Shown here one piece after another: positions 1-64,000 of a stretch of DNA of 64,000 bases. Position numbers and translations under genes: made by a program. Under the pieces are notes generated by a model, which saw only the letters and a program-made list of their open reading frames with translations, searched no databases and had not been told where the DNA came from. Origin of the DNA: Ischnura elegans (taxonomy: Eukaryota; Arthropoda; Insecta; Odonata; Coenagrionidae); contig NC_060252.1 in NCBI RefSeq assembly GCF_921293095.1, forward strand, positions 38,688,881-38,752,880. The letters are read 5' to 3'. Within the stretch, counting starts at the first letter, position 1. Each line of letters begins with the position of its first letter.

Positions 1-60
1 AGACCGAAGGGTTGCAGGTTCGAATCTCGGGTGAAGCTTATGGACTCCCCTAACGAAAAT
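1..60 (+). repeat. tRNA-like SINE fragment
   Basis: The window opens inside a sequence with a Pol III B-box match, GGTTCGAATCTC, in GGTTGCAGGTTCGAATCTCGG-like context. The A box would lie upstream. It may be a SINE or a decayed tRNA. Confidence 0.35.
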
Positions 61-935
61 CCTCGAGGTGCGAAGTAGACTAGTGAAAGGAACTGTCCCC
101 CCTCTACTGGACGTGTGGCATTCTCCCCCCTGTGGCTTAGTCTGGGGTGAGCTCTACCCGACCTATCCAAAGCGCACCTCCAAAATGAAGCAATGAGTGA
201 TAGAAGCTACCTAGTGAGTACACAGGACTTTAAAACGGAGGGTTTCGAGTTGTAATCCGGATGAAACGTTGATACAACCGATCACCATGTCTGCACGATA
301 CGGCTTTCTGCTGGTCACATCGGTAAATCAATGGTGGCCAAGGAAAGGAACAGTCCCTTACCCTATATGCAGGGATTCCCCAAATTAATGGCATGTTTTG
401 AAAATAGATCGATTAAATCTTTACTCATTCAAATCATCCTTCGGGTCATTCATCCTTTAAACACTAATTGTGAAAGATTTGTAGCATTATTGTATTTCCG
501 TTTGTCAGCATGCCAAAGGGAGTACATTATTCATTAAAAACTTCTCGAGGTTGTAAGCCATAAATGACGAATAACTCCCTTCAAAATGTGAGAGTGTTTC
601 GTGCAGAGGAACGGAACTTGAACAATTTTTCGGTAAAATTTTAACAAATTTTGCAAAACTTAGGCTACTTCCGCTTATGATAGATAGACTAAATGCATAT
701 TTTTACACATACTGCTAAAAAAATTTATGTTGGATTGCACACTAGTTACGACACGCACTATTATCATGAACGGAAATTGAATAACGACACTTTTAAAAAT
801 ACACGAGTTAAGAAAAAAATTTTATCATTAGGTTTAATTAATAATGCGCTGAGTATTCATCGGTAAGGAAAGTATTTATGAATAAGTGCATAGACACGCA
901 AAAGCGATATATTGCCATAATTATCTACATGTAAA

Positions 936-1165
936 TCTACATACTACCCCGCAAGCCGCCTCAATAGGCGTGTGGCAGGGGTTGTTAGGTCACCAGCCGT
1001 TTACACATAAAAAGGAAACGCAATAACGAAGTTACGATTAGCATTTATTAAAGTCCTTTATGACTCGGGGGAAAAACGTATTCCCATATCTATCCGTTCG
1101 GCAAAATATTTCTCTTAATTTATCGTTCCTGTCGAACCTGTAAATGTAGTGGGGTTCTAATATGA
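936..1165 (+). repeat. dispersed repeat with GCAAGCCGCCT hairpin, copy 1
   Basis: Starts near CCCCGCAAGCCGCCT, then AGGCGTGTGGC, which can pair into a stem-loop, then GTTAGG.CACCAG. Relatives lie at 22432-22660 and 38690-38755. Similar motifs are familiar from arthropod repeats, but I cannot assign a class. Confidence 0.5.
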
Positions 1166-1358
1166 TTTTATCCGTGTGATGATATCCATTCTCAATTGCT
1201 AAAGCAATATAAGCCTAGCGCGCAGCCTCCGAGTCTCGAATTCAGAGAGTTTTAAGAGAAATCTACAAAGAAAATCACATGTTTTCTAACGCCAGTGAAA
1301 TTCCTAATGTGTTACTTTTATTAATTATAACGTGTTAGTTATAAGCATAATGCACGAA

Positions 1359-1520
1359 ATACCCGATGTTAGTTATCAAATTTTCATCGTTATCGAAAAA
1401 GGAATTTAGATATTTTATATTTTATAAAATTTCTTTATTCTCTGAATGCATCATTCGGCGGCAGGAGCTAAAATTTCTAATTAATCATATTGGTAAAAAT
1501 CCATCGATTAAAAAATATGC
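1359..1520 (+). repeat. direct repeat, copy 1
   Basis: About 160 bases starting AAATACCCGATGTTAG are repeated, with divergence, at 2839-3003. The pair brackets exon a of gene A. The 84-codon open frame over this copy is not conserved in the second, so it is not treated as a gene. Confidence 0.6.
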
Positions 1521-2377
1521 ACCTGTTAATTACAAGCCAAGGACACCGATATCTTTGAATTGTGAGGTGTTTGCGGAAATTTGCTTATCACGGTTACATC
1601 ATGGAAAGAAAGTGAGATGAAGGCTGTGAGGAGCTCATACGCGGAAGTAGTACGAGGTATTATAATGAAGGGGAAAGTGAGGACATCTGAAACGGCGAGA
1701 AGACAGACTCCCGTCTTAGCTATCTAAAAACAGCTTTCCGGTTTAAATACTTAGTTCGTTCCAAAAGAATTGAGAATGTATTCATTCCAACATTTTTACT
1801 CTTTGCAGATATATTTAAACTATAATAAGAAAAAGTTCTGTAATATTTCATGCATGAAAACACTTTATAACTATTATCCATCATAAGATATGAGCGAACA
1901 CGTTCTTAATAAACGATCGTAATTGATTTACAAAGAAATTGATTTGGGTTCTTATGCGTATGTTTGATCCTATTCATGCATTTATGTAGTCGGCCTATCC
2001 ATCTGTCTTAACCGAGAATATTTATTTAAAAAACAAGTTTGCCAACCTCATAAGCGGATGTAACTTAACGGTATAGCTATCTCACTTAGCTAAAAACAAT
2101 TTCATCGCGCCGCAAAAATAAATCAAGCAGCCAATATTAAGCGTTTTTTGCTGCAGAAAACACGACCCCTAGGATGACGTTTAATACTACCTCCAGGTGA
2201 TATGGTAACATCTATTGTGTTTGAATTTCAAATTAGGTGAGTTTAATTTTGATTTTATATTCCTACAGGAAAAGTAATATTTTAATGTGTTTACCAATGT
2301 AAGTGTTATCAATTGCATACCAAATTAGTTTATGCCGAAATTAGTGTATATTTAATAATAATTTTTTTTCATTCTAG

Positions 2378-2446
2378 AAAAGAGCAGTCAGGCAAGTTTC
2401 CACATTTGCCGGAGACAGAGGCGATCTATTCCAAGATATCTTCCAG
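2378..2446 (+). CDS. gene A exon a
   Basis: 23 whole codons between acceptor TTCTAG and donor GTATGT, phase 0 at both ends. Shares the motif RQV..A.DRG...F.D.F with gene B at the same place. Confidence 0.7.
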
Positions 2447-3337
2447 GTATGTGCAATTCCTCATTTTTCGGCTACATGAAAAGTATCTACAAACGATGTT
2501 GAGTGCCTAATGCCACCTTTTAGCTTCTACCCCCAACCCTTGATGCATGGCGTTATTTCGATAACCACCAGGGTTGGGGACTTGCTTCATTTATTAATTT
2601 ATATATTGTGCGGATTGGAGAAATAAATTTGAAAATTGCACCCTTTACGGAAAAGGAATTTATGATATAACCATATGCTGTACAAAATTCAATCCTCAAT
2701 AAATTAATTAATGGTGTTTTACATAAAATATATTAAATTTAATTAGCATATTATATTTAGATGGCAAAAAAGCTTGTGTGTCACAAAAATTCCCCCTCAG
2801 CCTTAAATTATAGGTATGTTTCGAGACTTTTCATCCCCAAAAAATACCCGATGTTAGGTATCACATTTTATTGTTACCGGAAAGGATATTAAGGTATTAT
2901 TACATCTTATATAATTTCTTTATTCTCTGAATACATCATTCGGCGGTAAGAACTAAAATGTCTACTTAATATTTGTAAAAATCCATCGATCAAAAAAATG
3001 TTCATGTGTAAATGTCCAACCTGTTCACCTCATTTACTATCGCATTAAAAAAATAATAAGTGTAATTGTGTCACAATGACCAGTAAATATAAGTGGCTTT
3101 GGAAGAAAAATCGACATGTTGATTATTTTTTCACTGAAAAACCACAAACAATCGAAGGAACTTAAGATTATTCTAATGTCTCTTTTCGCACCCTTCCAGA
3201 TACCCATCCAGGCTCTTCAGGCGATTTCTGATTTGATAAGCAATACAGCCACGAGAATCCAGAAAAGGCGAGAAGCCTACGAAGCTGCACACAAAGAGGA
3301 ACTGCAGAATGACAAGGGAGAACTACGAAGCGGCTGA
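2378..3337 (+). CDS. cluster gene A: small protein of unknown family, 3' part
   Basis: Two exons, 2378-2446 and 3200-3337, join in phase 0 to 68 codons and a TGA. The first encodes KRAVRQVSTFAGDRGDLFQD plus IFQ. The second opens IPIQALQAISDLISN, continues into a charged helix RIQKRREAYEAAHKEE, and ends GELRSG. I do not recognise the family. The product aligns closely with gene B and more distantly with gene C, which has a signal-peptide exon, so A is probably also secreted. No start exon was found in positions 1-2377; it may lie upstream of the window. Confidence 0.7.
2839..3003 (+). repeat. direct repeat, copy 2
   Basis: Diverged copy of 1359-1520 in the same orientation, lying in the gene A intron. 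Shared blocks include TTTCTTTATTCTCTGAAT and CATCATTCGGCGG. Confidence 0.6.
3200..3337 (+). CDS. gene A terminal exon
   Basis: Acceptor TTCCAG, then 45 codons and TGA. Near-identical in pattern to the gene B terminal exon: IPI..LQAIS.LISN.A.RIQ.RREAYEAA. It is about seven residues shorter at the acidic tail. Confidence 0.75.
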   Translation: MPIQALQAISDLISNTATRIQKRREAYEAAHKEELQNDKGELRSG

Positions 3338-5682
3338 AGACGATCCCACCAACAAAATTACGAGACTAAAAGCTCAATCTCTATCACATTACACTTGTAT
3401 ATAGAGTAAATCTCCGACGATGAAGAGTGACTAAAAATCAATGCTCAAAGAATAGAGTTAGTTATGGGTAATCTCCCAGTAAGAGTGGGCTTACATTGAA
3501 GTTATATAATGCATTCCATATTCCATGCATTGCAATCCATAAACTGGCGCCCGATATTATCCAAGCTAGCATATTTTTTCTCAAGTTAGACAATGGACCT
3601 GTCTTTCACAAAAAAATTCATGTTCACAATACCAATCATGTCAAAAACAATTCCTAAAACCTCTTCTGTTCCTTTTTGTTCCAAGCTGTTCCTCGGTAAA
3701 CTTGAAACTTGCTTGCTTGCTAGCATACTTACATCCCTTCCCGGAAGATTTCGGTAACATCTTTATTGCATTTCCAAAATTGAAGTATGGAGCTCTAGAG
3801 AACTCTTTACCTCTTCTTCATCTTGTCTAAACGATTCCTATCCATAGCAGTATTAAGTAATTTTGACTGGATCGAGTGATTCAAACTAATGTTTTTCGTC
3901 GTCAACCTGGAATTGTCTTCTTTAACGATTCTAATTTTCAAGTTGATATACATCATACTAATCCTACTACCGTATAATAAAACGTCCTTTCTCATCCTTT
4001 CACTTCATTTCATATCAATCATCTACACCCTCATCACAAAATTCTGTTTATCTCAGAAGTACATTAAGCCCTCTACACTCATTTTTGTCATCCAGAATTC
4101 TCCTACTCTCATTCACTCCATTACAAATAGCAATAAAATTTGATTTTGAAAAAAAAATAGCTTCACCCTAAAGCACTCATTTACTTTAAAAGCAATTGGC
4201 TTATATTGATGGGGTGGTATTTCCGCCATATTTTTCTAATAAATATCGATTTACATGCTACAAAAATGCTTTGGCCATATAGTAAGAAAATAGGTATTGG
4301 CTCAAAGTATCTTATTCTCTTCAGATAGAAAATAATAAGTATCTATAATGGATTAAGTCCTATCATCAGATAGAATAATGTAGCAAGAAAATTTGTTGCG
4401 TGGATGAAAATACTCAGAACAATTTATGATTCCATTATTTTCATCGTCGATTCCCACCTAGAAAACATGCCGAAATATTTATAGTATCTATTGATTCTGT
4501 GACCATTTTTAACCATCAATATCCATAAAATAATCTATTCAAAGCTAAAGAAGTCCGATTGAAGGTATTTATTATTCGTAATTTTATTGATTTGGAGTAT
4601 GATACAGTGAATCGACCAACGTGGTTTTCAAAATAAACGGAACTGATATATTACCTAAAGGAGGCAAAGCTTATGTTACCATTTTACACCATATAAACAA
4701 GATAATTATACTGTACAGTGCTTAATGTAAATAAAATTCATGTGTAAAATATTTTTGAATAAAATATACGAAAAAATAAATAATTTTTTTACCTTATTTA
4801 TTCATAGATTAATATTCAATGAAGTTTTCGATTCCGCCAAAAAGACTATGAAGAAAAATTGACTCGAATGCCTACAAGATCTAGGCAAATAAAGCATTAT
4901 ACTAATTTTGATACCAGGAAGCAGCTGGTTTTATGTCGTATGTAGATTCCGATCTGATAATTGGCATTAAATTTTCATACCTCTGCTCCTTTGACAATTT
5001 TGAAATGAAACATGGAGAATGCACTAGTTATTTTTTTCAAACGATTATTAAATCTAAACCGCTCTCTTGAGAAAAAAATCGAACTTAGTGAATTTTCTGC
5101 AGCGAAACTTTATTAAAATTCCTACATTCTACTCTAAAAAAGACTACTAATCAAAATCAAATCCGAAAGGAAGTAATATCCCTATCCGTTTTTCAGTCTC
5201 ACTTTAAAATTTTACTAGAGCATCACCAGGTAGTATTTATTCACATTGGAGGATGCACCTATGCATGCACCCGCGTTAGAGGCTTCTGACTAAAATTCAA
5301 CGAAAAAGCCTAGCTGAGAAACAATTTACCACAATGACGTAGAAGGAAAAGTTAGCTTTAAAAGTAATCTTCACCAGGAAAATATGATTGAATCGGTAAA
5401 ATGCACGAGTAGAGAGTTAGCCACACAAGCATGAAATTCATCAGCACGTGCATTGAAAAATCACGCATCTACGCACTCAAACGTTATCATTAATTGAGGT
5501 GTAACACAGTGCTTAAATGACTACACACCCACATTGGAATGTATTCATTTAATGAAAATGAAAACAACGTAAGCTTCATGCGATGGAAGAACGTTAATAA
5601 TTAAAGGAATCTAATTGAAATAGACTCGAGGCGATACCAGTGGATGATGAAGACGGAATCAGTGACTCTTACAATAGCCTGA
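3338..5682. other. AT-rich region between genes A and B
   Basis: Contains the gene A 3' UTR at its start. No coding exon, transposon end or clear repeat was recognised. A hydrophobic open frame at 3889-4143 is judged chance AT-rich sequence. Confidence 0.5.
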
Positions 5683-6128
5683 ATCACACGATCATTCTTT
5701 TTCGTCGCGAAAGTGATCACTTTCGCGACTACTGCGCAAAATGATCGTCGGCGGCAATTGTTTTTCGCGATCGCGATCGCGATGTGGATTCCCATCGCTA
5801 TTTTTCATCACTCGTCCGGTCGCTTTTTCCGTCGCTAAAACCGTCACTAAAACCCCATATCAGCCAATCGGAACGCATTCCCCTATGGAGCGATTGCAGC
5901 GCAATGTTTGACAATTGTGGGAACGACATAAATAAACAAACACGCTATATAATTTTGTGATGTGGGTCCTATGACAACGAGCTGTGATATTGGAAATGAT
6001 GCGAAAAGCGACGGCGGGAGTGACCGTGTGATTTAGAAAAATGATCACAAGAGCGATTGCTTTTCGCGACGGGAAAAGTGATCTCGGTAGTGATTACTTT
6101 CGCGACGAAAAAAAAATGATCGTGTGAT
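5683..6128. mobile_element. MITE with about 40-bp inverted ends, class unknown
   Basis: Ends ATCACACGATCATT and its complement, extending as imperfect inverted repeats for about 40 bases with GTCGCGAAAGTGATCAC-type subterminal motifs. The inside holds CG-rich GCGATCGC arrays. I could not settle a target duplication. Two 60-codon frames inside are not genes. Confidence 0.6.
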
Positions 6129-7201
6129 AGTTAAAACATTCGCGGGTACTCCTCTTAACTTAGTTAAAAAAAAACTTTTGGGCTATGCCGCCGCGTCAGT
6201 TTTTCGGGTAGCCCCAACGTTCCCGACCGATACTGGTCGCTTTCTCAAGGGAATCTGTATCCCTTTTTCTTTTTTTTTAAGAATCTTTTTTAAGGTACAT
6301 GAATTTTAGTGCATTTGAAGATGGACGAGAACCCTAAATAGATTTAAAGTAATTTTTCAGAACCTCCAAAAGTTTTTTTAAGTCACAGGAACCCGTGACG
6401 TTGAAGTCTCGATGGAATGCAAAATGATTTCGATGAGAGGAATAATGAATAGGTACCTCAAATGTTCACATGAACAGAAAATGCAATGCCTTAGTTCAAA
6501 AATATTATAGACGTTCACTATCAATTGTAAAAATGTTACGCTACGGAAACCTTAATATATTTATTTTAAATATTTTTTCCAGTTCAAACTTTAGTATTTT
6601 ACGACGCAATTTCTGACGTAACCTAATATTTTTTAAGTCTCATCATGCTAACCGCTGGGCCTGGTGATCATTCTGGAGATAGTAACAGCACATAATGGGT
6701 ATTGCTTCGGGGAATCTTAATATTTTTAAATTATATTATTATCTTCTAATTTCTGATCAACATGTAACTGTAGAAATAAATATTACTTCAAATCATTTTG
6801 CGGTTCTCTTCCATCATCAAACGCACAAGGAGTAACTGGTTCAAGCAAGAAAAGGTACAATTTTTTTCCATTTTCCATTTCTGTTATAATTTAATTATAG
6901 TATCATTTGGTGCGAAAATTCCACGGAAGAAAAACCATGAGCCTTGTCCGATATATTCGCTGTATCGTATTCGCTACAGGTAGTCGCGAATTCGGGATAT
7001 TCAGGGCCAAGTTTAAGATTTAAGTTATCATTCATCTTCTTCCGCCAACTCCGCTGCTATTTCTTTGAGCAATGTAGCGTACTTGATCGGAAACTCCGCC
7101 TTTAACCAGTTGTATAGATGTATTCATGCAAATAACTGTATTTATAAAACATTTCTCATGCTAGTTAATAACTTCTATATACATGCCTTCTTTTTTTCTA
7201 G
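6129..7201. other. upstream region of gene B exon a
   Basis: AT-rich. A stretch at 6800-6855 encodes a basic segment ending in a GT site but lacks an acceptor, so no exon is called. Any missing gene B start exon could be here or further upstream. Confidence 0.4.
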
Positions 7202-7270
7202 GAAAGAGAGAAGCGACAAGTCTTAACTTATGCTGCTGACAGAGGCAATTTCTTCGAAGACTTCTTCAAG
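7202..7270 (+). CDS. gene B exon a
   Basis: 23 whole codons between TTTTCTAG and donor GTACGC, phase 0. Same length and phase as the gene A counterpart. Confidence 0.72.
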
Positions 7271-9338
7271 GTACGCCATTAATCAAGTAAATTTTAACCA
7301 ATTTAATTTTCATGATTAAAAAAATTAAATTTAGGTGACAGGAATTTAATTTACTTTGAAACAATAAAAAATTACCAGAAATCAAATGGCTTTAATTCGT
7401 CGATCGCCATTATTATTACAAATAAATTAAAAAGAGACTACATTGAAGTACTTTACGGTTTCGTTTAAAGAGGGTAGACTACATATTTTATCGCAACGGA
7501 TTTTATTATGGCATGAAAATATTAAAGCCATTCGATCATAATTAATAGATTCGATAATCAAGAACCACAATTTCCTTCCGGCCGGGAATTTGACATCACT
7601 GTTGAAGTCGAGGAATTCGGTGTAAATTTGATATATACTTCACTGAACCTAAATTTCATGATTATTTTTCACGTGCTAGTTCGGTAACAGGCCATCATTT
7701 GCGAAAGTCGCGTTTCCTGCTCTTGAAAAGGCACGTGAAATCTTTGCGGTCGATTATACTCGAAATTATAACGTTTATTTAATTTTTTAAAGATGTTACT
7801 ATCAAAACAAAGTGGCAAATATGTATAAGCTATTTTTAAGGTAAAATTAATTTATCATAATAAATCTAGTATATAATGCAAGAAATGTTTTCATTGAATT
7901 TGGACTAATTTTTCTTCAGACCTTCAAAGTCTCCACATTTACGATTTTAAAAGATACAATTTAAAATAATTATTAATTTTCATGAGTTTTCTAAAAAATT
8001 TCCGGTTTATAGTTAATAATTCCTTGTACTAGCTTTTACATATGGAATAAGATACCAACTGAAGTTAATCATTTTATATACCTATGTTAAAACATTAAAA
8101 TAAAAATATTATGATTATTTACTTTCCGGGGAAAATCTTCAGTCACTACTATTTTTTTCAAGTTTGAGTTCTTGTCATTATGGTCTTATTTACTACACCA
8201 TTTTCTTCTTTGTTAAGTCAAGAATACATTTGTTATTTGTGTTGTATAAAATCGGGTTTGGTGTATAACTCCAAATGCTTTTTTACGTTGATACATGCAT
8301 TTGTTATGTTATGAAATCAGAAGACTTAATGCACAGACATTTCTAGAAATAAAAAGTTTATATTTCTTGCAATTACTGTTGGGACTGTAAACTATATTTT
8401 TATTATTTTTGTTCTTAAGGATTTTTACTGAACAAATAATATTTTTTTATCTATTGTGCGAGAAAAAAGACGAACTCTGTCAAGTTTCGGTGTGGAGCAC
8501 TTAATCGGTTTCTTGTGTAGTTATAAAATGAGATTTATTTCATATTTGAGGAAAATGTGGTTATTGAACAGGGTTCACTCTGTATTTTCTGATATTTTCA
8601 AGATTATAGCGTAATTTTTAAACAAGTTATCCATTAGGTAAGCTAAAAAACTACTGTCGCTCGACCAGTCTTTTTCCTTAATGAATTACTTGTTTAAAAC
8701 CTATAATATCATCCTAAAAATTTGAGGGTATATTGCCTAGACTCTTTTCAACTATTGTCTGTTTCTCATATTTGAAAATTTTTTGTTTACCTTAGTATTC
8801 TCTATTATGTATAATTTTTCAATTTAAGATAGATCTATTCTATATTCCCTGAATATTTTAAGATGATATCGTAAGTTTTGATCAAGTAATTCATCGCGAA
8901 AAAGACTGAAAACAGTCGCTTGAGAAGAAGTGATGCATCCTCTTATTATTTATAAATTGGGAGAGGAATGGATATGCACGTAGTCACTTCCTTATATCCA
9001 CATCCTTATTTCAAATTAAAAATCAATGAAATGCCAAAATTCAAACCTCCATACGGGAATGTGATCATCGTGCTCTATGAGCGAGGCTGGGCGGTCAATG
9101 AGTTATCGGAAGACCTCCAGCCTTAGATGGCCGGGCTATGGAAGATCCTTCGCTGATTGATTGACTGTATTTTCCTCCTCTCCTTTAGATTCCAATCGCG
9201 ACGCTGCAGGCCATTTCCAACTTAATAAGCAACAGCGCCATGAGGATTCAGAGACGGCGAGAGGCTTACGAAGCGGCTCAACTGCAGGATCAACACGACA
9301 AGGGAGAGCTGCGACGTCGCTATGACGACGACGACTAA
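7202..9338 (+). CDS. cluster gene B: paralogue of A, 3' part
   Basis: Two exons, 7202-7270 and 9189-9338, join in phase 0 to 72 codons and TAA. Exon a encodes EREKRQVLTYAADRGNFFED plus FFK; note KR followed by Gln, a possible prohormone cleavage that would leave an N-terminal Gln. The terminal exon encodes IPIATLQAISNLISNSAMRI, then QRRREAYEAAQLQDQHDKGE and an RRRYDDDD tail. It is a clear paralogue of A at both exons with the same intron position and phase. No start exon was found between 3338 and 7201, so B could use an upstream exon shared with A as an alternative 3' end, or have its own undetected one. Confidence 0.7.
8590..8930. repeat. three alternating inverted copies in gene B intron
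   Basis: A block around 8590-8660 is repeated inverted at 8665-8740 and direct again at 8845-8930. Shared words include AAACAAGT, AAAAAGACTG and a GTCGCT core. The first two copies could fold into a long imperfect hairpin. It is probably a foldback-type remnant. Confidence 0.4.
9189..9338 (+). CDS. gene B terminal exon
   Basis: Acceptor CCTTTAG, 49 codons and TAA. Hydrophobic positions repeat every three to four residues in the first 20 codons, giving an amphipathic helix, followed by a basic patch QRRREAYEAA and an acidic end. Confidence 0.75.
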   Translation: MPIATLQAISNLISNSAMRIQRRREAYEAAQLQDQHDKGELRRRYDDDD

Positions 9339-10844
9339 CAACAAGCAGAAGGAGGAATGGGAACATCGTCAGACATTTTGTTTGGGAAGCAATCGAGTCC
9401 TACCCTTCACACAAATCAGTGCCATAACACTTATAACCAGGGCCGGAACTAAGAGTTTTGTCTGGGTGGCATGAATCAGTTTTCCACACCTCCCTAAGCC
9501 TAACACATGAGAGGTACTTATCTCAGCCCTCCAATGTATTATAATTACTTTTCACTGGACGCCTTTCAAATGATATAAAAATTTCATAATTCGTCACGAT
9601 GATTATATACAGGTTATGTACAGTACGGTATGATATCCAAAGAGTGTAAGCTTTCATATCATGTTGACATTGCCTCCAGCATAAAGGAGAATGGAAGGAA
9701 ATGCATTCAAATCAAATAGGGCGAATATGTATTTGGTTCAATTGGACAAGCATTTGAATAGAAATTTCGCATGTTAAATGTATTTAAATAAAATATTTAT
9801 TTATTTATATTTTTTAAGTTTTATTTCGCAGTAAGTTTCTCTTCATATCGTTTAAATCAATTTCACTCATTTATCAGTAAAAATATTAAGCTATTAAATA
9901 ACAATGAGTTTTCATGGTCAAAAGAACGTTATTTTGATATCGCCAATTTTCAAATGGCACCTAATTAATACGATACGACTTTTGAAAATTCACCACGATA
10001 TAAAATTGCTTGTCCTGATCACGAAAAACTACTTTGTAATAGCGGAATTTTAAAAAAATCAGAATTTTTGCTTACGCACCGACTAAAGCAAAATGCGAAG
10101 AACTAGCGTCAAGAATAATTTATGAAATTTCATTTTCAAGCTCGAATAATAAATCAACGAGCATGAGTAGTAAATAGTTTACGCTGGTAATTAAAGGAAA
10201 TCTCACAAAATGTTTCGAGATTCGATAATTATAAAATGAATAGAACAGCGATAGACAGCAAAATGGAGTGTCAACATGCAAACGAGAACCGGGTTGATGC
10301 GTTGACTGACATACGATTTCGAGGGCCTCAGTCCAAATCCCGACGCTAGTGGTTATTTTTCGGAGAAATCCCTATTCTTACATTGATTATGTCATAAAAA
10401 CCACTTTTCTTCAGCCCATAATCTCGATCCGTAATACGCGTGGTTTCCGTTTTGGGATTATTGCCAAATCTAAGGTCTTCCGGCTTCTCGGGAACCACAA
10501 GCCGCAAGTATCCTGGCTTATGTTGCATGCACCCTTTGCCTTTTACCAATCTTCCGCTCTTTATACTCTAAGGATTCAGATTACTACGTCGTCACCGTGA
10601 AAAATAAGTGACATTGTTTACTAGAGACTACTTCAGCATACAATGATTTTCACTGTTTTCCAGAACAAAAAATAATCATGGAAAATTCAAGTGCAAACTT
10701 AAGTTGAGATATCACGCCAATAATACCTTTTCTCCTTAAATTCATAACAAAATTTTATAAAATAAGAATAAATGAGCATTAATATATATCACTTCCCAAC
10801 ATGAATACACTGACTTTTTCCCATTTTTCTATTGCCCTGAGATA
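9339..10844. other. region between gene B and the mariner
   Basis: The start is gene B 3' UTR. Around 10285-10345 there is a weak tRNA-like piece with a B-box-like CAGTCCAAATCCC. Otherwise I see nothing recognisable. Confidence 0.35.
9787..9792 (+). promoter_or_regulatory. candidate gene B poly(A) signal
   Basis: AATAAA about 450 bases after the gene B stop, in an AT-rich stretch. It is the first clear match downstream. Confidence 0.3.
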
Positions 10845-10992
10845 TTAGATTGGGGAAAAAGAAATCCATTATTTTGCAGGTTGATGGCTGTAGTGATCGA
10901 TATCTCGTAAAGTATACATCAGACGATTTCAAATTTAAGCTCGTTGTCAAGGTGATATTTCATACTAAATAAATGTAGTTGCTATTTATTGT

Positions 10993-11990
10993 TTGGTCCA
11001 TTCAGTTGCTGGTTACATAATGTTAAAATGGAGGTCAACAACGAGAAAATTCGGTGAATTTTACATTTTTTCTTTGATAAAGGCAAAAATGCAACCCAGG
11101 CGACTGAAATTTTGTATGGTGGTTATCGTTCCCAAACTCCAACAGATAATTACGAGCAGTTTTGGTTTTGTAGATTCCATTCAGGAATTTTTGATGTTAA
11201 AGATGAATCTCGCACGGGCAGGCTAGTCATCGAAAGTGTCGATAAATCACAGAAATAATCGAAGTTAACCGCCATGTTAGTAGTCCTAACATCGCCCAGG
11301 AGATAAAGATCGACTATAATACAGTTTTACACCATTTGCACAAATTTGAATTGAAAAAGAAGCTCGATGTTTGGGTGCCACAATAATTTAACACAAAAAA
11401 TGATGGATCGAATTTCCATTTGCGAAGCCTTCGGCAAACGGAATGAAAGCGACCGGTTTCTTAAACGGAGGATGATTGGGGATGAGAAGTGGGCTACATA
11501 CTACAATAATATGTAAAAAGGATCGTGATCAAAGTGCGGTTAACCTGCTCAATCGGCGGTCAAACCAGGACTAACGGCCAAGAAGGTTCTGCTGTGCATT
11601 TGGTGGCACTGGAAAGGAATCATTTAACATGAGCTGTTTCCATAAGGCAAAACGTTAAATTCAGATCTCTTCTGTCCATAACTGGACTGTTTGAAGCTAG
11701 CAATTGACCAGAAACGGCCAGAACTGGACAACAGGAGAGGCGTTGTGTTCCATCAGGACAACGCAAGGTCACACACGTCTGTAGTGGCTCGCCAGAAATT
11801 CCGAGAGCCTGGCTGGAAAGTTTTAATGCATCCACCGTATAGTCCAGGTCAAGCACCAAGTGGTTATCATCTTTTTCTCGCATTGCAAAACTTCCTGAGT
11901 GTTAAGAAATTGGTATCAAGAGAAGATAAAGAAAAACGGGTACTATTATAGATTTTCGCCAAAAAATACCGAGACTTCTATGCGAGAGGC
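10993..11990 (+). pseudogene. mariner transposase, inactive
   Basis: Recognisable pieces in several frames: DVKDESRTGR near 11190, DDEKWATYYN near 11490 (first catalytic Asp kept), HQDNARSHTS near 11755 (second Asp kept) and PPYSPGQAPSGYHLF near 11840. The spacing is DD34D, but the third Asp is Gly. The frame continues to RDFYARGI, where the retrotransposon is inserted; the end QNGAYLTEIGQPK resumes near 13787. Frame breaks and the lost Asp make it non-functional. Confidence 0.88.
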
Positions 11991-13785
11991 ATAATAATAA
12001 TAATATATAATAATATATAATTTATTCCATTTACAATCAAATATTACATTTTAGAACATACTTAAATATTTTGGAATATATAGGTACCCCTTTTAGTAGT
12101 TTTGGGGCTACCATCTTAAACTTTTTACATAGGTTTGGTGCTAGCACACATGAGAAGTAAAATTTCTTTGTATTCAGTTATTTGTTCTATTGCCGATTGC
12201 ATTCATTATTACAAAACGTATTTCAAATATTTGGACAAGGATAACTATTTTTCTTATTTTTCTTATATAAACGCATAATTACATACATAGAATATACAAT
12301 ATACCTTTTATTGTAAACTTTTTAACCCACCTTTCTTAGTAGAAACTCTACTTCCTCACACATCATAAGCCATTTTTTAACTGCGGATTTAAATCCCCAT
12401 CTTTTTTCCGAGTTTGCTACATTACTCGGCAACATGCTAAACAATTTAGGCCCTAAGTAATTGTATGACTGTCGATAAATTTCGGTCGTCGGCCTAGGTA
12501 TATGGAAGTTTCTCCAAGCTCTAATGTCATAGTTTTGTGGTCGGGCCTTTTCACCACTACGGTTATAGAATATTCTAAGGACTTTATAAATGAATAAATG
12601 CCTTAGTGGGAGGACATCTAATTTTTTGAATAGAGGAAATGAGTGGCTTTTCCTATACGATCGTGTTATAACCCTGATAACCCTTTTTTGCGCCACTATC
12701 AATGGTTTAATGTTGATAAAATATGCTCCACCCCAGCAGGCTATTCCGTATTGCAATCTTGAATTAACGAGAGCATAATATACCATTTTTAACACTGATT
12801 CAGGGCATATGTATCTGAGGAAGTAGAATTTTCTTACAATAGTAATCATTTCTGATTTTAATTTATTTATGTGAGACTTCCATTTACAATTTTGGTCAAA
12901 ATATATACCTAAATATTTTATGTGACTAACCTGTTCGATCAAAATACATTTATCACAGGAAGTAACATTATCTTTTATACAATTTGCACATTGATAGTAT
13001 AGTTTACTTTTGTTTGAGGTAGATTTACTCATGCTAAACATAATATATTTCGTTTTTTCACTTAACAACGTATAATTAGCCGAAAACCACATATTGAGTG
13101 TTAATAGATCACTTTGTATGTGTTCATATAGATCATCAACACTATTAATAGAGTAACTTAGTGCAGTGTCATCTGCGAATGACGTTAATTGACCTTTAAA
13201 CCTGCCAGCACATAAATTGTTTACATATATTAAAAATAGTATGGGTCCCAACACAGAACCCTGTGGGACACCACAGGTGAGTCGAATCTTTTCACTGTAG
13301 CAATTTTTGAGACGCACACATTGATCTCGATCACAAAGATAACTTTGAAACCAATCATATGCGGTTCCACGTATACCCGCTTCCCATAATCGATTCATTA
13401 GTATGTTATGATTAATGGAGTCGAAGGCTTTGGTAATGTCTACAAATAAGCCAGCAACTCTACAGTTCTTATTCAGTCCGTCGTTCAGCTCTGAACAGAA
13501 TTTTAATAATGCATCCTCTGTACTCTTACCACTCATAAATCCAAATTGGTTTTTATTGAAAAAAACTATGCTGATTTAGAAATTTAAGAAGTCTGACTTT
13601 AACAACTTTTTCTACTATTTTAGCAAATTCAGATAATAGGGATATTGGTCTGTAATTATTTACGTTCATTTTATCACCTTTTTTAAAAATTGGTATCACT
13701 ATTGCAGTTTTTAATTGTTTAGGAAATATTCCAGTATACATACTTAGATTAGCAATATGGCCATAATATGAAGCCATTATTAAAA
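11990..13785 (-). mobile_element. 5'-truncated non-LTR retrotransposon inside the mariner
   Basis: Minus-strand element whose 3' end is a (TTA)n-like tail at about 11990-12030 and whose 5' end is cut within the reverse transcriptase. Boundaries are set by where mariner coding sequence stops and resumes. Confidence 0.8.
12322..13777 (-). pseudogene. reverse transcriptase, one frameshift
   Basis: Two frames, 13553-13777 and 12322-13536, together give the reverse transcriptase core: NNYRPISLL, FGFMSGKST, FVDITKAFDSINH, GVPQGSVLGPILFLIY and SFADDTALSY, with the catalytic FADD pair intact. The sequence extends to the C-terminal region and a stop. It looks most like the Jockey/CR1-type LINE group. 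One frameshift near 13545 and missing 5' parts (no endonuclease) leave it dead. Confidence 0.88.
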
Positions 13786-13904
13786 TAGCAACAAATTATC
13801 AAACAAAACGGTGCATATTTGACCGAAATCGGACAACCCAAAGCATGTTAAATAATGTCCTGAAGTTAATGCAAAAATAATGGATTTCTTTTTCCCCAAC
13901 CTAT

Positions 13905-14697
13905 TATTTCCTTGACTAAAAATATCACTGTCTGAACTTGTCTAGTAAATTATCATGGTTGGGCATTATTCTTAAGAACTAGATCGAAAAAACACCACAC
14001 GTGATTTGATTATCAAATATCGCTGGATATCTGGAAAATAAAAAAAACACTTTCTAAGCGTGAATTTCAGCAATGTAATAAGCTAGCCAAATTTATTCCC
14101 TATTTAACTGATAAATTTTATTTATTTCAATGATGAATTTGAAGAGCTGCTATGTTGTTCTAAAAAAGATAAAAAGGTATTGAAATTGTGTCCCGGCTTC
14201 CAGTGTAACGCTGTCAAATGAGATTTCAACCCTTCTCTTCACACACGAAACGGCTTACGTAATTCTTGAGTGGCATCCTACTAAGAATACTATGCCGCAA
14301 GATGAAGACGTCTTGCATCCCGAAACCCTACGGACTTCACATCGTGCTCGCAGGACATCAGGTTTTCCTACATTCCCGCCACCATTTTCATCTACAGGTC
14401 TGAAATTCAATTATGAAATATATCAAATGTGGCTATGATTATTCGATCGATTCGTAATTGATTATTCCCTTTTGGTCTATCCACTCAAACTACGATAGCA
14501 AATAAACAATTAATACAATTTTAAATTCACAAATTCACCCACATCATCATAAATGATAACATTGTTGTGTTGAAATATGACGAAACCAAAGGAATAAACC
14601 CGTTGAGGAGAACAAAGTTACCGTTCCGTTCGTGAAATTCAAATTCAATGCCGTTGATCATGAGAGTACTGAACAATTCCTTAATATTTACCCCAAG
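13905..14697. other. no recognised feature
   Basis: AT-rich sequence between two transposons; no exon or repeat supported. Confidence 0.4.
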
Positions 14698-15099
14698 CAG
14701 TGGCGCAGCGAGGGGGGGGTTGGTTTTGGGGATAAATCCCCCCCCCCCCCAGAGCTCACAGAAATTTTTAAGTTAAATCTAGTTCTATAATGACCTAACG
14801 GTCGAAACGCGTTGTACGGAAAATAAACCTGTGGAATATTGCCATCTTTGTGTTATTTTTAAAACTTAAATCTATTTAACTTGATTGGATTAACATTGCT
14901 TATAGAATAGTGTGAGAATTAATAAAATATCCCTCAGAAGGCCGTAAAAATCACCATTTTGAACCATTTATCTTAATTTTTTTCCTGTGGAAGGCCTCCG
15001 CACCTCCCGCTTACCCTGGCGGGTATACAATACCCCAAGCACCCCAGTATTAGTTGCGCCTGTAACCCCCCCTAGCCTTAATTCCTAGCTGCGCCCCTG
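14698..15099. mobile_element. hAT-like MITE, CAGTGGCGCAGC family, copy 1
   Basis: 402 bases with ends CAGTGGCGCAGCGAGG and CCTAGCTGCGCCCCTG, flanked by a perfect 8-bp duplication ACCCCAAG. The ends run straight into G and C homopolymers. The 8-bp duplication and CAG...CTG ends indicate the hAT superfamily. Non-coding. Confidence 0.88.
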
Positions 15100-16545
15100 A
15101 CCCCAAGATCCAGGTAATTTTGTAAACCATGAAAAATAATGGGTGCAGAAATATTAACATTTTCTTTAAAAATTTCAATGCTTTTCAAAAATCTTTAATT
15201 TTTTGGAGTGAATGAGAATTGTAGTAATTAATAGATAACGGAAAAATTGCAGCGTCGCGAGGAAAATCAACAATTATTTGCGCATGATTCGCAATATGAA
15301 CCGCCAGAGAGTAACACCTTTTTTTTATAAACTCGCTCGTTCTGCCTTGCATAGCCCGTGACAACACAAAATCAATCCCACACATCGAACATCCCACCGA
15401 TAGAGGGACATGAGAGTCAATCGAGCAATCAAGCGAGTCTGTTTCCGACTCATCACTTAATATAAATTGATAGGGTGACGCAGCATTGAGTCGAAAAAAC
15501 TCCGAAGAACCACAGCTACTCCCAGAACCTGCCGAGGCTCACTCAGTAACATCAAGTGGTACTTTCAAGTAAACATCAATTTTAGACTTCGTTATACTCG
15601 TACAATCACCATTTTTACAATTAGAGTAAAATACGTGTTTACGATTAGAGTAAAATCATTATTACGGCCAAGCTCATGATGAAAAGGTGTAAGGATCAAT
15701 TAGTAGAGATTTCCTTCTTTGCCTCTTTTCCTTAATTTGAATATTACCATTCTTGAAATTTATTAATTTAACTATAACAACTTATCTTTGAACAAACATA
15801 TTTCCTACGTCTATAAAGTTATTCGGTCATTTTAGCTGAGTCATTTTAGCTATATTCAAATGCAAATGCTTTATGCCTTGCGTGATAAATCATGCATTTC
15901 TATGATTAGATCACATTGCATTACTTCCAATAGATTTTTTTTCATAACGAAACCATTAATTTGTAATCACAGTGTGTTAAATGGCCAATAAAAAATAATT
16001 TAACTTGGAAATAATGATCGTCAGGTGTCGCCAAGTTACGAAACCCGGGTCCCGGGTCGTGCCCATAATTAAATAATAGTGAAGCTTACAAAGTTTTATT
16101 TTTCTATTTCCTATATGGAGAGGTTTCACAAAGTAAATCCTGAAGTTATCAGTTAAATAATTAAACTCTTGGTAAAAGGCAATAATGGATTAACTATTCA
16201 CTCAGCCCGAGGCCGATTACCTAACAGTGTTCAGTAAAACTTAAATTAAACGAGTCGCAAATATTTAGTAGTTTCAATGATATGTTTAAATCTCTAAATC
16301 ATACCGAGTATTATTCAATAAATTAATTTAGATATCCTGCGTACGGCAGGATCAACGCGGTGAGCACTTGGAGGCCACCTAAAACATCCATAATTTTTCG
16401 TGGGAAATGATTGTTTTCAATGAATTTTTTCTCGAAAATTAATTAAGTGTTATGGTGTTATTTAGAGTGAAACCGCGCTGTTGTATCGGTTAATGTGATA
16501 TTATACTGCCCATCTACCATGCCAACACGTCGGGATACCAACACT
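15100..16545. other. no recognised feature between two hAT-like MITEs
   Basis: Mostly AT-rich; no coding exon recognised. A 70-codon minus-strand frame at 15185-15397 shows no family resemblance. Confidence 0.4.
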
Positions 16546-16845
16546 CAGTCAGGCCGCGAGGGGGGGAGGTTTTGGGGGATAAAACCCCCCCAGAGCTCAG
16601 ATAAATTTTAAGTTTAATCTATTTCACTTCATTTGATTGATATTACTTATATAATAGGGTAAGGATTAATAAAATATCCCTCAGAAAGCCGCAAAACTCA
16701 CCATTTTGAACCATTTATCTTAAAATTCCGCAATTTATTAATCTCGCACCTACCGTTTATCCTGGTGGGTATTCCATACCCCCACACACACTACGGTATT
16801 AGTTGCACCCCCCCCCCCAAGCCTTAATTCCTAGCTGCGCCCCTG
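16546..16845. mobile_element. hAT-like MITE, CAGTGGCGCAGC family, copy 2
   Basis: 300 bases, same family and orientation as 14698-15099 (shared inner text includes CATTTTGAACCATTTATCTT). Flanked by a perfect 8-bp duplication CCAACACT. The left end has diverged to CAGTCAGGCCGCGAGG. Confidence 0.88.
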
Positions 16846-17395
16846 CCAACACTAGTGCATTACATTTAGATAATGAAAACCGCCTTATTGTTAAGATGAT
16901 CGACTATTCGTCAAAGAATGACTTCGACCTATCTAGCATGGGTGGTGCTAGCGGGAGTAATTTAGAATTAATCCCGCCAGTGCAGATCTAGGGGTCATTG
17001 GAACGTGCAAGCCTTTCCACCGCGGCAAGGATATAGCCTTAGAGAATATTATGTATAAAAAACTTACCATCACATTGGTATACTTCCGCACCAATACCTT
17101 CCAATTCCACTTCAGAAAATGCTCTGCTTACGTAATTTCTTGAACGGTATTAGAAAGCACGAATATCATTCTCGACCGCTCACCTCCGGAATCAAAAACG
17201 CGAGGACCAGCAAAATTCCGCCGCCGTTTCGGAGGGAAAGTCACTGAAATCCACTGCCACAGATGAGACAAATATGTTTTAAGCAGCAATAACTTCATTG
17301 ATAAATCAATACAATTAACCCTTTGAGTGACGGTCACTGAAGCATATGGGAATTTACATATTTCATTCTTTCATCGCATTAGTAACAGTCACGGC

Positions 17396-17633
17396 TGCCG
17401 ACTTATAAAAAATATTGGGGTATCATGCCCCGGGAAAATTTATTAATAGTGAGTTTTAAATTTTTTAAGCATTTTAGAAGTCGTATGATCAATATTAGAA
17501 CACTGAAAACTCGACTCTCGATAACTTAACACCCCGAGGAAAATCGACAAGCCTGACACTTCTATTCCTCCCCACAAAACGAATTTTTGAGGCGGCTCGG
17601 GCCCCCTCAGTCCCCTTGTAGCCGGCGCCACTG
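17396..17633. mobile_element. probable decayed hAT-like MITE
   Basis: Ends CAGTCACGGCTGCCGAC and GTAGCCGGCGCCACTG are imperfect inverted repeats, with GGGG and CCCC runs next to them as in the neighbouring family. No clear target duplication. Confidence 0.45.
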
Positions 17634-17780
17634 ATAACAGTCAAAACTGTCGTCGCAAAGAAAAATCCACGCGGTGAAACCCAGAAGCATGGAGACAACA
17701 ACAGTCATTACCGTCATTACCTTTTATTATTATGCTGAAAAATATTCATACTGTAAAATCTCATTGTTGCTTGACATTAC

Positions 17781-18203
17781 GCTACCTTGGTTTGACAAGG
17801 TTCTAACTGACCATCAGCTGGTTTTGAGAAAAACGTTGTCAAAGTTTTAAACTGCTCTATTTCTATTGTTAATAGGAATTTATTTTTGATTTTTGGCACA
17901 TACACTAGTGATCCACTAGATACACTAGTAATTATTACTTTAAGAAAATATGTTATTTATTTTATTTTTTACATGTTTATATGAGCAATAAAATAAGTAA
18001 AATGCAATTAGAACCTTGTCACACCAAATATTAGTTTTTTCTCCTTGCAGTTGGAACTTTGTCACTGCTCTAAATCTGTTATTATTTTACATAGAGGAAT
18101 AAAAACCGGTGCAACACATAGAGAAACATAAACTTAGTTATCTTGAGTGAAAACACCAAATTTTGCAAAAATGTCAGTTAGAACCTTGTCAAACCAAGGT
18201 AGC
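17781..18203. mobile_element. MITE with perfect 31-bp inverted repeats
   Basis: The outer 31 bases, beginning GCTACCTTGGTTTGACAAGG, are repeated exactly in inverse at 18173-18203. If the TA inside the tips is the target duplication, the element is 17785-18199. Internal copies of the motif lie near 18010 and 18045. Non-coding; probably Tc1/mariner-like but unassigned. Confidence 0.75.
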
Positions 18204-21200
18204 GATTAGTCACTATAAAAGTCCTCGTGCACGATAAATCTACCAGCGCGAAAATTTTTACTATAGATAATTTTATGCTAAAAATATATTAAAGATATAA
18301 AACCAAGGAAAAGTTAAGATAAAAATATACTTTGAATCGGGCCCTTTATCTCTCGATAAGCCGATCAGGAATGTACGAAAATACTTAAACCACCCAGTTA
18401 TCATTCTTCGCGGCGAATATCCGTGGGGATCTACCACCAATCGGGAGATCCACTATGAACTATATACGAATAAATATTTCAAAGCTAATCTACCTAAAAT
18501 CATGTCAATTTAAAAAATTCGCTTAACCCTTCCTAAGGCACTATTCGCGAAAAAATCATTCTCTTTTCTTGAAAATATCATACATTTCCACGAAAAAACC
18601 ATTATCGACACCTAATAGATATTATTATTTTCATAAGCAAAACTAATAGGTAAAATCTCGACGTTTAGAAGCAACGTTTTATTTTCCCTTGTAAGAAATC
18701 CATGCTTCAAGGCTCTGATGCGCTGTTATGCATATGCATCCAGAGATCTTGAGCCAAAATCCTCTGGATGAGGAACCGAAGGGGGTAGCGAGACGCCGAA
18801 CATACATTGAGAAATATACAGGGAACTATTGAAGACAATCATTCTGAATCCTTCAATTCAAATCCCAGTTTCAAGGAGGGAATGATGAACTATCTTTCAT
18901 TTCCAAAATCGTTCCAACGGATTTTAAACAAAGTATTTGCCTCTTAAAAACGGCACGTATTTTCACAAAGTATTTACCTCTTCGTTCATAGTGATAGAAT
19001 CATGAGATTTTTATGCTACAGCCTCTTTTTCCTTCTCCTGAGCCGGTCCCTTCAATTTCCTGGTGTCATTAAGTCCTTTATCTGCCCAAAATGCTTATCT
19101 CAGAGGAACTTTCCTCTCCATTACTTTTCACGTAAACCGTGAACGACTACAACTAAATCAAGTGTCGTTCAGTTTTCTACTTTTCCAAATTATAAAATTT
19201 AATTAGGTACAGTTCTTTGATATTTGTTCTTGACAGATACAAGGTCAGGTTAAGGTCGCTATTTTTTGGTATTTTTCATTGCTTTCAGCTGCTCCTTGGT
19301 AGTATGCGATAACCCTCCTCGTTAATGCATCTGAGGTCTGATATTCGTAAGCAAGTGGATTTTAGAGATTCATCAATCGTTTTTAAACATTGCTATTAAA
19401 GCTAGTGAATTAAAATATTCCTTTCGAAAGCCACCATAAAGGTTGCCATTTTTTCAATTTTTCCAGAATTTCCTGGGCCCCTTCTTAATCTCCCACTAAT
19501 CAGAAAGGAGGTATAAGGATGAGATCTGCGCATATCATTCCCCAGTGAATTTCTGGGATTCCTTAAAATACTGGGAAATGTACGCGCCGGGCGAAAAAAA
19601 AAGAAGCATCATTCGGCTGAAAGGAAAGAAATCAGTGTCTACAACAAAATTGCTTTTCGTTGAGTACTCCCTCGTACATAAACAGGACGCCATCTGAGTA
19701 CTTCACCTTCCAGAATGCGACTGGGATTCCTTGAAATTGAACATACGTTTTTCGGTCGATGGAAAATAACAACGCACCGGCGAGGACAACCACTGGGGAG
19801 AGAAAGGCTTGCATTGGCGATTAATTAAGATTCACGCAACACTTCATCTTCCTCGGACGTCTCTTGACCTCTCGACCATAATTGCGCTGGGATTCTCAGA
19901 AAATGATAATGAGAATTTGCTGGTATTATTTACCTATAAAGACTGAGAGCACTTCAAAATTATGAGGAAATGTACGCGAAATGGTCTGGAGGGAAACATA
20001 TTCTCTCCTAAGTACTTGATTATTCCTTGAATTGTTAACACATATTACGGATGCGATTTTTACTCTTAAATGAGTGTTTTATTTATTTTATTTCTATCAG
20101 CGAAATTATATTATGAATTATTGACGAAGGAAGATCGTTAAAATAAACATATTTCCAAATAATTGAGTACCTATATTATTTATTTAAGTAAAAATATCAT
20201 TAGATCAAAACATATAAGCAAGATTAATTTTGTATAAATTTCCTACGCTCATTTCATTTTTTTAAAGTGAATACCTCTGTAACTGCTTGGGAGCACAATG
20301 CTATTTCGTAAATAATACGAATTGGACTCATTCGAGGACAATTATTATTGATTTTAAAAACTGAAGAGTTCTATAAATCAGCTCCCAGGCAAAAAAATAC
20401 CCAATGATAACCTCTTGCTTCTAATGCTTCTTACAATTTCCACCAATTATATATGTGAAAGAATTTCAAGCTTACCTCGGACTTGTTTGCTCTAGTCAAT
20501 AATTTTCTTTTCAAAACCGAACAAATCTTGAGAGGTACCTAAGAAAAGGTTAGAAAAGACCAGGAAAAACTAAAATTCAGTGATTCCGAGGAAAAGCAAA
20601 GAAAATTTATTTAAATATTTTTTCGCGTTTGAAATAAAAAACTATACGGTAAGCCAACACTTCCATTGTAAAGTCTAACAATGGACTCGTGCACTAAGAA
20701 ATGATAAAACACTGTTGATGGATATCTTTAGTAACCTTAGCTTGAAAAAATGAACACCTGGAAGTATCAACAATAAACGTCAGCATTTGCAATTCAACAT
20801 CCTCAGCTTCATTAAAAATTTCTAGCACCGTAAAAAGTCTCTTTTTCCTTAATTACGGCTTCTATATCAATCATTCGATTAAATATAACTTCAGTCTAGT
20901 TTAAGCCGAATTAAATCCTTTAAAAAACCCAGGCGTTCGCCACCGAGGTCCATGATCAACAAAAAAAGGTTAGGCATTTCAGAGGCTAAAAAAAACTTGC
21001 CCCTCGGCGTGGAGACAATAGGAACGAACAGGAGAGTGTACGAAAGCGAACTCTACGATCACCTGGGGTGATTTCAGCCAACGGGGAGAACGACGGGGAA
21101 AATCCAAAGTGAAATCAACTCCCGACTTCGAGGACGCAACAGCGCGTCATGCTCCAGTCATCATCCACGCAAGGGAAAAAGAACTCAAACTTACAAGTGC

Positions 21201-21324
21201 GGCACATAAGAGAAGTCGCTGCGACGGAGGCTGCTGCACTAGCGTCTAGAGAGAGGCAGCGCTAACTTGTCCTAGACGCGGAAACACACGATCAAGTTCA
21301 GACATAAAGCTGCTTCCGCCGACC
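18204..21324. other. upstream region of gene C
   Basis: Near 18735-18800 there is a SINE-like piece sharing TCCTCTGGATG with the SINE at 29590. Around 19500-19950 the phrase CTGGGATTC recurs three times, a degenerate repeat. From about 20900 the sequence becomes GC-richer toward the gene C start; this probably holds its promoter, but no core element is clear. Confidence 0.4.
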
Positions 21325-21417
21325 ATGGATTGCAGGATATACCTTCTGATCGTGGCTCTGGGAGTCCTAATGATATCTGCCGATGCAGCGCCCACCAACT
21401 GCACCGGGGAGGAACCA
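21325..21417 (+). CDS. gene C exon 1: signal peptide
   Basis: ATG in a good context (GACCATGG), 31 codons ending TNCTGEEP, phase-0 donor GTAAGC. Codons 5-19 are strongly hydrophobic. The upstream 150 bases are GC-richer than the surroundings, as expected of a 5' UTR. Confidence 0.72.
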
Positions 21418-24400
21418 GTAAGCACTCATCACGAGCCGACCCGGAAGGAATCAAGGGTATGCTATCCACTCTATTCCATTATTGTGAATCTTGCCTGAAC
21501 GCGAGGGTTGCGTTTCAAGACGATAGCGAGTAGCGGGGATTATACGTCCGCCTTTACGAAAATATAGTTTCATTTCCTTCAGTTGGTGATTTATTTCACG
21601 ATTCTCCATTAAATCTCCGATGAAATACTACAGGCAAGGGGACTGCATAGAGGAGGCCCAATTCCATCCCAAGAAGGCTGATTTCTGTTGCCACTTCGGT
21701 CGCATTTTAATCGGTTTTTAAGAATGTCCGCGGCGCGGTGATGAGTGCAATGCGATCCACTTTTTTCCAATATTTTGCGCTATAATGCTTGCAATTGCGA
21801 GGAATAACATGGCAAAGATATGAAATTGATAATTAGTACCGTCATGAATGTAAATTTTGATTGGCACCCCAATTTGTACCTTATTTCCCCGTGAAACTCG
21901 AATCAATTTGTCCGTCAGCGAGGCGAGTGGCGACTTTTGTAAACCCATTTAAATGCGCATTTTAATGCTGACAACACATTTAGAGGCAGTATTGAGGAAC
22001 CTATTTTGTAATATTCGTGCCTACAGGCATGAACTACAGAGACGTAAATAACGGAGGGGGAGGGAAGAGGCCCGGACCGCTATCCGATGTGAGGAAAATT
22101 TGTAGAGCTCGCTTAGAGCTATCGTAGTACATCCTATCTATTTAATAGTACTACCACTGTATTTCCTTACTATTACCAATGTGAAATTTAAAATATCATG
22201 GGATATCTTTTTTTAAATGTCTTAACCTAACCTAACATTGATGATGGTCCCCACTCAAATGTATATCAACATAAAGTTCACTCTTAAAAAATAACTGGTG
22301 ATGAGCGACAGTTCAATTTCTCACAATCACGATTTAGGAAATCGTAGAAAATATATGGAATGGTACACGCGGAGATGATGTAAAAGGTAATTATAAAATA
22401 AATATAGTTCGGCACATTGCTACCCCTTTATTCGCCGCAATAGACGTATGGTGGGATGTGTTAGGACACCAGACGTTAATCTGTAAAAGTATACATAGAA
22501 AGAGATGAGAGTTGTGAGAGATTTGAAAGCCCGAGTTCAAACTACCGTTCTGTGAAGTCCCTCATTGTGCAGGGGAAAAAGCGAATCCATACATCCTAAC
22601 TTATTGGCAAAATAATATATCGTTTGGGTTGGACCTAGAAATATATTACAGCTCTGAACCAAATGCAATGCACCAGTGGCGTAGCGAGGGGTATCCAGGG
22701 GTCCAAGCCCTCCCCCCTCCGAAATATAAAACCATACTCACTTTCATCACAAGGGAGAACCAAATATTGAAAAATCATGAATTTACAGAATATTTCTTTG
22801 AAAAATGAAGTTTTTTCGATTATGAAAAGTATTAAAATTAGTTTAAAACCCTCTTTATAGTACCCTGTTTTTAAAAAATTTACTCCTCAGATTTTGGACT
22901 CCTCCCGAAAAAAATTCCCGGCTACGCCACTGTAATAGTACTACAACTATAGACGCACATTCGTTAAAAATGGCATCCATATGGAAACATTTTGATCCGC
23001 GTTGCCGGGAGCTGCGTGGCGAAGCTACAGCCACCTTTCAAAGTAGAAACTTAACTCACTAAGGAGTAAAATCTGTGAAATTGACGGTGAAAACAAATTG
23101 GCGATATCTTGTTTTTATCACGCGCTCGGAATTGATGTACCAAGGATTATCTTCATAGTAGATTTATTTAAATTAAGTGCTTCGCGAACCCTTATTTACG
23201 TACTACCAATAGGGTAGTTTCCTTCATCAAAGAAAACGAAAGGCATTGATTGTGATTCGTTACCCACTATTAGTGTATTCATAATACACAAATTATTTGG
23301 TTTTAGAAATACCGGTTTAGACGAATGGCAATGGTCAATTTTATCCTCATTTGAAAAAGGCCATATTGGCGCCCATAAGGTCGGAAAGTTTCCTTCGTTA
23401 GATAAGGTATTTATTATCCTTATTCAAGCCAAGCGCTACCAGCTAGCATGGGACTCTGCTACCTGCTAGCATCCTGCGTCGTATCAGCACTCGAAGTCTC
23501 GCCCCAACGTCACCTCACTTGCGGCAGCGTGAACCAGAACGACGTCACACGGTGTTTTCCCGGCATTCATACTTAGCCGTCGCGTTTTCGCGCTCTTGAA
23601 AATTTTCACTTTTCATTTTATCGCAAAAAATAGATATCGTCATTTAAAAATCTTAAATGGTGAAATACGTACTCCATGAGTAATACTCTTCCGATTTAGG
23701 CAATAAAAAAATAGGAAACCACCCTATTGTAGCTTAAAAATACAGCGAATTGCACGTGGTTGTGTAAATTATTCAAATGAAGTCAGAATATGTACCAAAT
23801 TATTCAACAAGTAGGTTAAAATGTTCTTCGTTCATAATATCTAGCAGGTATCTAAAACGGCCTTCATGTGGCTTCATTGTGGAGTTCGTGTGCCATCAAT
23901 AAAATGAAACTGACGTAAGTAGCAAAAATTAATAGTCAAATTTGCGGCAGTAAAAGAAGGCATATTTTATAGAAAAATAATTCTTACATATATATCGTTC
24001 CGACAAAAGTTGTTTGCTCACGCGAAAAATATTTATAACACATAAATTGGCCATGGCAGATAATTTAATGACGTGGGAAACAAATCAGACAGTAAATGAA
24101 AGATCTACGTAGAACCACAGAGTGATATGGAAAACTCTACCATGGTAAAACTAAAAATAAAATTGCAAATTTACCTCAAAAATTTTTTCGGTTGCCACCA
24201 GCAACCTTCGCTTACATGGAATGATGTTAAATGCAATGCTGTAGTGTTTCCTCCTCTACACAAACGGTCAACTTAATCGGCACGGGCGGACACTAACAAT
24301 TTTATTTCCACTTGGGATTTCCAGTGGGGATTTTGTTTCCTCATCTTCCCCTGGAAATCTCAACAAACAGATACGGTCAAAAGTTTTTCTCAGCGACCAA

Positions 24401-27400
24401 AACGACATAGCTTGATAATAATAACGACAGAGTTCATGGGGGGTCTGGTAAGGTCGGCTGGTCGGTAATCGCCGAGGGCCCTGCGCTTAGGGGGGCCCCC
24501 ACAACGCTCGCGTCTATCATGAAGCTTATATGAAAGGTGTAATAAAAATACTCACATTAATTAAACTAAAGTTTTTTCACAATATTAAAATTCTTCATTT
24601 TCATTAGTTGTTTTACACTATATGCATCTTCAGTGTAAAGAGATAATATAAAAAAATAAATATAATAAAGTGTCAGAAGATGAAAGAGAACCTGATGGCT
24701 TTTTTGAAAGGGTTGGTTATTTTAGAGATTTTTAACATTTCAGCGCAGTTTCAAGGAACAAATTCACTAAATAATATGTGTTAAAACTGTAAAGGATTAT
24801 TAAATTTTATAAGCTGTTAAATTCTCACTTTTCATGAGTTAGCCAGGATAGCGTCAAAATCCATTTTCAGGCACGCAATTTTTCTAAATTTTTCCGGGGG
24901 AGAATCCGGTAAGATGGGGACCAAAATGAGCCCTAGCCAAAGGCCTCCATTTGCCCCAGACAGCCCCTGGCTTGATGTAAAGCCATGTCCTATGCAATGA
25001 AAAAAGAAACCTTGAGGAGCTCGATAGAGGCCTCGCAGACGTTGACTGGTTAAACTAGCGTACAGCAGCCATCCTCATACAAGCCCCTGATTCCATAATT
25101 TCAAACACAGTTTTGCTGCTATCGGCTTAGAGGTCCGCATACTGACCGAAAGTTTGATTCCTCCTAATATTCGGAGCTATTGACAAAATCAACACCCACC
25201 ATGCATAACATGAGGAGCCCCATTGGAATACGACGCGGTTGAATGCCTCATACCGCAATCCCTCAACCGAAAACAAGAGATTTTTCTCAAGAGATCCTTC
25301 ATATCAAAAATGCCGTCATGGTCTTTCATCATTAGATCTAAATATATCATCACTAGAGATGCGTAAAAATCGCAAATGCGATATAGATGCGATGTGCGCA
25401 AATAAATGCGACATAGATGCGATGACTAGACTTTTATGATATTTTTACGCAAATCTGCCTTTTCGACGGCAAAATTCGTAATTTTGAGTAGAGCGCAGTT
25501 TAAATGCTCCGCCGACACCCACCGCTTAAAGCATGTGAGCGACTGGCCAGCTTGGCTGGAACTCTACGTGGCCGCGAACTACAAGTGGGGCAAGCCTTAA
25601 TTTATTATTGTTCTACAACATAATTATTTAAAATATTCTGTATTTTGTCACTGTGTTTCACTACATTTTATCGTCATCTACCTCATTATGAAAATAAAAA
25701 ATAGACGCTACAAAATGCGATAAACTGTTATTGGAAGTGCGATAAAATAAAAATGAAAGTGCGATTTTCACGTATCTCTAATCATCATGTGCCACCCATC
25801 CATCCTCAAACCTACAAATTCTTTCCCGAAATATGGACGTGGATTTTCGATAAGAAATTGGCAACCCTTGTTTACTTTCAGTGATATTAAGGGGATGGTA
25901 TCTTCGTAGTTAAAATTGTGCTTGGCACGGGCGGATCCAGGATTGTTTTCTGGGGGGGAGGGCACATGGGTCTGACAGGTCTTGAAGAATATTCCTCGAG
26001 AGTCCTGACAGGTGTGAAAGCTTCTTGACGCTGACGATATACAATGCCAAATCCATGCAAAGGCCAAACCCATGTTTAGACCCATTTGTAAGTGGCAGTC
26101 AACTCTCCTGAGGATTCACCCTTCATAATCCCCCTCTCTCTCCCCAAAATGAGGACCTACATTAAATCGAAGCTTGAAGCTTTTATGCGGTGGAGGGGAT
26201 CCATTTTATCTATAACAGACACTTTGCTACTTCCACAATATGTTTAAAAATTTTTTTGACCGGTTTCTGTACTTGATGATGGTGTAACAACAGGGGCAGA
26301 TCCAGGATTTCTTTCTGGGGGGAGGGGGGGGCACAAGCAAAGCCGTATCAAGAATTTTGTTCTGGGGGGGGCACAAGGATACCTCATAATGCAAAACGAA
26401 CGCAATGATAATAGGACCGTATTAATACTCTTGCATATTTTTCAAGGGTGTGGGGGGGGGGGGGCATGTGCCCCCATGCCCCCCCCTTGATAAGCCTATG
26501 TGTAACAGTCAAAACCAGTCAAATTAAGTAATTAAGTAACAAAGTGCCTGTTAAGAATAGCAATGACCTTTATGTACATATGATGACATCACATAGAGAC
26601 ATCACAATGTACATCCAATAGAGAGTAGTGTTCCAAACCCTTAAAAAAAGGAACTCTATTGACTAACGTCACATATTTTAACACAAAACGAATGTATGAA
26701 ACGATCTCATTCTCTTACAGCATGGCATACGACTAGCGCATCGACTCCAAGCAAGAGGAAATACAAAACAGACAGTTGATGATGCTCTGAATGTGAGTAC
26801 ACAATAGAATTGAGTTGAAAAAATTTACCTTTAAGCCAGCCAAAATGAGGTAAATACAATGTATCCAACAATAAGCATCAAAATCATGGACTTATATTCC
26901 CAAAGCATCAGCAATAGAAAACTGCACTAACTTTCACTATGGATGCAGCTAATTTCACAATTCATATATGTATGCATGAATTTTTAGCCGCCCAATTTTC
27001 AAAGATTCAGAATATATCTATTTTTATTCCAAGCATAAAAGTAAAAAAATATTCCACCACCATATTTTATCTTTGAATAAACAAAAGAAAACTGCGATAT
27101 AAAATGAAATTAAAAATTCAATAAGTTATAGGGACCTTGCATATATAAATCTGATCACTTATTACACACATTTGATTCAAAGACTTGTGTCATAAATTTT
27201 TACTGCATTTTTTAAGTGCAACTTTAACCCTTTTGAGCCAAAACTGCACTTAGGGTAAGCCTTTCATGCCTCAACACATTCATGAGGGAAGTTTCATAAA
27301 ATTCCATGTATAATCATGCTAATTGGTCATCCCAGCTTTCTTTGCACATATGTACCAGGTTAAAGAGTGGCACCAAAAGGGGTAAGATAAAAGCGAGACA

Positions 27401-27657
27401 CATTCGTTTCATTTTGATAACCATCCCTGACATAAACTATATCACCTCCAACATAAGAAAACAGTAATGTGTAAAAACATTCAAAATATCAATGAAATAA
27501 ATAGAAGTTGGATATCATTAATGAAATCCTAAATGCCCATAAAACTAATGTTCTAAACTCTTACTCCCAACAGATACCAATAGTAGCCCTAGAAGCAGTT
27601 CAGCGCCTCCTGAGTAACCTCTTTGTATCCAAGACCGTTGAAGTGTCGAAATCTTAA
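21325..27657 (+). CDS. cluster gene C: small secreted protein of unknown family
   Basis: Three phase-0 exons join to 82 codons: 21325-21417, 26721-26792 and 27574-27657. Exon 1 encodes a clear signal peptide (MDCRIYLLIVALGVLMISAD) with probable cleavage near ADA-AP, followed by an NCT glycosylation sequon. Exon 2 encodes HGIRLAHRLQARGNTKQ and TVDDALN. The terminal exon opens IPIVALEAVQRLLSNLFV and ends VEVSKS. The IPI start, the L.A...L.SN pattern and the RGN motif of exon 2 match genes A and B at the same exon positions, but C lacks their long charged tail. Joining exon 1 to exons 2 and 3 across 5.3 kb rests on strand, order, phase and the absence of a better partner. The family is not recognised. 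Confidence 0.62.
22432..22660 (+). repeat. dispersed repeat, copy 2
   Basis: Diverged copy of 936-1165: shares GTGTTAGGACACCAG and later the GGGGAAAAA...CAAAATA blocks in the same order. A tRNA-like GAGTTCAAACTACC lies inside. Confidence 0.45.
22674..22932. mobile_element. hAT-like MITE, CAGTGGCGTAGC family
   Basis: 259 bases with ends CAGTGGCGTAGCGAGGGG and CCCGGCTACGCCACTG. The inner sequence differs from the 14698 family. No intact duplication at the flanks, so the copy is old or rearranged. Confidence 0.7.
23212..23724. mobile_element. MITE, GGGTAGTTTCC family, copy 1
   Basis: Ends GGGTAGTTTCCT and AGGAAACCACCC, flanked by TA on each side. The middle is GC-rich. A second, inverted copy lies at 43925. 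Superfamily not determined. Confidence 0.65.
25087..25170 (+). repeat. tRNA-derived SINE-like piece
   Basis: A-box-like TCGGCTTAGAGGTCC and B-box-like AGTTTGATTCC at tRNA spacing. No tail or target repeat could be identified. Confidence 0.4.
25354..25780. mobile_element. small hAT-like element with TAGAGATG ends
   Basis: 427 bases, ends TAGAGATGCGTAAAAATCGC and the near-perfect complement, flanked by ATCATCAC / ATCATCAT (7 of 8). It shares the outermost TAGAGATG with the large hAT at 33931, so the two may be related. The inside repeats GATGCGAT. Confidence 0.82.
25930..25985 (+). mobile_element. fragment of GCGGATCCAGG-type hAT-like MITE
   Basis: One end only: GGGCGGATCCAGGATTGTTT followed by TCTGGGGGGG, matching the ends of the elements at 26291 and 37977. 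The other end is missing. Confidence 0.55.
26291..26500 (+). mobile_element. hAT-like MITE, GCGGATCCAGG family, copy 1
   Basis: 210 bases starting CAGGGGCAGATCCAGG and ending TAAGCCTATG. Flanked by TGTAACAA / TGTAACAG (7 of 8). An inner second GTATC.AG.ATTTTGTTCTGG copy follows the first. Same family as 37977-38189 in the opposite orientation. Long G and C runs next to the ends. Confidence 0.82.
26721..26792 (+). CDS. gene C exon 2
   Basis: 24 codons between acceptor TCTTACAG and donor GTGAGT, phase 0. The RGN motif lies at the place of DRGN in gene B. There is no frame extending beyond the splice sites. Confidence 0.62.
27574..27657 (+). CDS. gene C terminal exon
   Basis: Acceptor CCAACAG, 27 codons and TAA. 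Opens with the same Ile-Pro-Ile and helical pattern as A and B. Confidence 0.65.
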   Translation: MPIVALEAVQRLLSNLFVSKTVEVSKS

Positions 27658-27669
27658 TTAGAATTAGAT

Positions 27670-27675
27670 AATAAA
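27670..27675 (+). promoter_or_regulatory. candidate gene C poly(A) signal
   Basis: AATAAA 13 bases after the gene C stop codon. Confidence 0.4.
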
Positions 27676-29589
27676 TCACAAAACATTCAGTCATAAGTGG
27701 AGCAGGCATGCTCATCCAATACATGTTTTCAAATGTAAACTGCACTTGAAAAGTATCAACAGATAAGTAAATCATAAAAGTACAAACAATTTCATAAGTA
27801 ATTATGTTGCTCATTCAATGTAGTTTACAAGGAGATAAATGATGAAAAAATAAGCACCAACTTTAATTTCAATTCTAAAGCAAAAAATGAAAAAATAGCC
27901 AATATATATAATAATTTTCCTATTTTTATATGAAAAATACCTCAACTGCATGCACATGCTTGAAAAAAAGACAGCTATTCTCATTATAAGTACTTGTGAA
28001 GATCACACAAATATGTATTTCATATTTTGTAATTTTTCATTTAGTGAAGTATGTACATATGTAGTTCAAATTTTAACATTTGAAATCCCTACTTATCTTT
28101 CTTTACCCTTCCAATTACAAGTCATTTTACTGAGGTAATGACTCAATTTCGAAGGTAATATTAAAATAGAATCAATACCCAATATGAACTAGCATACTCT
28201 ACTTTTATAATCTGCCCCCTGGAGTTCCATCTATAAATGCAACAACCACCAAGTCATCAAGGAATATTAAATGGTGAGGATTTAAGACAAGACTATCATG
28301 CATAATATAAAGAACTTTCTTAATCATAATTATTTAATTTATAAAGCATGATTGGCAGAGTCATGAAGAGGCACTACATGATCTGAGAAATGACAAACTC
28401 AATTAATTAGGCACTCAAGAAAGGTTTCTAAAGATATGATCTGAAAAGGCTAAGAAATTTCTTCATTGAAGATATGGAGGAAGAAAAAAAAAGAGGTAGC
28501 TTCCTTTGGCAAAAATCGCAACACAGTCTTAACCTGTTCATAGTAAAACACGTTGTAGAAATAAAAGAAGCTCATTCGGTAAAAGCAACTGCAATTACTT
28601 AAATATTTGTAACTCCAGCTATTTCCTTCTGGTTTCCACCACAAAAAAATAAGACTACAGGTTAAATAAATTACCTGTATTTAAGGAGGGTTGCCAGCTT
28701 GTTGCCACTGACTCTGACACTATTTGTAAGATCCAAAGCACGAAGGGACTCGAAAATTCTCTTAAAAAATACCATCTGGCATATCAAAAGGATTTTGGTA
28801 GTCTCTCAGTCATCAATCCTGCTCACGCTCATCAATACTTCTACTCTTACTCCTAGCATGAGCAAGTCTTAGTCCAAAAATCCATCAGCCATTCTTAGAG
28901 TGCAAACTCTATCACTTGCTTTTCGCATAAGCTCATCTTCAATGATCCTTACTCTTCATATATGTACTTAAAAAACAACTACAACCCTTAACCTCAGTTT
29001 TCCTTGCGAGTTGTTTACTCTGTTTGCTTCTAATGATGGCCCTTAAGCCAAAGTCTTAATTTTCTGCGTGATTCTCATGCAGGAATCCAGCTACCCTTTC
29101 CCTCTCAACAGGCGGTACAATCAGGCGGTACAAAGGCTTGAAAGAAACATAATTTGGGGTAATTATCCACACAGCAAATAACTGTAGGTATTTAGTAACT
29201 GTAATCGTTGGCTAGGTGTAATATTTGTCAAAGGCAATCAATGGCCGAGATCATTTATGCAATGAAGGGAGTGTGAGAAACAAAGCATTGCGCGACACAC
29301 AGTATCAGTATAAGGCCACTTCTTTCAGACAATTGGACTTTTTGCCATCAACTGTGAATGTCATAATGTGCCGTGGCCATCATTCTGCCCATCTCTATCC
29401 AACTTTGCATGTGCCATATAAATGTATAGGGCCTCCATGCTGCAAAATAAATGCTGATTGTATGCCATCGGTATAGATAGCACACATTAAGGAAGGGGAG
29501 CAAAAGAAGCAATATCAACACAAAGCAGCCTAAATCTGCTTTTAATCAAGAGTGACAAGGGAATCATGGTTTAACATTCCATCTGATAG

Positions 29590-29715
29590 ATGGGGTGCTC
29601 CACACAGTATCCTAGACGACATCAGGTTACCCCTGAAAAACCTCTGCCACGGCCGCAATTTGAACCAAGGTCCTCTGGATGGGAACCCAATACCCTAGCT
29701 ATCACAATTTACCCA
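29590..29715 (-). repeat. tRNA-derived SINE
   Basis: On the minus strand an A-box-like GTGATAGCTAGGGT is followed at tRNA spacing by a B box, TGGTTCAAATTG. The body downstream has CAGGGGTAACCTGATG. A related piece is at 18735. Confidence 0.55.
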
Positions 29716-30893
29716 GTTCACAACATTAATAGTGCTGAAACTACAATCCATTTTTAAAATATGTACTTCCAAAAAAATTTCAATGACCTAGAAGCGCAAA
29801 ATTTTACATGACTATTTATGATATTAAAACATAGAAAAACTACAAAAAGATTATATTAAGCCATTTTAAACTATGGAATAAAAATAAAAACAAAATAATG
29901 TTCAAAAAACCCTCCCTACCAACCTCACCAGAAGAACCATCAAATTTCAAGAGAAAGTGATGATGCATGCCTAATTTCAAAGCTGGCTTAGCTCCAATGA
30001 AATGAAAAGACAAAAATCATACCCAAATATTTAACAAGATTAAAATATATTTCATTTTAAGTTCAATTTTATGTACACCAGAAAACTAGAGATTTTATTT
30101 CAACTGCCTCTAGCCTCCATGAATATAATTTGATAACAATTACTTAAAATGGGACTTAGTAAGTCTTAAGGCATTTATCCCACTACAACTAGAGGTTGAG
30201 GAAAAAGTCCTTTAACTTTTATCAGCTAGCATTATTCAGCACAGGGTAAAAAAAATAACTACACATGTGTACTTACTGATTCACACTCTGAAGAGTCATG
30301 TAATCAACCCACACAAAACCAATCATTAAAAAAATCACACAGACAAACATAACAATTTGCTACTCATTGTTTAATTTGTAAGACAAAGTCACATTTCACT
30401 AAAGAGAGTTTAAGCACCAAAGATGTTTTCCACACATCCTGTGATTACAGCAGAGACCAGTCAAAACGATCAAAGCATAATACCTGGTACAATAGCTGAG
30501 CTCAAATGTGCCTGCCTTAGGAGGCAATGGAAAATGCTTGCTTTTTCTCATTTTAGCAACAGCAAAATCAAAAATTGTGGCACAAATACCATAAGGATGT
30601 TAATTGGAAATTAAAGAAAAAATTTCAAATTAACGGATAAGACAAGTTTATCATAATTTAGCCATCAATTTCTACAAAGGCATGGTTAAAAAAAAATTTT
30701 ACAGCAATAAATGCTAAAAAAATTTTCTAGGTAATCACCACATAGTACAAGAATAAGATGTGAATCTCTTCGTGGTACGGAGCATCAAATGATAATGAAG
30801 CTCAAATGTAGCTACATAACCCCTACAACAGATGTTCTTCACAGAATTTAATTAGGTGTTAAGAACCACAACTATTTCTCAAAGAGTGACACA

Positions 30894-30899
30894 TTTATT
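30894..30899 (-). promoter_or_regulatory. candidate CLPB poly(A) signal
   Basis: AATAAA on the minus strand about 160 bases after the CLPB stop codon. This spacing suits a short 3' UTR. Other AATAAA matches exist further on, so the choice is tentative. Confidence 0.4.
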
Positions 30900-31060
30900 A
30901 AGGTTAGAGTGATAAGGGTGCTTTAAGAAACAAATTGCCATACTGCCTCCAGCTCAATCAGTACAACAATTTGTGACAGTTAAGTTTCAAAGATGAGAAA
31001 ATAAATTTACCTGACAGTGCATGTTTTTCATAATACTGCATGAGTTGAATCACATAACCA

Positions 31061-31408
31061 CTAGCTATTCAATGGAGAAGTGTTACTAAATGGTTCATCT
31101 AGGTCAGCAAAGTCCTTCACACCTTGAGCTTTGACTCTTAACCTAATACTCGGCGACCTCATAATCTTCTTCTCCTTCACTTCACCAGCCTCTTGCTCTT
31201 GCTCTTCCTCAAGCGCATCAGCAGTGAGACATACAGAACAGCCATCACCAATTCGGCCCATTTCATGAGCAGCCGCCAGTTGATTTACCACCTGGCGCTC
31301 AACCTCATGCTTGATAGACCTGGCTCCATAGTGAACATTGTAGCCATCAGCTAGGGCTGCCTCCACAGACCGATCCCACTTCAATTCAATACTATGGCGC
31401 TCCTTGGC
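31061..31408 (-). CDS. CLPB: CLPB exon 10: C-terminal small domain and stop
   Basis: Begins [15 protein letters not shown], runs through [18 protein letters not shown] (sensor 2 Arg) and [17 protein letters not shown], and ends in a low-complexity acidic then basic tail to TAG. The tail after about residue 585 is variable in the family. Acceptor CCCTAG; the upstream intron is only 73 bases. Confidence 0.92.
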   Translation of the reverse strand, partial: AKERHSIELKWDRSVEAALADGYNVHYGARSIKHEVERQVVNQLAAAHEMGRIGDGCSVCLTADALEEEQEQEAGEVKEKKIMRSPSIRLRVKAQGVKDFADLDEPFSNTSPLNS

Positions 31409-34400
31409 CTAGGGAGAGATTTTGGCATTCAGAAAAACATCAGACACAAATTTGAAGCCCCACATCAAAATATTTCCTTACCTTTTGAGCCCACCATTCT
31501 AACTCCTTTCGAACCAGCTGGAATAGTTCTGAACGCGAAAATGGTAAGAAATAAATTATTTCATTTATACGACCCAAAAATTCATCTCTGCGAAAGTGAG
31601 CCTTCAGAATAGGTTGCACAACTTGTTCCTTGAACTGTCGAGAGATGACTATCTTCTCAGGCAACTCTTCATCCTCTGCAATCAGTGGAAATTAAAAACA
31701 TGAGACCAAGGTACGTAAAAGGGAGACATGAATAAAATTTCTAAAGCAGATTACATTATAATGGAAAAAATAAGGTGCACTCAAAGGAGTACCAATGACT
31801 ACGCACAGAAAATCTGAATGCTTTTGAGTCCCCATAATAACTTAATGCCCAGAAGGTCAAACTAAAATGGATGGGGAGTAGGAAAAGATTTGTCGATCAA
31901 GTCAGGCACTAGATGAGAGGGCAAATAAAAAAACAAAGATTAAAAAGCATCTAATTGCTGAAGGGTGAAAAAGGAATCCCAAGATGGTGTTCCTGCAGAG
32001 GTATGTAGAGGAAATTTGGAAATACAAGGAAAACGGGAGGAATCACAGTGAGAACATGAGATTCCACAGCTGAGCAGAGAGAGATAGTGGTAATGAAACT
32101 GGGAAGAATAGGAGAATGGTAAGTGCAATAATAAAGTTATTATACTGTGCTAATTGATATATAATAAGAACAAGAGAAAAGGAGACGATCCAAGCCAATC
32201 AAAACCTATCTCCACAATACCACTGGTCAGGTAATGATTATTTAGGATATTTCATCACTTGGTTCGAAAGTCAATTTTAAAATATGAGCTCAATGATAAA
32301 GGACAAAGCCAGAAAACGAGCACAGATTGAAAAACCACTTCCAAGGCTCTTGATGAACAAAATTTTTGTCTGATGCAATATTTACTACAATACTGAACTA
32401 GCTACTCAATTCCTAAATTAATTGTTTCTCAATTTTTTATTGTTTTGCCTTTCAATGTGTGTTTTTATTTTAATGCTCTGAGCATACCTTTAGGGCTACA
32501 TTATCCAATTTCAAGTTTTTATATCAATAAAAAAAGTGGTTTCCAATTTTAAAAATATCATTCTTCTATCTCTAACATGGGTAAAACAGCTTTTTTCAAC
32601 ACGGTATTACAAATGGCTATTTTTCAATATGAATCAAGAATAATTATTAACTAATAGAAATGAAACGAAATTTCAAAGTAATTAGGCCCTTTTTTAATAC
32701 AAAGATGATTCCTATTCATCGCTCATATAAAATACAGAACTTCTAAAATATAGATTATGTTATCAAAAGCATTTTTTACAGGGAAGGCTAAATGTCTAGT
32801 GGCTCAGTCAATTCATAGAGAAGTGAAAATAATATTGGATGAAGTAATTGATGAGCTCCAGAAGAAGAAACGAAAACTTGATTTAGTATTGTAAATAAAA
32901 AAAGAGTTCAAATGTACATGGCTTATTATCGAAAAACTTGTCATTTTATATGCTCCCTTGAATTAAATTAGACGCAAGAATGTATTTTCATACTTTGAAA
33001 ATTAGAGTGAAAATTTTATAGAATATTAACTTTTTCCCTGTTGTGATGATTTCCCCCAGAATTTCGAGTGAAACCTTAATTTTAAGCCCAAAATTGATGA
33101 AAAATGTATTTCCAGGCATATCATTTTTTCAAAAAATTTCCCAGACCCCTTCTTGCCCAGGGGTCGCACCCCACTATGCCACTGCATCAAACATAACCCT
33201 AACCTAATCCACACAGAGGACTAAATACTCTCACACACAAAACACACCTGTAATAACATTTTTGTTGATCATTATTTCCTCTCGCTAGCTCAATAAGGTC
33301 CTCACTCACCTGAATGAGCATGTATAACAAAATCCCTCCTCAAACCAAAGATATATAATCATTCCTATCACTCAAGGCTAAATTAAAATGCTTACAATAA
33401 AGGAAAACATACAATAGCATTTTAACTTTTTGGACAACAGTTTTAAATTCTCCAATCATTGAAATGTTCAGTATTATATCTAATTTTATTATTACAGAGG
33501 TGAAGTGTATCTCATAATAAATCATGGGCGTACCCAGCAGGGGGAAGGGGGGACAACTCCCCCCCAACTAGAAGCGAAAATAAATTTAGTTCAAAACAAA
33601 AGTTATGAACAAATTTTACTTTTGAAGAAAAATGAACATTATTAGTAATGAATATTAGTATAAGACATGGAACTAAAATAAAAATCACAATTTCTTCAGG
33701 GAAATAATTATAAAAACTAATAAAAAGATGTCATAATTTCCTTAAAATTTTGGTTTCATTAACCTTTTCTGTGCATAAAAGGTTACCACTTGAACGACCA
33801 CATCTAGTTTTGCCCTCCCCCCTTAGTATTGATCCTGGGTATGCCCATGTAATAAACCATCACTTTTGTATCAGATGAGTCCTGTATTGCTTTCTAACCC
33901 AATAGGAATACAATTTATTATCATTATAACTAGAGATGTGCGAATAGTATCCGCGAATACTCGAATACTAGAAAGTATTCGATATTCGATTAATTCGAGA
34001 TCTCCAATAATTATGCTAAAGGTACAACCTCGAATACTTTGAATTTCGCACCATAAACTGTCACACACATGTCGTTGGTAGTTGACTCGGAAAAATGTAG
34101 AGAACTCTAGTCGTTTAGTGCATGCAGCACAGTTTTAGGCAAGTTGATGAACTATATCAAATTCGCGGGTTAGAGCGGTGAAAAGAGTTCGACATAGGGA
34201 ACTGAAAATGATGGGGTGAAAAAATCCAAACATCCCCGGTTTCCCCCACCAGGAGAACCTCAGTGTCGTGGGATAGTAACTACGTAGCATAATTCCCAAA
34301 ATCCACTACCCCCTCCATCACCCTCCATCCATCAGCCCTCGGCCCCTCCTCTGACGCTTTCCTCCTCTCCAAAATCAAACAAAAGGCCCCAGCTCGCACA

Positions 34401-37400
34401 GGGTTCGTATTACAAAAACCATAAATGAAAAGCTTCAAAAGAAAATATCAAGTTACAGGAGAGTAATAGAATCGCGTTTCACCTTTAGAAATTTCGCGCA
34501 CCTTTAGAAATTTACGCGCACATTACTAATATTTCACCGAAATATTAGTAATGTGCGCGTAATTTAAAAAAAGAATAAGACCAAACACGACATATTTCTG
34601 ACTTTATTTAAGCATTTTACGCAAGGAAATAAAAGTAAAAAAATGACGGAGACTTAGCATTCTGGCAAAACTCGATATCCTCACAGCTGAGCTTCTTGGA
34701 AGTTGATGGTATATTTTTTTCCGAAAAAATATATCAAGTTACAATTTATGACTTACGCTATAATCTCGATTGTCACAGTCACAGATGAAGGGATATTTTC
34801 TCGGGATATTTGGTTTCTCCCTGCTAGCAATTCGAATTCATCTGCTTATCTTGTGAGAACTTGATGGACTGAAAATAATTGAAGACGAAGAAAATTCGGT
34901 GGAAAAGCACGTATATTTGCAAAACGCCTCGGATTGTCCGCTAGCACTTGACAGTGGGAGTGAGGGTAAAGCGAGCTACCTGTTGAAAATAAGAAGTTGG
35001 ATGAAGCCGAGTATCAGATGGGCGTGCCGCTGAAATGGTGTTTGGTAGATAAGAATGTATACATCAGACAGAAATCCATCGTAGCAGTGTAAATGCTGAG
35101 ACGGCATTCATTTCGCGAGGTGGTGTGTCCCCTTATGATATATGAAAGAGATGTCAGTTGAATCAACTATATGCCCAAATTTTTTCCATAAAATTAAAAT
35201 ATTCCATTAATTAGCTAAATTCCTGTTTGAATCCTTTAAAGGAAATCACAATTACTCGCCAATATCTTTGGTTTCCTGATGCATAGGCAACCTAGTCAAA
35301 CATTGCCACATTCACAAGTTTTTCGTCCATCCCCTTGAAAAACAATAGATCGAGGTTCCACTGTGTACCTTTTTATTTATACATTCATCTAGTGAAATAG
35401 AAGAAGAAATGTACGTTTATTATGCTTAGCGCAATGAGGAACTTGCATGGGTCGTAGATTGCTCTAAAAACTATTTTGAATAAGTCAAATGGATACATTA
35501 GCTCGCGAAAATACCTTCAGTTTCTCCATTCAACATCAAAAGAAATAAAAAAATTGCATTTAAAATCGAGAAAAATTTCTCTGAGCCGACCACTGCGCGA
35601 AGACACCCGAGCGTTGCCGAGGCCAGGCGTGACGTCATAGGTGCCTAAACAACCGTAGGGAGTAGGGAAATACGCTGAGCGCATGGTGTAAAATTTGTTT
35701 TGAGGGAGTATTTAGCCGCTTATCGTCACTTTATTTTGTTCTGTTATTCTTGGGCAAGTTTTCCTATTGCTATTGTGCCTAGATTATTACTTGGGATATT
35801 AATAACGCGGCATCGGGATGATGAAGTACAAGTGTTTCACTTCGTGTGTTTTGGTTATCAGAAAAATAGGGGCACCGAATTTTCGCGAACCGCGAAACGC
35901 GAATTATAACGCGAAATTTCCAAGGCTGCGCGAAATTCACTTGGTTCCACGAAATTTCGCGTTTAAGCACTTTTTCTGCGAATTTGGCGCAATATTTTGT
36001 ACCATTGCCGATAAAAAATACCCCGTCACTTCAAGGTCTATTTATAAACCGGTATCAAGAACCGATCGCATAAAGTAGGTGCTTTGCAACCGGCTCGGAA
36101 CGTAGCGAGGATTTGAATTTGGCGCCCAAATCCGAAATGGTCTGCAGCGTATTCATGGCCAAAAAGTGAAAAAAAAGTCTTAAAAACGCATATATTACTT
36201 TCCGATTTTATGGCGTCCATGTTTTTTTTTCTTTTGCGAGTTGCTTGCTAACTCGCGGATTTAAAGGTTCGTCAGTTTGTCGCTCTCGCCAACATTGTAA
36301 CATTCTGTGGCCGCGGCCACGTAGGCCGCTTTTAAACAATCTGACTTATCGCCTGCCGCCGTCCTCAGCACGGTGACGTTCTCTCAATTGACTATAGGCC
36401 TCTATGGATGTCTCCAAACGAGTCGAATCGCGCCGTCGACGGCACGGCGCCCATTTCAATCCGGCCTGGTGATGCGCCGTCTACGAGGTGAAATATACAC
36501 TATGCTACATTGAGGCCGCTTTCAGACGAAACGACCTTTCGCCGGCCGCCGTTCACGTGAAATTCAGACGGCTTTCTGACGAGACGACTCTCTGCAACGC
36601 CGTGTGCCATGCCATGGACGGCGCCCGCGGAAAATCGTTTCGTCTGAGAGTGGTCTTAAGATTGATTCATGTATGTATACAGTAATTCTTCAACATACGA
36701 GCAAAATGCGTTTCGAGAGCCAACTCGTAATTTGATAAACCTATGCAAGGCGTCGAAAAGGGTGGTTATCCTGCATAATGCAACACCGCATTACAATTTT
36801 GCGTTAATTCATGGCCGCTCAGTTTATCCAGTGTCGCTGTACCGGCGTGTTGAGCAGTTTATTGTTTAGGTTATAAGAACTGTGACAGTGAAGCATGCAA
36901 ATAAGTTGTCAATTAAAGTAGCAATTTAAGCTAGCCACATCACAGAATGTATTTTGATCTGACTTACAAGTTACAACAAAAAACCTGGTGAAAGAACCAG
37001 TGGCTGCCTGATGTAATGAGACACATTGGTCGATCATGCATTCTTAACAACGTGTTATTTTACTTGGCAAATAAAATTATGGAGGCATTTTTTTACAGAG
37101 CTTTCCTGCTGATTAACATCTTTCGTGAAATTATTTTCATTCACTTCTTGAGGTTGTTCATTTAAATTTGCCATTAATTCAGATAATTAGAACTAAGTAT
37201 CGAGAATCAGTGGGGGAGAACCAGACCTGTATCTATCGAGAATTGAATTCCTTTACCCTAGTCAGCAATGCACAGTTTGGAAAAGAAAATGAATCTTCTC
37301 TTAATAGCCTCAACATAATCTGTGCAACCTTTCATGTGTGAGGTCCTGAAGCAAATAGGTTTAAAGACTAATATGAAGTTGTCATTCCTTGTTTACAGTG

Positions 37401-40400
37401 ACCCAGGGAGGAACATTATTACAGCCATGGGAAGATTATTCAACACAAGGTGTATATCGACAGGTGATGTGATGGACTTAAGCACACTCGTTGCTAATGT
37501 CCCCATATTATCATTAACAGAAACTCATGAACTTCTTGGCTATTCTACTTTGAAGGATTCTGTTAGATCAGTTCAGGAAGAAGGAAAAGAATTTTCAGTA
37601 CTTCCACTAATTCTTGCCCTTTAAAATGATTTTCCCCATTTTGTAGAAAATTGTGTGAAAACCCTGTGGATACCTGTGGCAAAAGTAGATGCAGAAAGTG
37701 GTTTTTCCATGTATGGAAATATAAATAAAAGAACCACTGAACTTCCAAAAAATTCAGAATTAAAGTCAAGTTTGACCAATGGATCTCAATTCCAGTAAAA
37801 GAAGGATTCAGCCAATTTTAAATTCCAGAGTGTGCATAATTTCAGATGGCATATTCCAAAAAACTTTTATAGATAGAAGCAACCCATTAGTAGATAAATA
37901 CACATTTGCAAGTGTTGATATAATTTTTTTGTGTTAGACCTTAAAGACATTTGTTATCAATGTAATAAGTGAAAACCATAGGCGGATCCAGAGGGGGGGG
38001 GCACGTGCTCCCCCCCAGACCCTCAAAAATGTGCAAGATTGTAATATGATCATTATCATCACCATTATCATTGCGTTCGTTTTGTATTACGAGATATACT
38101 TGTGCCCCCACAGAACAAAATCCTGGATACGGCCTTGCTTGTGCCACCCCCCCCCCCCCCCCCAGAAAGAAATCCTGGATCCGCCCCTGGTGAAAACAAT
38201 ACTTTTTTACATCATGCAGGCCAATGAGACATTGAAATTTAGACCAATCAAAAATATTCCCCGTTTGTACAACTCTGGCATTTCTCTAGTGCTATGAGGT
38301 TGAAATATGTATATTCATAGCAAAGAATATTTATGTTATGTGTATCTAACAAATGCTTGACTTATTCCTTTAGCATTTGATTTGACCCTTCTTTATCACG
38401 GTTTTTACCATTAAAAATACATTTAATATGGTAATGAGCATTTCTATTGTTGAAATTATTGTTCTTGGGATATAAAAGAATATTTATGACGAGTGAATTT
38501 TTATAACGAAACCGTATTTTTTGTGACGAAATGGTATTCTATTGTGACGAAATTGAAATTTTATGACGAAATTTTAAACCGAAATTGACAGATTTTTATG
38601 ACGAAATTCACAGTTTTTATTCACCGATAATCTTTGCCTCTAATGATAACGTTGCCACTCGTTCGAATAGTACACCTGAAATTCATCTACGTCTACATAA
38701 TACCTCGCAAGCCGCCTAAAAGGCGTGTGGCATGGGGTGTTAGGACACCAGCCTTTTTTTTAGGACACCAAAAATTGATGCCACGACCCTCATGGAATTT
38801 GTTAAGACAAATTATTGCTATACGTCGGCGGCAAATCGAGTTGTAAAAGAAACTTGTAATACTGGAGGATAACGATCGTAAGCTGTGCTGTTGACATTAG
38901 AGTATGCTGTGCTGTTGACATTAGAGTAAGCTGTGCTGTTGAATTTGGCAACGCCAGATTAACGGAGAAGGTAGTCCTATCCGTCCTATGGTACGAATTC
39001 ATAGCAAAACAGTCTGCACACAATCCACATGTGAGATCGCGAATCGGTTCCGCTGCCAACACACACACAAGCTACAACCTATATCAATAATATTGGTTAA
39101 TCCATAAACAATATACTAGCATATACCATAAAAATATAGTGGGAAATAGGCAAATACTCTTATCAAAAACTGGATGTCACTATCACATTCTTAAATTCAT
39201 CACGTACAACTTACAATAACAGGACTCGTTATGATGAAAACAACTATTTATTCACTGATTTAAACCCTTAAATTAGCCCACACAGGTGACATTTCTCACT
39301 ACTATTCGTTGAAATAATGGAATAACAAACTTCACACACAGTTTTTATTTCAATAGCGTGATCATGAAATGTCATATCTACGGTGAACAACGGAGATTAG
39401 CACGCCACTGACAATTTTTACACTACTGTTAGACATTTATCGATAGCGTAATATCACTTTTTACAATTCAATCACGATGGAACACTGATAACTCTTGGCC
39501 GATATTTTTCAACCTTGTCAAACTTTGTGCATTACAACCACTGGCACTGTGATTATTAGCAGTTGCTTAACGGGAGATGTCACGTTGAAAATAACACTAT
39601 TTTGGCACAAAAATGTTCCTAGATGTCTCCAATCAGCGAGCAAAAGTTGCATTGACTGGAATTCACCCCATAATACAAGCACAGACAGTCCTAAACGACG
39701 AATTCTCCGGTACCTACGAATAAACGGATGAAGTTATTGTATATAAAAGCTAAGCGGACATCAGTAAACATCAAAATCGTTCTAATTACATACATAAATG
39801 AATGATATGCCGTCGATAACATCAACTTACAATTAACGTATCCCCCTTCCAATGGCCGTGGCTCAGACTCCTACAACGATGTTATTTAGGTATTATCAAA
39901 TTTTTGGTTTAACTGCTCCAGTTTTATATTTTATGCCCTTACTCAGATATTAATATTATAAATAATGCAAAATACGAGGGCTTCCAAGCCTCTATCGTAG
40001 GATATTTATCTTTAAATATAAAATAATCAACACGTCTAACAAACGAAGCTCTCATAACTGCCGGCAACTATTACAAACAATCACAACAATAGCTTCGCCT
40101 GATGTTTAGGCACCTTTGACGTCATCGAGGCTTCGTCGGCAGTGGCTTGGGGGGTGAGGGAGTTTTTCCCGCGCTTTAAAATTCGTTATATTTATCATTA
40201 AATATCTCGCGAAGGAAAACTCAGATTTACATGCGGTTTTCTTTGTTGTATTCAGAAAATAATTTTCTGTCCGCCTATGAAATAAAAAAAATTCATGCAA
40301 GTTCCCCATTGGAGTATTCGAGGTATTTGAAATTCGACGTATTCGAATATTCGAGCAATGAATTAACATTCGAATTCGATATTCGAGTTCGAGAAATCTA

Positions 40401-43400
40401 CTATTTGGCCCATCTCTAATTATAACCCAAGAAGAAAGGATAAGTCCCTCAAGCTTAAAATGAACTCACTAATATCTCCTGCATACTTCTGCTTCTCTAT
40501 TTCTTGAGCCTCCTTACGAAGTTGAATGGCATGCTCAGCTATCTCATCACTTGCCAAATTCGATGTCATGACAAATATTGCATCCTTGCACTCAATGGTT
40601 TTTCCTTTCCCATCAGTTAAGCGACCCTTTAATGAGATGAGAAAATAAGAGCCATAAATTGTATATAGAAGAAGCACACAAAGCCACAGTAGCTCTCAAC
40701 TCCTAACGAGCCATGATTGAGTTGATTCAAAAGAATTCCAACAAATTACAGGAATGTGAAAAGGGGTAAATTGTATAATGGTCATTTCCAATTCTGAAAC
40801 CAATTATCATTTTAAATCACAGTGAGTCCTCGTTTAACATCACCTACCGTTCCTGAAAAATGTGACGATAAACGAAATGACGTTAATCGAAGCATAATAT
40901 CCCATAAAAACAATGTAAAAATTGAATATCGGTTCCTAGACCTCACAATTCCTATGCGAAAAAATTTTACCGTATCATATCTGGGGCATTTTTTACGATG
41001 GGAATGCCAAACTATGGCATAAATACGAGTTCCTGTCTTCATCGACAACAATAGCAGCAGTGACGTAAATCCTTCTCCATTTTTGTATCTTCCCGCATTT
41101 GCTTTTCTGCTTCGCGGTCCAATGAATGACTACCAGACGCTACAGACCGGGGATCCGGTGCTCCGGTCCATAGGCCCTCGCTACGAGAATTTCTTTTCAG
41201 ACCGGTCAGGAGGGAAATCAAAATGGCGCAAATGAGCGAGGGCGGGCAAACTGGGATTATGAAATCGAAGAGATGGTTTTAATTGCGAATTGAGGCGGGC
41301 GGGCGTCGCCTGGGCATCATCATCGCTGAAACATCGTCGCAGTAACAGGAACCAAAATTATTGTGAACATTGTTTTCTTGGACATTGTCGTGTTAATGTC
41401 TCTGATGCTAAAATTTGCCAAAACCGTAATCACAATTAATAATACACACCGTTTTACACTTTGAATAGACTGACCGCATTACCGCCCACGAAACAAACAA
41501 CCTGTAACGCCTGCCAGTTCGCCTTTTTTCTCGCGCGAAATTTAAAATTAGTGACGTTATCGCGAAGCGAAGCGGCGATAAACGAATCACGGTCGTAAAA
41601 TTTTCGTGACGTTATCGCGAAATGACGTTAAATGGGGTGACGTAGAACGAGGACTCACTGTAGTTTTCATTTTCATTAAAAATTCTAACATCATGGAAAC
41701 ATGAGAAGGATGAGAGTTTTACACAATGTCACATATATAATTGCTAAAATGATTTTCTAAAATAAAACCTTCAAAGAATTTCATCACATGCTTTAACAAT
41801 TTGAAATTGTCACAAAAGATTCAAAAGAAAAGATTAAATAAGAAACCACAGTTAAAAGTTGGGTTTCTCAGATTAAAGTTGAATCATGATTTTTAAAAAT
41901 ATAAGTGCACTTTCCTTTCATTGGAATTTAGGAAGTGCACTCATTTAAACTTATGTGCTAGTACAATCCACAAAAAATGAGAGACTATTTCAAAATGAAA
42001 TATCAAAAGTATTTTTCCAACAAAGTTCTTTCACTTAATACCAAGCAAGCATTTCCTCCAAGACAGACCTGAATCCGTCAATTTAAGTCTTTCAAAAATA
42101 CATACTATTTTTTTTAATTTGAGAAATAAAAATTACAAATTTCTCAGCTCTGCTAAAATAAGTTATAACTGAAAACAGTCTTGAGTCTCATATCACGGCA
42201 AATGACACTAGACTAAATTAAGTCCAATTTTCCACCCAAAGCTAAAACAAATTTGATCACATGTCTCTTTTGAAGCAATTAGAAGTCATCTCTCCCTACT
42301 CCTATTTAAGATACTTAATATGCCCTTTCACTAAATAAACAGATCATATCCAAACCAGCCCAAATTACAAAAATATGATATTTGTAATGCAGATGACAGA
42401 ATTTCCAAGGGAACAGCTGCTGGAAAAAGTTTGCATGGGAATTATTTAGCAAACCCTTTAGATAAGACAGGGTGTATTAATTTCACACACTTGAACAAAG
42501 CCACAGACTGGGGTGGAGGGAAGGACAGGAGAAGGTAATAATAGTGAACAACTGAGTGACTGGTACATGAATTATCAAATTGTCTCTTCATCAAAAATTT
42601 GATAATTGGCACTTTATCACCAAATTTCATACTGAATGATCCCCTAAGAGAATTGCAAATCTACATTACGACAAAGTTCTCTAAAAAGAAGTGTACAGAC
42701 AGTTTTCACAAATCGACATATATATTCATAAAAGACTTCACAGGCATGAAAGGATACATGAGGATACTGACACAGAGATGAGAGACAGCCTTAGAAGAGA
42801 GCCAACATTATGCATGACTTTTTTAAGTTCTGTATAATTTGTATGCTTCATCTAAATTTGAAAATGATAATGGCAACCAACCTACCTCATCAAAGAGTTG
42901 AAGTAAAACAGTCATTACATCAGGATGAGCCTTGTCCACTTCATCAAAAAGTACAACAGCACGAGGACATTTTTTGAGAGACTTGGTAAGTTGGCCCCCA
43001 TCATCATGCCCAATATAGCCAGGAGGAGCACCAATTAATTTCGCTGCCTGTAGAGAGAAAAAAATTGTAGTTTTTATCCATAAATTTAATTCATTTAATT
43101 TTATGATTATATTATTTGATTCAATAAAAACACATCGCTTGCACATGCCACTCCTAAGTAACTTCTGGGTTAAACAAAAAAAAAAGCAATCCTCTCTCTC
43201 CCCGGTCTAGTAACCTTGATCTAAGAAAATACTCTGGCAAATGCCATGGATGAAAAGGGAGTTATAAAACTGTTTTCAAGAAAGTTTCACAGTTAAAAGC
43301 AAAACTCTAAAATACCAAAAGACTCTAAATCCTGTCGCAAAATGACAATTTTAATTTGCCCAATTCTATTTCATCCAAAATGATTACAAAGCTTTAGTTA

Positions 43401-46400
43401 CTTAACTGGTTCCTCCAATATCCAGGGGATAGTTCTGTGAGTGAGGGATACAAGCACATATGTATACACTAGACATTTTTGCAGCAGTTGCTTCAAATTT
43501 CACTCATGGCTATTAGATTTTTATTGACCATTATTGAAGGAACATGAAATACCACATTCATAAACATGACATGGTGAAACCTCAAGCTACCAAAAACTAG
43601 ATAACCATCATTCTTTTAAGATCAATGCGAAGGTATTTGACCGTGAAATACAAAACAAATTTTAGAAAACAATGAAGCTAAACGCTAGATACACTAGGCA
43701 TGAAAATAAATAAAATTCTATCTGTGATCACTAGCATTGATTGAATCATTCATTTGCTTGATTTTAACCATTAATTTTTTTAAGAGAAAGTGCCCAAGTG
43801 CAAAATAGCCAGGTATCAATAAAAATTTTGGGCACATGCTACAGTCAGCATACAAAACAACAAATGTTCCCGCACTCTAAGTGTTAAAACAGACAAGAGG
43901 AAACTTAACGTTGATGAAACGATAGGGTGGTTTCCTATTATTTTTTTATTGCCTAAATCGAAAGATTATTACTCCTGGAGTACGTATTTCGCGCTTTTAG
44001 ATTTTTAAATGACGATATCTATTTTTCGCTATTAAATGAAAAGTGAAAATTTTCAAGCGCGCGAAAACGCGACGCGCAAGTATGAATGCCGGGAAATCTC
44101 TCCGTGCGACGTATTTCTGGCTCCCGCTGCCGCCCTATGAAGTGACCTTGAGGCGGAGCTGAGCGCTGATACGATGCAGGCTGCTAGCGGGTAGCTGAGT
44201 ACCCTGCTGACTGGTAGCGCTAGGCTTAAATAAGGATTATTAATACCTTATCAAACGAAGAAAACTTTCCGACCTTAGCCAGTTTTAATAAGTGATTATT
44301 AAGACATGTTTCCCTGAGCTCTGTGCCTCATGCATGCATTGGTAACCTCAGACGATGTATAACTCCTATCCTCTCGTGTAGAAACTAGGTCCCTGTGACG
44401 TCACGTGGAGTGGAATCGCATGGGCGCCAATCTGGCGTTTTTCAAATGAGGATAAAATTTGACCCTTGCCATTCGTCAAAACCAGTATTTCAAAATCCAG
44501 TGTTCCAGTGTTCCAAAATCCAGAAAGACATGTCTTTGTGTTTTTATAGTCATTTATGCATTACATTAGGAAAGAAGAAATATCTTTTAATAACTCCTAC
44601 CTCCACACGTATGCTTCCAAATTTAAACCACAAGAAATAATGTACAAACTGGTCCTGAATTCTCCCACCAATAAATTTGCCATAATCGACAACTTGACAT
44701 AATGTTGGAAAATTTTTATGAATAAAAAATTTCCTCTACATATTTTTTAAGAATATCTAACAATAAGTGCATTCCAAAAATATGCAATAAACATATTCAA
44801 ACTGGTTTTTAGGGAAACTATTTCAGCACTAACTACCCTTTTCTATTATGGAATTACGCAGCTAAAATTCAAAAAGGTTAAAATTAAAAATCTTACCTCA
44901 TGTTTTTCCTGGAACTCAGACATGTCCAAGCGTATGAAACATTCCCGTTTATTTTTATGGATGTAGTTGGCAAGCTGCTTTGCAAGCTCGGTTTTCCCAA
45001 TACCAGATGAGCCAAGGAATAAGAAGACAAGAGGGTGCTCATCATCTGACCAACCATTTTCTTTCCTGCGAACAGCTAAAAAAAGTGAATAGTAAGATAA
45101 AACTATGGAAAATTTTGGAGAGAAGATTATATATTACAACCACATCAGCCATCCCATTAACACTTCACTGGTTCATCCTTCTATAACTTCTTATAACAGT
45201 CACCCAAAATACTATCCTATACAACCTCAAAAGAACCAAAGTAGAAGTTCGAATATACTACCCTCGTCGCATCATGGGGCTGTTCTGTCCCACCCGAAAT
45301 GCAAGTAATGCAGGGCTGGAACTAAGCCTTACGTTTACAACGAAAAAAAATAATAAAGAAAAGAAAGAATGAGGAACAGGAAACAAATCTTGATAAAGTA
45401 GATTCTGTTTAATGGGTCCACCGGTTACTCGGGGCAGCCGCTTAATTGGGGCAGGTCTTGAAGAACAGAACCCAATAGAGGAATATCCCAGAGTATTCTC
45501 CGCTTAATTGGGACAGCATGCTGCTTTATTGGGCCATGAGTCGGCAACATAGACTCTATACTCGCGATGAAATTAATTTTTTTTTGTTTTCAGAATACTA
45601 TTTTTTTTTATTTTCCTCCTTTGATTTACTCTTATTTTTCCCAAATGTTCCTATTCTTGCCCTATTTTGAAATCTCTTGTTCTTATACTATCCGCAAGAG
45701 GATAGAAATTTTCTTTAATAGGACTCCATAAAAGACATTCATTCAGCATCGCCCGAGGCTGTGAAAAATATTTTTAACTAAACTGTTATAATTCTTAAAA
45801 ATGATACTAATTAACTAAACTCGCTGATGTATTAATCAAATTAATAAATAATAAAGTTATATTGCATTGCAAACATTCCTTAGTCTTCTTTCTATCATTT
45901 CAACGTTTGTTTATGCCCATGTACAGGATAGTTCGCCTAATTGGGGCAGCCACTTAACCGGAATCTACTGTATTGAAAAAAAAAGATGAAATGATGGGGG
46001 TGGAAAAGAAAATAAGGAAGGGAATCCCCGCCTCACCTTGGCATCCGCCAAACTCTGCACCCCATGTGTTGCCCGTCCTGCCGTCAACGTGTAATTCCTC
46101 TCCCAAGCTTTGGCGAGATAAAAAACAAAAAATCGGCAACTTGACACAGGCAAATGAATGCCCTGGTGCAAATCATGCAAGATCTCTTCCAGGGCTTCTA
46201 GAGCCCTCTATAGGTGAAGAGGAACAAAAGAAACAAAAACCAAGGCAGGCGGGAAAAAGGAAGAAAGGAGGGAAACTCGACTTAAAAGAATAGAAAAACA
46301 TAAGGCTCTTCTGGACCTAACAACCCTCATTTATAAAATGACCTCATACAAATGGTAATTATTTTGGTCCAGTGAATAACCCCATAAAATGTTATGCATT

Positions 46401-49400
46401 TCCAGCCTCCCTCATGACAATTTTCATTCCCAGGATAACCTCCATAAGTACGTAAGTACCAGTGCTTCTGGTCCAATGAACAAATGTAAATTTAACTTTA
46501 AAATAATGAAGTGACTTAATTTCAGCCATCAAGGATTATTATCAGTCTCATATTTAAAAAAAAAATAAGCACATTTGAATTGTAAAAGCACTAGTAACAA
46601 AAAAACTAGTGATAATGATCGAGGTCCAAGTGAGTAAATAAAAATTCACCATACTAATTAAATCATTGACTCTCTTCTTTGACAATTCAATGTATTAAAA
46701 GAATAAATTTCTCATGTCACCATATCATACCTGCTGCCCCGAATTTTATTTTTGGGATTTATGGAAAACTTCAACTTCAATTCACGTCATTTTTGCCTGA
46801 TCAAGTAAAGCCAGAGACAAAAGATGCAGATGTATAAAAAAATGAGAACAAACTGCATTCCATAGCCAGTTTTTCATCACAATTAGATAATTAATTAGGT
46901 ACCAAGATTGCTCCCTTTAAATTCAAGTGTCTTGACAATTTCCAAGGATGACAGTTCCAAATTCCAGTGACATGAATGACACTTTCCAACTTAATTAGAG
47001 AATCAGAGAAGTGTTAGCGATAGTGATTCACCAAGGAATATTAATAGAAGATGGTTAATGGTACCCAACAGGAAATGGGTCCTCAATATACATGGTACAT
47101 AACAGAAATCCTGCATTTGACATTATAAGGAGGCCCCAGCATCAGTAGCACTTAAACAAAAGAAGAAATCTGGAATGATTACAAAACTGTCATCACTAAT
47201 TTGACCCAATGCAGAAGAACTTCCCTTTCAAAGTAAGCATCCATTAAGAATGCTTTCATCTGATCAGATTTGATACAATACTACCCAGCACTGGTCTAAA
47301 ATAAGAATCAAGCTCATAAACTGGATCAACCTCACCTAATTTACAACACTAAAATATTTATGTGTAATATTTCTAATCCTACCGAATGAACGACAGGGAA
47401 ATATACAAGAATTGCCATGAGAAAAAAATCCCCAGGACCGGGAATCGAACCACAGACCTTTGGCTTTCTTGTATACATACTAAAATATTCATGTTTATTG
47501 GATGCATCCAGATGTGGCCTTTCAAAATTTTATAATCATTTATTAGCATTTTGGATTAACGAATACCACAGGTATGGCTTCCATATTAATTTTTTAGACC
47601 CATTGACAATGAATGACTAAATAACAACATATTTCCCCTACCAGATGCAACAGCAGTGATTGGACCTTCCTGTCCAACAATATGCTGCTTCAACCTCTGC
47701 TCCAATGGGAATCGACGTCGCTGCTCAGCCTCTTGCTGCCGCTGCAAAATCTCAAACTGAAATTTTTTGCTTAGTTAGAATTTCATCCACATATATTTTT
47801 TCTTGTATTAATACAATACTGGGTATTTATCTTTTTTATACTATTAACACTTTGCGTGCCATGGACGTAATATTACATCCTGCTAATCCTTCTGAGGATT
47901 GCCATGGATGTAATATTCCGTCTTTCCATTTAATTGGCTTTGTATTTGTGAAACCGTAATATTTCGCCCGTGGTACTTTTCCAGTTTACTGCTTAGGGGT
48001 TCTGTTTTTTTTTCAAAAATCAACTGCTCCATGGAAAAAGAGTTCACTTTATGTCTTGAGGACGAAAAGTCCTCTGTAGCTACCGGCATCCTCATCTTAG
48101 GCCACTTAGTGTGAAAATTCTTTGGGCCAATGGACCATTCGTTGAGGGTGCATTGACCCTTTTTGTCATCCAGGATTTATAATACTTTGATTGGAACAAT
48201 ACTTTCTTATGATTTCCATGCTTTAAATAGTTCAAATTGAGCATATTAAAAAAATTAATATGCATTTTATGGCGGTACATCATATGTTGCAATTTTTTTA
48301 TTTTTTAAAAACAGTAGGTTTTCATTGTTAAATTATATATTTAAAATTAAGCAATAAATGTTAATCAACTCATTCATAAAGAAGAGAAAAGTCCATTTTT
48401 ATTGAAATGCACATCGATATAAATATATTTTTGATGCTAATGTTTTATAAAAGTTTGCGAGTTTAGTAAAAATGGCTGTTTTTTTATTAGGGCTTTAAAA
48501 TTAGCGGCCGGCACTCTAAGTGTTAAAACTTTTCTCTCAGTAGATACCTCTCATTACATACGAGCATCTTAGTCACAAAAAATAACTAACCTTTTGAGTT
48601 GCTTCTTCCAACAAACTGGTCACTTCACTCTTCTCCCGAGCATATTTGATGGGAGGGTGTCCTGCATCATTTTGAATTATTGGATTGGCTCCACCATTCA
48701 ACAATGCTTTGACAACTTTAGGGTCATCTGCCAGCACAGCATAATGCAATGCGGTAAACCCACGGAATGTAGCTCGGTTATTCAGACGATCATTGAATTC
48801 GTCCTCACGTCGCACTAACACTATAATGATAATGGCACTTAGATACACAACTCTTGCAGTTATTCTTAATGCACTCAAAGACACAACAACAACACTACAA
48901 TAATATCAGGAATCAATATTTTCTCAAAATTGCTCCCAATTCCAATCAATTTCTTGGAACCCAAAACTTTAATGTGTAAATTTTAACAAAACTTCGTCAG
49001 ATTGAATTTACAGTGGAGTGGAGCCATTTATGGGAAAAATTCATTACTTGTAGTTTGAAGCTCTACGAGGCTTCATTATGTTAAGCCCTGGTTTCAAAAA
49101 ACCATGCATATTTGGCCGCAATATTTCTTCAGATGCCACTTGCCTTTTCATGAGCTGTGTGAAACTGTTTTCTAAGCATCATGAACAATGCTCATACTGC
49201 ATGATCATAGAACTACATCATGCAGCAGTTGCCTACAGGGTAATTACAGCCCAACAGTGCAATGCACTGCAATATTGTTATTAATGTCTCACAATGGTTT
49301 GATACATCCTTATAAACCACATCCATGACCATGCCACCAAGCAGTGTGCATCACATAGCCATGGATGCATGCGAATTTTAACCAGCACTTTAGCATGCTT

Positions 49401-51942
49401 AGGAATCCCCTGAATGTCCGTAACCCAAATCACATATTTTTGTCGAGAGTTGCATATGTTCAAGGATATGAACCTGATTCTAACAGATAAGCAAGGTATT
49501 AAGTAAATGAGAGATTCATCTATGTATGTATAGGCATCAGGAATAAATCATACACCACATTTTAGCTCATAAGGGTATCACAAAGTTAGTTGTAAATAGA
49601 AAACAAAATTTTTAATAAATACAAAAGATAGCAGTTGATTCAAAAAACCCTAAAATATCTGTGTGAAATCATAAGAAAAGAGAGGATAACAATTAGGTAA
49701 TTAGGGATGATGAGATCAGATATGTCAGATTCAAATATCCCCAGATATAGCACTTCACTGGATAATGAAACTGAATCCAAATTCACTGAAGAAATTGAAT
49801 CTGGATCTACAATATTAAATAAATGCTTCAATGAATGCAGCATCCATAGGAGGGAGAGGAAAGAGTTCCAATTCTTTCTTCACATGCACCAATGCACAGC
49901 GATGCTTGTTCTAATCATGAACCATTTCATTTTAAATGTCTCACAGGGGTTATGCAAAAGAATTTCGGCCATGGAAAATTTTAAGGCAAAATATGACAGG
50001 CACAGAGTGTGTGTCTTCCCAAGGGATTGAGCAACCATTGGGGGAAGCTCAGAGCCATAGCATAGTAACCATGTCAAAAGTAACCACGTTGCAGTTTTCA
50101 AAAAAACCACTAACCCCCTTCCTTAGCCCTCCATCAGCCCTCTAGGCAAGCCTCTGATGTTTTTCTCCTCACAGACCATTAATCTTTGGCTTTGAAGGAA
50201 AATACTACAAAAATGAACACTAGAACAATTGAAACATGTTTCATTTCTCCCCCATCTCACCAACAGGCCTTTTCAGCCTACCTGCTTCTATTTTCTGTTT
50301 CTGGTTGACAAGTGCTAAATGAATCACCTATTGGGCCCTATGGCGCGTAACAATAGCTTTTAGCACGTGGATAATATGCACATGATTCAACAATGAATGA
50401 GACCAACCATTGGTCACAACATTGGTCATTTGGCAACAGAGTCTTTGAGAGTATTAAATGGCAATTTTCATCACAGCCACTTTCCCTACAAGTATTCCAC
50501 TTCCACCTCCATTATTAATCCTCTCATGAAAATATGCCTTGTAGTAATGTTAACTTAAACTTTTTGCATTTGATGATTTGATGCATAACATGAGTAAAAA
50601 CGAAATTAGCAAAAACTGAAATAATGGCTATCCCTCAAGCAAAGGAAAAATATACACTTCAAGACGAGAAAAAAATAATATTAAACATTTTAAAGGCAAT
50701 TAAAAAGAACATAAGTACTACACAGGCAATTACATGCCCATATTCTCAAGTAACCAACAAAGACACCAAAAACTTCTCAAATATTATCTAATGCATTTAC
50801 CATTTACATATAGATAAATTTTTATCTATTTCAATCAACATCAGAGTATACAAAAATAAAAATCATGCAAGTATAAAATATCAAAGGCTTTCCAAAAGAA
50901 TAATATTGGTAAAATGTTCTTGGATAAGGCTCTTGAAGGCCTTCAAACAGCCTAGTGAATTTCCAAACCTGACAATACAAATAAAGGATGTATAATACAT
51001 ACATTACCTACCATCCAATGAATTCAACCCTTTGTCAGCAGCAGTCTGATAGACATTGGCAAATTCATCTCCAAGGTTAGGGTCAGCGCCTAAAGCCAAA
51101 AGACATTCAACTGCCTCAACATTGCCATTTATTGATGCGACCAGAAGAGCAGTCCATCCCAGGTTGTGCCGTTGGTTGACATCCACTCCTTTTCCAACCA
51201 GCCTTCAATTCGTAGATAAACAAATAAGGATGAATATTCCACATTATCTCAGAAATCATCTATTCATTTCATTATCTATAGGGAGTTATAATTAATGCCA
51301 CAGCAGATGGACATGATGTTTTATTTCAGAATAAGATGGAATCCTATGGTTGCCATGTATTCAAATACTTCCTTCATATTTAACTCCATACATTCATAAG
51401 TTTCTTTCAGTGAAATTGGAAACAAATCACCATGAGGACACCTGTACAGATAAATCCGGACTCAAAATATTTCTAGCAATAAGTAATATGTACTTGCCTC
51501 TTTATTTCAGTCACGTAACCCAGTTTGGCAGCGCGACACAGTTGGTTCACTGAAAATCAAAAAAGTACTTATTTGGAAATTATGAACACCTCCCAATTAT
51601 AATGCCAGGCAGTTAGAAGTTCCACAGAATTATGAACCCACCTTGAATACCTTCTCGTCTATCACACAACGCCACCGGCAAACTTATCCCAACCCATGGA
51701 AGAACAGGTTTATATGTTTTCAGTGCAGTTTTCACCAAAGAAAAAAACTCGTCCCAATTGAAACCTGACCTATCTAAACTGACGAATTTATGAAACCTTC
51801 CCCTATCAATGCCATTAATAACCCTAAAATTCCACCTCGTACAAATATATCTATGAATATTTGAAATGGATGTATGTTTCGTGGATGCGACAAACCACAG
51901 GACTGGAAGATGACGAAAATAATGATTTCTCCAGCCTCTCAT
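31061..51942 (-). CDS. CLPB: CLPB/SKD3-type mitochondrial AAA+ disaggregase, ten exons, complete
   Basis: Ten exons join without a frame break into 642 codons: 51642-51942, 51498-51549, 51012-51202, 48591-48820, 47642-47756, 44897-45075, 42886-43047, 40470-40626, 31482-31675 and 31061-31408. The start has an in-frame TAG three codons upstream. Residues 1 to about 100 are Arg-rich with few acids at the very N terminus, like a mitochondrial presequence. Ankyrin repeats cover about 101-258. One AAA+ module follows: Walker A GSSGIGKT (K324), pore loop GYIG (Y367), Walker B VVLFDE (391-392), sensor-1 MTSN (433), a GRIN arginine (R498) as likely arginine finger, and GAR (R557) as sensor 2. This order is diagnostic of metazoan CLPB (SKD3), known as an ATP-driven solubilising chaperone of the mitochondrial intermembrane space. 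Length is close to the human protein (about 700). Introns are loaded with transposons, but no exon is broken. It is divergent from the PCM1-like gene. Confidence 0.93.
31482..31675 (-). CDS. CLPB: CLPB exon 9: arginine finger region
   Basis: Encodes [17 protein letters not shown], then [20 protein letters not shown] with the likely arginine finger (R498), ending ELEWWAQK in phase 0. Acceptor TTGCAG, donor GTAAGG. Confidence 0.93.
33523..33849 (+). mobile_element. hAT-like MITE, GGGCGTACCCAG family, copy 1
   Basis: 327 bases, ends CATGGGCGTACCCAG and CTGGGTATGCCCATG, flanked by TAATAAAT / TAATAAAC (7 of 8). It starts with a G run then a C run. This undisturbed copy serves as reference for the interrupted copies at 56750 and 61332. 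Confidence 0.9.
34512..34562. repeat. perfect 24-bp inverted repeat (hairpin)
   Basis: Arms 34512-34535 and 34539-34562 are exact complements around a 3-base loop (ACC). The left arm begins TTACGCGCACATTAC. Inside the hAT element. Confidence 0.85.
36512..36657. mobile_element. GC-rich MITE inside the hAT element
   Basis: Ends GAGGCCGCTTTCAGACGAAA and the imperfect complement near 36635-36657 share CAGACGAAACGA. The inside is CpG-rich, unlike the surroundings. A diverged relative may start near 36325 (TAGGCCGCTTTTAAAC). No target duplication settled. Confidence 0.5.
37322..37798 (+). pseudogene. hAT transposase C-terminal remnant
   Basis: One frame of 158 codons with a single internal stop at 37622-37624. 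The first part is [15 protein letters not shown] and [15 protein letters not shown]. After the stop comes [20 protein letters not shown] then [10 protein letters not shown], which resembles the C-terminal dimerisation region of hAT transposases (pattern W.P....DAES.FS). The N-terminal parts, including the zinc finger and catalytic motifs, were not found. It lies in the middle of the hAT element, as expected. Confidence 0.65.
37977..38189 (-). mobile_element. hAT-like MITE, GCGGATCCAGG family, copy 2
   Basis: 213 bases, ends CATAGGCGGATCCAG and GGATCCGCCCCTG, flanked by a perfect 8-bp duplication GTGAAAAC. Inverted relative to 26291. It carries a run of about 20 C. It sits inside the 6.5 kb hAT, so it inserted later. 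Confidence 0.9.
38485..38620 (+). repeat. degenerate tandem repeat, TGACGAAATT units
   Basis: Six or so units built on TTTTATGACGAAAT at irregular 20-27 base spacing. Confidence 0.6.
38690..38755 (+). repeat. dispersed repeat, copy 3 (short)
   Basis: ATACCTCGCAAGCCGCCT, AGGCGTGTGGCATGGGG and TGTTAGGACACCAGCC match 936-1010. Only the hairpin part is present. Confidence 0.6.
38882..38942 (+). repeat. 24-base minisatellite, 2.5 units
   Basis: Unit GCTGTGCTGTTGACATTAGA plus GTAT/GTAA, two full and one half unit, almost identical. Confidence 0.85.
40470..40626 (-). CDS. CLPB: CLPB exon 8: sensor 1
   Basis: Encodes [20 protein letters not shown] and TSN (sensor 1), then a charged helix [17 protein letters not shown]. 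It ends with one base of a split Lys codon and donor GTGAGT. The end of the 6.5 kb hAT element lies about 50 bases from this exon boundary, inside the intron. Confidence 0.93.
40820..41660. mobile_element. pogo-like non-autonomous element in CLPB intron 7
   Basis: 841 bases, ends CAGTGAGTCCTCGTTTAACA and ACGAGGACTCACTG, with TA at the right flank (CA at the left, probably mutated). Subterminal ACGAAATGACGTTA words recur inverted at the other end. No transposase seen. Confidence 0.75.
41661..42885. other. rest of CLPB intron 7
   Basis: AT-rich intron sequence; nothing recognised. Confidence 0.5.
42886..43047 (-). CDS. CLPB: CLPB exon 7: pore loop and Walker B
   Basis: 54 whole codons, phase 0 at both ends. 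Encodes [18 protein letters not shown] (substrate-threading pore loop) and [15 protein letters not shown] (Walker B with the catalytic Glu). Acceptor CTACAG, donor GTAGGT. Confidence 0.95.
43872..43886 (+). mobile_element. solo piggyBac-like end
   Basis: CACTCTAAGTGTTAA is identical to the right tip plus TTAA of the element at 47848-48522. No matching left end was found nearby. Confidence 0.4.
43925..44492. mobile_element. GGGTAGTTTCC-family element, copy 2, one end lost
   Basis: Starts GGGTGGTTTCCTATT after TA. It matches 23212-23724 in reverse for most of its length, with different middle sequence around 44290-44420, and loses similarity near 44490 before the far end. In CLPB intron 6. Confidence 0.6.
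44897..45075 (-). CDS. CLPB: CLPB exon 6: Walker A
   Basis: Encodes [18 protein letters not shown] followed by [16 protein letters not shown], the Walker A P-loop, and ends [14 protein letters not shown]. Acceptor TTTAG, donor GTAAGA. This frame has no long uninterrupted ORF, so the exon is visible only from its homology and splice sites. Confidence 0.93.
45396..45970. mobile_element. pogo-like non-autonomous element in CLPB intron 5
   Basis: 575 bases between TA dinucleotides at 45394 and 45971. Ends AAGTAGATTCTGTTTAA and TTAACCGGAATCTACTG. GGGGCAGCC.CTTAA motifs repeat near both ends. No transposase seen. Confidence 0.7.
45971..47641. other. rest of CLPB intron 5
   Basis: Contains the tRNA-like piece at 47405-47470. 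The 106-codon frame at 45973-46293 is Lys/Pro-rich without family signs and is not called. Confidence 0.45.
47405..47470 (-). repeat. tRNA-like fragment within a short inverted repeat
   Basis: The minus strand has a B box, TGGTTCGATTCCCGG, following an anticodon-arm-like stretch. The piece is flanked by TATACAAGAA and TTTCTTGTATA. No full cloverleaf; probably SINE-derived. Confidence 0.4.
47642..47756 (-). CDS. CLPB: CLPB exon 5: linker into AAA+ domain
   Basis: Encodes a charged helix ([20 protein letters not shown]) and then [18 protein letters not shown], the linker and start of the AAA+ domain. It begins in phase 0 after TTTCAG and ends with one base of a split Ala codon. Confidence 0.92.
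47848..48522. mobile_element. piggyBac-like non-autonomous element
   Basis: 675 bases between TTAA at 47844 and TTAA at 48523. Tips CACTTTGCGTGCC and GGCACTCTAAGTG. TTAA duplication and CAC/CCC-type tips are the piggyBac signature. Two minus-strand frames inside (about 70 codons) are not recognisable transposase. It occupies about 80 percent of CLPB intron 4. Confidence 0.8.
48591..48820 (-). CDS. CLPB: CLPB exon 4: ankyrin repeats
   Basis: Encodes the conserved block [17 protein letters not shown], then [11 protein letters not shown] and [19 protein letters not shown], the last ankyrin units of CLPB. It ends in phase 0 at ATQK with donor GTTAGT. Confidence 0.92.
48821..51011. other. CLPB intron 3
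   Basis: 2.2 kb. A stretch near 50050-50190 (CCCTCCATCAGCCCTC, CTCTGATG or CTCTGACG, TTTCTCCTC) resembles 34300-34400 inside the large hAT, so part may be an old relative. No exon recognised. Confidence 0.4.
51012..51202 (-). CDS. CLPB: CLPB exon 3: ankyrin repeats
   Basis: Encodes two ankyrin units with the typical [19 protein letters not shown] and [12 protein letters not shown] signatures. Both ends carry split codons that match exons 2 and 4. The donor is GTAGGT. Confidence 0.9.
51498..51549 (-). CDS. CLPB: CLPB exon 2: first ankyrin helix, GC donor
   Basis: 52 bases encoding [16 protein letters not shown] between split codons. It has a good acceptor (TTTTCAG) and is followed by GCAAGT instead of a GT donor. 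Ending at the GC donor gives the phase that exon 3 needs ([11 protein letters not shown]). The nearby GTACAT would leave the wrong phase. Confidence 0.82.
51642..51942 (-). CDS. CLPB: CLPB exon 1: start and mitochondrial presequence
   Basis: Codons 1-100 plus one base (phase 1). The ATG is preceded in frame by TAG, so translation cannot start further up. The N terminus begins [12 protein letters not shown], basic and amphipathic. A moderately hydrophobic stretch near residues 78-90 ([14 protein letters not shown]) precedes a charged DRREG segment. In human SKD3 a hydrophobic stretch is clipped by the protease PARL; a similar role here is inference. The donor is GTGGGT. Confidence 0.85.
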
Positions 51943-53656
51943 ATTTTTGAGCTATTATTTAGGCTACCAAAACTCTTGTTAGTTACTTGTAAGGAATATT
52001 CAGGAAGTGACTACATGACGCAATATAAACACAGACAAAAACACATGATTACAATTTCTCCTGCCGCTTCTACTGCTGTTAAAACTCAAATGAAAAACGC
52101 TATCCGACAACACGACAATAGAAAAGAAGCGCGCAATTAGTAAAAGTTTGAATGCAGTTAGGCTGGTTTGGCTACCTTTAGCGTTTGTTACATATGGTGA
52201 ATTTAAGGAAATATTGGCCACACATACATAAAACGTGCATAATTTATTCGTTAAAGTAGGAATTGGATTCCATAAAAAAATATTTTCCCAGAGCCAATGG
52301 AGTAAAGATGTAAGTGAATAGCACTTCCTAATTGACGAAGAGGAAGTAAAAAGTTAAGTACGTTCAGTGCAAACGCTCAAATCGTTGATTTTTTGTGATT
52401 TTTCTCATTTATAAATGCTCTTAAATATTCAAAAGTATTGAAAACCATCAGATACCTTCTGAATATTGCTTTTTTTTCTTTATAACTTTTGTTTACTCAA
52501 TTTCACTGAAGAAAATATTTTCCCCCGACTATTTAAAAAAAAATGATGCTGCTGTGTTAATGGAAGAAATTAGTCCATTTTTATTTAGAGAATGTAAGAT
52601 GCAGATGTTGAACAGATGATAAGACAGTAGTGAATAGGACCACATTTGAGACAAACAAAACTTTAAATAATCCTGAAATTCAACGCATTAGGTCAAACGC
52701 ATTTTACTCAATTCGTGTGTATTATATTTATCGCTCACGAAGAATATTAGAGTTTTGATTGAAATCATATTTTTATTGTTCGTTGGTAATTATCACGTTT
52801 GGATAATTGGATTCGAAATTCAACGACCGACTCAAAAACAAATTTTAATAACATTACTGCCAAATTGCATTTCAATACTCAATATCAAGACGCGTGTCGC
52901 TCTTTAAAGAATTCGTTACAATACCTATAACAATAATGAAACCACTCAAATAAAAAGAAAATAACACATTCATGCTGAGGGACCCTTGACATCCTCGATC
53001 GAAATTATAAAAGGTAAAGGGTTTAGACATCGTAGAAAAGTCCGATAGAATTTTATTATGTGCAGTCGTCGCCAATCACACTGTAGTCGTGGTATCAGGT
53101 CTAGAATGTTTAGTAATAACTTTAAATTCAAAATTCGCTTTTAAATGTAGCGTAATATGGTTATTTCATAGCGAAACAAACGTTATCCTTCGTTGCTGTG
53201 GTTACGAGAGTTGAGGCGCCGTGATTGCCATAAATCGTCCGTCATTTGTTTATTTTGAAAGCGAAAGGGGAAATGTTTATAAATTCTCCAACTTCTTCAA
53301 TGTGATTCCCTAGTAATGCATTGATAGTTCTCGTTCTTTGTGAATAGTGTTGAGAAATACATTGCATGCTTATTTTGTCAACACAAGCGTAAGATGCCGT
53401 CTGAATATTCTCAAAATGGCAGTACTAAATTCCTCAATTTTAAGTGATATAATTTTTATTTCTGACACCAAGTTGACGTACAGGTTTTAGTAAGTAACGT
53501 ATTTATCACATTGCCTAGCAGAAAATCGAACAATTGAGTATTGGGATATTATTAATCGGCTTTTGGTAGAAACAAATCGATCCTCAAGTATTTCCATCAA
53601 ACGCTGGCACAGTATCTCGTCGGTGTTAAGATTTGATGTTAAATTAAGTTTTAACG
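51943..53656. promoter_or_regulatory. shared divergent upstream region of CLPB and PCM1-like genes
   Basis: The two start codons face away from each other over 1714 bases with no coding exon seen between. This must hold both promoters and 5' UTRs, possibly with non-coding first exons. I see no convincing TATA box, no transposon ends, and no strong repeats in it. Confidence 0.5.
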
Positions 53657-53785
53657 ATGGCTCCTGGAGTTAATGGATCAGGAAAGCATACCGGTACAGT
53701 TCCAAAGTCAAAGACTCAGAACGATGGACGACGCGAACCCGATAATCGGAGAGATCCAGGAATTAACAATATGTCTAATAATCTG
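53657..53785 (+). CDS. PCM1: PCM1-like exon 1: start
   Basis: 43 codons from MAPGVNGSGKHTGTV to NNMSNNL, phase 0, donor GTAGGT. An in-frame TAA stands four codons before the ATG. Confidence 0.7.
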
Positions 53786-56700
53786 GTAGGTGAATTAGTC
53801 TGTGTTACTAAGTAATTTATGATTAGAATGTTGTGTCATTACTACTGCGTACTTTCTTTGATGCCGTCAAGAAAGTTTTTGGGGCGAATCTTTGATGCTT
53901 AAAATACCAATTCTAAATTTAGCATCACTCTAGTTTGAAAGTCTGAATGTAGCTGGGGTTTTCAGTTTCAAATACCGGTAGCCGACGACTGCTTCAGAAC
54001 ATATTTCCACGTGTTTGCAGCATCTAAATCCATAGTAATCAGCTTTATTAATTAGAACTCTATCTCTTTTAAAGGCTCCCTTTGATTGGCAGCAAATTCC
54101 AGAGTCCTCTCAGAGCTCATCACTAAAGCCTTCGAATACTCGAGGATGTGATAGTGATTGCTATGATATTGGTAAGTCTGCATTGTGCGTTTTTATATTT
54201 TATGCATATCGCAGCGATTTGTTTCACCTTGGTAATTCATGTGATGTAGCCTTCTTTGTATGCCTCAATTTTACCTTCCCTCAGTTGTGCCTGAAGTTCA
54301 CCTCCTGTGAATTCTGCCGCGATGGTTTATCATTATTTAATGATTATTTTCCACTTTTAATAACTTTAATTATGTATGAGCTAATTACTCAAATTTACTC
54401 TTCGATGAGGAATAATCTGGAGTTAGTCCCTTTTGCTCCTTATGAATGAGTTGGTTTGAAGTTTAGCTGTGTTTAATTTTATTATGCAGACGACCACATG
54501 AGCTGCGATTCTCGATGTGCTCAGTATGTTTAGTACTTATTTATGGGCTGTTGTTTAGGAAAAGTTTTCTTTTAAATGCTATCATTGTTTAATTCGTGTA
54601 ACTTGGCGTGAACTATGGAAATAATACATTCATTGTGGATGACACATTCTAATAGATCTCCTGTTAAAAGTCATGTGCTAATTTGAGCTCTCATTCCAGA
54701 AGGTGCTGTTTCACATGATATAGATAATCGCCGAAGGCGAGTTTCTGACGAACAAGGAGTACACCATCCTTATTTGCCATTTGGATATCCTCCTGCATCA
54801 GTGAAACCAACCCCAAATCCTCGGCAGCTGCGACAAAACGCCCACCGGCTTACTTGCTATAGCCAACCCTCACTTCATTCATCTCACATCAATCAGCCGC
54901 ATGCTGCATTTCAAATGATGATGGCCAGTGATGAGGAAGAGGCAAGTATATTTTTTTAAATCTCTTTTCAGCCCTACAATTATCTGGTTTTTGTGTGTGT
55001 TATGGCATTCATGGCACCAAAAGCAAATTGACTCAAGGATTCGTTAATTTAGGGTATTATTGTCCTAAAAAAAAGTAACAGGAACTGAGAATCATTGACG
55101 GGAACCAGTGTCTTTGGGAAGTTTATAATTCTAATTAAATGATAAATTGAATGAAATTTATCGTATCTCAGACAAGAGTAACATTCAGGCAAACAAATAG
55201 TCCTAGCAAATTGTTAATGTAGTGTATCAAAGAGCTAAAAATGGAACAGAAATAGAGAACTGGTGACTGGAACCAATGTCTTCGGAATGATTTTTCTGCT
55301 AATTAGATGTTGCGATTTAAATGAATGAATTAAATTTATGAGAGCTAACTAACTGGCATTGAAGTTATTATAGACATCAGTAGCATTCATGCTAGAAAAT
55401 CGTCACAATCAGTTGTTAATGTATCATGTTGAAGTGTCAACTAAAGGCACAGAAACCAAGGACCAAGGCCCGGAACTGGTGTTTTTGGGATGTTTATCTT
55501 TCTAGGTTGATGATAATGCAAATTCCTTGAAGTTCAGCAGTGCTAATTGTAAGTGAGAGCCAGGTTGAGTATTGAGGGACATAAATTCTAAGTTTTGAGG
55601 GAACTAAATTGTAAATTTTGAACTTGTGGGCTTTTGTGTAACCCAAAACATTGAGAAAATGTTGGAGTGAGCATGAGTGAGTGATTTTTTGTCAAGTGAT
55701 AGAATTTAAAAGACATTTAAAGCTATGCTCAGTTACATCTATTATAATTATAGCAAGCTCTAGTTTTTGATCACTTGCTGACATCAGTGGCAGTGAGTGA
55801 AAGTCGTTGCCTGCCAAACAAGAGGTTGTGGGTTAGAGTCCTGCTGAGTTGGTTGCCTATGTCGAGAGAATTGTTGTTCGTGCATGTGTAGTTGTTGAAA
55901 TGTTTATTATGCCCCGATGTGTTAGGTCATCAAGTGCTGATTTTGGTGGTATGGAAATAAATGAATGAATTCTTGTTCTAATATGGTTATGTTGGTGTTA
56001 TTTGTGCTCGATTATCAAGCTTTCTTTCATTATGAGGTTCAGTAAGGTATATTTACAGCTTTCATTTGAACATATATGTTGCAATAGCAATTGATTTTTG
56101 AGCAGTGTGAGAAATTGCCTTGCGGGTGAAAGGAATTATGTATTATTGCTCCGTTTGGTCTTCAACATTTTCTGCAACCTACATACATATATTATGTTGG
56201 CTTCACTTTCCTTACAACTGCAGTAAAATATAGGATTCATATGTAATGAATGGGAAATTATTTCTGGTTATGGAATATTGAGCAGGGAATTGCAATGTGG
56301 AATTGAAAACAGCATTCTGCAAGGTTTCAAGGTGATTTAAAGATATGCTTTCACTCATCTTTGACGAACACAAAGGATTTTCCCCTTGAAATGGGGCAGG
56401 AGACATAGGCCACAATACATCACACATTCAGCTAATGGCTAGGGTCACTCATCTGGGGCTGGATAATCTGGAAAAGGTGGTCAAATTTACTCTACGATCA
56501 TCTGCCCTAATGGCTATGCTAGGCAGGAGTTAAATTTCAACATATACATAAGCACTTAAGAACAATGGTCATGCAACATCTTCTGGACCTCATACTAGGA
56601 TCTGTGAAGTTTTTTTAAGATCAGAAAATTGTCCACACTATGTACAGTATCCAAACATTAGTCGCCAAGATTTGATTTGTGGAACCTCTGGTCCGTAGTA

Positions 56701-59700
56701 GGGCACTTTACCCACCAGACTACCAGAACAATATTGCTTTCAAACAGTTAATGGGCGTACCCAGCAGGGGACAGAGGGGGCAACTGCCCCCCCCCTCCCC
56801 TAGAAGCGAAAACAGTAGCGGATACAGATATACCTAATTCAAGGAGGGGGGGGGCGCAAAAGATACCTTGAGTTACCTTCAATTTTATTGTAAAAAAAAA
56901 TAATCAATCTCATACAAAGTTTAAGAAGGTTTTAATTAAAGTGATTATGTAAAAATATAAGACAATGCCATCTTATGATATGAAAAAGTTAAAATTGTGG
57001 TTCTGCAATATTTAGCATTACAGGCATCCTCACAAGGGCACACTCTCTGTCCTCCCCATCTGTATCTGCCACTGAGCGAAAATGAATTTAGTTCAAAACA
57101 AAAGTTATGAACAAATTTTCCTTTTGAAGAAAAATGATATTAGTTTAAGACATGGAACTAAAATAAAAATCATTATTTTTTCTAGCAAATAATTATAAAA
57201 ACTAATAAATTGCTGTCATAATTTCCTTAAAAATTTTGGTTTCATTAACCTTTTTGTGTGCAAAAAAGTTATGACTTGAACGACCACAGCTAGTTTTGCC
57301 AAACCCCCCTAGTATTGATCCTGGGTACGCCCATGAAACAGTTTCAACACCTTATGTGTCATCTGTGTCCAAAGATGCTCTGACGAGAGTAAACTCCATT
57401 CCAGGTGAGAAGTGGGCGAAGCATACTTCGGAAAATATAAGGAAAAATTTGTGGTTAGGCCTTATAAGCATTGTCATACTGTGATGCATGTGATTGAATT
57501 TCCCTGTTAGATGGGGTACGTAGTTTGAAAATTCCAGGTGTTACGAGAACATTACGACGATAAAATTTTGGTAGATGGACGGCTTGGAATAGTTCCTGAG
57601 CTAGCCGTATTCAGATGCCAATGAGCTTTGCATTAAATTTTCCCACCACTGTACATATCATACCTCTGGCCAAAAGCCTTCATATTTGATCTGCTCCTGT
57701 TTTACTGTTAATTAAAGTAAAGCGACAAGGAGTGTGATATACTTGGAAGCCTCATATGAATTAAAACTGAAAAGTAATTAAACTTTGTACAATTTCACTT
57801 AAATGAATAATTTATTCGAATCAACATGTTTCATTGCATAGAAACATCATCTGGACTGAAACATGTTAACTAGAATAAATTATTTATATATTGAGTGGAG
57901 TTTGGCATAGTTTGACCACTTTCCTCTTGTTTTAGAGTTTCACCAAGTATCAGCTGCTGCAATCACTTTTATTACATATGAATTCCTTTTCCAATAAAGG
58001 ATGATTTAAATATGGCTTTTTATGGGTTGGTTACCTAGGTTTCAATTAGAAGCTGTTGGTGACGCAATTGTCACTAGTAATGAATTATTTTTTTTCATTT
58101 AAGGGCGCTTCAAGTTTTGACAGCATTAGATTTCAACAGCTTCACTCAATGAATGAAAGAAATGGTGGTGCACCTGATTGGGTGGACCAAGGAGGGAGCG
58201 GTGAGGGAAGAGCAAGCAGGGAGCATACCTCACCATCTGGCTCTGAGCCACTTGCTAGAGGTGGCTCGAAACCGAGGGACGAACGAGACCGAAATATTCT
58301 ACCCGAAAGAGAAAAGAGCAATGTCTCTAAAATGGTTTGTAATAAATTTTAATTATTTTTCAATTTGAGACAAAGCACTTTGAATTTTTAAATATGTCTT
58401 TGGGTTATACTGTGCCAAGTCATCTAATACTAAGTGTTTCTCATTCTAATTTTCTTGAAAATAGATACAGTAGACCCTTGCTTCAGGATATTAATTTGCT
58501 CTGAGGTACCAATCATAAGGCAAATTCCAGTGTATGTAGGATATGCATTATTTTGCAATGATGAGTCAGTTTAAAGAGAATCAACTCATGTAAATGCTGC
58601 TATGTTAAAATATGTGTTCCCTACAATAGGGTTTTCTTCAGGCTTCTCTCTGTCTCTGCTATGACTTTTTCCATCCATTCCGTCCCTCTCAACCTTCTCT
58701 AACAATAGCATTTAAATCTCCTCAGATAATAAGATTCTCTTCTTCTCTTGGCTATTTAATCACTTCCATGGTAACCTTGTATGTCTTCTTCATCTTCATA
58801 GTCCGTCATTGGCTTGTAAACCTATACTATTATGGTATCTACTGGTTTGGTCTTGATCTTAACCATGATTATCCTTTCATTAAATTTCATTAAAGGTAAA
58901 AAATTATAAAATAAATCCATATTCTGTTGCTATTCCTCAACTTTATCCCAATTTTAGCATTATCATTTAGAGATTCTGTGTGTGTAATCGTATAACTTCC
59001 TCTCCGAAAGTCTCCCTCTTCTAGCCACTTCATTTTGCTTACTCCTAGTACGTCAAGGTTCAATCTCTGTATTTCCACCCTCAAAGTCTTTAGCCTTCCA
59101 CAGGTCCTAAGCGATTTAACTTCCCATATTCTTATTCTCATATTTTTACCACCTTCAACTGATGTATGTACCCTCTAAAGTAGTCCCCACCCCAAGATTT
59201 GTTGCTAATCATATCAAGCGCTGAACCTTTCCTATAGGAAAGGTTCAGTGCTTGCTTATCTTAATTTATATCTGTATCTTTCTTTCTTTTCTGTATCTGT
59301 AAGTTTTCTTGACTCTGGGAACTTTTTACTATGACATGTTCAGTAAATCATAGAGTTCCTGTACTGATTTAATTATGATCCTATTATTTTCAAAATCAAA
59401 CTCACTACAATCTATGAATGCCTCATGTATTGATTGAAAATGTATTTGTCCTAATTGATGATAATTTAAAAAATATATGATTACATATTAGATGGTGACT
59501 TCTTATTAATAATCATCTTGTTTTTTTATGCAGCCTGATCGCAACCAAGTTCTGAGTCGCTTGAATCAGATCAGAGATTACATAAATCAAACAACTTCAC
59601 TGATGGATAGGATGCAGCATTCAAGAGATCCTGTGAGTTATTATTTCTTAATTTACTTATCATTTGATTTTAATTGATGTAACCTTTGGTCTCTATGCAA

Positions 59701-60524
59701 TCCTGGATCTTTCCAGCATACAAATGTGTTTGGTATTGCCTGTCAATGGAAGGGGATTTTATTTTTCACCAAATTCAAGCTGATTTATTACTTTTTTATT
59801 AACTGCATGCAGTTCAGTGTATTATGTGTTCATTGTCCTAAATTCTAGCCATTTGAACTGTTTTAAAGTCACTTTACATTCTGGAATATAATCAAAGGAC
59901 TTTTTGTACATTGCATAGTTAGAAATTTTAGAATGAATTTATGTTGTAACTTATGAAGCTCATATAATTAGTTCTCATAATGGCTGGGAGATAAATTGCC
60001 TTATCAGATTGTTACCTGTATTCAGGAGTGATTGATTAATCACTCCTGAATACAGGTTACTCCTATACTTTTCCATTTTTCCTTTGTTTTCATGCCATTT
60101 CAATTCCATAAGTAGTAATTTCTCTCTCTCTCTCTATGGATGTATTAGGTTTTAAATGATTTGCATAGTAAATCATGAAAATGTTTTCATATCTTTGGTG
60201 GTAACATCACTGTTATCTTAGCCTCCAGCTTTTGGAGATAGGTACCCGTGCTTGAATTCTAAATCATTATTTGTTTTTTGATGCAATTAAATTGCTACTT
60301 ACATTTTTTTAAATTCATGTAAATAATTCAGATCTAATTTGAAAAGCTATTCTAATCGAATCATATTTTATTTTTCTATATCGTAGAGAGTTGCTGCAGA
60401 ATACTGTAAGCTTACAAAAATGCTCCTTGGTTTGCGAGACAGTGAGAAGAAGCTTGAAGATTTACTATCGACTTTAAAAAATTTGGCTGAATGTGGTGAA
60501 ATAGACATTAGTGGTGGTTGTGTG
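53657..60524 (+). CDS. PCM1: PCM1-like centriolar satellite protein, 5' part (six exons)
   Basis: Six exons join in frame: 53657-53785, 54075-54171, 54700-54941, 58104-58334, 59534-59632 and 60387-60524, giving 312 residues with no stop. Further exons lie beyond the window. The start ATG has an in-frame TAA four codons upstream. Residues 1-233 are low-complexity, rich in Ser, Asn, Arg and Pro. Residues 234-312 carry the recognisable block SRLNQIRDYINQTTSLMD, then a Leu-rich helix LLGLRDSEKKLEDLLSTL. This resembles vertebrate PCM1 near SRLVQIRDYI and the following coiled coil. PCM1 is the scaffold of centriolar satellites; the Drosophila relative is known as Combover. The call rests mainly on exons 5 and 6. 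The order and disorder of the N-terminal region fit but do not prove it. Confidence 0.72.
54075..54171 (+). CDS. PCM1: PCM1-like exon 2
   Basis: Encodes APFDWQQIPESSQSSSLK and a Cys-containing end CDSDCYDI, finishing with one base of a split codon. Acceptor TTTAAAG, donor GTAAGT. Frame matches exons 1 and 3. Confidence 0.7.
54700..54941 (+). CDS. PCM1: PCM1-like exon 3, GC donor
   Basis: Completes a Glu codon and runs 80 codons, from GAVSHDIDNRRRRVSDEQ through a Pro/His/Gln-rich stretch to MMMASDEEE. It is followed by GCAAGT, a GC donor. Using the nearby GTATAT instead would create an early stop in exon 4. Confidence 0.7.
55050..55530 (+). repeat. three diverged tandem units of about 170-200 bases
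   Basis: GGAACCAGTGTCTTTGGGA near 55100 recurs in altered form near 55270 and 55470. Each is followed by similar TTTATAATTCTAATTA-like and GTTAATGT blocks. Confidence 0.6.
55785..55975 (+). repeat. tRNA-derived SINE
   Basis: A-box-like CAGTGAGTGAAAGTCGTT, then GGGTTAGAGTCCTG as B box, a body with GTGTTAGGTCATCAAGTGC, and an AATAAATGAATGAAT tail. The order and size are those of a SINE on the plus strand. Confidence 0.6.
56640..56730 (-). repeat. tRNA-like SINE piece
   Basis: Minus strand: TAGTCTGGTGGGTAAAGTGC (A box) then GAGGTTCCACAAATC (B box) at tRNA spacing. Confidence 0.45.
56750..57335 (+). mobile_element. GGGCGTACCCAG-family hAT-like MITE, copy 2, interrupted
   Basis: Ends AATGGGCGTACCCAG and CTGGGTACGCCCATG, flanked by a perfect 8-bp duplication AAACAGTT. 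It aligns with 33523-33849 throughout except for an inserted element at 56813-57074. Confidence 0.92.
56813..57074. mobile_element. hAT-like MITE nested in another hAT-like MITE
   Basis: 262 bases, ends CAGTAGCGGATACAGAT and ATCTGTATCTGCCACTG, flanked by a perfect 8-bp duplication AGCGAAAA of the host element. A G run follows the left end. Confidence 0.92.
58104..58334 (+). CDS. PCM1: PCM1-like exon 4
   Basis: 77 codons, phase 0 at both ends. Begins GASSFDSIRFQQLHSM and is rich in Gly, Ser, Arg and Glu, probably disordered. Acceptor ATTTAAG. The donor GTTTGT is weak, but its phase fits exon 5. Confidence 0.65.
58895..59140 (-). pseudogene. possible LINE endonuclease fragment
   Basis: Frame with TCGRLKTLRVEIQRLNLDVL, GVSKMKWLEEGDF. 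The phrase LDVLGVS.MKW is common at the start of apurinic-type endonucleases of arthropod retrotransposons. No other domain is present. Confidence 0.5.
59215..59254. repeat. 40-bp palindrome without spacer
   Basis: Each arm is 20 bases, starting CAAGCGCTGAACC on the left, with one mismatch. The centre is CCTATAGG at 59231-59238. Confidence 0.85.
59534..59632 (+). CDS. PCM1: PCM1-like exon 5: conserved SRLNQIRDYI block
   Basis: 33 codons, PDRNQVLSRLNQIRDYI to MQHSRDP, between ATGCAG and GTGAGT, phase 0. This is the segment most like vertebrate PCM1. Confidence 0.8.
60011..60060. repeat. 50-bp inverted repeat
   Basis: 23-base arms around a 4-base loop, with one mismatch. The left arm begins GTTACCTGTATTCAGG. 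In PCM1-like intron 5. Confidence 0.85.
60387..60524 (+). CDS. PCM1: PCM1-like exon 6: coiled-coil start
   Basis: 46 codons, RVAAEYCKLTKMLLGLRDSE through LEDLLSTLKNLAECGEID to GGCV, phase 0, donor GTGAGT. Leucines are spaced as in an amphipathic helix. No later exon could be supported before the window end. Confidence 0.78.
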
Positions 60525-61331
60525 GTGAGTAATGTTGAAGCATAGTTTGAGTTTAGTAATATATAAGTGTAGTTTAATCCAATAGATTGCCATCACTATG
60601 TTATCTTTAATAATGTTTTTTGTATGGTCTGTGAACTATGTGTTTCTACATGGTTGAGAGGCATTCCTTGAAACTTAAAAATTCAGATTACCTTTTTTCT
60701 AGAGGTGACAGAATCAGTCTGGAGGCCTTCCTTATTTTATTTTTTCACCTTTGGCCGTAAGGTAGGACCTGCCACGAAAATATAAAACCGTAATTTTAGT
60801 ACTTATGTATTTTAATGCTTCCTTTTATTCAGGGCATGGAAAGTAGATCCTTTGTTATCTGTTGTTCAATTAACCATTTATTGGATCATCTGCTTATCTC
60901 TTTCATAGGTTGTGCCCGAGCACTCTCACTCCTACCTTCTTCAATTATCAAGTCCTAATGTTAACCACCTCAGAAAAAATTTTATTCAATTAAATGGGTT
61001 CAAAAGGTAGTGGGAAAGTGTGATGCAAAAACTAAGCTCCTGAATTGATTATCCATTTCTTTTAATTGTTGTTAACTTCCTTAACGTTAATTGTTGTTTA
61101 CTTTTGCTATTAATCTTCTTCAGACAGATAATCAAAGCTCTATTGCTCTTGCAAAGATATTAACCATTGCTGATAATAATTGTTCAAATAGAGTAATTTC
61201 ACTTTGATTTCATGAGAGAAAAATAACCTAAGCCAAGTATTGAATCACCTTTTGTCATTTTGCACCATTGTGCGAACTGCTATGTTGCTCTAAAATCTAC
61301 TCACTTTAAATGGCAGTTTTATGGCCCTATG
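60525..61331. other. start of PCM1-like intron 6
   Basis: AT-rich. A stretch at 61128-61190 could be read as a small exon, but was rejected for lack of support. The intron continues through the nested transposons to the window end. Confidence 0.4.
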
Positions 61332-61431
61332 CATAGGCGTACCCAGAGGGGGACAAGAGGGGGGAGAAGTAAATTTAGTTCAAAACGAAAGTTTTGAATA
61401 AATTTTCTTTTGAAGAAAAATATTATAAGTA

Positions 61432-63466
61432 CAGCAGACTCCCGATTATCCGGCTGCGGTATATCTGTGTTGCGGATTATCCGTACTTGATTTTCTCTCT
61501 CGCTCAATATTTTCCGCGATCTTTATAAAAAAATAAAATTGGACACAAAATAATTGGAATTACTGCATTAATGCTAAGATACACCAGGCTTATTATTTCT
61601 GTTAGAATCCCCTTCGTGAAACGGAAGCAATCGTGCGCTAGCTGCAATCACGGGTGCACCGTGTTCCTGTTTTCCAAGCCCCGCAGTGCGCGACCGCACT
61701 CCGTGATCACAGATACACGCCCCTCAGCAGTTGCAACCTGGGCAACTTGTGCGAGAGGTGACTACGTGGCGTGGTGCCTGGCAGTGTAATTTCTGACATC
61801 AAGCAGTGGTCTTGATGCAAACCACTCTTCTGTATCCGTGATCACAAAGCCAGGGATGTGTGGTTTTCGAAACCAGGACTTACATGGCGCATTAATAATA
61901 CGAGTGCAACCATGTTATCACCGTTAAAAAGATTGTGAACTGACAAAGAAAGCTCTCAATGAGTCCGGGAAGCACTCTATTATAACAGAATAACTGCATA
62001 AATAATAATCTACAGTAGACTCTCGTTATTACGAAGTTCACGGGGCCGAAAAATCGGAGGTTCGTAATAACGAAGTTCGTAAGAACGTTTCTTTTAAGAA
62101 TCGTCGAAAGAAATAGTGTATTATAAACGCTATTAAATTACGCGGAAATATATATAAACAAGAAAATTCGTTTCAGTTTTTCAACAGAAGACTGCGCCAT
62201 GACGATATCGAAGGTTGATATCTTCCCGAACACATGAACTCCGATGTTCAAACTAGATGCGCCCCAAGACCTTGTTCCAAGGTTGATAAAATTACAGTCC
62301 GGCCACCGAGAGTTGTCCAGTAACAGACAATGGGCTGGGTAGGGGGTATGGGAGCCAGGTAAGAAAGCGAAACGCTTGCAAAGTGTTCCATGAAGAAAAT
62401 AACCGGAAGGGACGACGAGCGTGAAGGACCTAGAGGGATAATTACTTGTTCTTGTGATTCGAAGAATGGGCTTATTTTGGTTGGTCAGGCTTATTTCGGT
62501 GCTCGAATATGCATTTGACAACGTTGTATGACTAGACGAGGGTGTGAGGTGCGTTTGGGGGACAGCGATTGGCTTTAAACCGTGCTGACGCAGGATTATC
62601 CACCCCTCCTATTGTGCCGTAATCGGACACCCTTCGCCAGCCGGACTGCATGTAAGTTATCGAGGAGTACGGTTATCCTGCGGGATGCAACACTGCATTA
62701 CACGTATGCGCTAACTCACGATTGTGGCGACCTGATCCATCGGGGCCTGCGATGCATCCGGAGCCGAGAAAATGTCTCCCCGCGGTAACGAAGAACGGGC
62801 GAAACGCTGAACAGTTCCTAAATTCACACCAGATTCAATGATACCTTATTCAGATGGTGATTACAGTGAGAGTTTCACAGCGCCAAACCGCGTAGTATCG
62901 GCCAAATCGAAAGGCGCCAAATTTGAAATTTGAAAGTTTTGAATGCTCGTATCTCTGAAAATTCGTACATCGAATGTGCATAGGAAGAGGATTGACTGTA
63001 CATCCCATTTACTAACGGTTATGAGTGGGTCACCACGACTTCACAGGAATGAAGGCTGTTATATGATGTAGCGCGTAGACTGAATAAAGAACCATAATTG
63101 ATGCTCTTAAGCATAGTACACGAGAATAACGTGGCGCGATTATTAAAACTTAAGTGTTGTGAATATCCACCTAAATGCCGTGACTTGTGCGTGTAACTTC
63201 GTAATAAATTTCATATTGCAACCGCCGGGACCGGGACTTAGGTTCGTAATTTCGTAAAAACGAAAATTTCGTAATAACGTTTCTTTTACTATAGCTTGGA
63301 TAGGCCTTTTAGATGGGACCAACGATTTGCTTCGTAATAACGAGAACTTCGTAACAACGTTGTTCGTATTAAAGAGAGTCTACTGTATTGTTTTTACGTA
63401 AATTATGAACATTACAAGACATTAAAGTAAAAGTTTGGGTTAGCCGCGATAATCGAGAGTGTGCTG
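61432..63466. mobile_element. pogo-like element nested in the MITE
   Basis: Ends CAGCAGACTCCCGATTATC and GATAATCGAGAGTGTGCTG, flanked by TA on both sides. Removing it restores the host text AGTATAAGACATGG seen in the uninterrupted copy. Without its own insert it is about 660 bases, so it is non-autonomous. CAGNA ends and TA duplication fit pogo/Tigger-type elements. Confidence 0.85.
62013..63385. mobile_element. second pogo-like element nested in the first
   Basis: 1373 bases, ends CAGTAGACTCTCGTTATTAC and AAAGAGAGTCTACTG, flanked by TA. TTCGTAATAACGAA-type words are repeated near both ends. The 127-codon minus-strand frame at 62138-62521 shows no secure transposase motif. Confidence 0.82.
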
Positions 63467-63539
63467 TATAAGACATGGACTTAAAATAAAAATCATTATT
63501 TATCCAAGTAAATAATAATAAAAACTAATAAATTAGTGT

Positions 63540-63912
63540 TGTAGCAGGTGTCGGGGTTGTCTGCTAGCAATGAGAAGTCAATGTAGTACATAGTTTGGGA
63601 CGATGTTTATTGATCCATTCCGAATACAAGACTAACTTGCCGGCCGAAAGGCCGCAGTATTTATCTGTTGGATCACTTCCAGAATATTCCATATTACCGT
63701 TCTCGAACATGAAAGAAAATGCTAGAAGGCAAGAAAAATCAATTAATAATTTCACTCTCCGGCACGGGGAATCGAACCCGGGCCGCCCGCTTGGGAGGCG
63801 ACCGCGCTACCGCTGGGCTAGCCGGCCTGTTGAGGGGAAGCGATGAGAGAGCGCAGTTTATGTTGCCTCCGGGCAAGCGGTGTGGAGGCGAGGCAGGAGG
63901 TGCGGCCGCCAC
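63540..63912 (-). mobile_element. tRNA-like SINE insert with 5-bp duplication
   Basis: Inserted in the host MITE between two AGTGT copies (63535-63539 and 63913-63917). On the minus strand at about 63760-63830 it has a tRNA-like region: A-box-like TAGCCCAGCGGTAGCGC, B box GGTTCGATTCCCCG, and pairing acceptor arms CCGGC/GCCGG. The T arm has a mismatch. It could instead be a solo LTR (TG start), but the tRNA-like part favours a SINE. Confidence 0.6.
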
Positions 63913-64000
63913 AGTGTCATAATTTTCTTAAAATTTTGGTTACATCAACCTTTTATGTGCTAAAATGTTGAACAACCACGGCCTGCCCCCCCCCCCCCAC

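Follow-up and report, generated by a model that had tools for sequence, protein, structure and literature searches.

Small secreted peptides encoded by short, widely spaced exons are easily overlooked, and a stretch of chromosome 7 (C7) of the blue-tailed damselfly Ischnura elegans raises the question of whether it encodes such peptides, from how many genes and to what end. The window, i.e. the whole 64,000-nucleotide stretch of DNA that was analysed, comes from a member of the Odonata, an early branch of winged insects, and a preliminary description had placed in it a cluster of three paralogous genes, A, B and C, for small, probably secreted proteins of an unrecognised family. As judged from sequence, the damselfly genome carries at least eight related small, predicted secreted peptide units, grouped into two clusters on a single chromosome and recognised by eight terminal exons (A, B, C and F1–F5) on C7. 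The clustering of paralogues therefore stands, but the count of three was too low. The exons modelled in and next to the window are listed below, by window position.

C7:38684934 (window position -3946), plus strand: candidate signal-peptide exon for A and B, 3.9 kb outside the window and upstream of both
2378..2446, plus strand: cassette A exon 2, 23 codons, phase 0-0; propeptide with RAVR site, ...LFQDIFQ
3200..3337, plus strand: cassette A terminal exon and stop, IPIQALQAISDLISNTATRIQKRREAYEAAHKEELQNDKGELRSG
7202..7270, plus strand: cassette B exon 2, 23 codons, phase 0-0; propeptide with REKR site, ...FFEDFFK
9189..9338, plus strand: cassette B terminal exon and stop, IPIATLQAISNLISNSAMRIQRRREAYEAAQLQDQHDKGELRRRYDDDD
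21325..21456, plus strand: gene C exon 1, 44 codons; signal peptide and start of propeptide; donor AGG|GTATGC
26721..26792, plus strand: gene C exon 2, 24 codons, HGIRLAHRLQARGNTKQTVDDALN
27574..27657, plus strand: gene C terminal exon and stop, IPIVALEAVQRLLSNLFVSKTVEVSKS

The terminal exons of A, B and C begin IPIQALQAISDLISN..., IPIATLQAISNLISN... and IPIVALEAVQRLLSN..., respectively, and an AATAAA lies 13 bases past the stop of C. The splicing that we infer would use the junctions CAG|GTATGT...CTTCCAG|ATA in A (2446/3200), AAG|GTACGC...CCTTTAG|ATT in B (7270/9189), and AGG|GTATGC...TTACAG|CAT (21456/26721) and AAT|GTGAGT...CAACAG|ATA (26792/27574) in C. GT...AG boundaries and phase 0 were present at all of these, bearing out the phase-0 introns described previously. 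The exon order said to be common to the three genes holds for exons 2 and 3, but a first exon is present inside the window only for C, which does start with a signal-peptide-like exon, as had been proposed.

The second cluster, ~13.5 Mb off and containing the five further terminal exons F1–F5, was reached through a codon pattern that gave five matches genome-wide, all on C7 and in both clusters, with one match in the reversed control. A, B and C fit this pattern by design and F4 does not fit it; the finding consists of the two new places. A signal-peptide exon was located upstream of each of the F1–F5 terminal exons (5/5), the first-exon donor of F5 (GTTAGT) being weak; the exon 2 models of F2 and F3 are tentative, and for F4 a propeptide exon was not found. 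With F1 as query, a search of 1.72 Gb returned four places, namely exons 3 and 2 of F1 and exons 3 and 2 of C (C exon 2 weakly, E 2.6), and the reciprocal query with C returned the same four. A scoring set built without C still gave the C terminal exon 44.0, compared with 18.5 for the runner-up AG-preceded stretch in 124 kb and 32.5 for the top of 12 equal-length random sequences. A profile scan separated members (30.6–39.5) from the best non-member (12.2) and the best of four random sequences (12.7), a result that is partly circular because the scored exons also built the profile; the independent tests of the family are the leave-one-out score and the genome codon pattern. Additional members may exist, since F4 misses the pattern and the search for the wider family was confined to 294 kb around the two clusters.

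Several candidates were set aside. A possible ninth member at C3:81491398 (IPIEFLQSL) had no preceding pyrimidine tract, and its likeness was limited to nine residues; the search that gave it produced 14 matches, seven of them non-family (reversed control, 8), and the other six non-family matches were taken collectively as chance. Six non-family matches among the nine of another search (control, 5) were treated in the same way. A minus-strand exon 2 at C7:25131644 (...FQDVFK) came from a test in which three of four matches were family members and eight random sequences gave none, and was rejected for its poor donor and the lack of a plausible acceptor or terminal exon.

No Pfam-A family was matched at E up to 10 by any of nine queries (the eight units, with A entered twice). 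Six sequences of solved structures appeared at E up to 10, the best being a designed TPR protein (E 0.11), and were taken as chance. Prokaryote genomes and viral contigs, both non-insect collections, held no relative of the A signal-peptide exon. Literature searches with the family peptide strings matched no paper, and nothing on this family was found among the matches listed; the words Odonata, Zygoptera and IPI were absent from PMC4770511. The paralogy, small size, secretion signal and absence from the searched libraries put forward in the preliminary description are thus supported by the leave-one-out score, dN/dS (below), Pfam and the structures. A conserved, multi-copy family of predicted secreted peptides with no library match offers expression studies and peptidomics a concrete target.

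As to the number of genes, our filter passed only two plus-strand signal-peptide exons in 124 kb, namely that upstream of A and B and that of C; it also passes non-family frames, which made up 6 of the 13 distinct frames obtained from 294 kb. The same filter scan found none between the terminal exon of A and exon 2 of B. Because the only good signal-peptide exon found lies upstream of both cassettes and none was found between them, A and B probably form a single gene with a common signal-peptide exon at C7:38684934, and they therefore look like duplicated, alternative 3' cassettes. The window thus probably holds two transcription units, the A/B gene and gene C: C stands as a separate unit, as previously described, but three genes is probably too many, with no separate first exon for A or B inside the window. 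That each of A, B and C is an independent gene, the first exon of B having been overlooked by the filter, seems rather unlikely. First exons may be short or of odd composition, and C has its own, as do all five second-cluster models, but a looser scan for ATG frames between the two cassettes gave seven mildly hydrophobic frames, of which three had an in-frame GT and none a donor consensus. The absent B first exon could reflect a filter miss, or B could be a cassette that is not expressed. This alternative concerns gene number and is compatible with any of the roles considered below.

The predicted helix encoded by the terminal exons opens I-P-(I/R)-x-x-L-x-(A/S)-(V/I/L). AlphaFold2 predicted a single helix at residues 3–46 for the B terminal exon (mean pLDDT 77.5) in a small model (49 residues, 8 sequences, pTM 0.38). 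The amphipathic pattern noted earlier is modest per exon and only slightly exceeds that of shuffles, which equalled the observed moment in 7–12% of cases when A, B and C were tested and in 0.15–19% across all eight terminal exons; the combined p of 1e-4 comes from paralogues that are not independent. Hydropathy and inspection placed an N-terminal signal peptide in C, F1–F5 and, via C7:38684934, A, whereas B has one only if that exon is common to B; secretion of the family products is accordingly a prediction. A and B carry RAVR and REKR before the helix core and KRR and RRR after it. By inspection, these basic sites do not recur at the same positions in C and F1–F5; F5 has KR and KK, more distant from the helix than the A/B sites. 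No Gly-basic amidation signal was seen where the helix core ends in the terminal exons read, and A and F4 (2/8) finish in bare Gly. Net charges of the presumed products, bounded by basic sites in A and B and picked by eye in C, F1 and F5, were A -2, B 0, C +1, F1 +2 and F5 -2; for F2, F3 and F4 the terminal exon as a whole carries +1.

The account that we favour, tentatively, is that the family, represented in the window by the A/B cassette gene and C, encodes predicted secreted precursors that would be processed into near-neutral helical peptides acting as signals or partners. Each precursor would combine a signal-peptide exon, a fast-evolving propeptide exon and a helix-coding terminal exon, with the exon at C7:38684934 splicing to either two-exon cassette. 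After removal of the signal peptide, A would be cut at RAVR and B at REKR, and a second cut in both at the basic run past the helix core would release peptides of ~39 residues (QV-x-T...IPI...RIQ; net charge -2 and 0). The helix would then act outside the cell, as a peptide signal or protein partner and not by membrane lysis.

In PMC4237046, Locusta migratoria myosuppressin is described as joining a shared first coding exon to coding exon 2 or 3 to give two related peptides, which resembles the alternative joining of one first exon proposed for A/B. If A and B are indeed alternative cassettes, they would provide a further precursor gene with exchangeable peptide exons. The likeness is one of gene layout, with no sequence relation claimed: the damselfly cassettes have two exons each, and myosuppressins are short FLRFamides, whereas the A/B peptides would be ~39 residues and not usually amidated. 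The same source describes Locusta accessory gland myotropin II, a small active secreted peptide recorded in a narrow lineage, whose precursor, like C, is without classical cleavage sites; the two are likened by description only, and the damselfly peptides, unlike myotropin II, form a multigene family. With insect neuropeptide and neurohormone precursors in general, the damselfly units share a signal peptide and short precursor and, in A/B, convertase-type basic sites around a conserved segment, but lack Gly-basic amidation, repeated copies (by inspection) and a Pfam match. A bolder version, which we consider unlikely as a whole, would make the two clusters, with their eight or more units, an undescribed Odonata peptide-signalling family, with one gene giving two peptides, and its products candidate orphan ligands.

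The products could instead be reproductive-tract or glandular proteins (accessory-gland or salivary type) that act whole and unprocessed, the helix serving self-association or lipid binding. C and F1–F4 lack a conserved dibasic site directly before the helix (inspection), propeptide exons differ strongly among most members, and near-neutral helices fit protein or lipid contacts; A and B, however, retain an RxxR site ahead of the conserved segment and basic runs behind the core, and we think this role improbable. Still more doubtful is host defence, in which the freed helix would disrupt microbial membranes. The small size, clustering and duplication of the units would suit it, as would their signal peptides, the variability of the propeptides and the helix predicted at the end, but the presumed products are near neutral or acidic (-2 to +2) instead of strongly cationic, and exons 2 and 3 are conserved, not diversifying.

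That conservation was quantified in paralogue pairs. For A–B, 67 codons gave dN 0.21 and dS 2.66 with 43/67 identical residues; for C–F1, 45 codons gave dN 0.22 with synonymous sites saturated and 31/45 identical residues. The family is kept by natural selection, because the protein has held its sequence even though substitution at silent sites has come close to saturation or passed it. Chance open frames or decayed-gene remnants, which very short exons, long introns and the absence of library matches might suggest, are rejected as highly improbable because of this silent-versus-replacement pattern, with frame and splice sites intact and the same pairings returning in separate exons.

Best partners were consistent from exon to exon: scores were 66 and 141 for A–B in exons 2 and 3, 60, 65 and 79 for C–F1 in exons 1, 2 and 3 (F1 being the best match to C exon 1 among eight other signal-peptide exons compared), and 51 and 41 for F2–F3 in exons 1 and 3, the exon 2 candidates of the latter pair showing no mutual likeness above background (score 20). 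F5 likewise paired best with B in exon 2 (score 36) and with A in exon 3 (48). At the DNA level, strong A–B likeness was confined to 88 bp at exon 2 and 160 bp at exon 3, the 88-bp stretch with A exon 2 being 70% identical to B exon 2. No IPI-type terminal exon was found for an orphan signal-peptide exon at C7:25099752, yet it is with this exon that the A signal-peptide exon scores best (36), and not with that of F5 (32), which counts against the pairing.

The window lies at C7:38688881–38752880, on chromosome 7 of Ischnura elegans (blue-tailed damselfly), and the genome searched comprised 1,722,721,009 bases in 110 contigs (including C7, 118,302,689, and C3, 139,038,753). The ioIscEleg1.1 assembly of the blue-tailed damselfly is described as 1,723 Mb (legend: 1,722,763,890 bp) in 110 scaffolds, with chromosome 7 at 118.30 Mb and chromosome 3 at 139.04 Mb (PMC9975421). 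Every splice junction given in the preliminary description for the three small units A, B and C was canonical and in phase 0, and the signal peptide reported there for C falls in a 44-codon signal-peptide-like exon preceding C exons 2 and 3. The exons of these units, and of five further units (F1–F5) in a second C7 cluster, are as follows.

C7:38684934, plus strand, 6.2 kb upstream of A: putative signal-peptide exon of A, MSKSRTLSLLLIAAIVSAALAMPHEGH, donor GTAAGT
A, plus strand: exon 2, KRAVRQVSTFAGDRGDLFQDIFQ; terminal exon, IPIQALQAISDLISNTATRIQKRREAYEAAHKEELQNDKGELRSG
B, plus strand: exon 2, EREKRQVLTYAADRGNFFEDFFK; terminal exon, IPIATLQAISNLISNSAMRIQRRREAYEAAQLQDQHDKGELRRRYDDDD
C, plus strand: exon 1, 44-codon signal-peptide exon; exon 2, HGIRLAHRLQARGNTKQTVDDALN; exon 3, IPIVALEAVQRLLSNLFVSKTVEVSKS
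F1: terminal exon 25031949; signal-peptide exon upstream, 25025895; exon 2 clear
F2: terminal exon 25048124; signal-peptide exon upstream, 25037764; exon 2 tentative
F3, minus strand: terminal exon 25050094; signal-peptide exon upstream, 25052600; exon 2 tentative
F4: terminal exon 25067433, IPR in place of IPI; signal-peptide exon upstream, 25065258; looks like a two-exon unit
F5: terminal exon 25143089; signal-peptide exon upstream, 25135815; exon 2 clear

With C excluded from the scoring set, its terminal exon scored 44.0; under the same scoring the runner-up among AG-preceded stretches over 124 kb reached 18.5, and the best of 12 random sequences 32.5. In 67 aligned codons from exons 2 and 3, 43 residues of A and B were identical (dN 0.21, dS 2.66); the first, second and third codon positions differed 17, 10 and 34 times, respectively. 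Their nucleotide likeness was 70% across an 88-bp stretch with exon 2, plus ∼160 bp with exon 3, the remaining DNA matches being short and weak except for a 161-base overlap of the two compared stretches. For C and F1, 31 of 45 residues were identical (dN 0.22), with synonymous sites beyond saturation. At the sequence level, both pairs bear the stamp of old paralogues conserved as protein-coding sequence. The A and B C termini differ, A ending after ELRSG and B running on as RRYDDDD (window 3320–3355 versus 9300–9345). Because the A/B DNA likeness extends ∼18 bases past the stop of A despite this difference, a frame change in one of the two after duplication is suggested.

A degenerate pattern, AG-IPI-x-x-L-(Q/E)-A-(I/V), was run over 1.72 Gb and found five places, all on the C7 plus strand (A, B and C, with two more close to 25.03 and 25.14 Mb); its reversed control found one. 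Scanning of 170 kb around the second cluster gave the five terminal exons F1–F5. The paralogy claimed for a cluster of three is supported, and the count rises to at least eight terminal exons in two clusters. With a broader pattern, seven family members were among the 14 places hit, versus eight places in its control, and an eight-exon profile found no further members over 294 kb covering both clusters. The F1 product matched four places in the genome (F1 exons 3 and 2, then C exons 3 and 2), and the C product matched the identical four; cross matches were individually weak (E 0.08 and 2.6 with F1 as query, 0.18 and 1.6 with C), and no other place appeared at E up to 10. Genome searches with B returned B and A only, with F5 only F5, and with the first two exons of A only those two exons. 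Thirteen distinct frames passed the signal-peptide filter in both clusters together, of which seven were attributed to the family and six were left outside it. Two more signal-peptide exons with good donors lie in the second cluster (C7:25099752 and C7:25179691), a terminal exon being recognized for neither; the former scores 48 against the signal-peptide exon of F5 and 45 against that of F1.

Pairings from separate exons were largely the same. Signal-peptide exons scored 60 for C–F1 and 51 for F2–F3 (every other pair 16–48), that of A having the orphan exon at 25099752 as its top partner (36), then F5 (32). Exon 2 scores were 66 for A–B, 65 for C–F1, 36 for B–F5 and 29 for A–F5, the rest being 11–21 (F2–F3, 20). 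For exon 3, the top partners were A–B (141), C–F1 (79) and F2–F3 (41); F5 was closest to A (48), and the next partner of B after A was F1 (49). Since units of both the FFEDIF type and the DDAL type occur in each cluster, block duplication or the splitting of one cluster is suggested.

Three genes had been proposed in the window. C has its own first exon; separate A and B genes are less probable. A looser scan between A exon 3 and B exon 2 gave seven frames of mild hydrophobicity, and in none of them does an in-frame GT resemble a donor. Only two plus-strand exons in 124 kb passed the signal-peptide filter, C7:38684934 and C exon 1. The simplest reading would make A and B alternative 3′ cassettes of a single gene. 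Transcripts could end after A as well as after B, as the first AATAAA falls 639 bases past the A stop and 449 past the B stop. In the locust myosuppressin gene, coding exon 1 is joined to exon 2 or exon 3 (PMC4237046), a likeness in the alternative joining of one first coding exon proposed here for A and B.

By inspection, the signal peptides close with a small-residue site, after which comes a start that contains Pro (APT, MPH, APV, APL, HPQ, MPS). Basic sites lie just ahead of QV-x-T (RAVR in A, REKR in B), and a basic run, KRR or RRR, follows RIQ in both. Cutting at these sites would release 39-residue peptides from A (net charge −2) and B (0); stretches chosen by eye carry +1 in C, +2 in F1 and −2 in F5. 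Given this near-neutral charge, the peptide may act as a signal or protein partner rather than as a lytic peptide. AlphaFold2 modeling of the eight terminal exons gave a single helix (B residues 3–46; mean pLDDT 77.5, first 20 residues 89; pTM 0.38). The amphipathic pattern previously described is modest per exon, with 0.15–19% of shuffles reaching the moment across the eight exons.

None of nine family queries matched Pfam-A, the best E value among PDB sequences was 0.11, the literature searched held none of six family peptide strings, and none of the papers listed concerned such a peptide family. The comparison covered these three sources, and the genes may already be named "uncharacterized" in public annotation.

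Downstream of C on the opposite (minus) strand, ClpB_D2-small, AAA_2 and Ank matches occur at window 31061–48905, in exons resembling those of a chaperone gene of the CLPB type that bears ankyrin repeats. A pair of 37-base inverted repeats, complementary at 92% and separated by 2,998 bases, lies at window 10839–13910 and resembles mariner-like DNA transposon termini. A minus-strand reverse transcriptase match (window 12322–13575) lies inside the pair, an arrangement that looks like a LINE inserted into the mariner-like element. An interspersed repeat with poly-G/C occurs in two copies (window 14690–15100 and 16550–16840) sharing GGAATTAAGGCTAGGGGGGG, and stretches resembling it by eye lie near 22680–22920 and 25930–26500.
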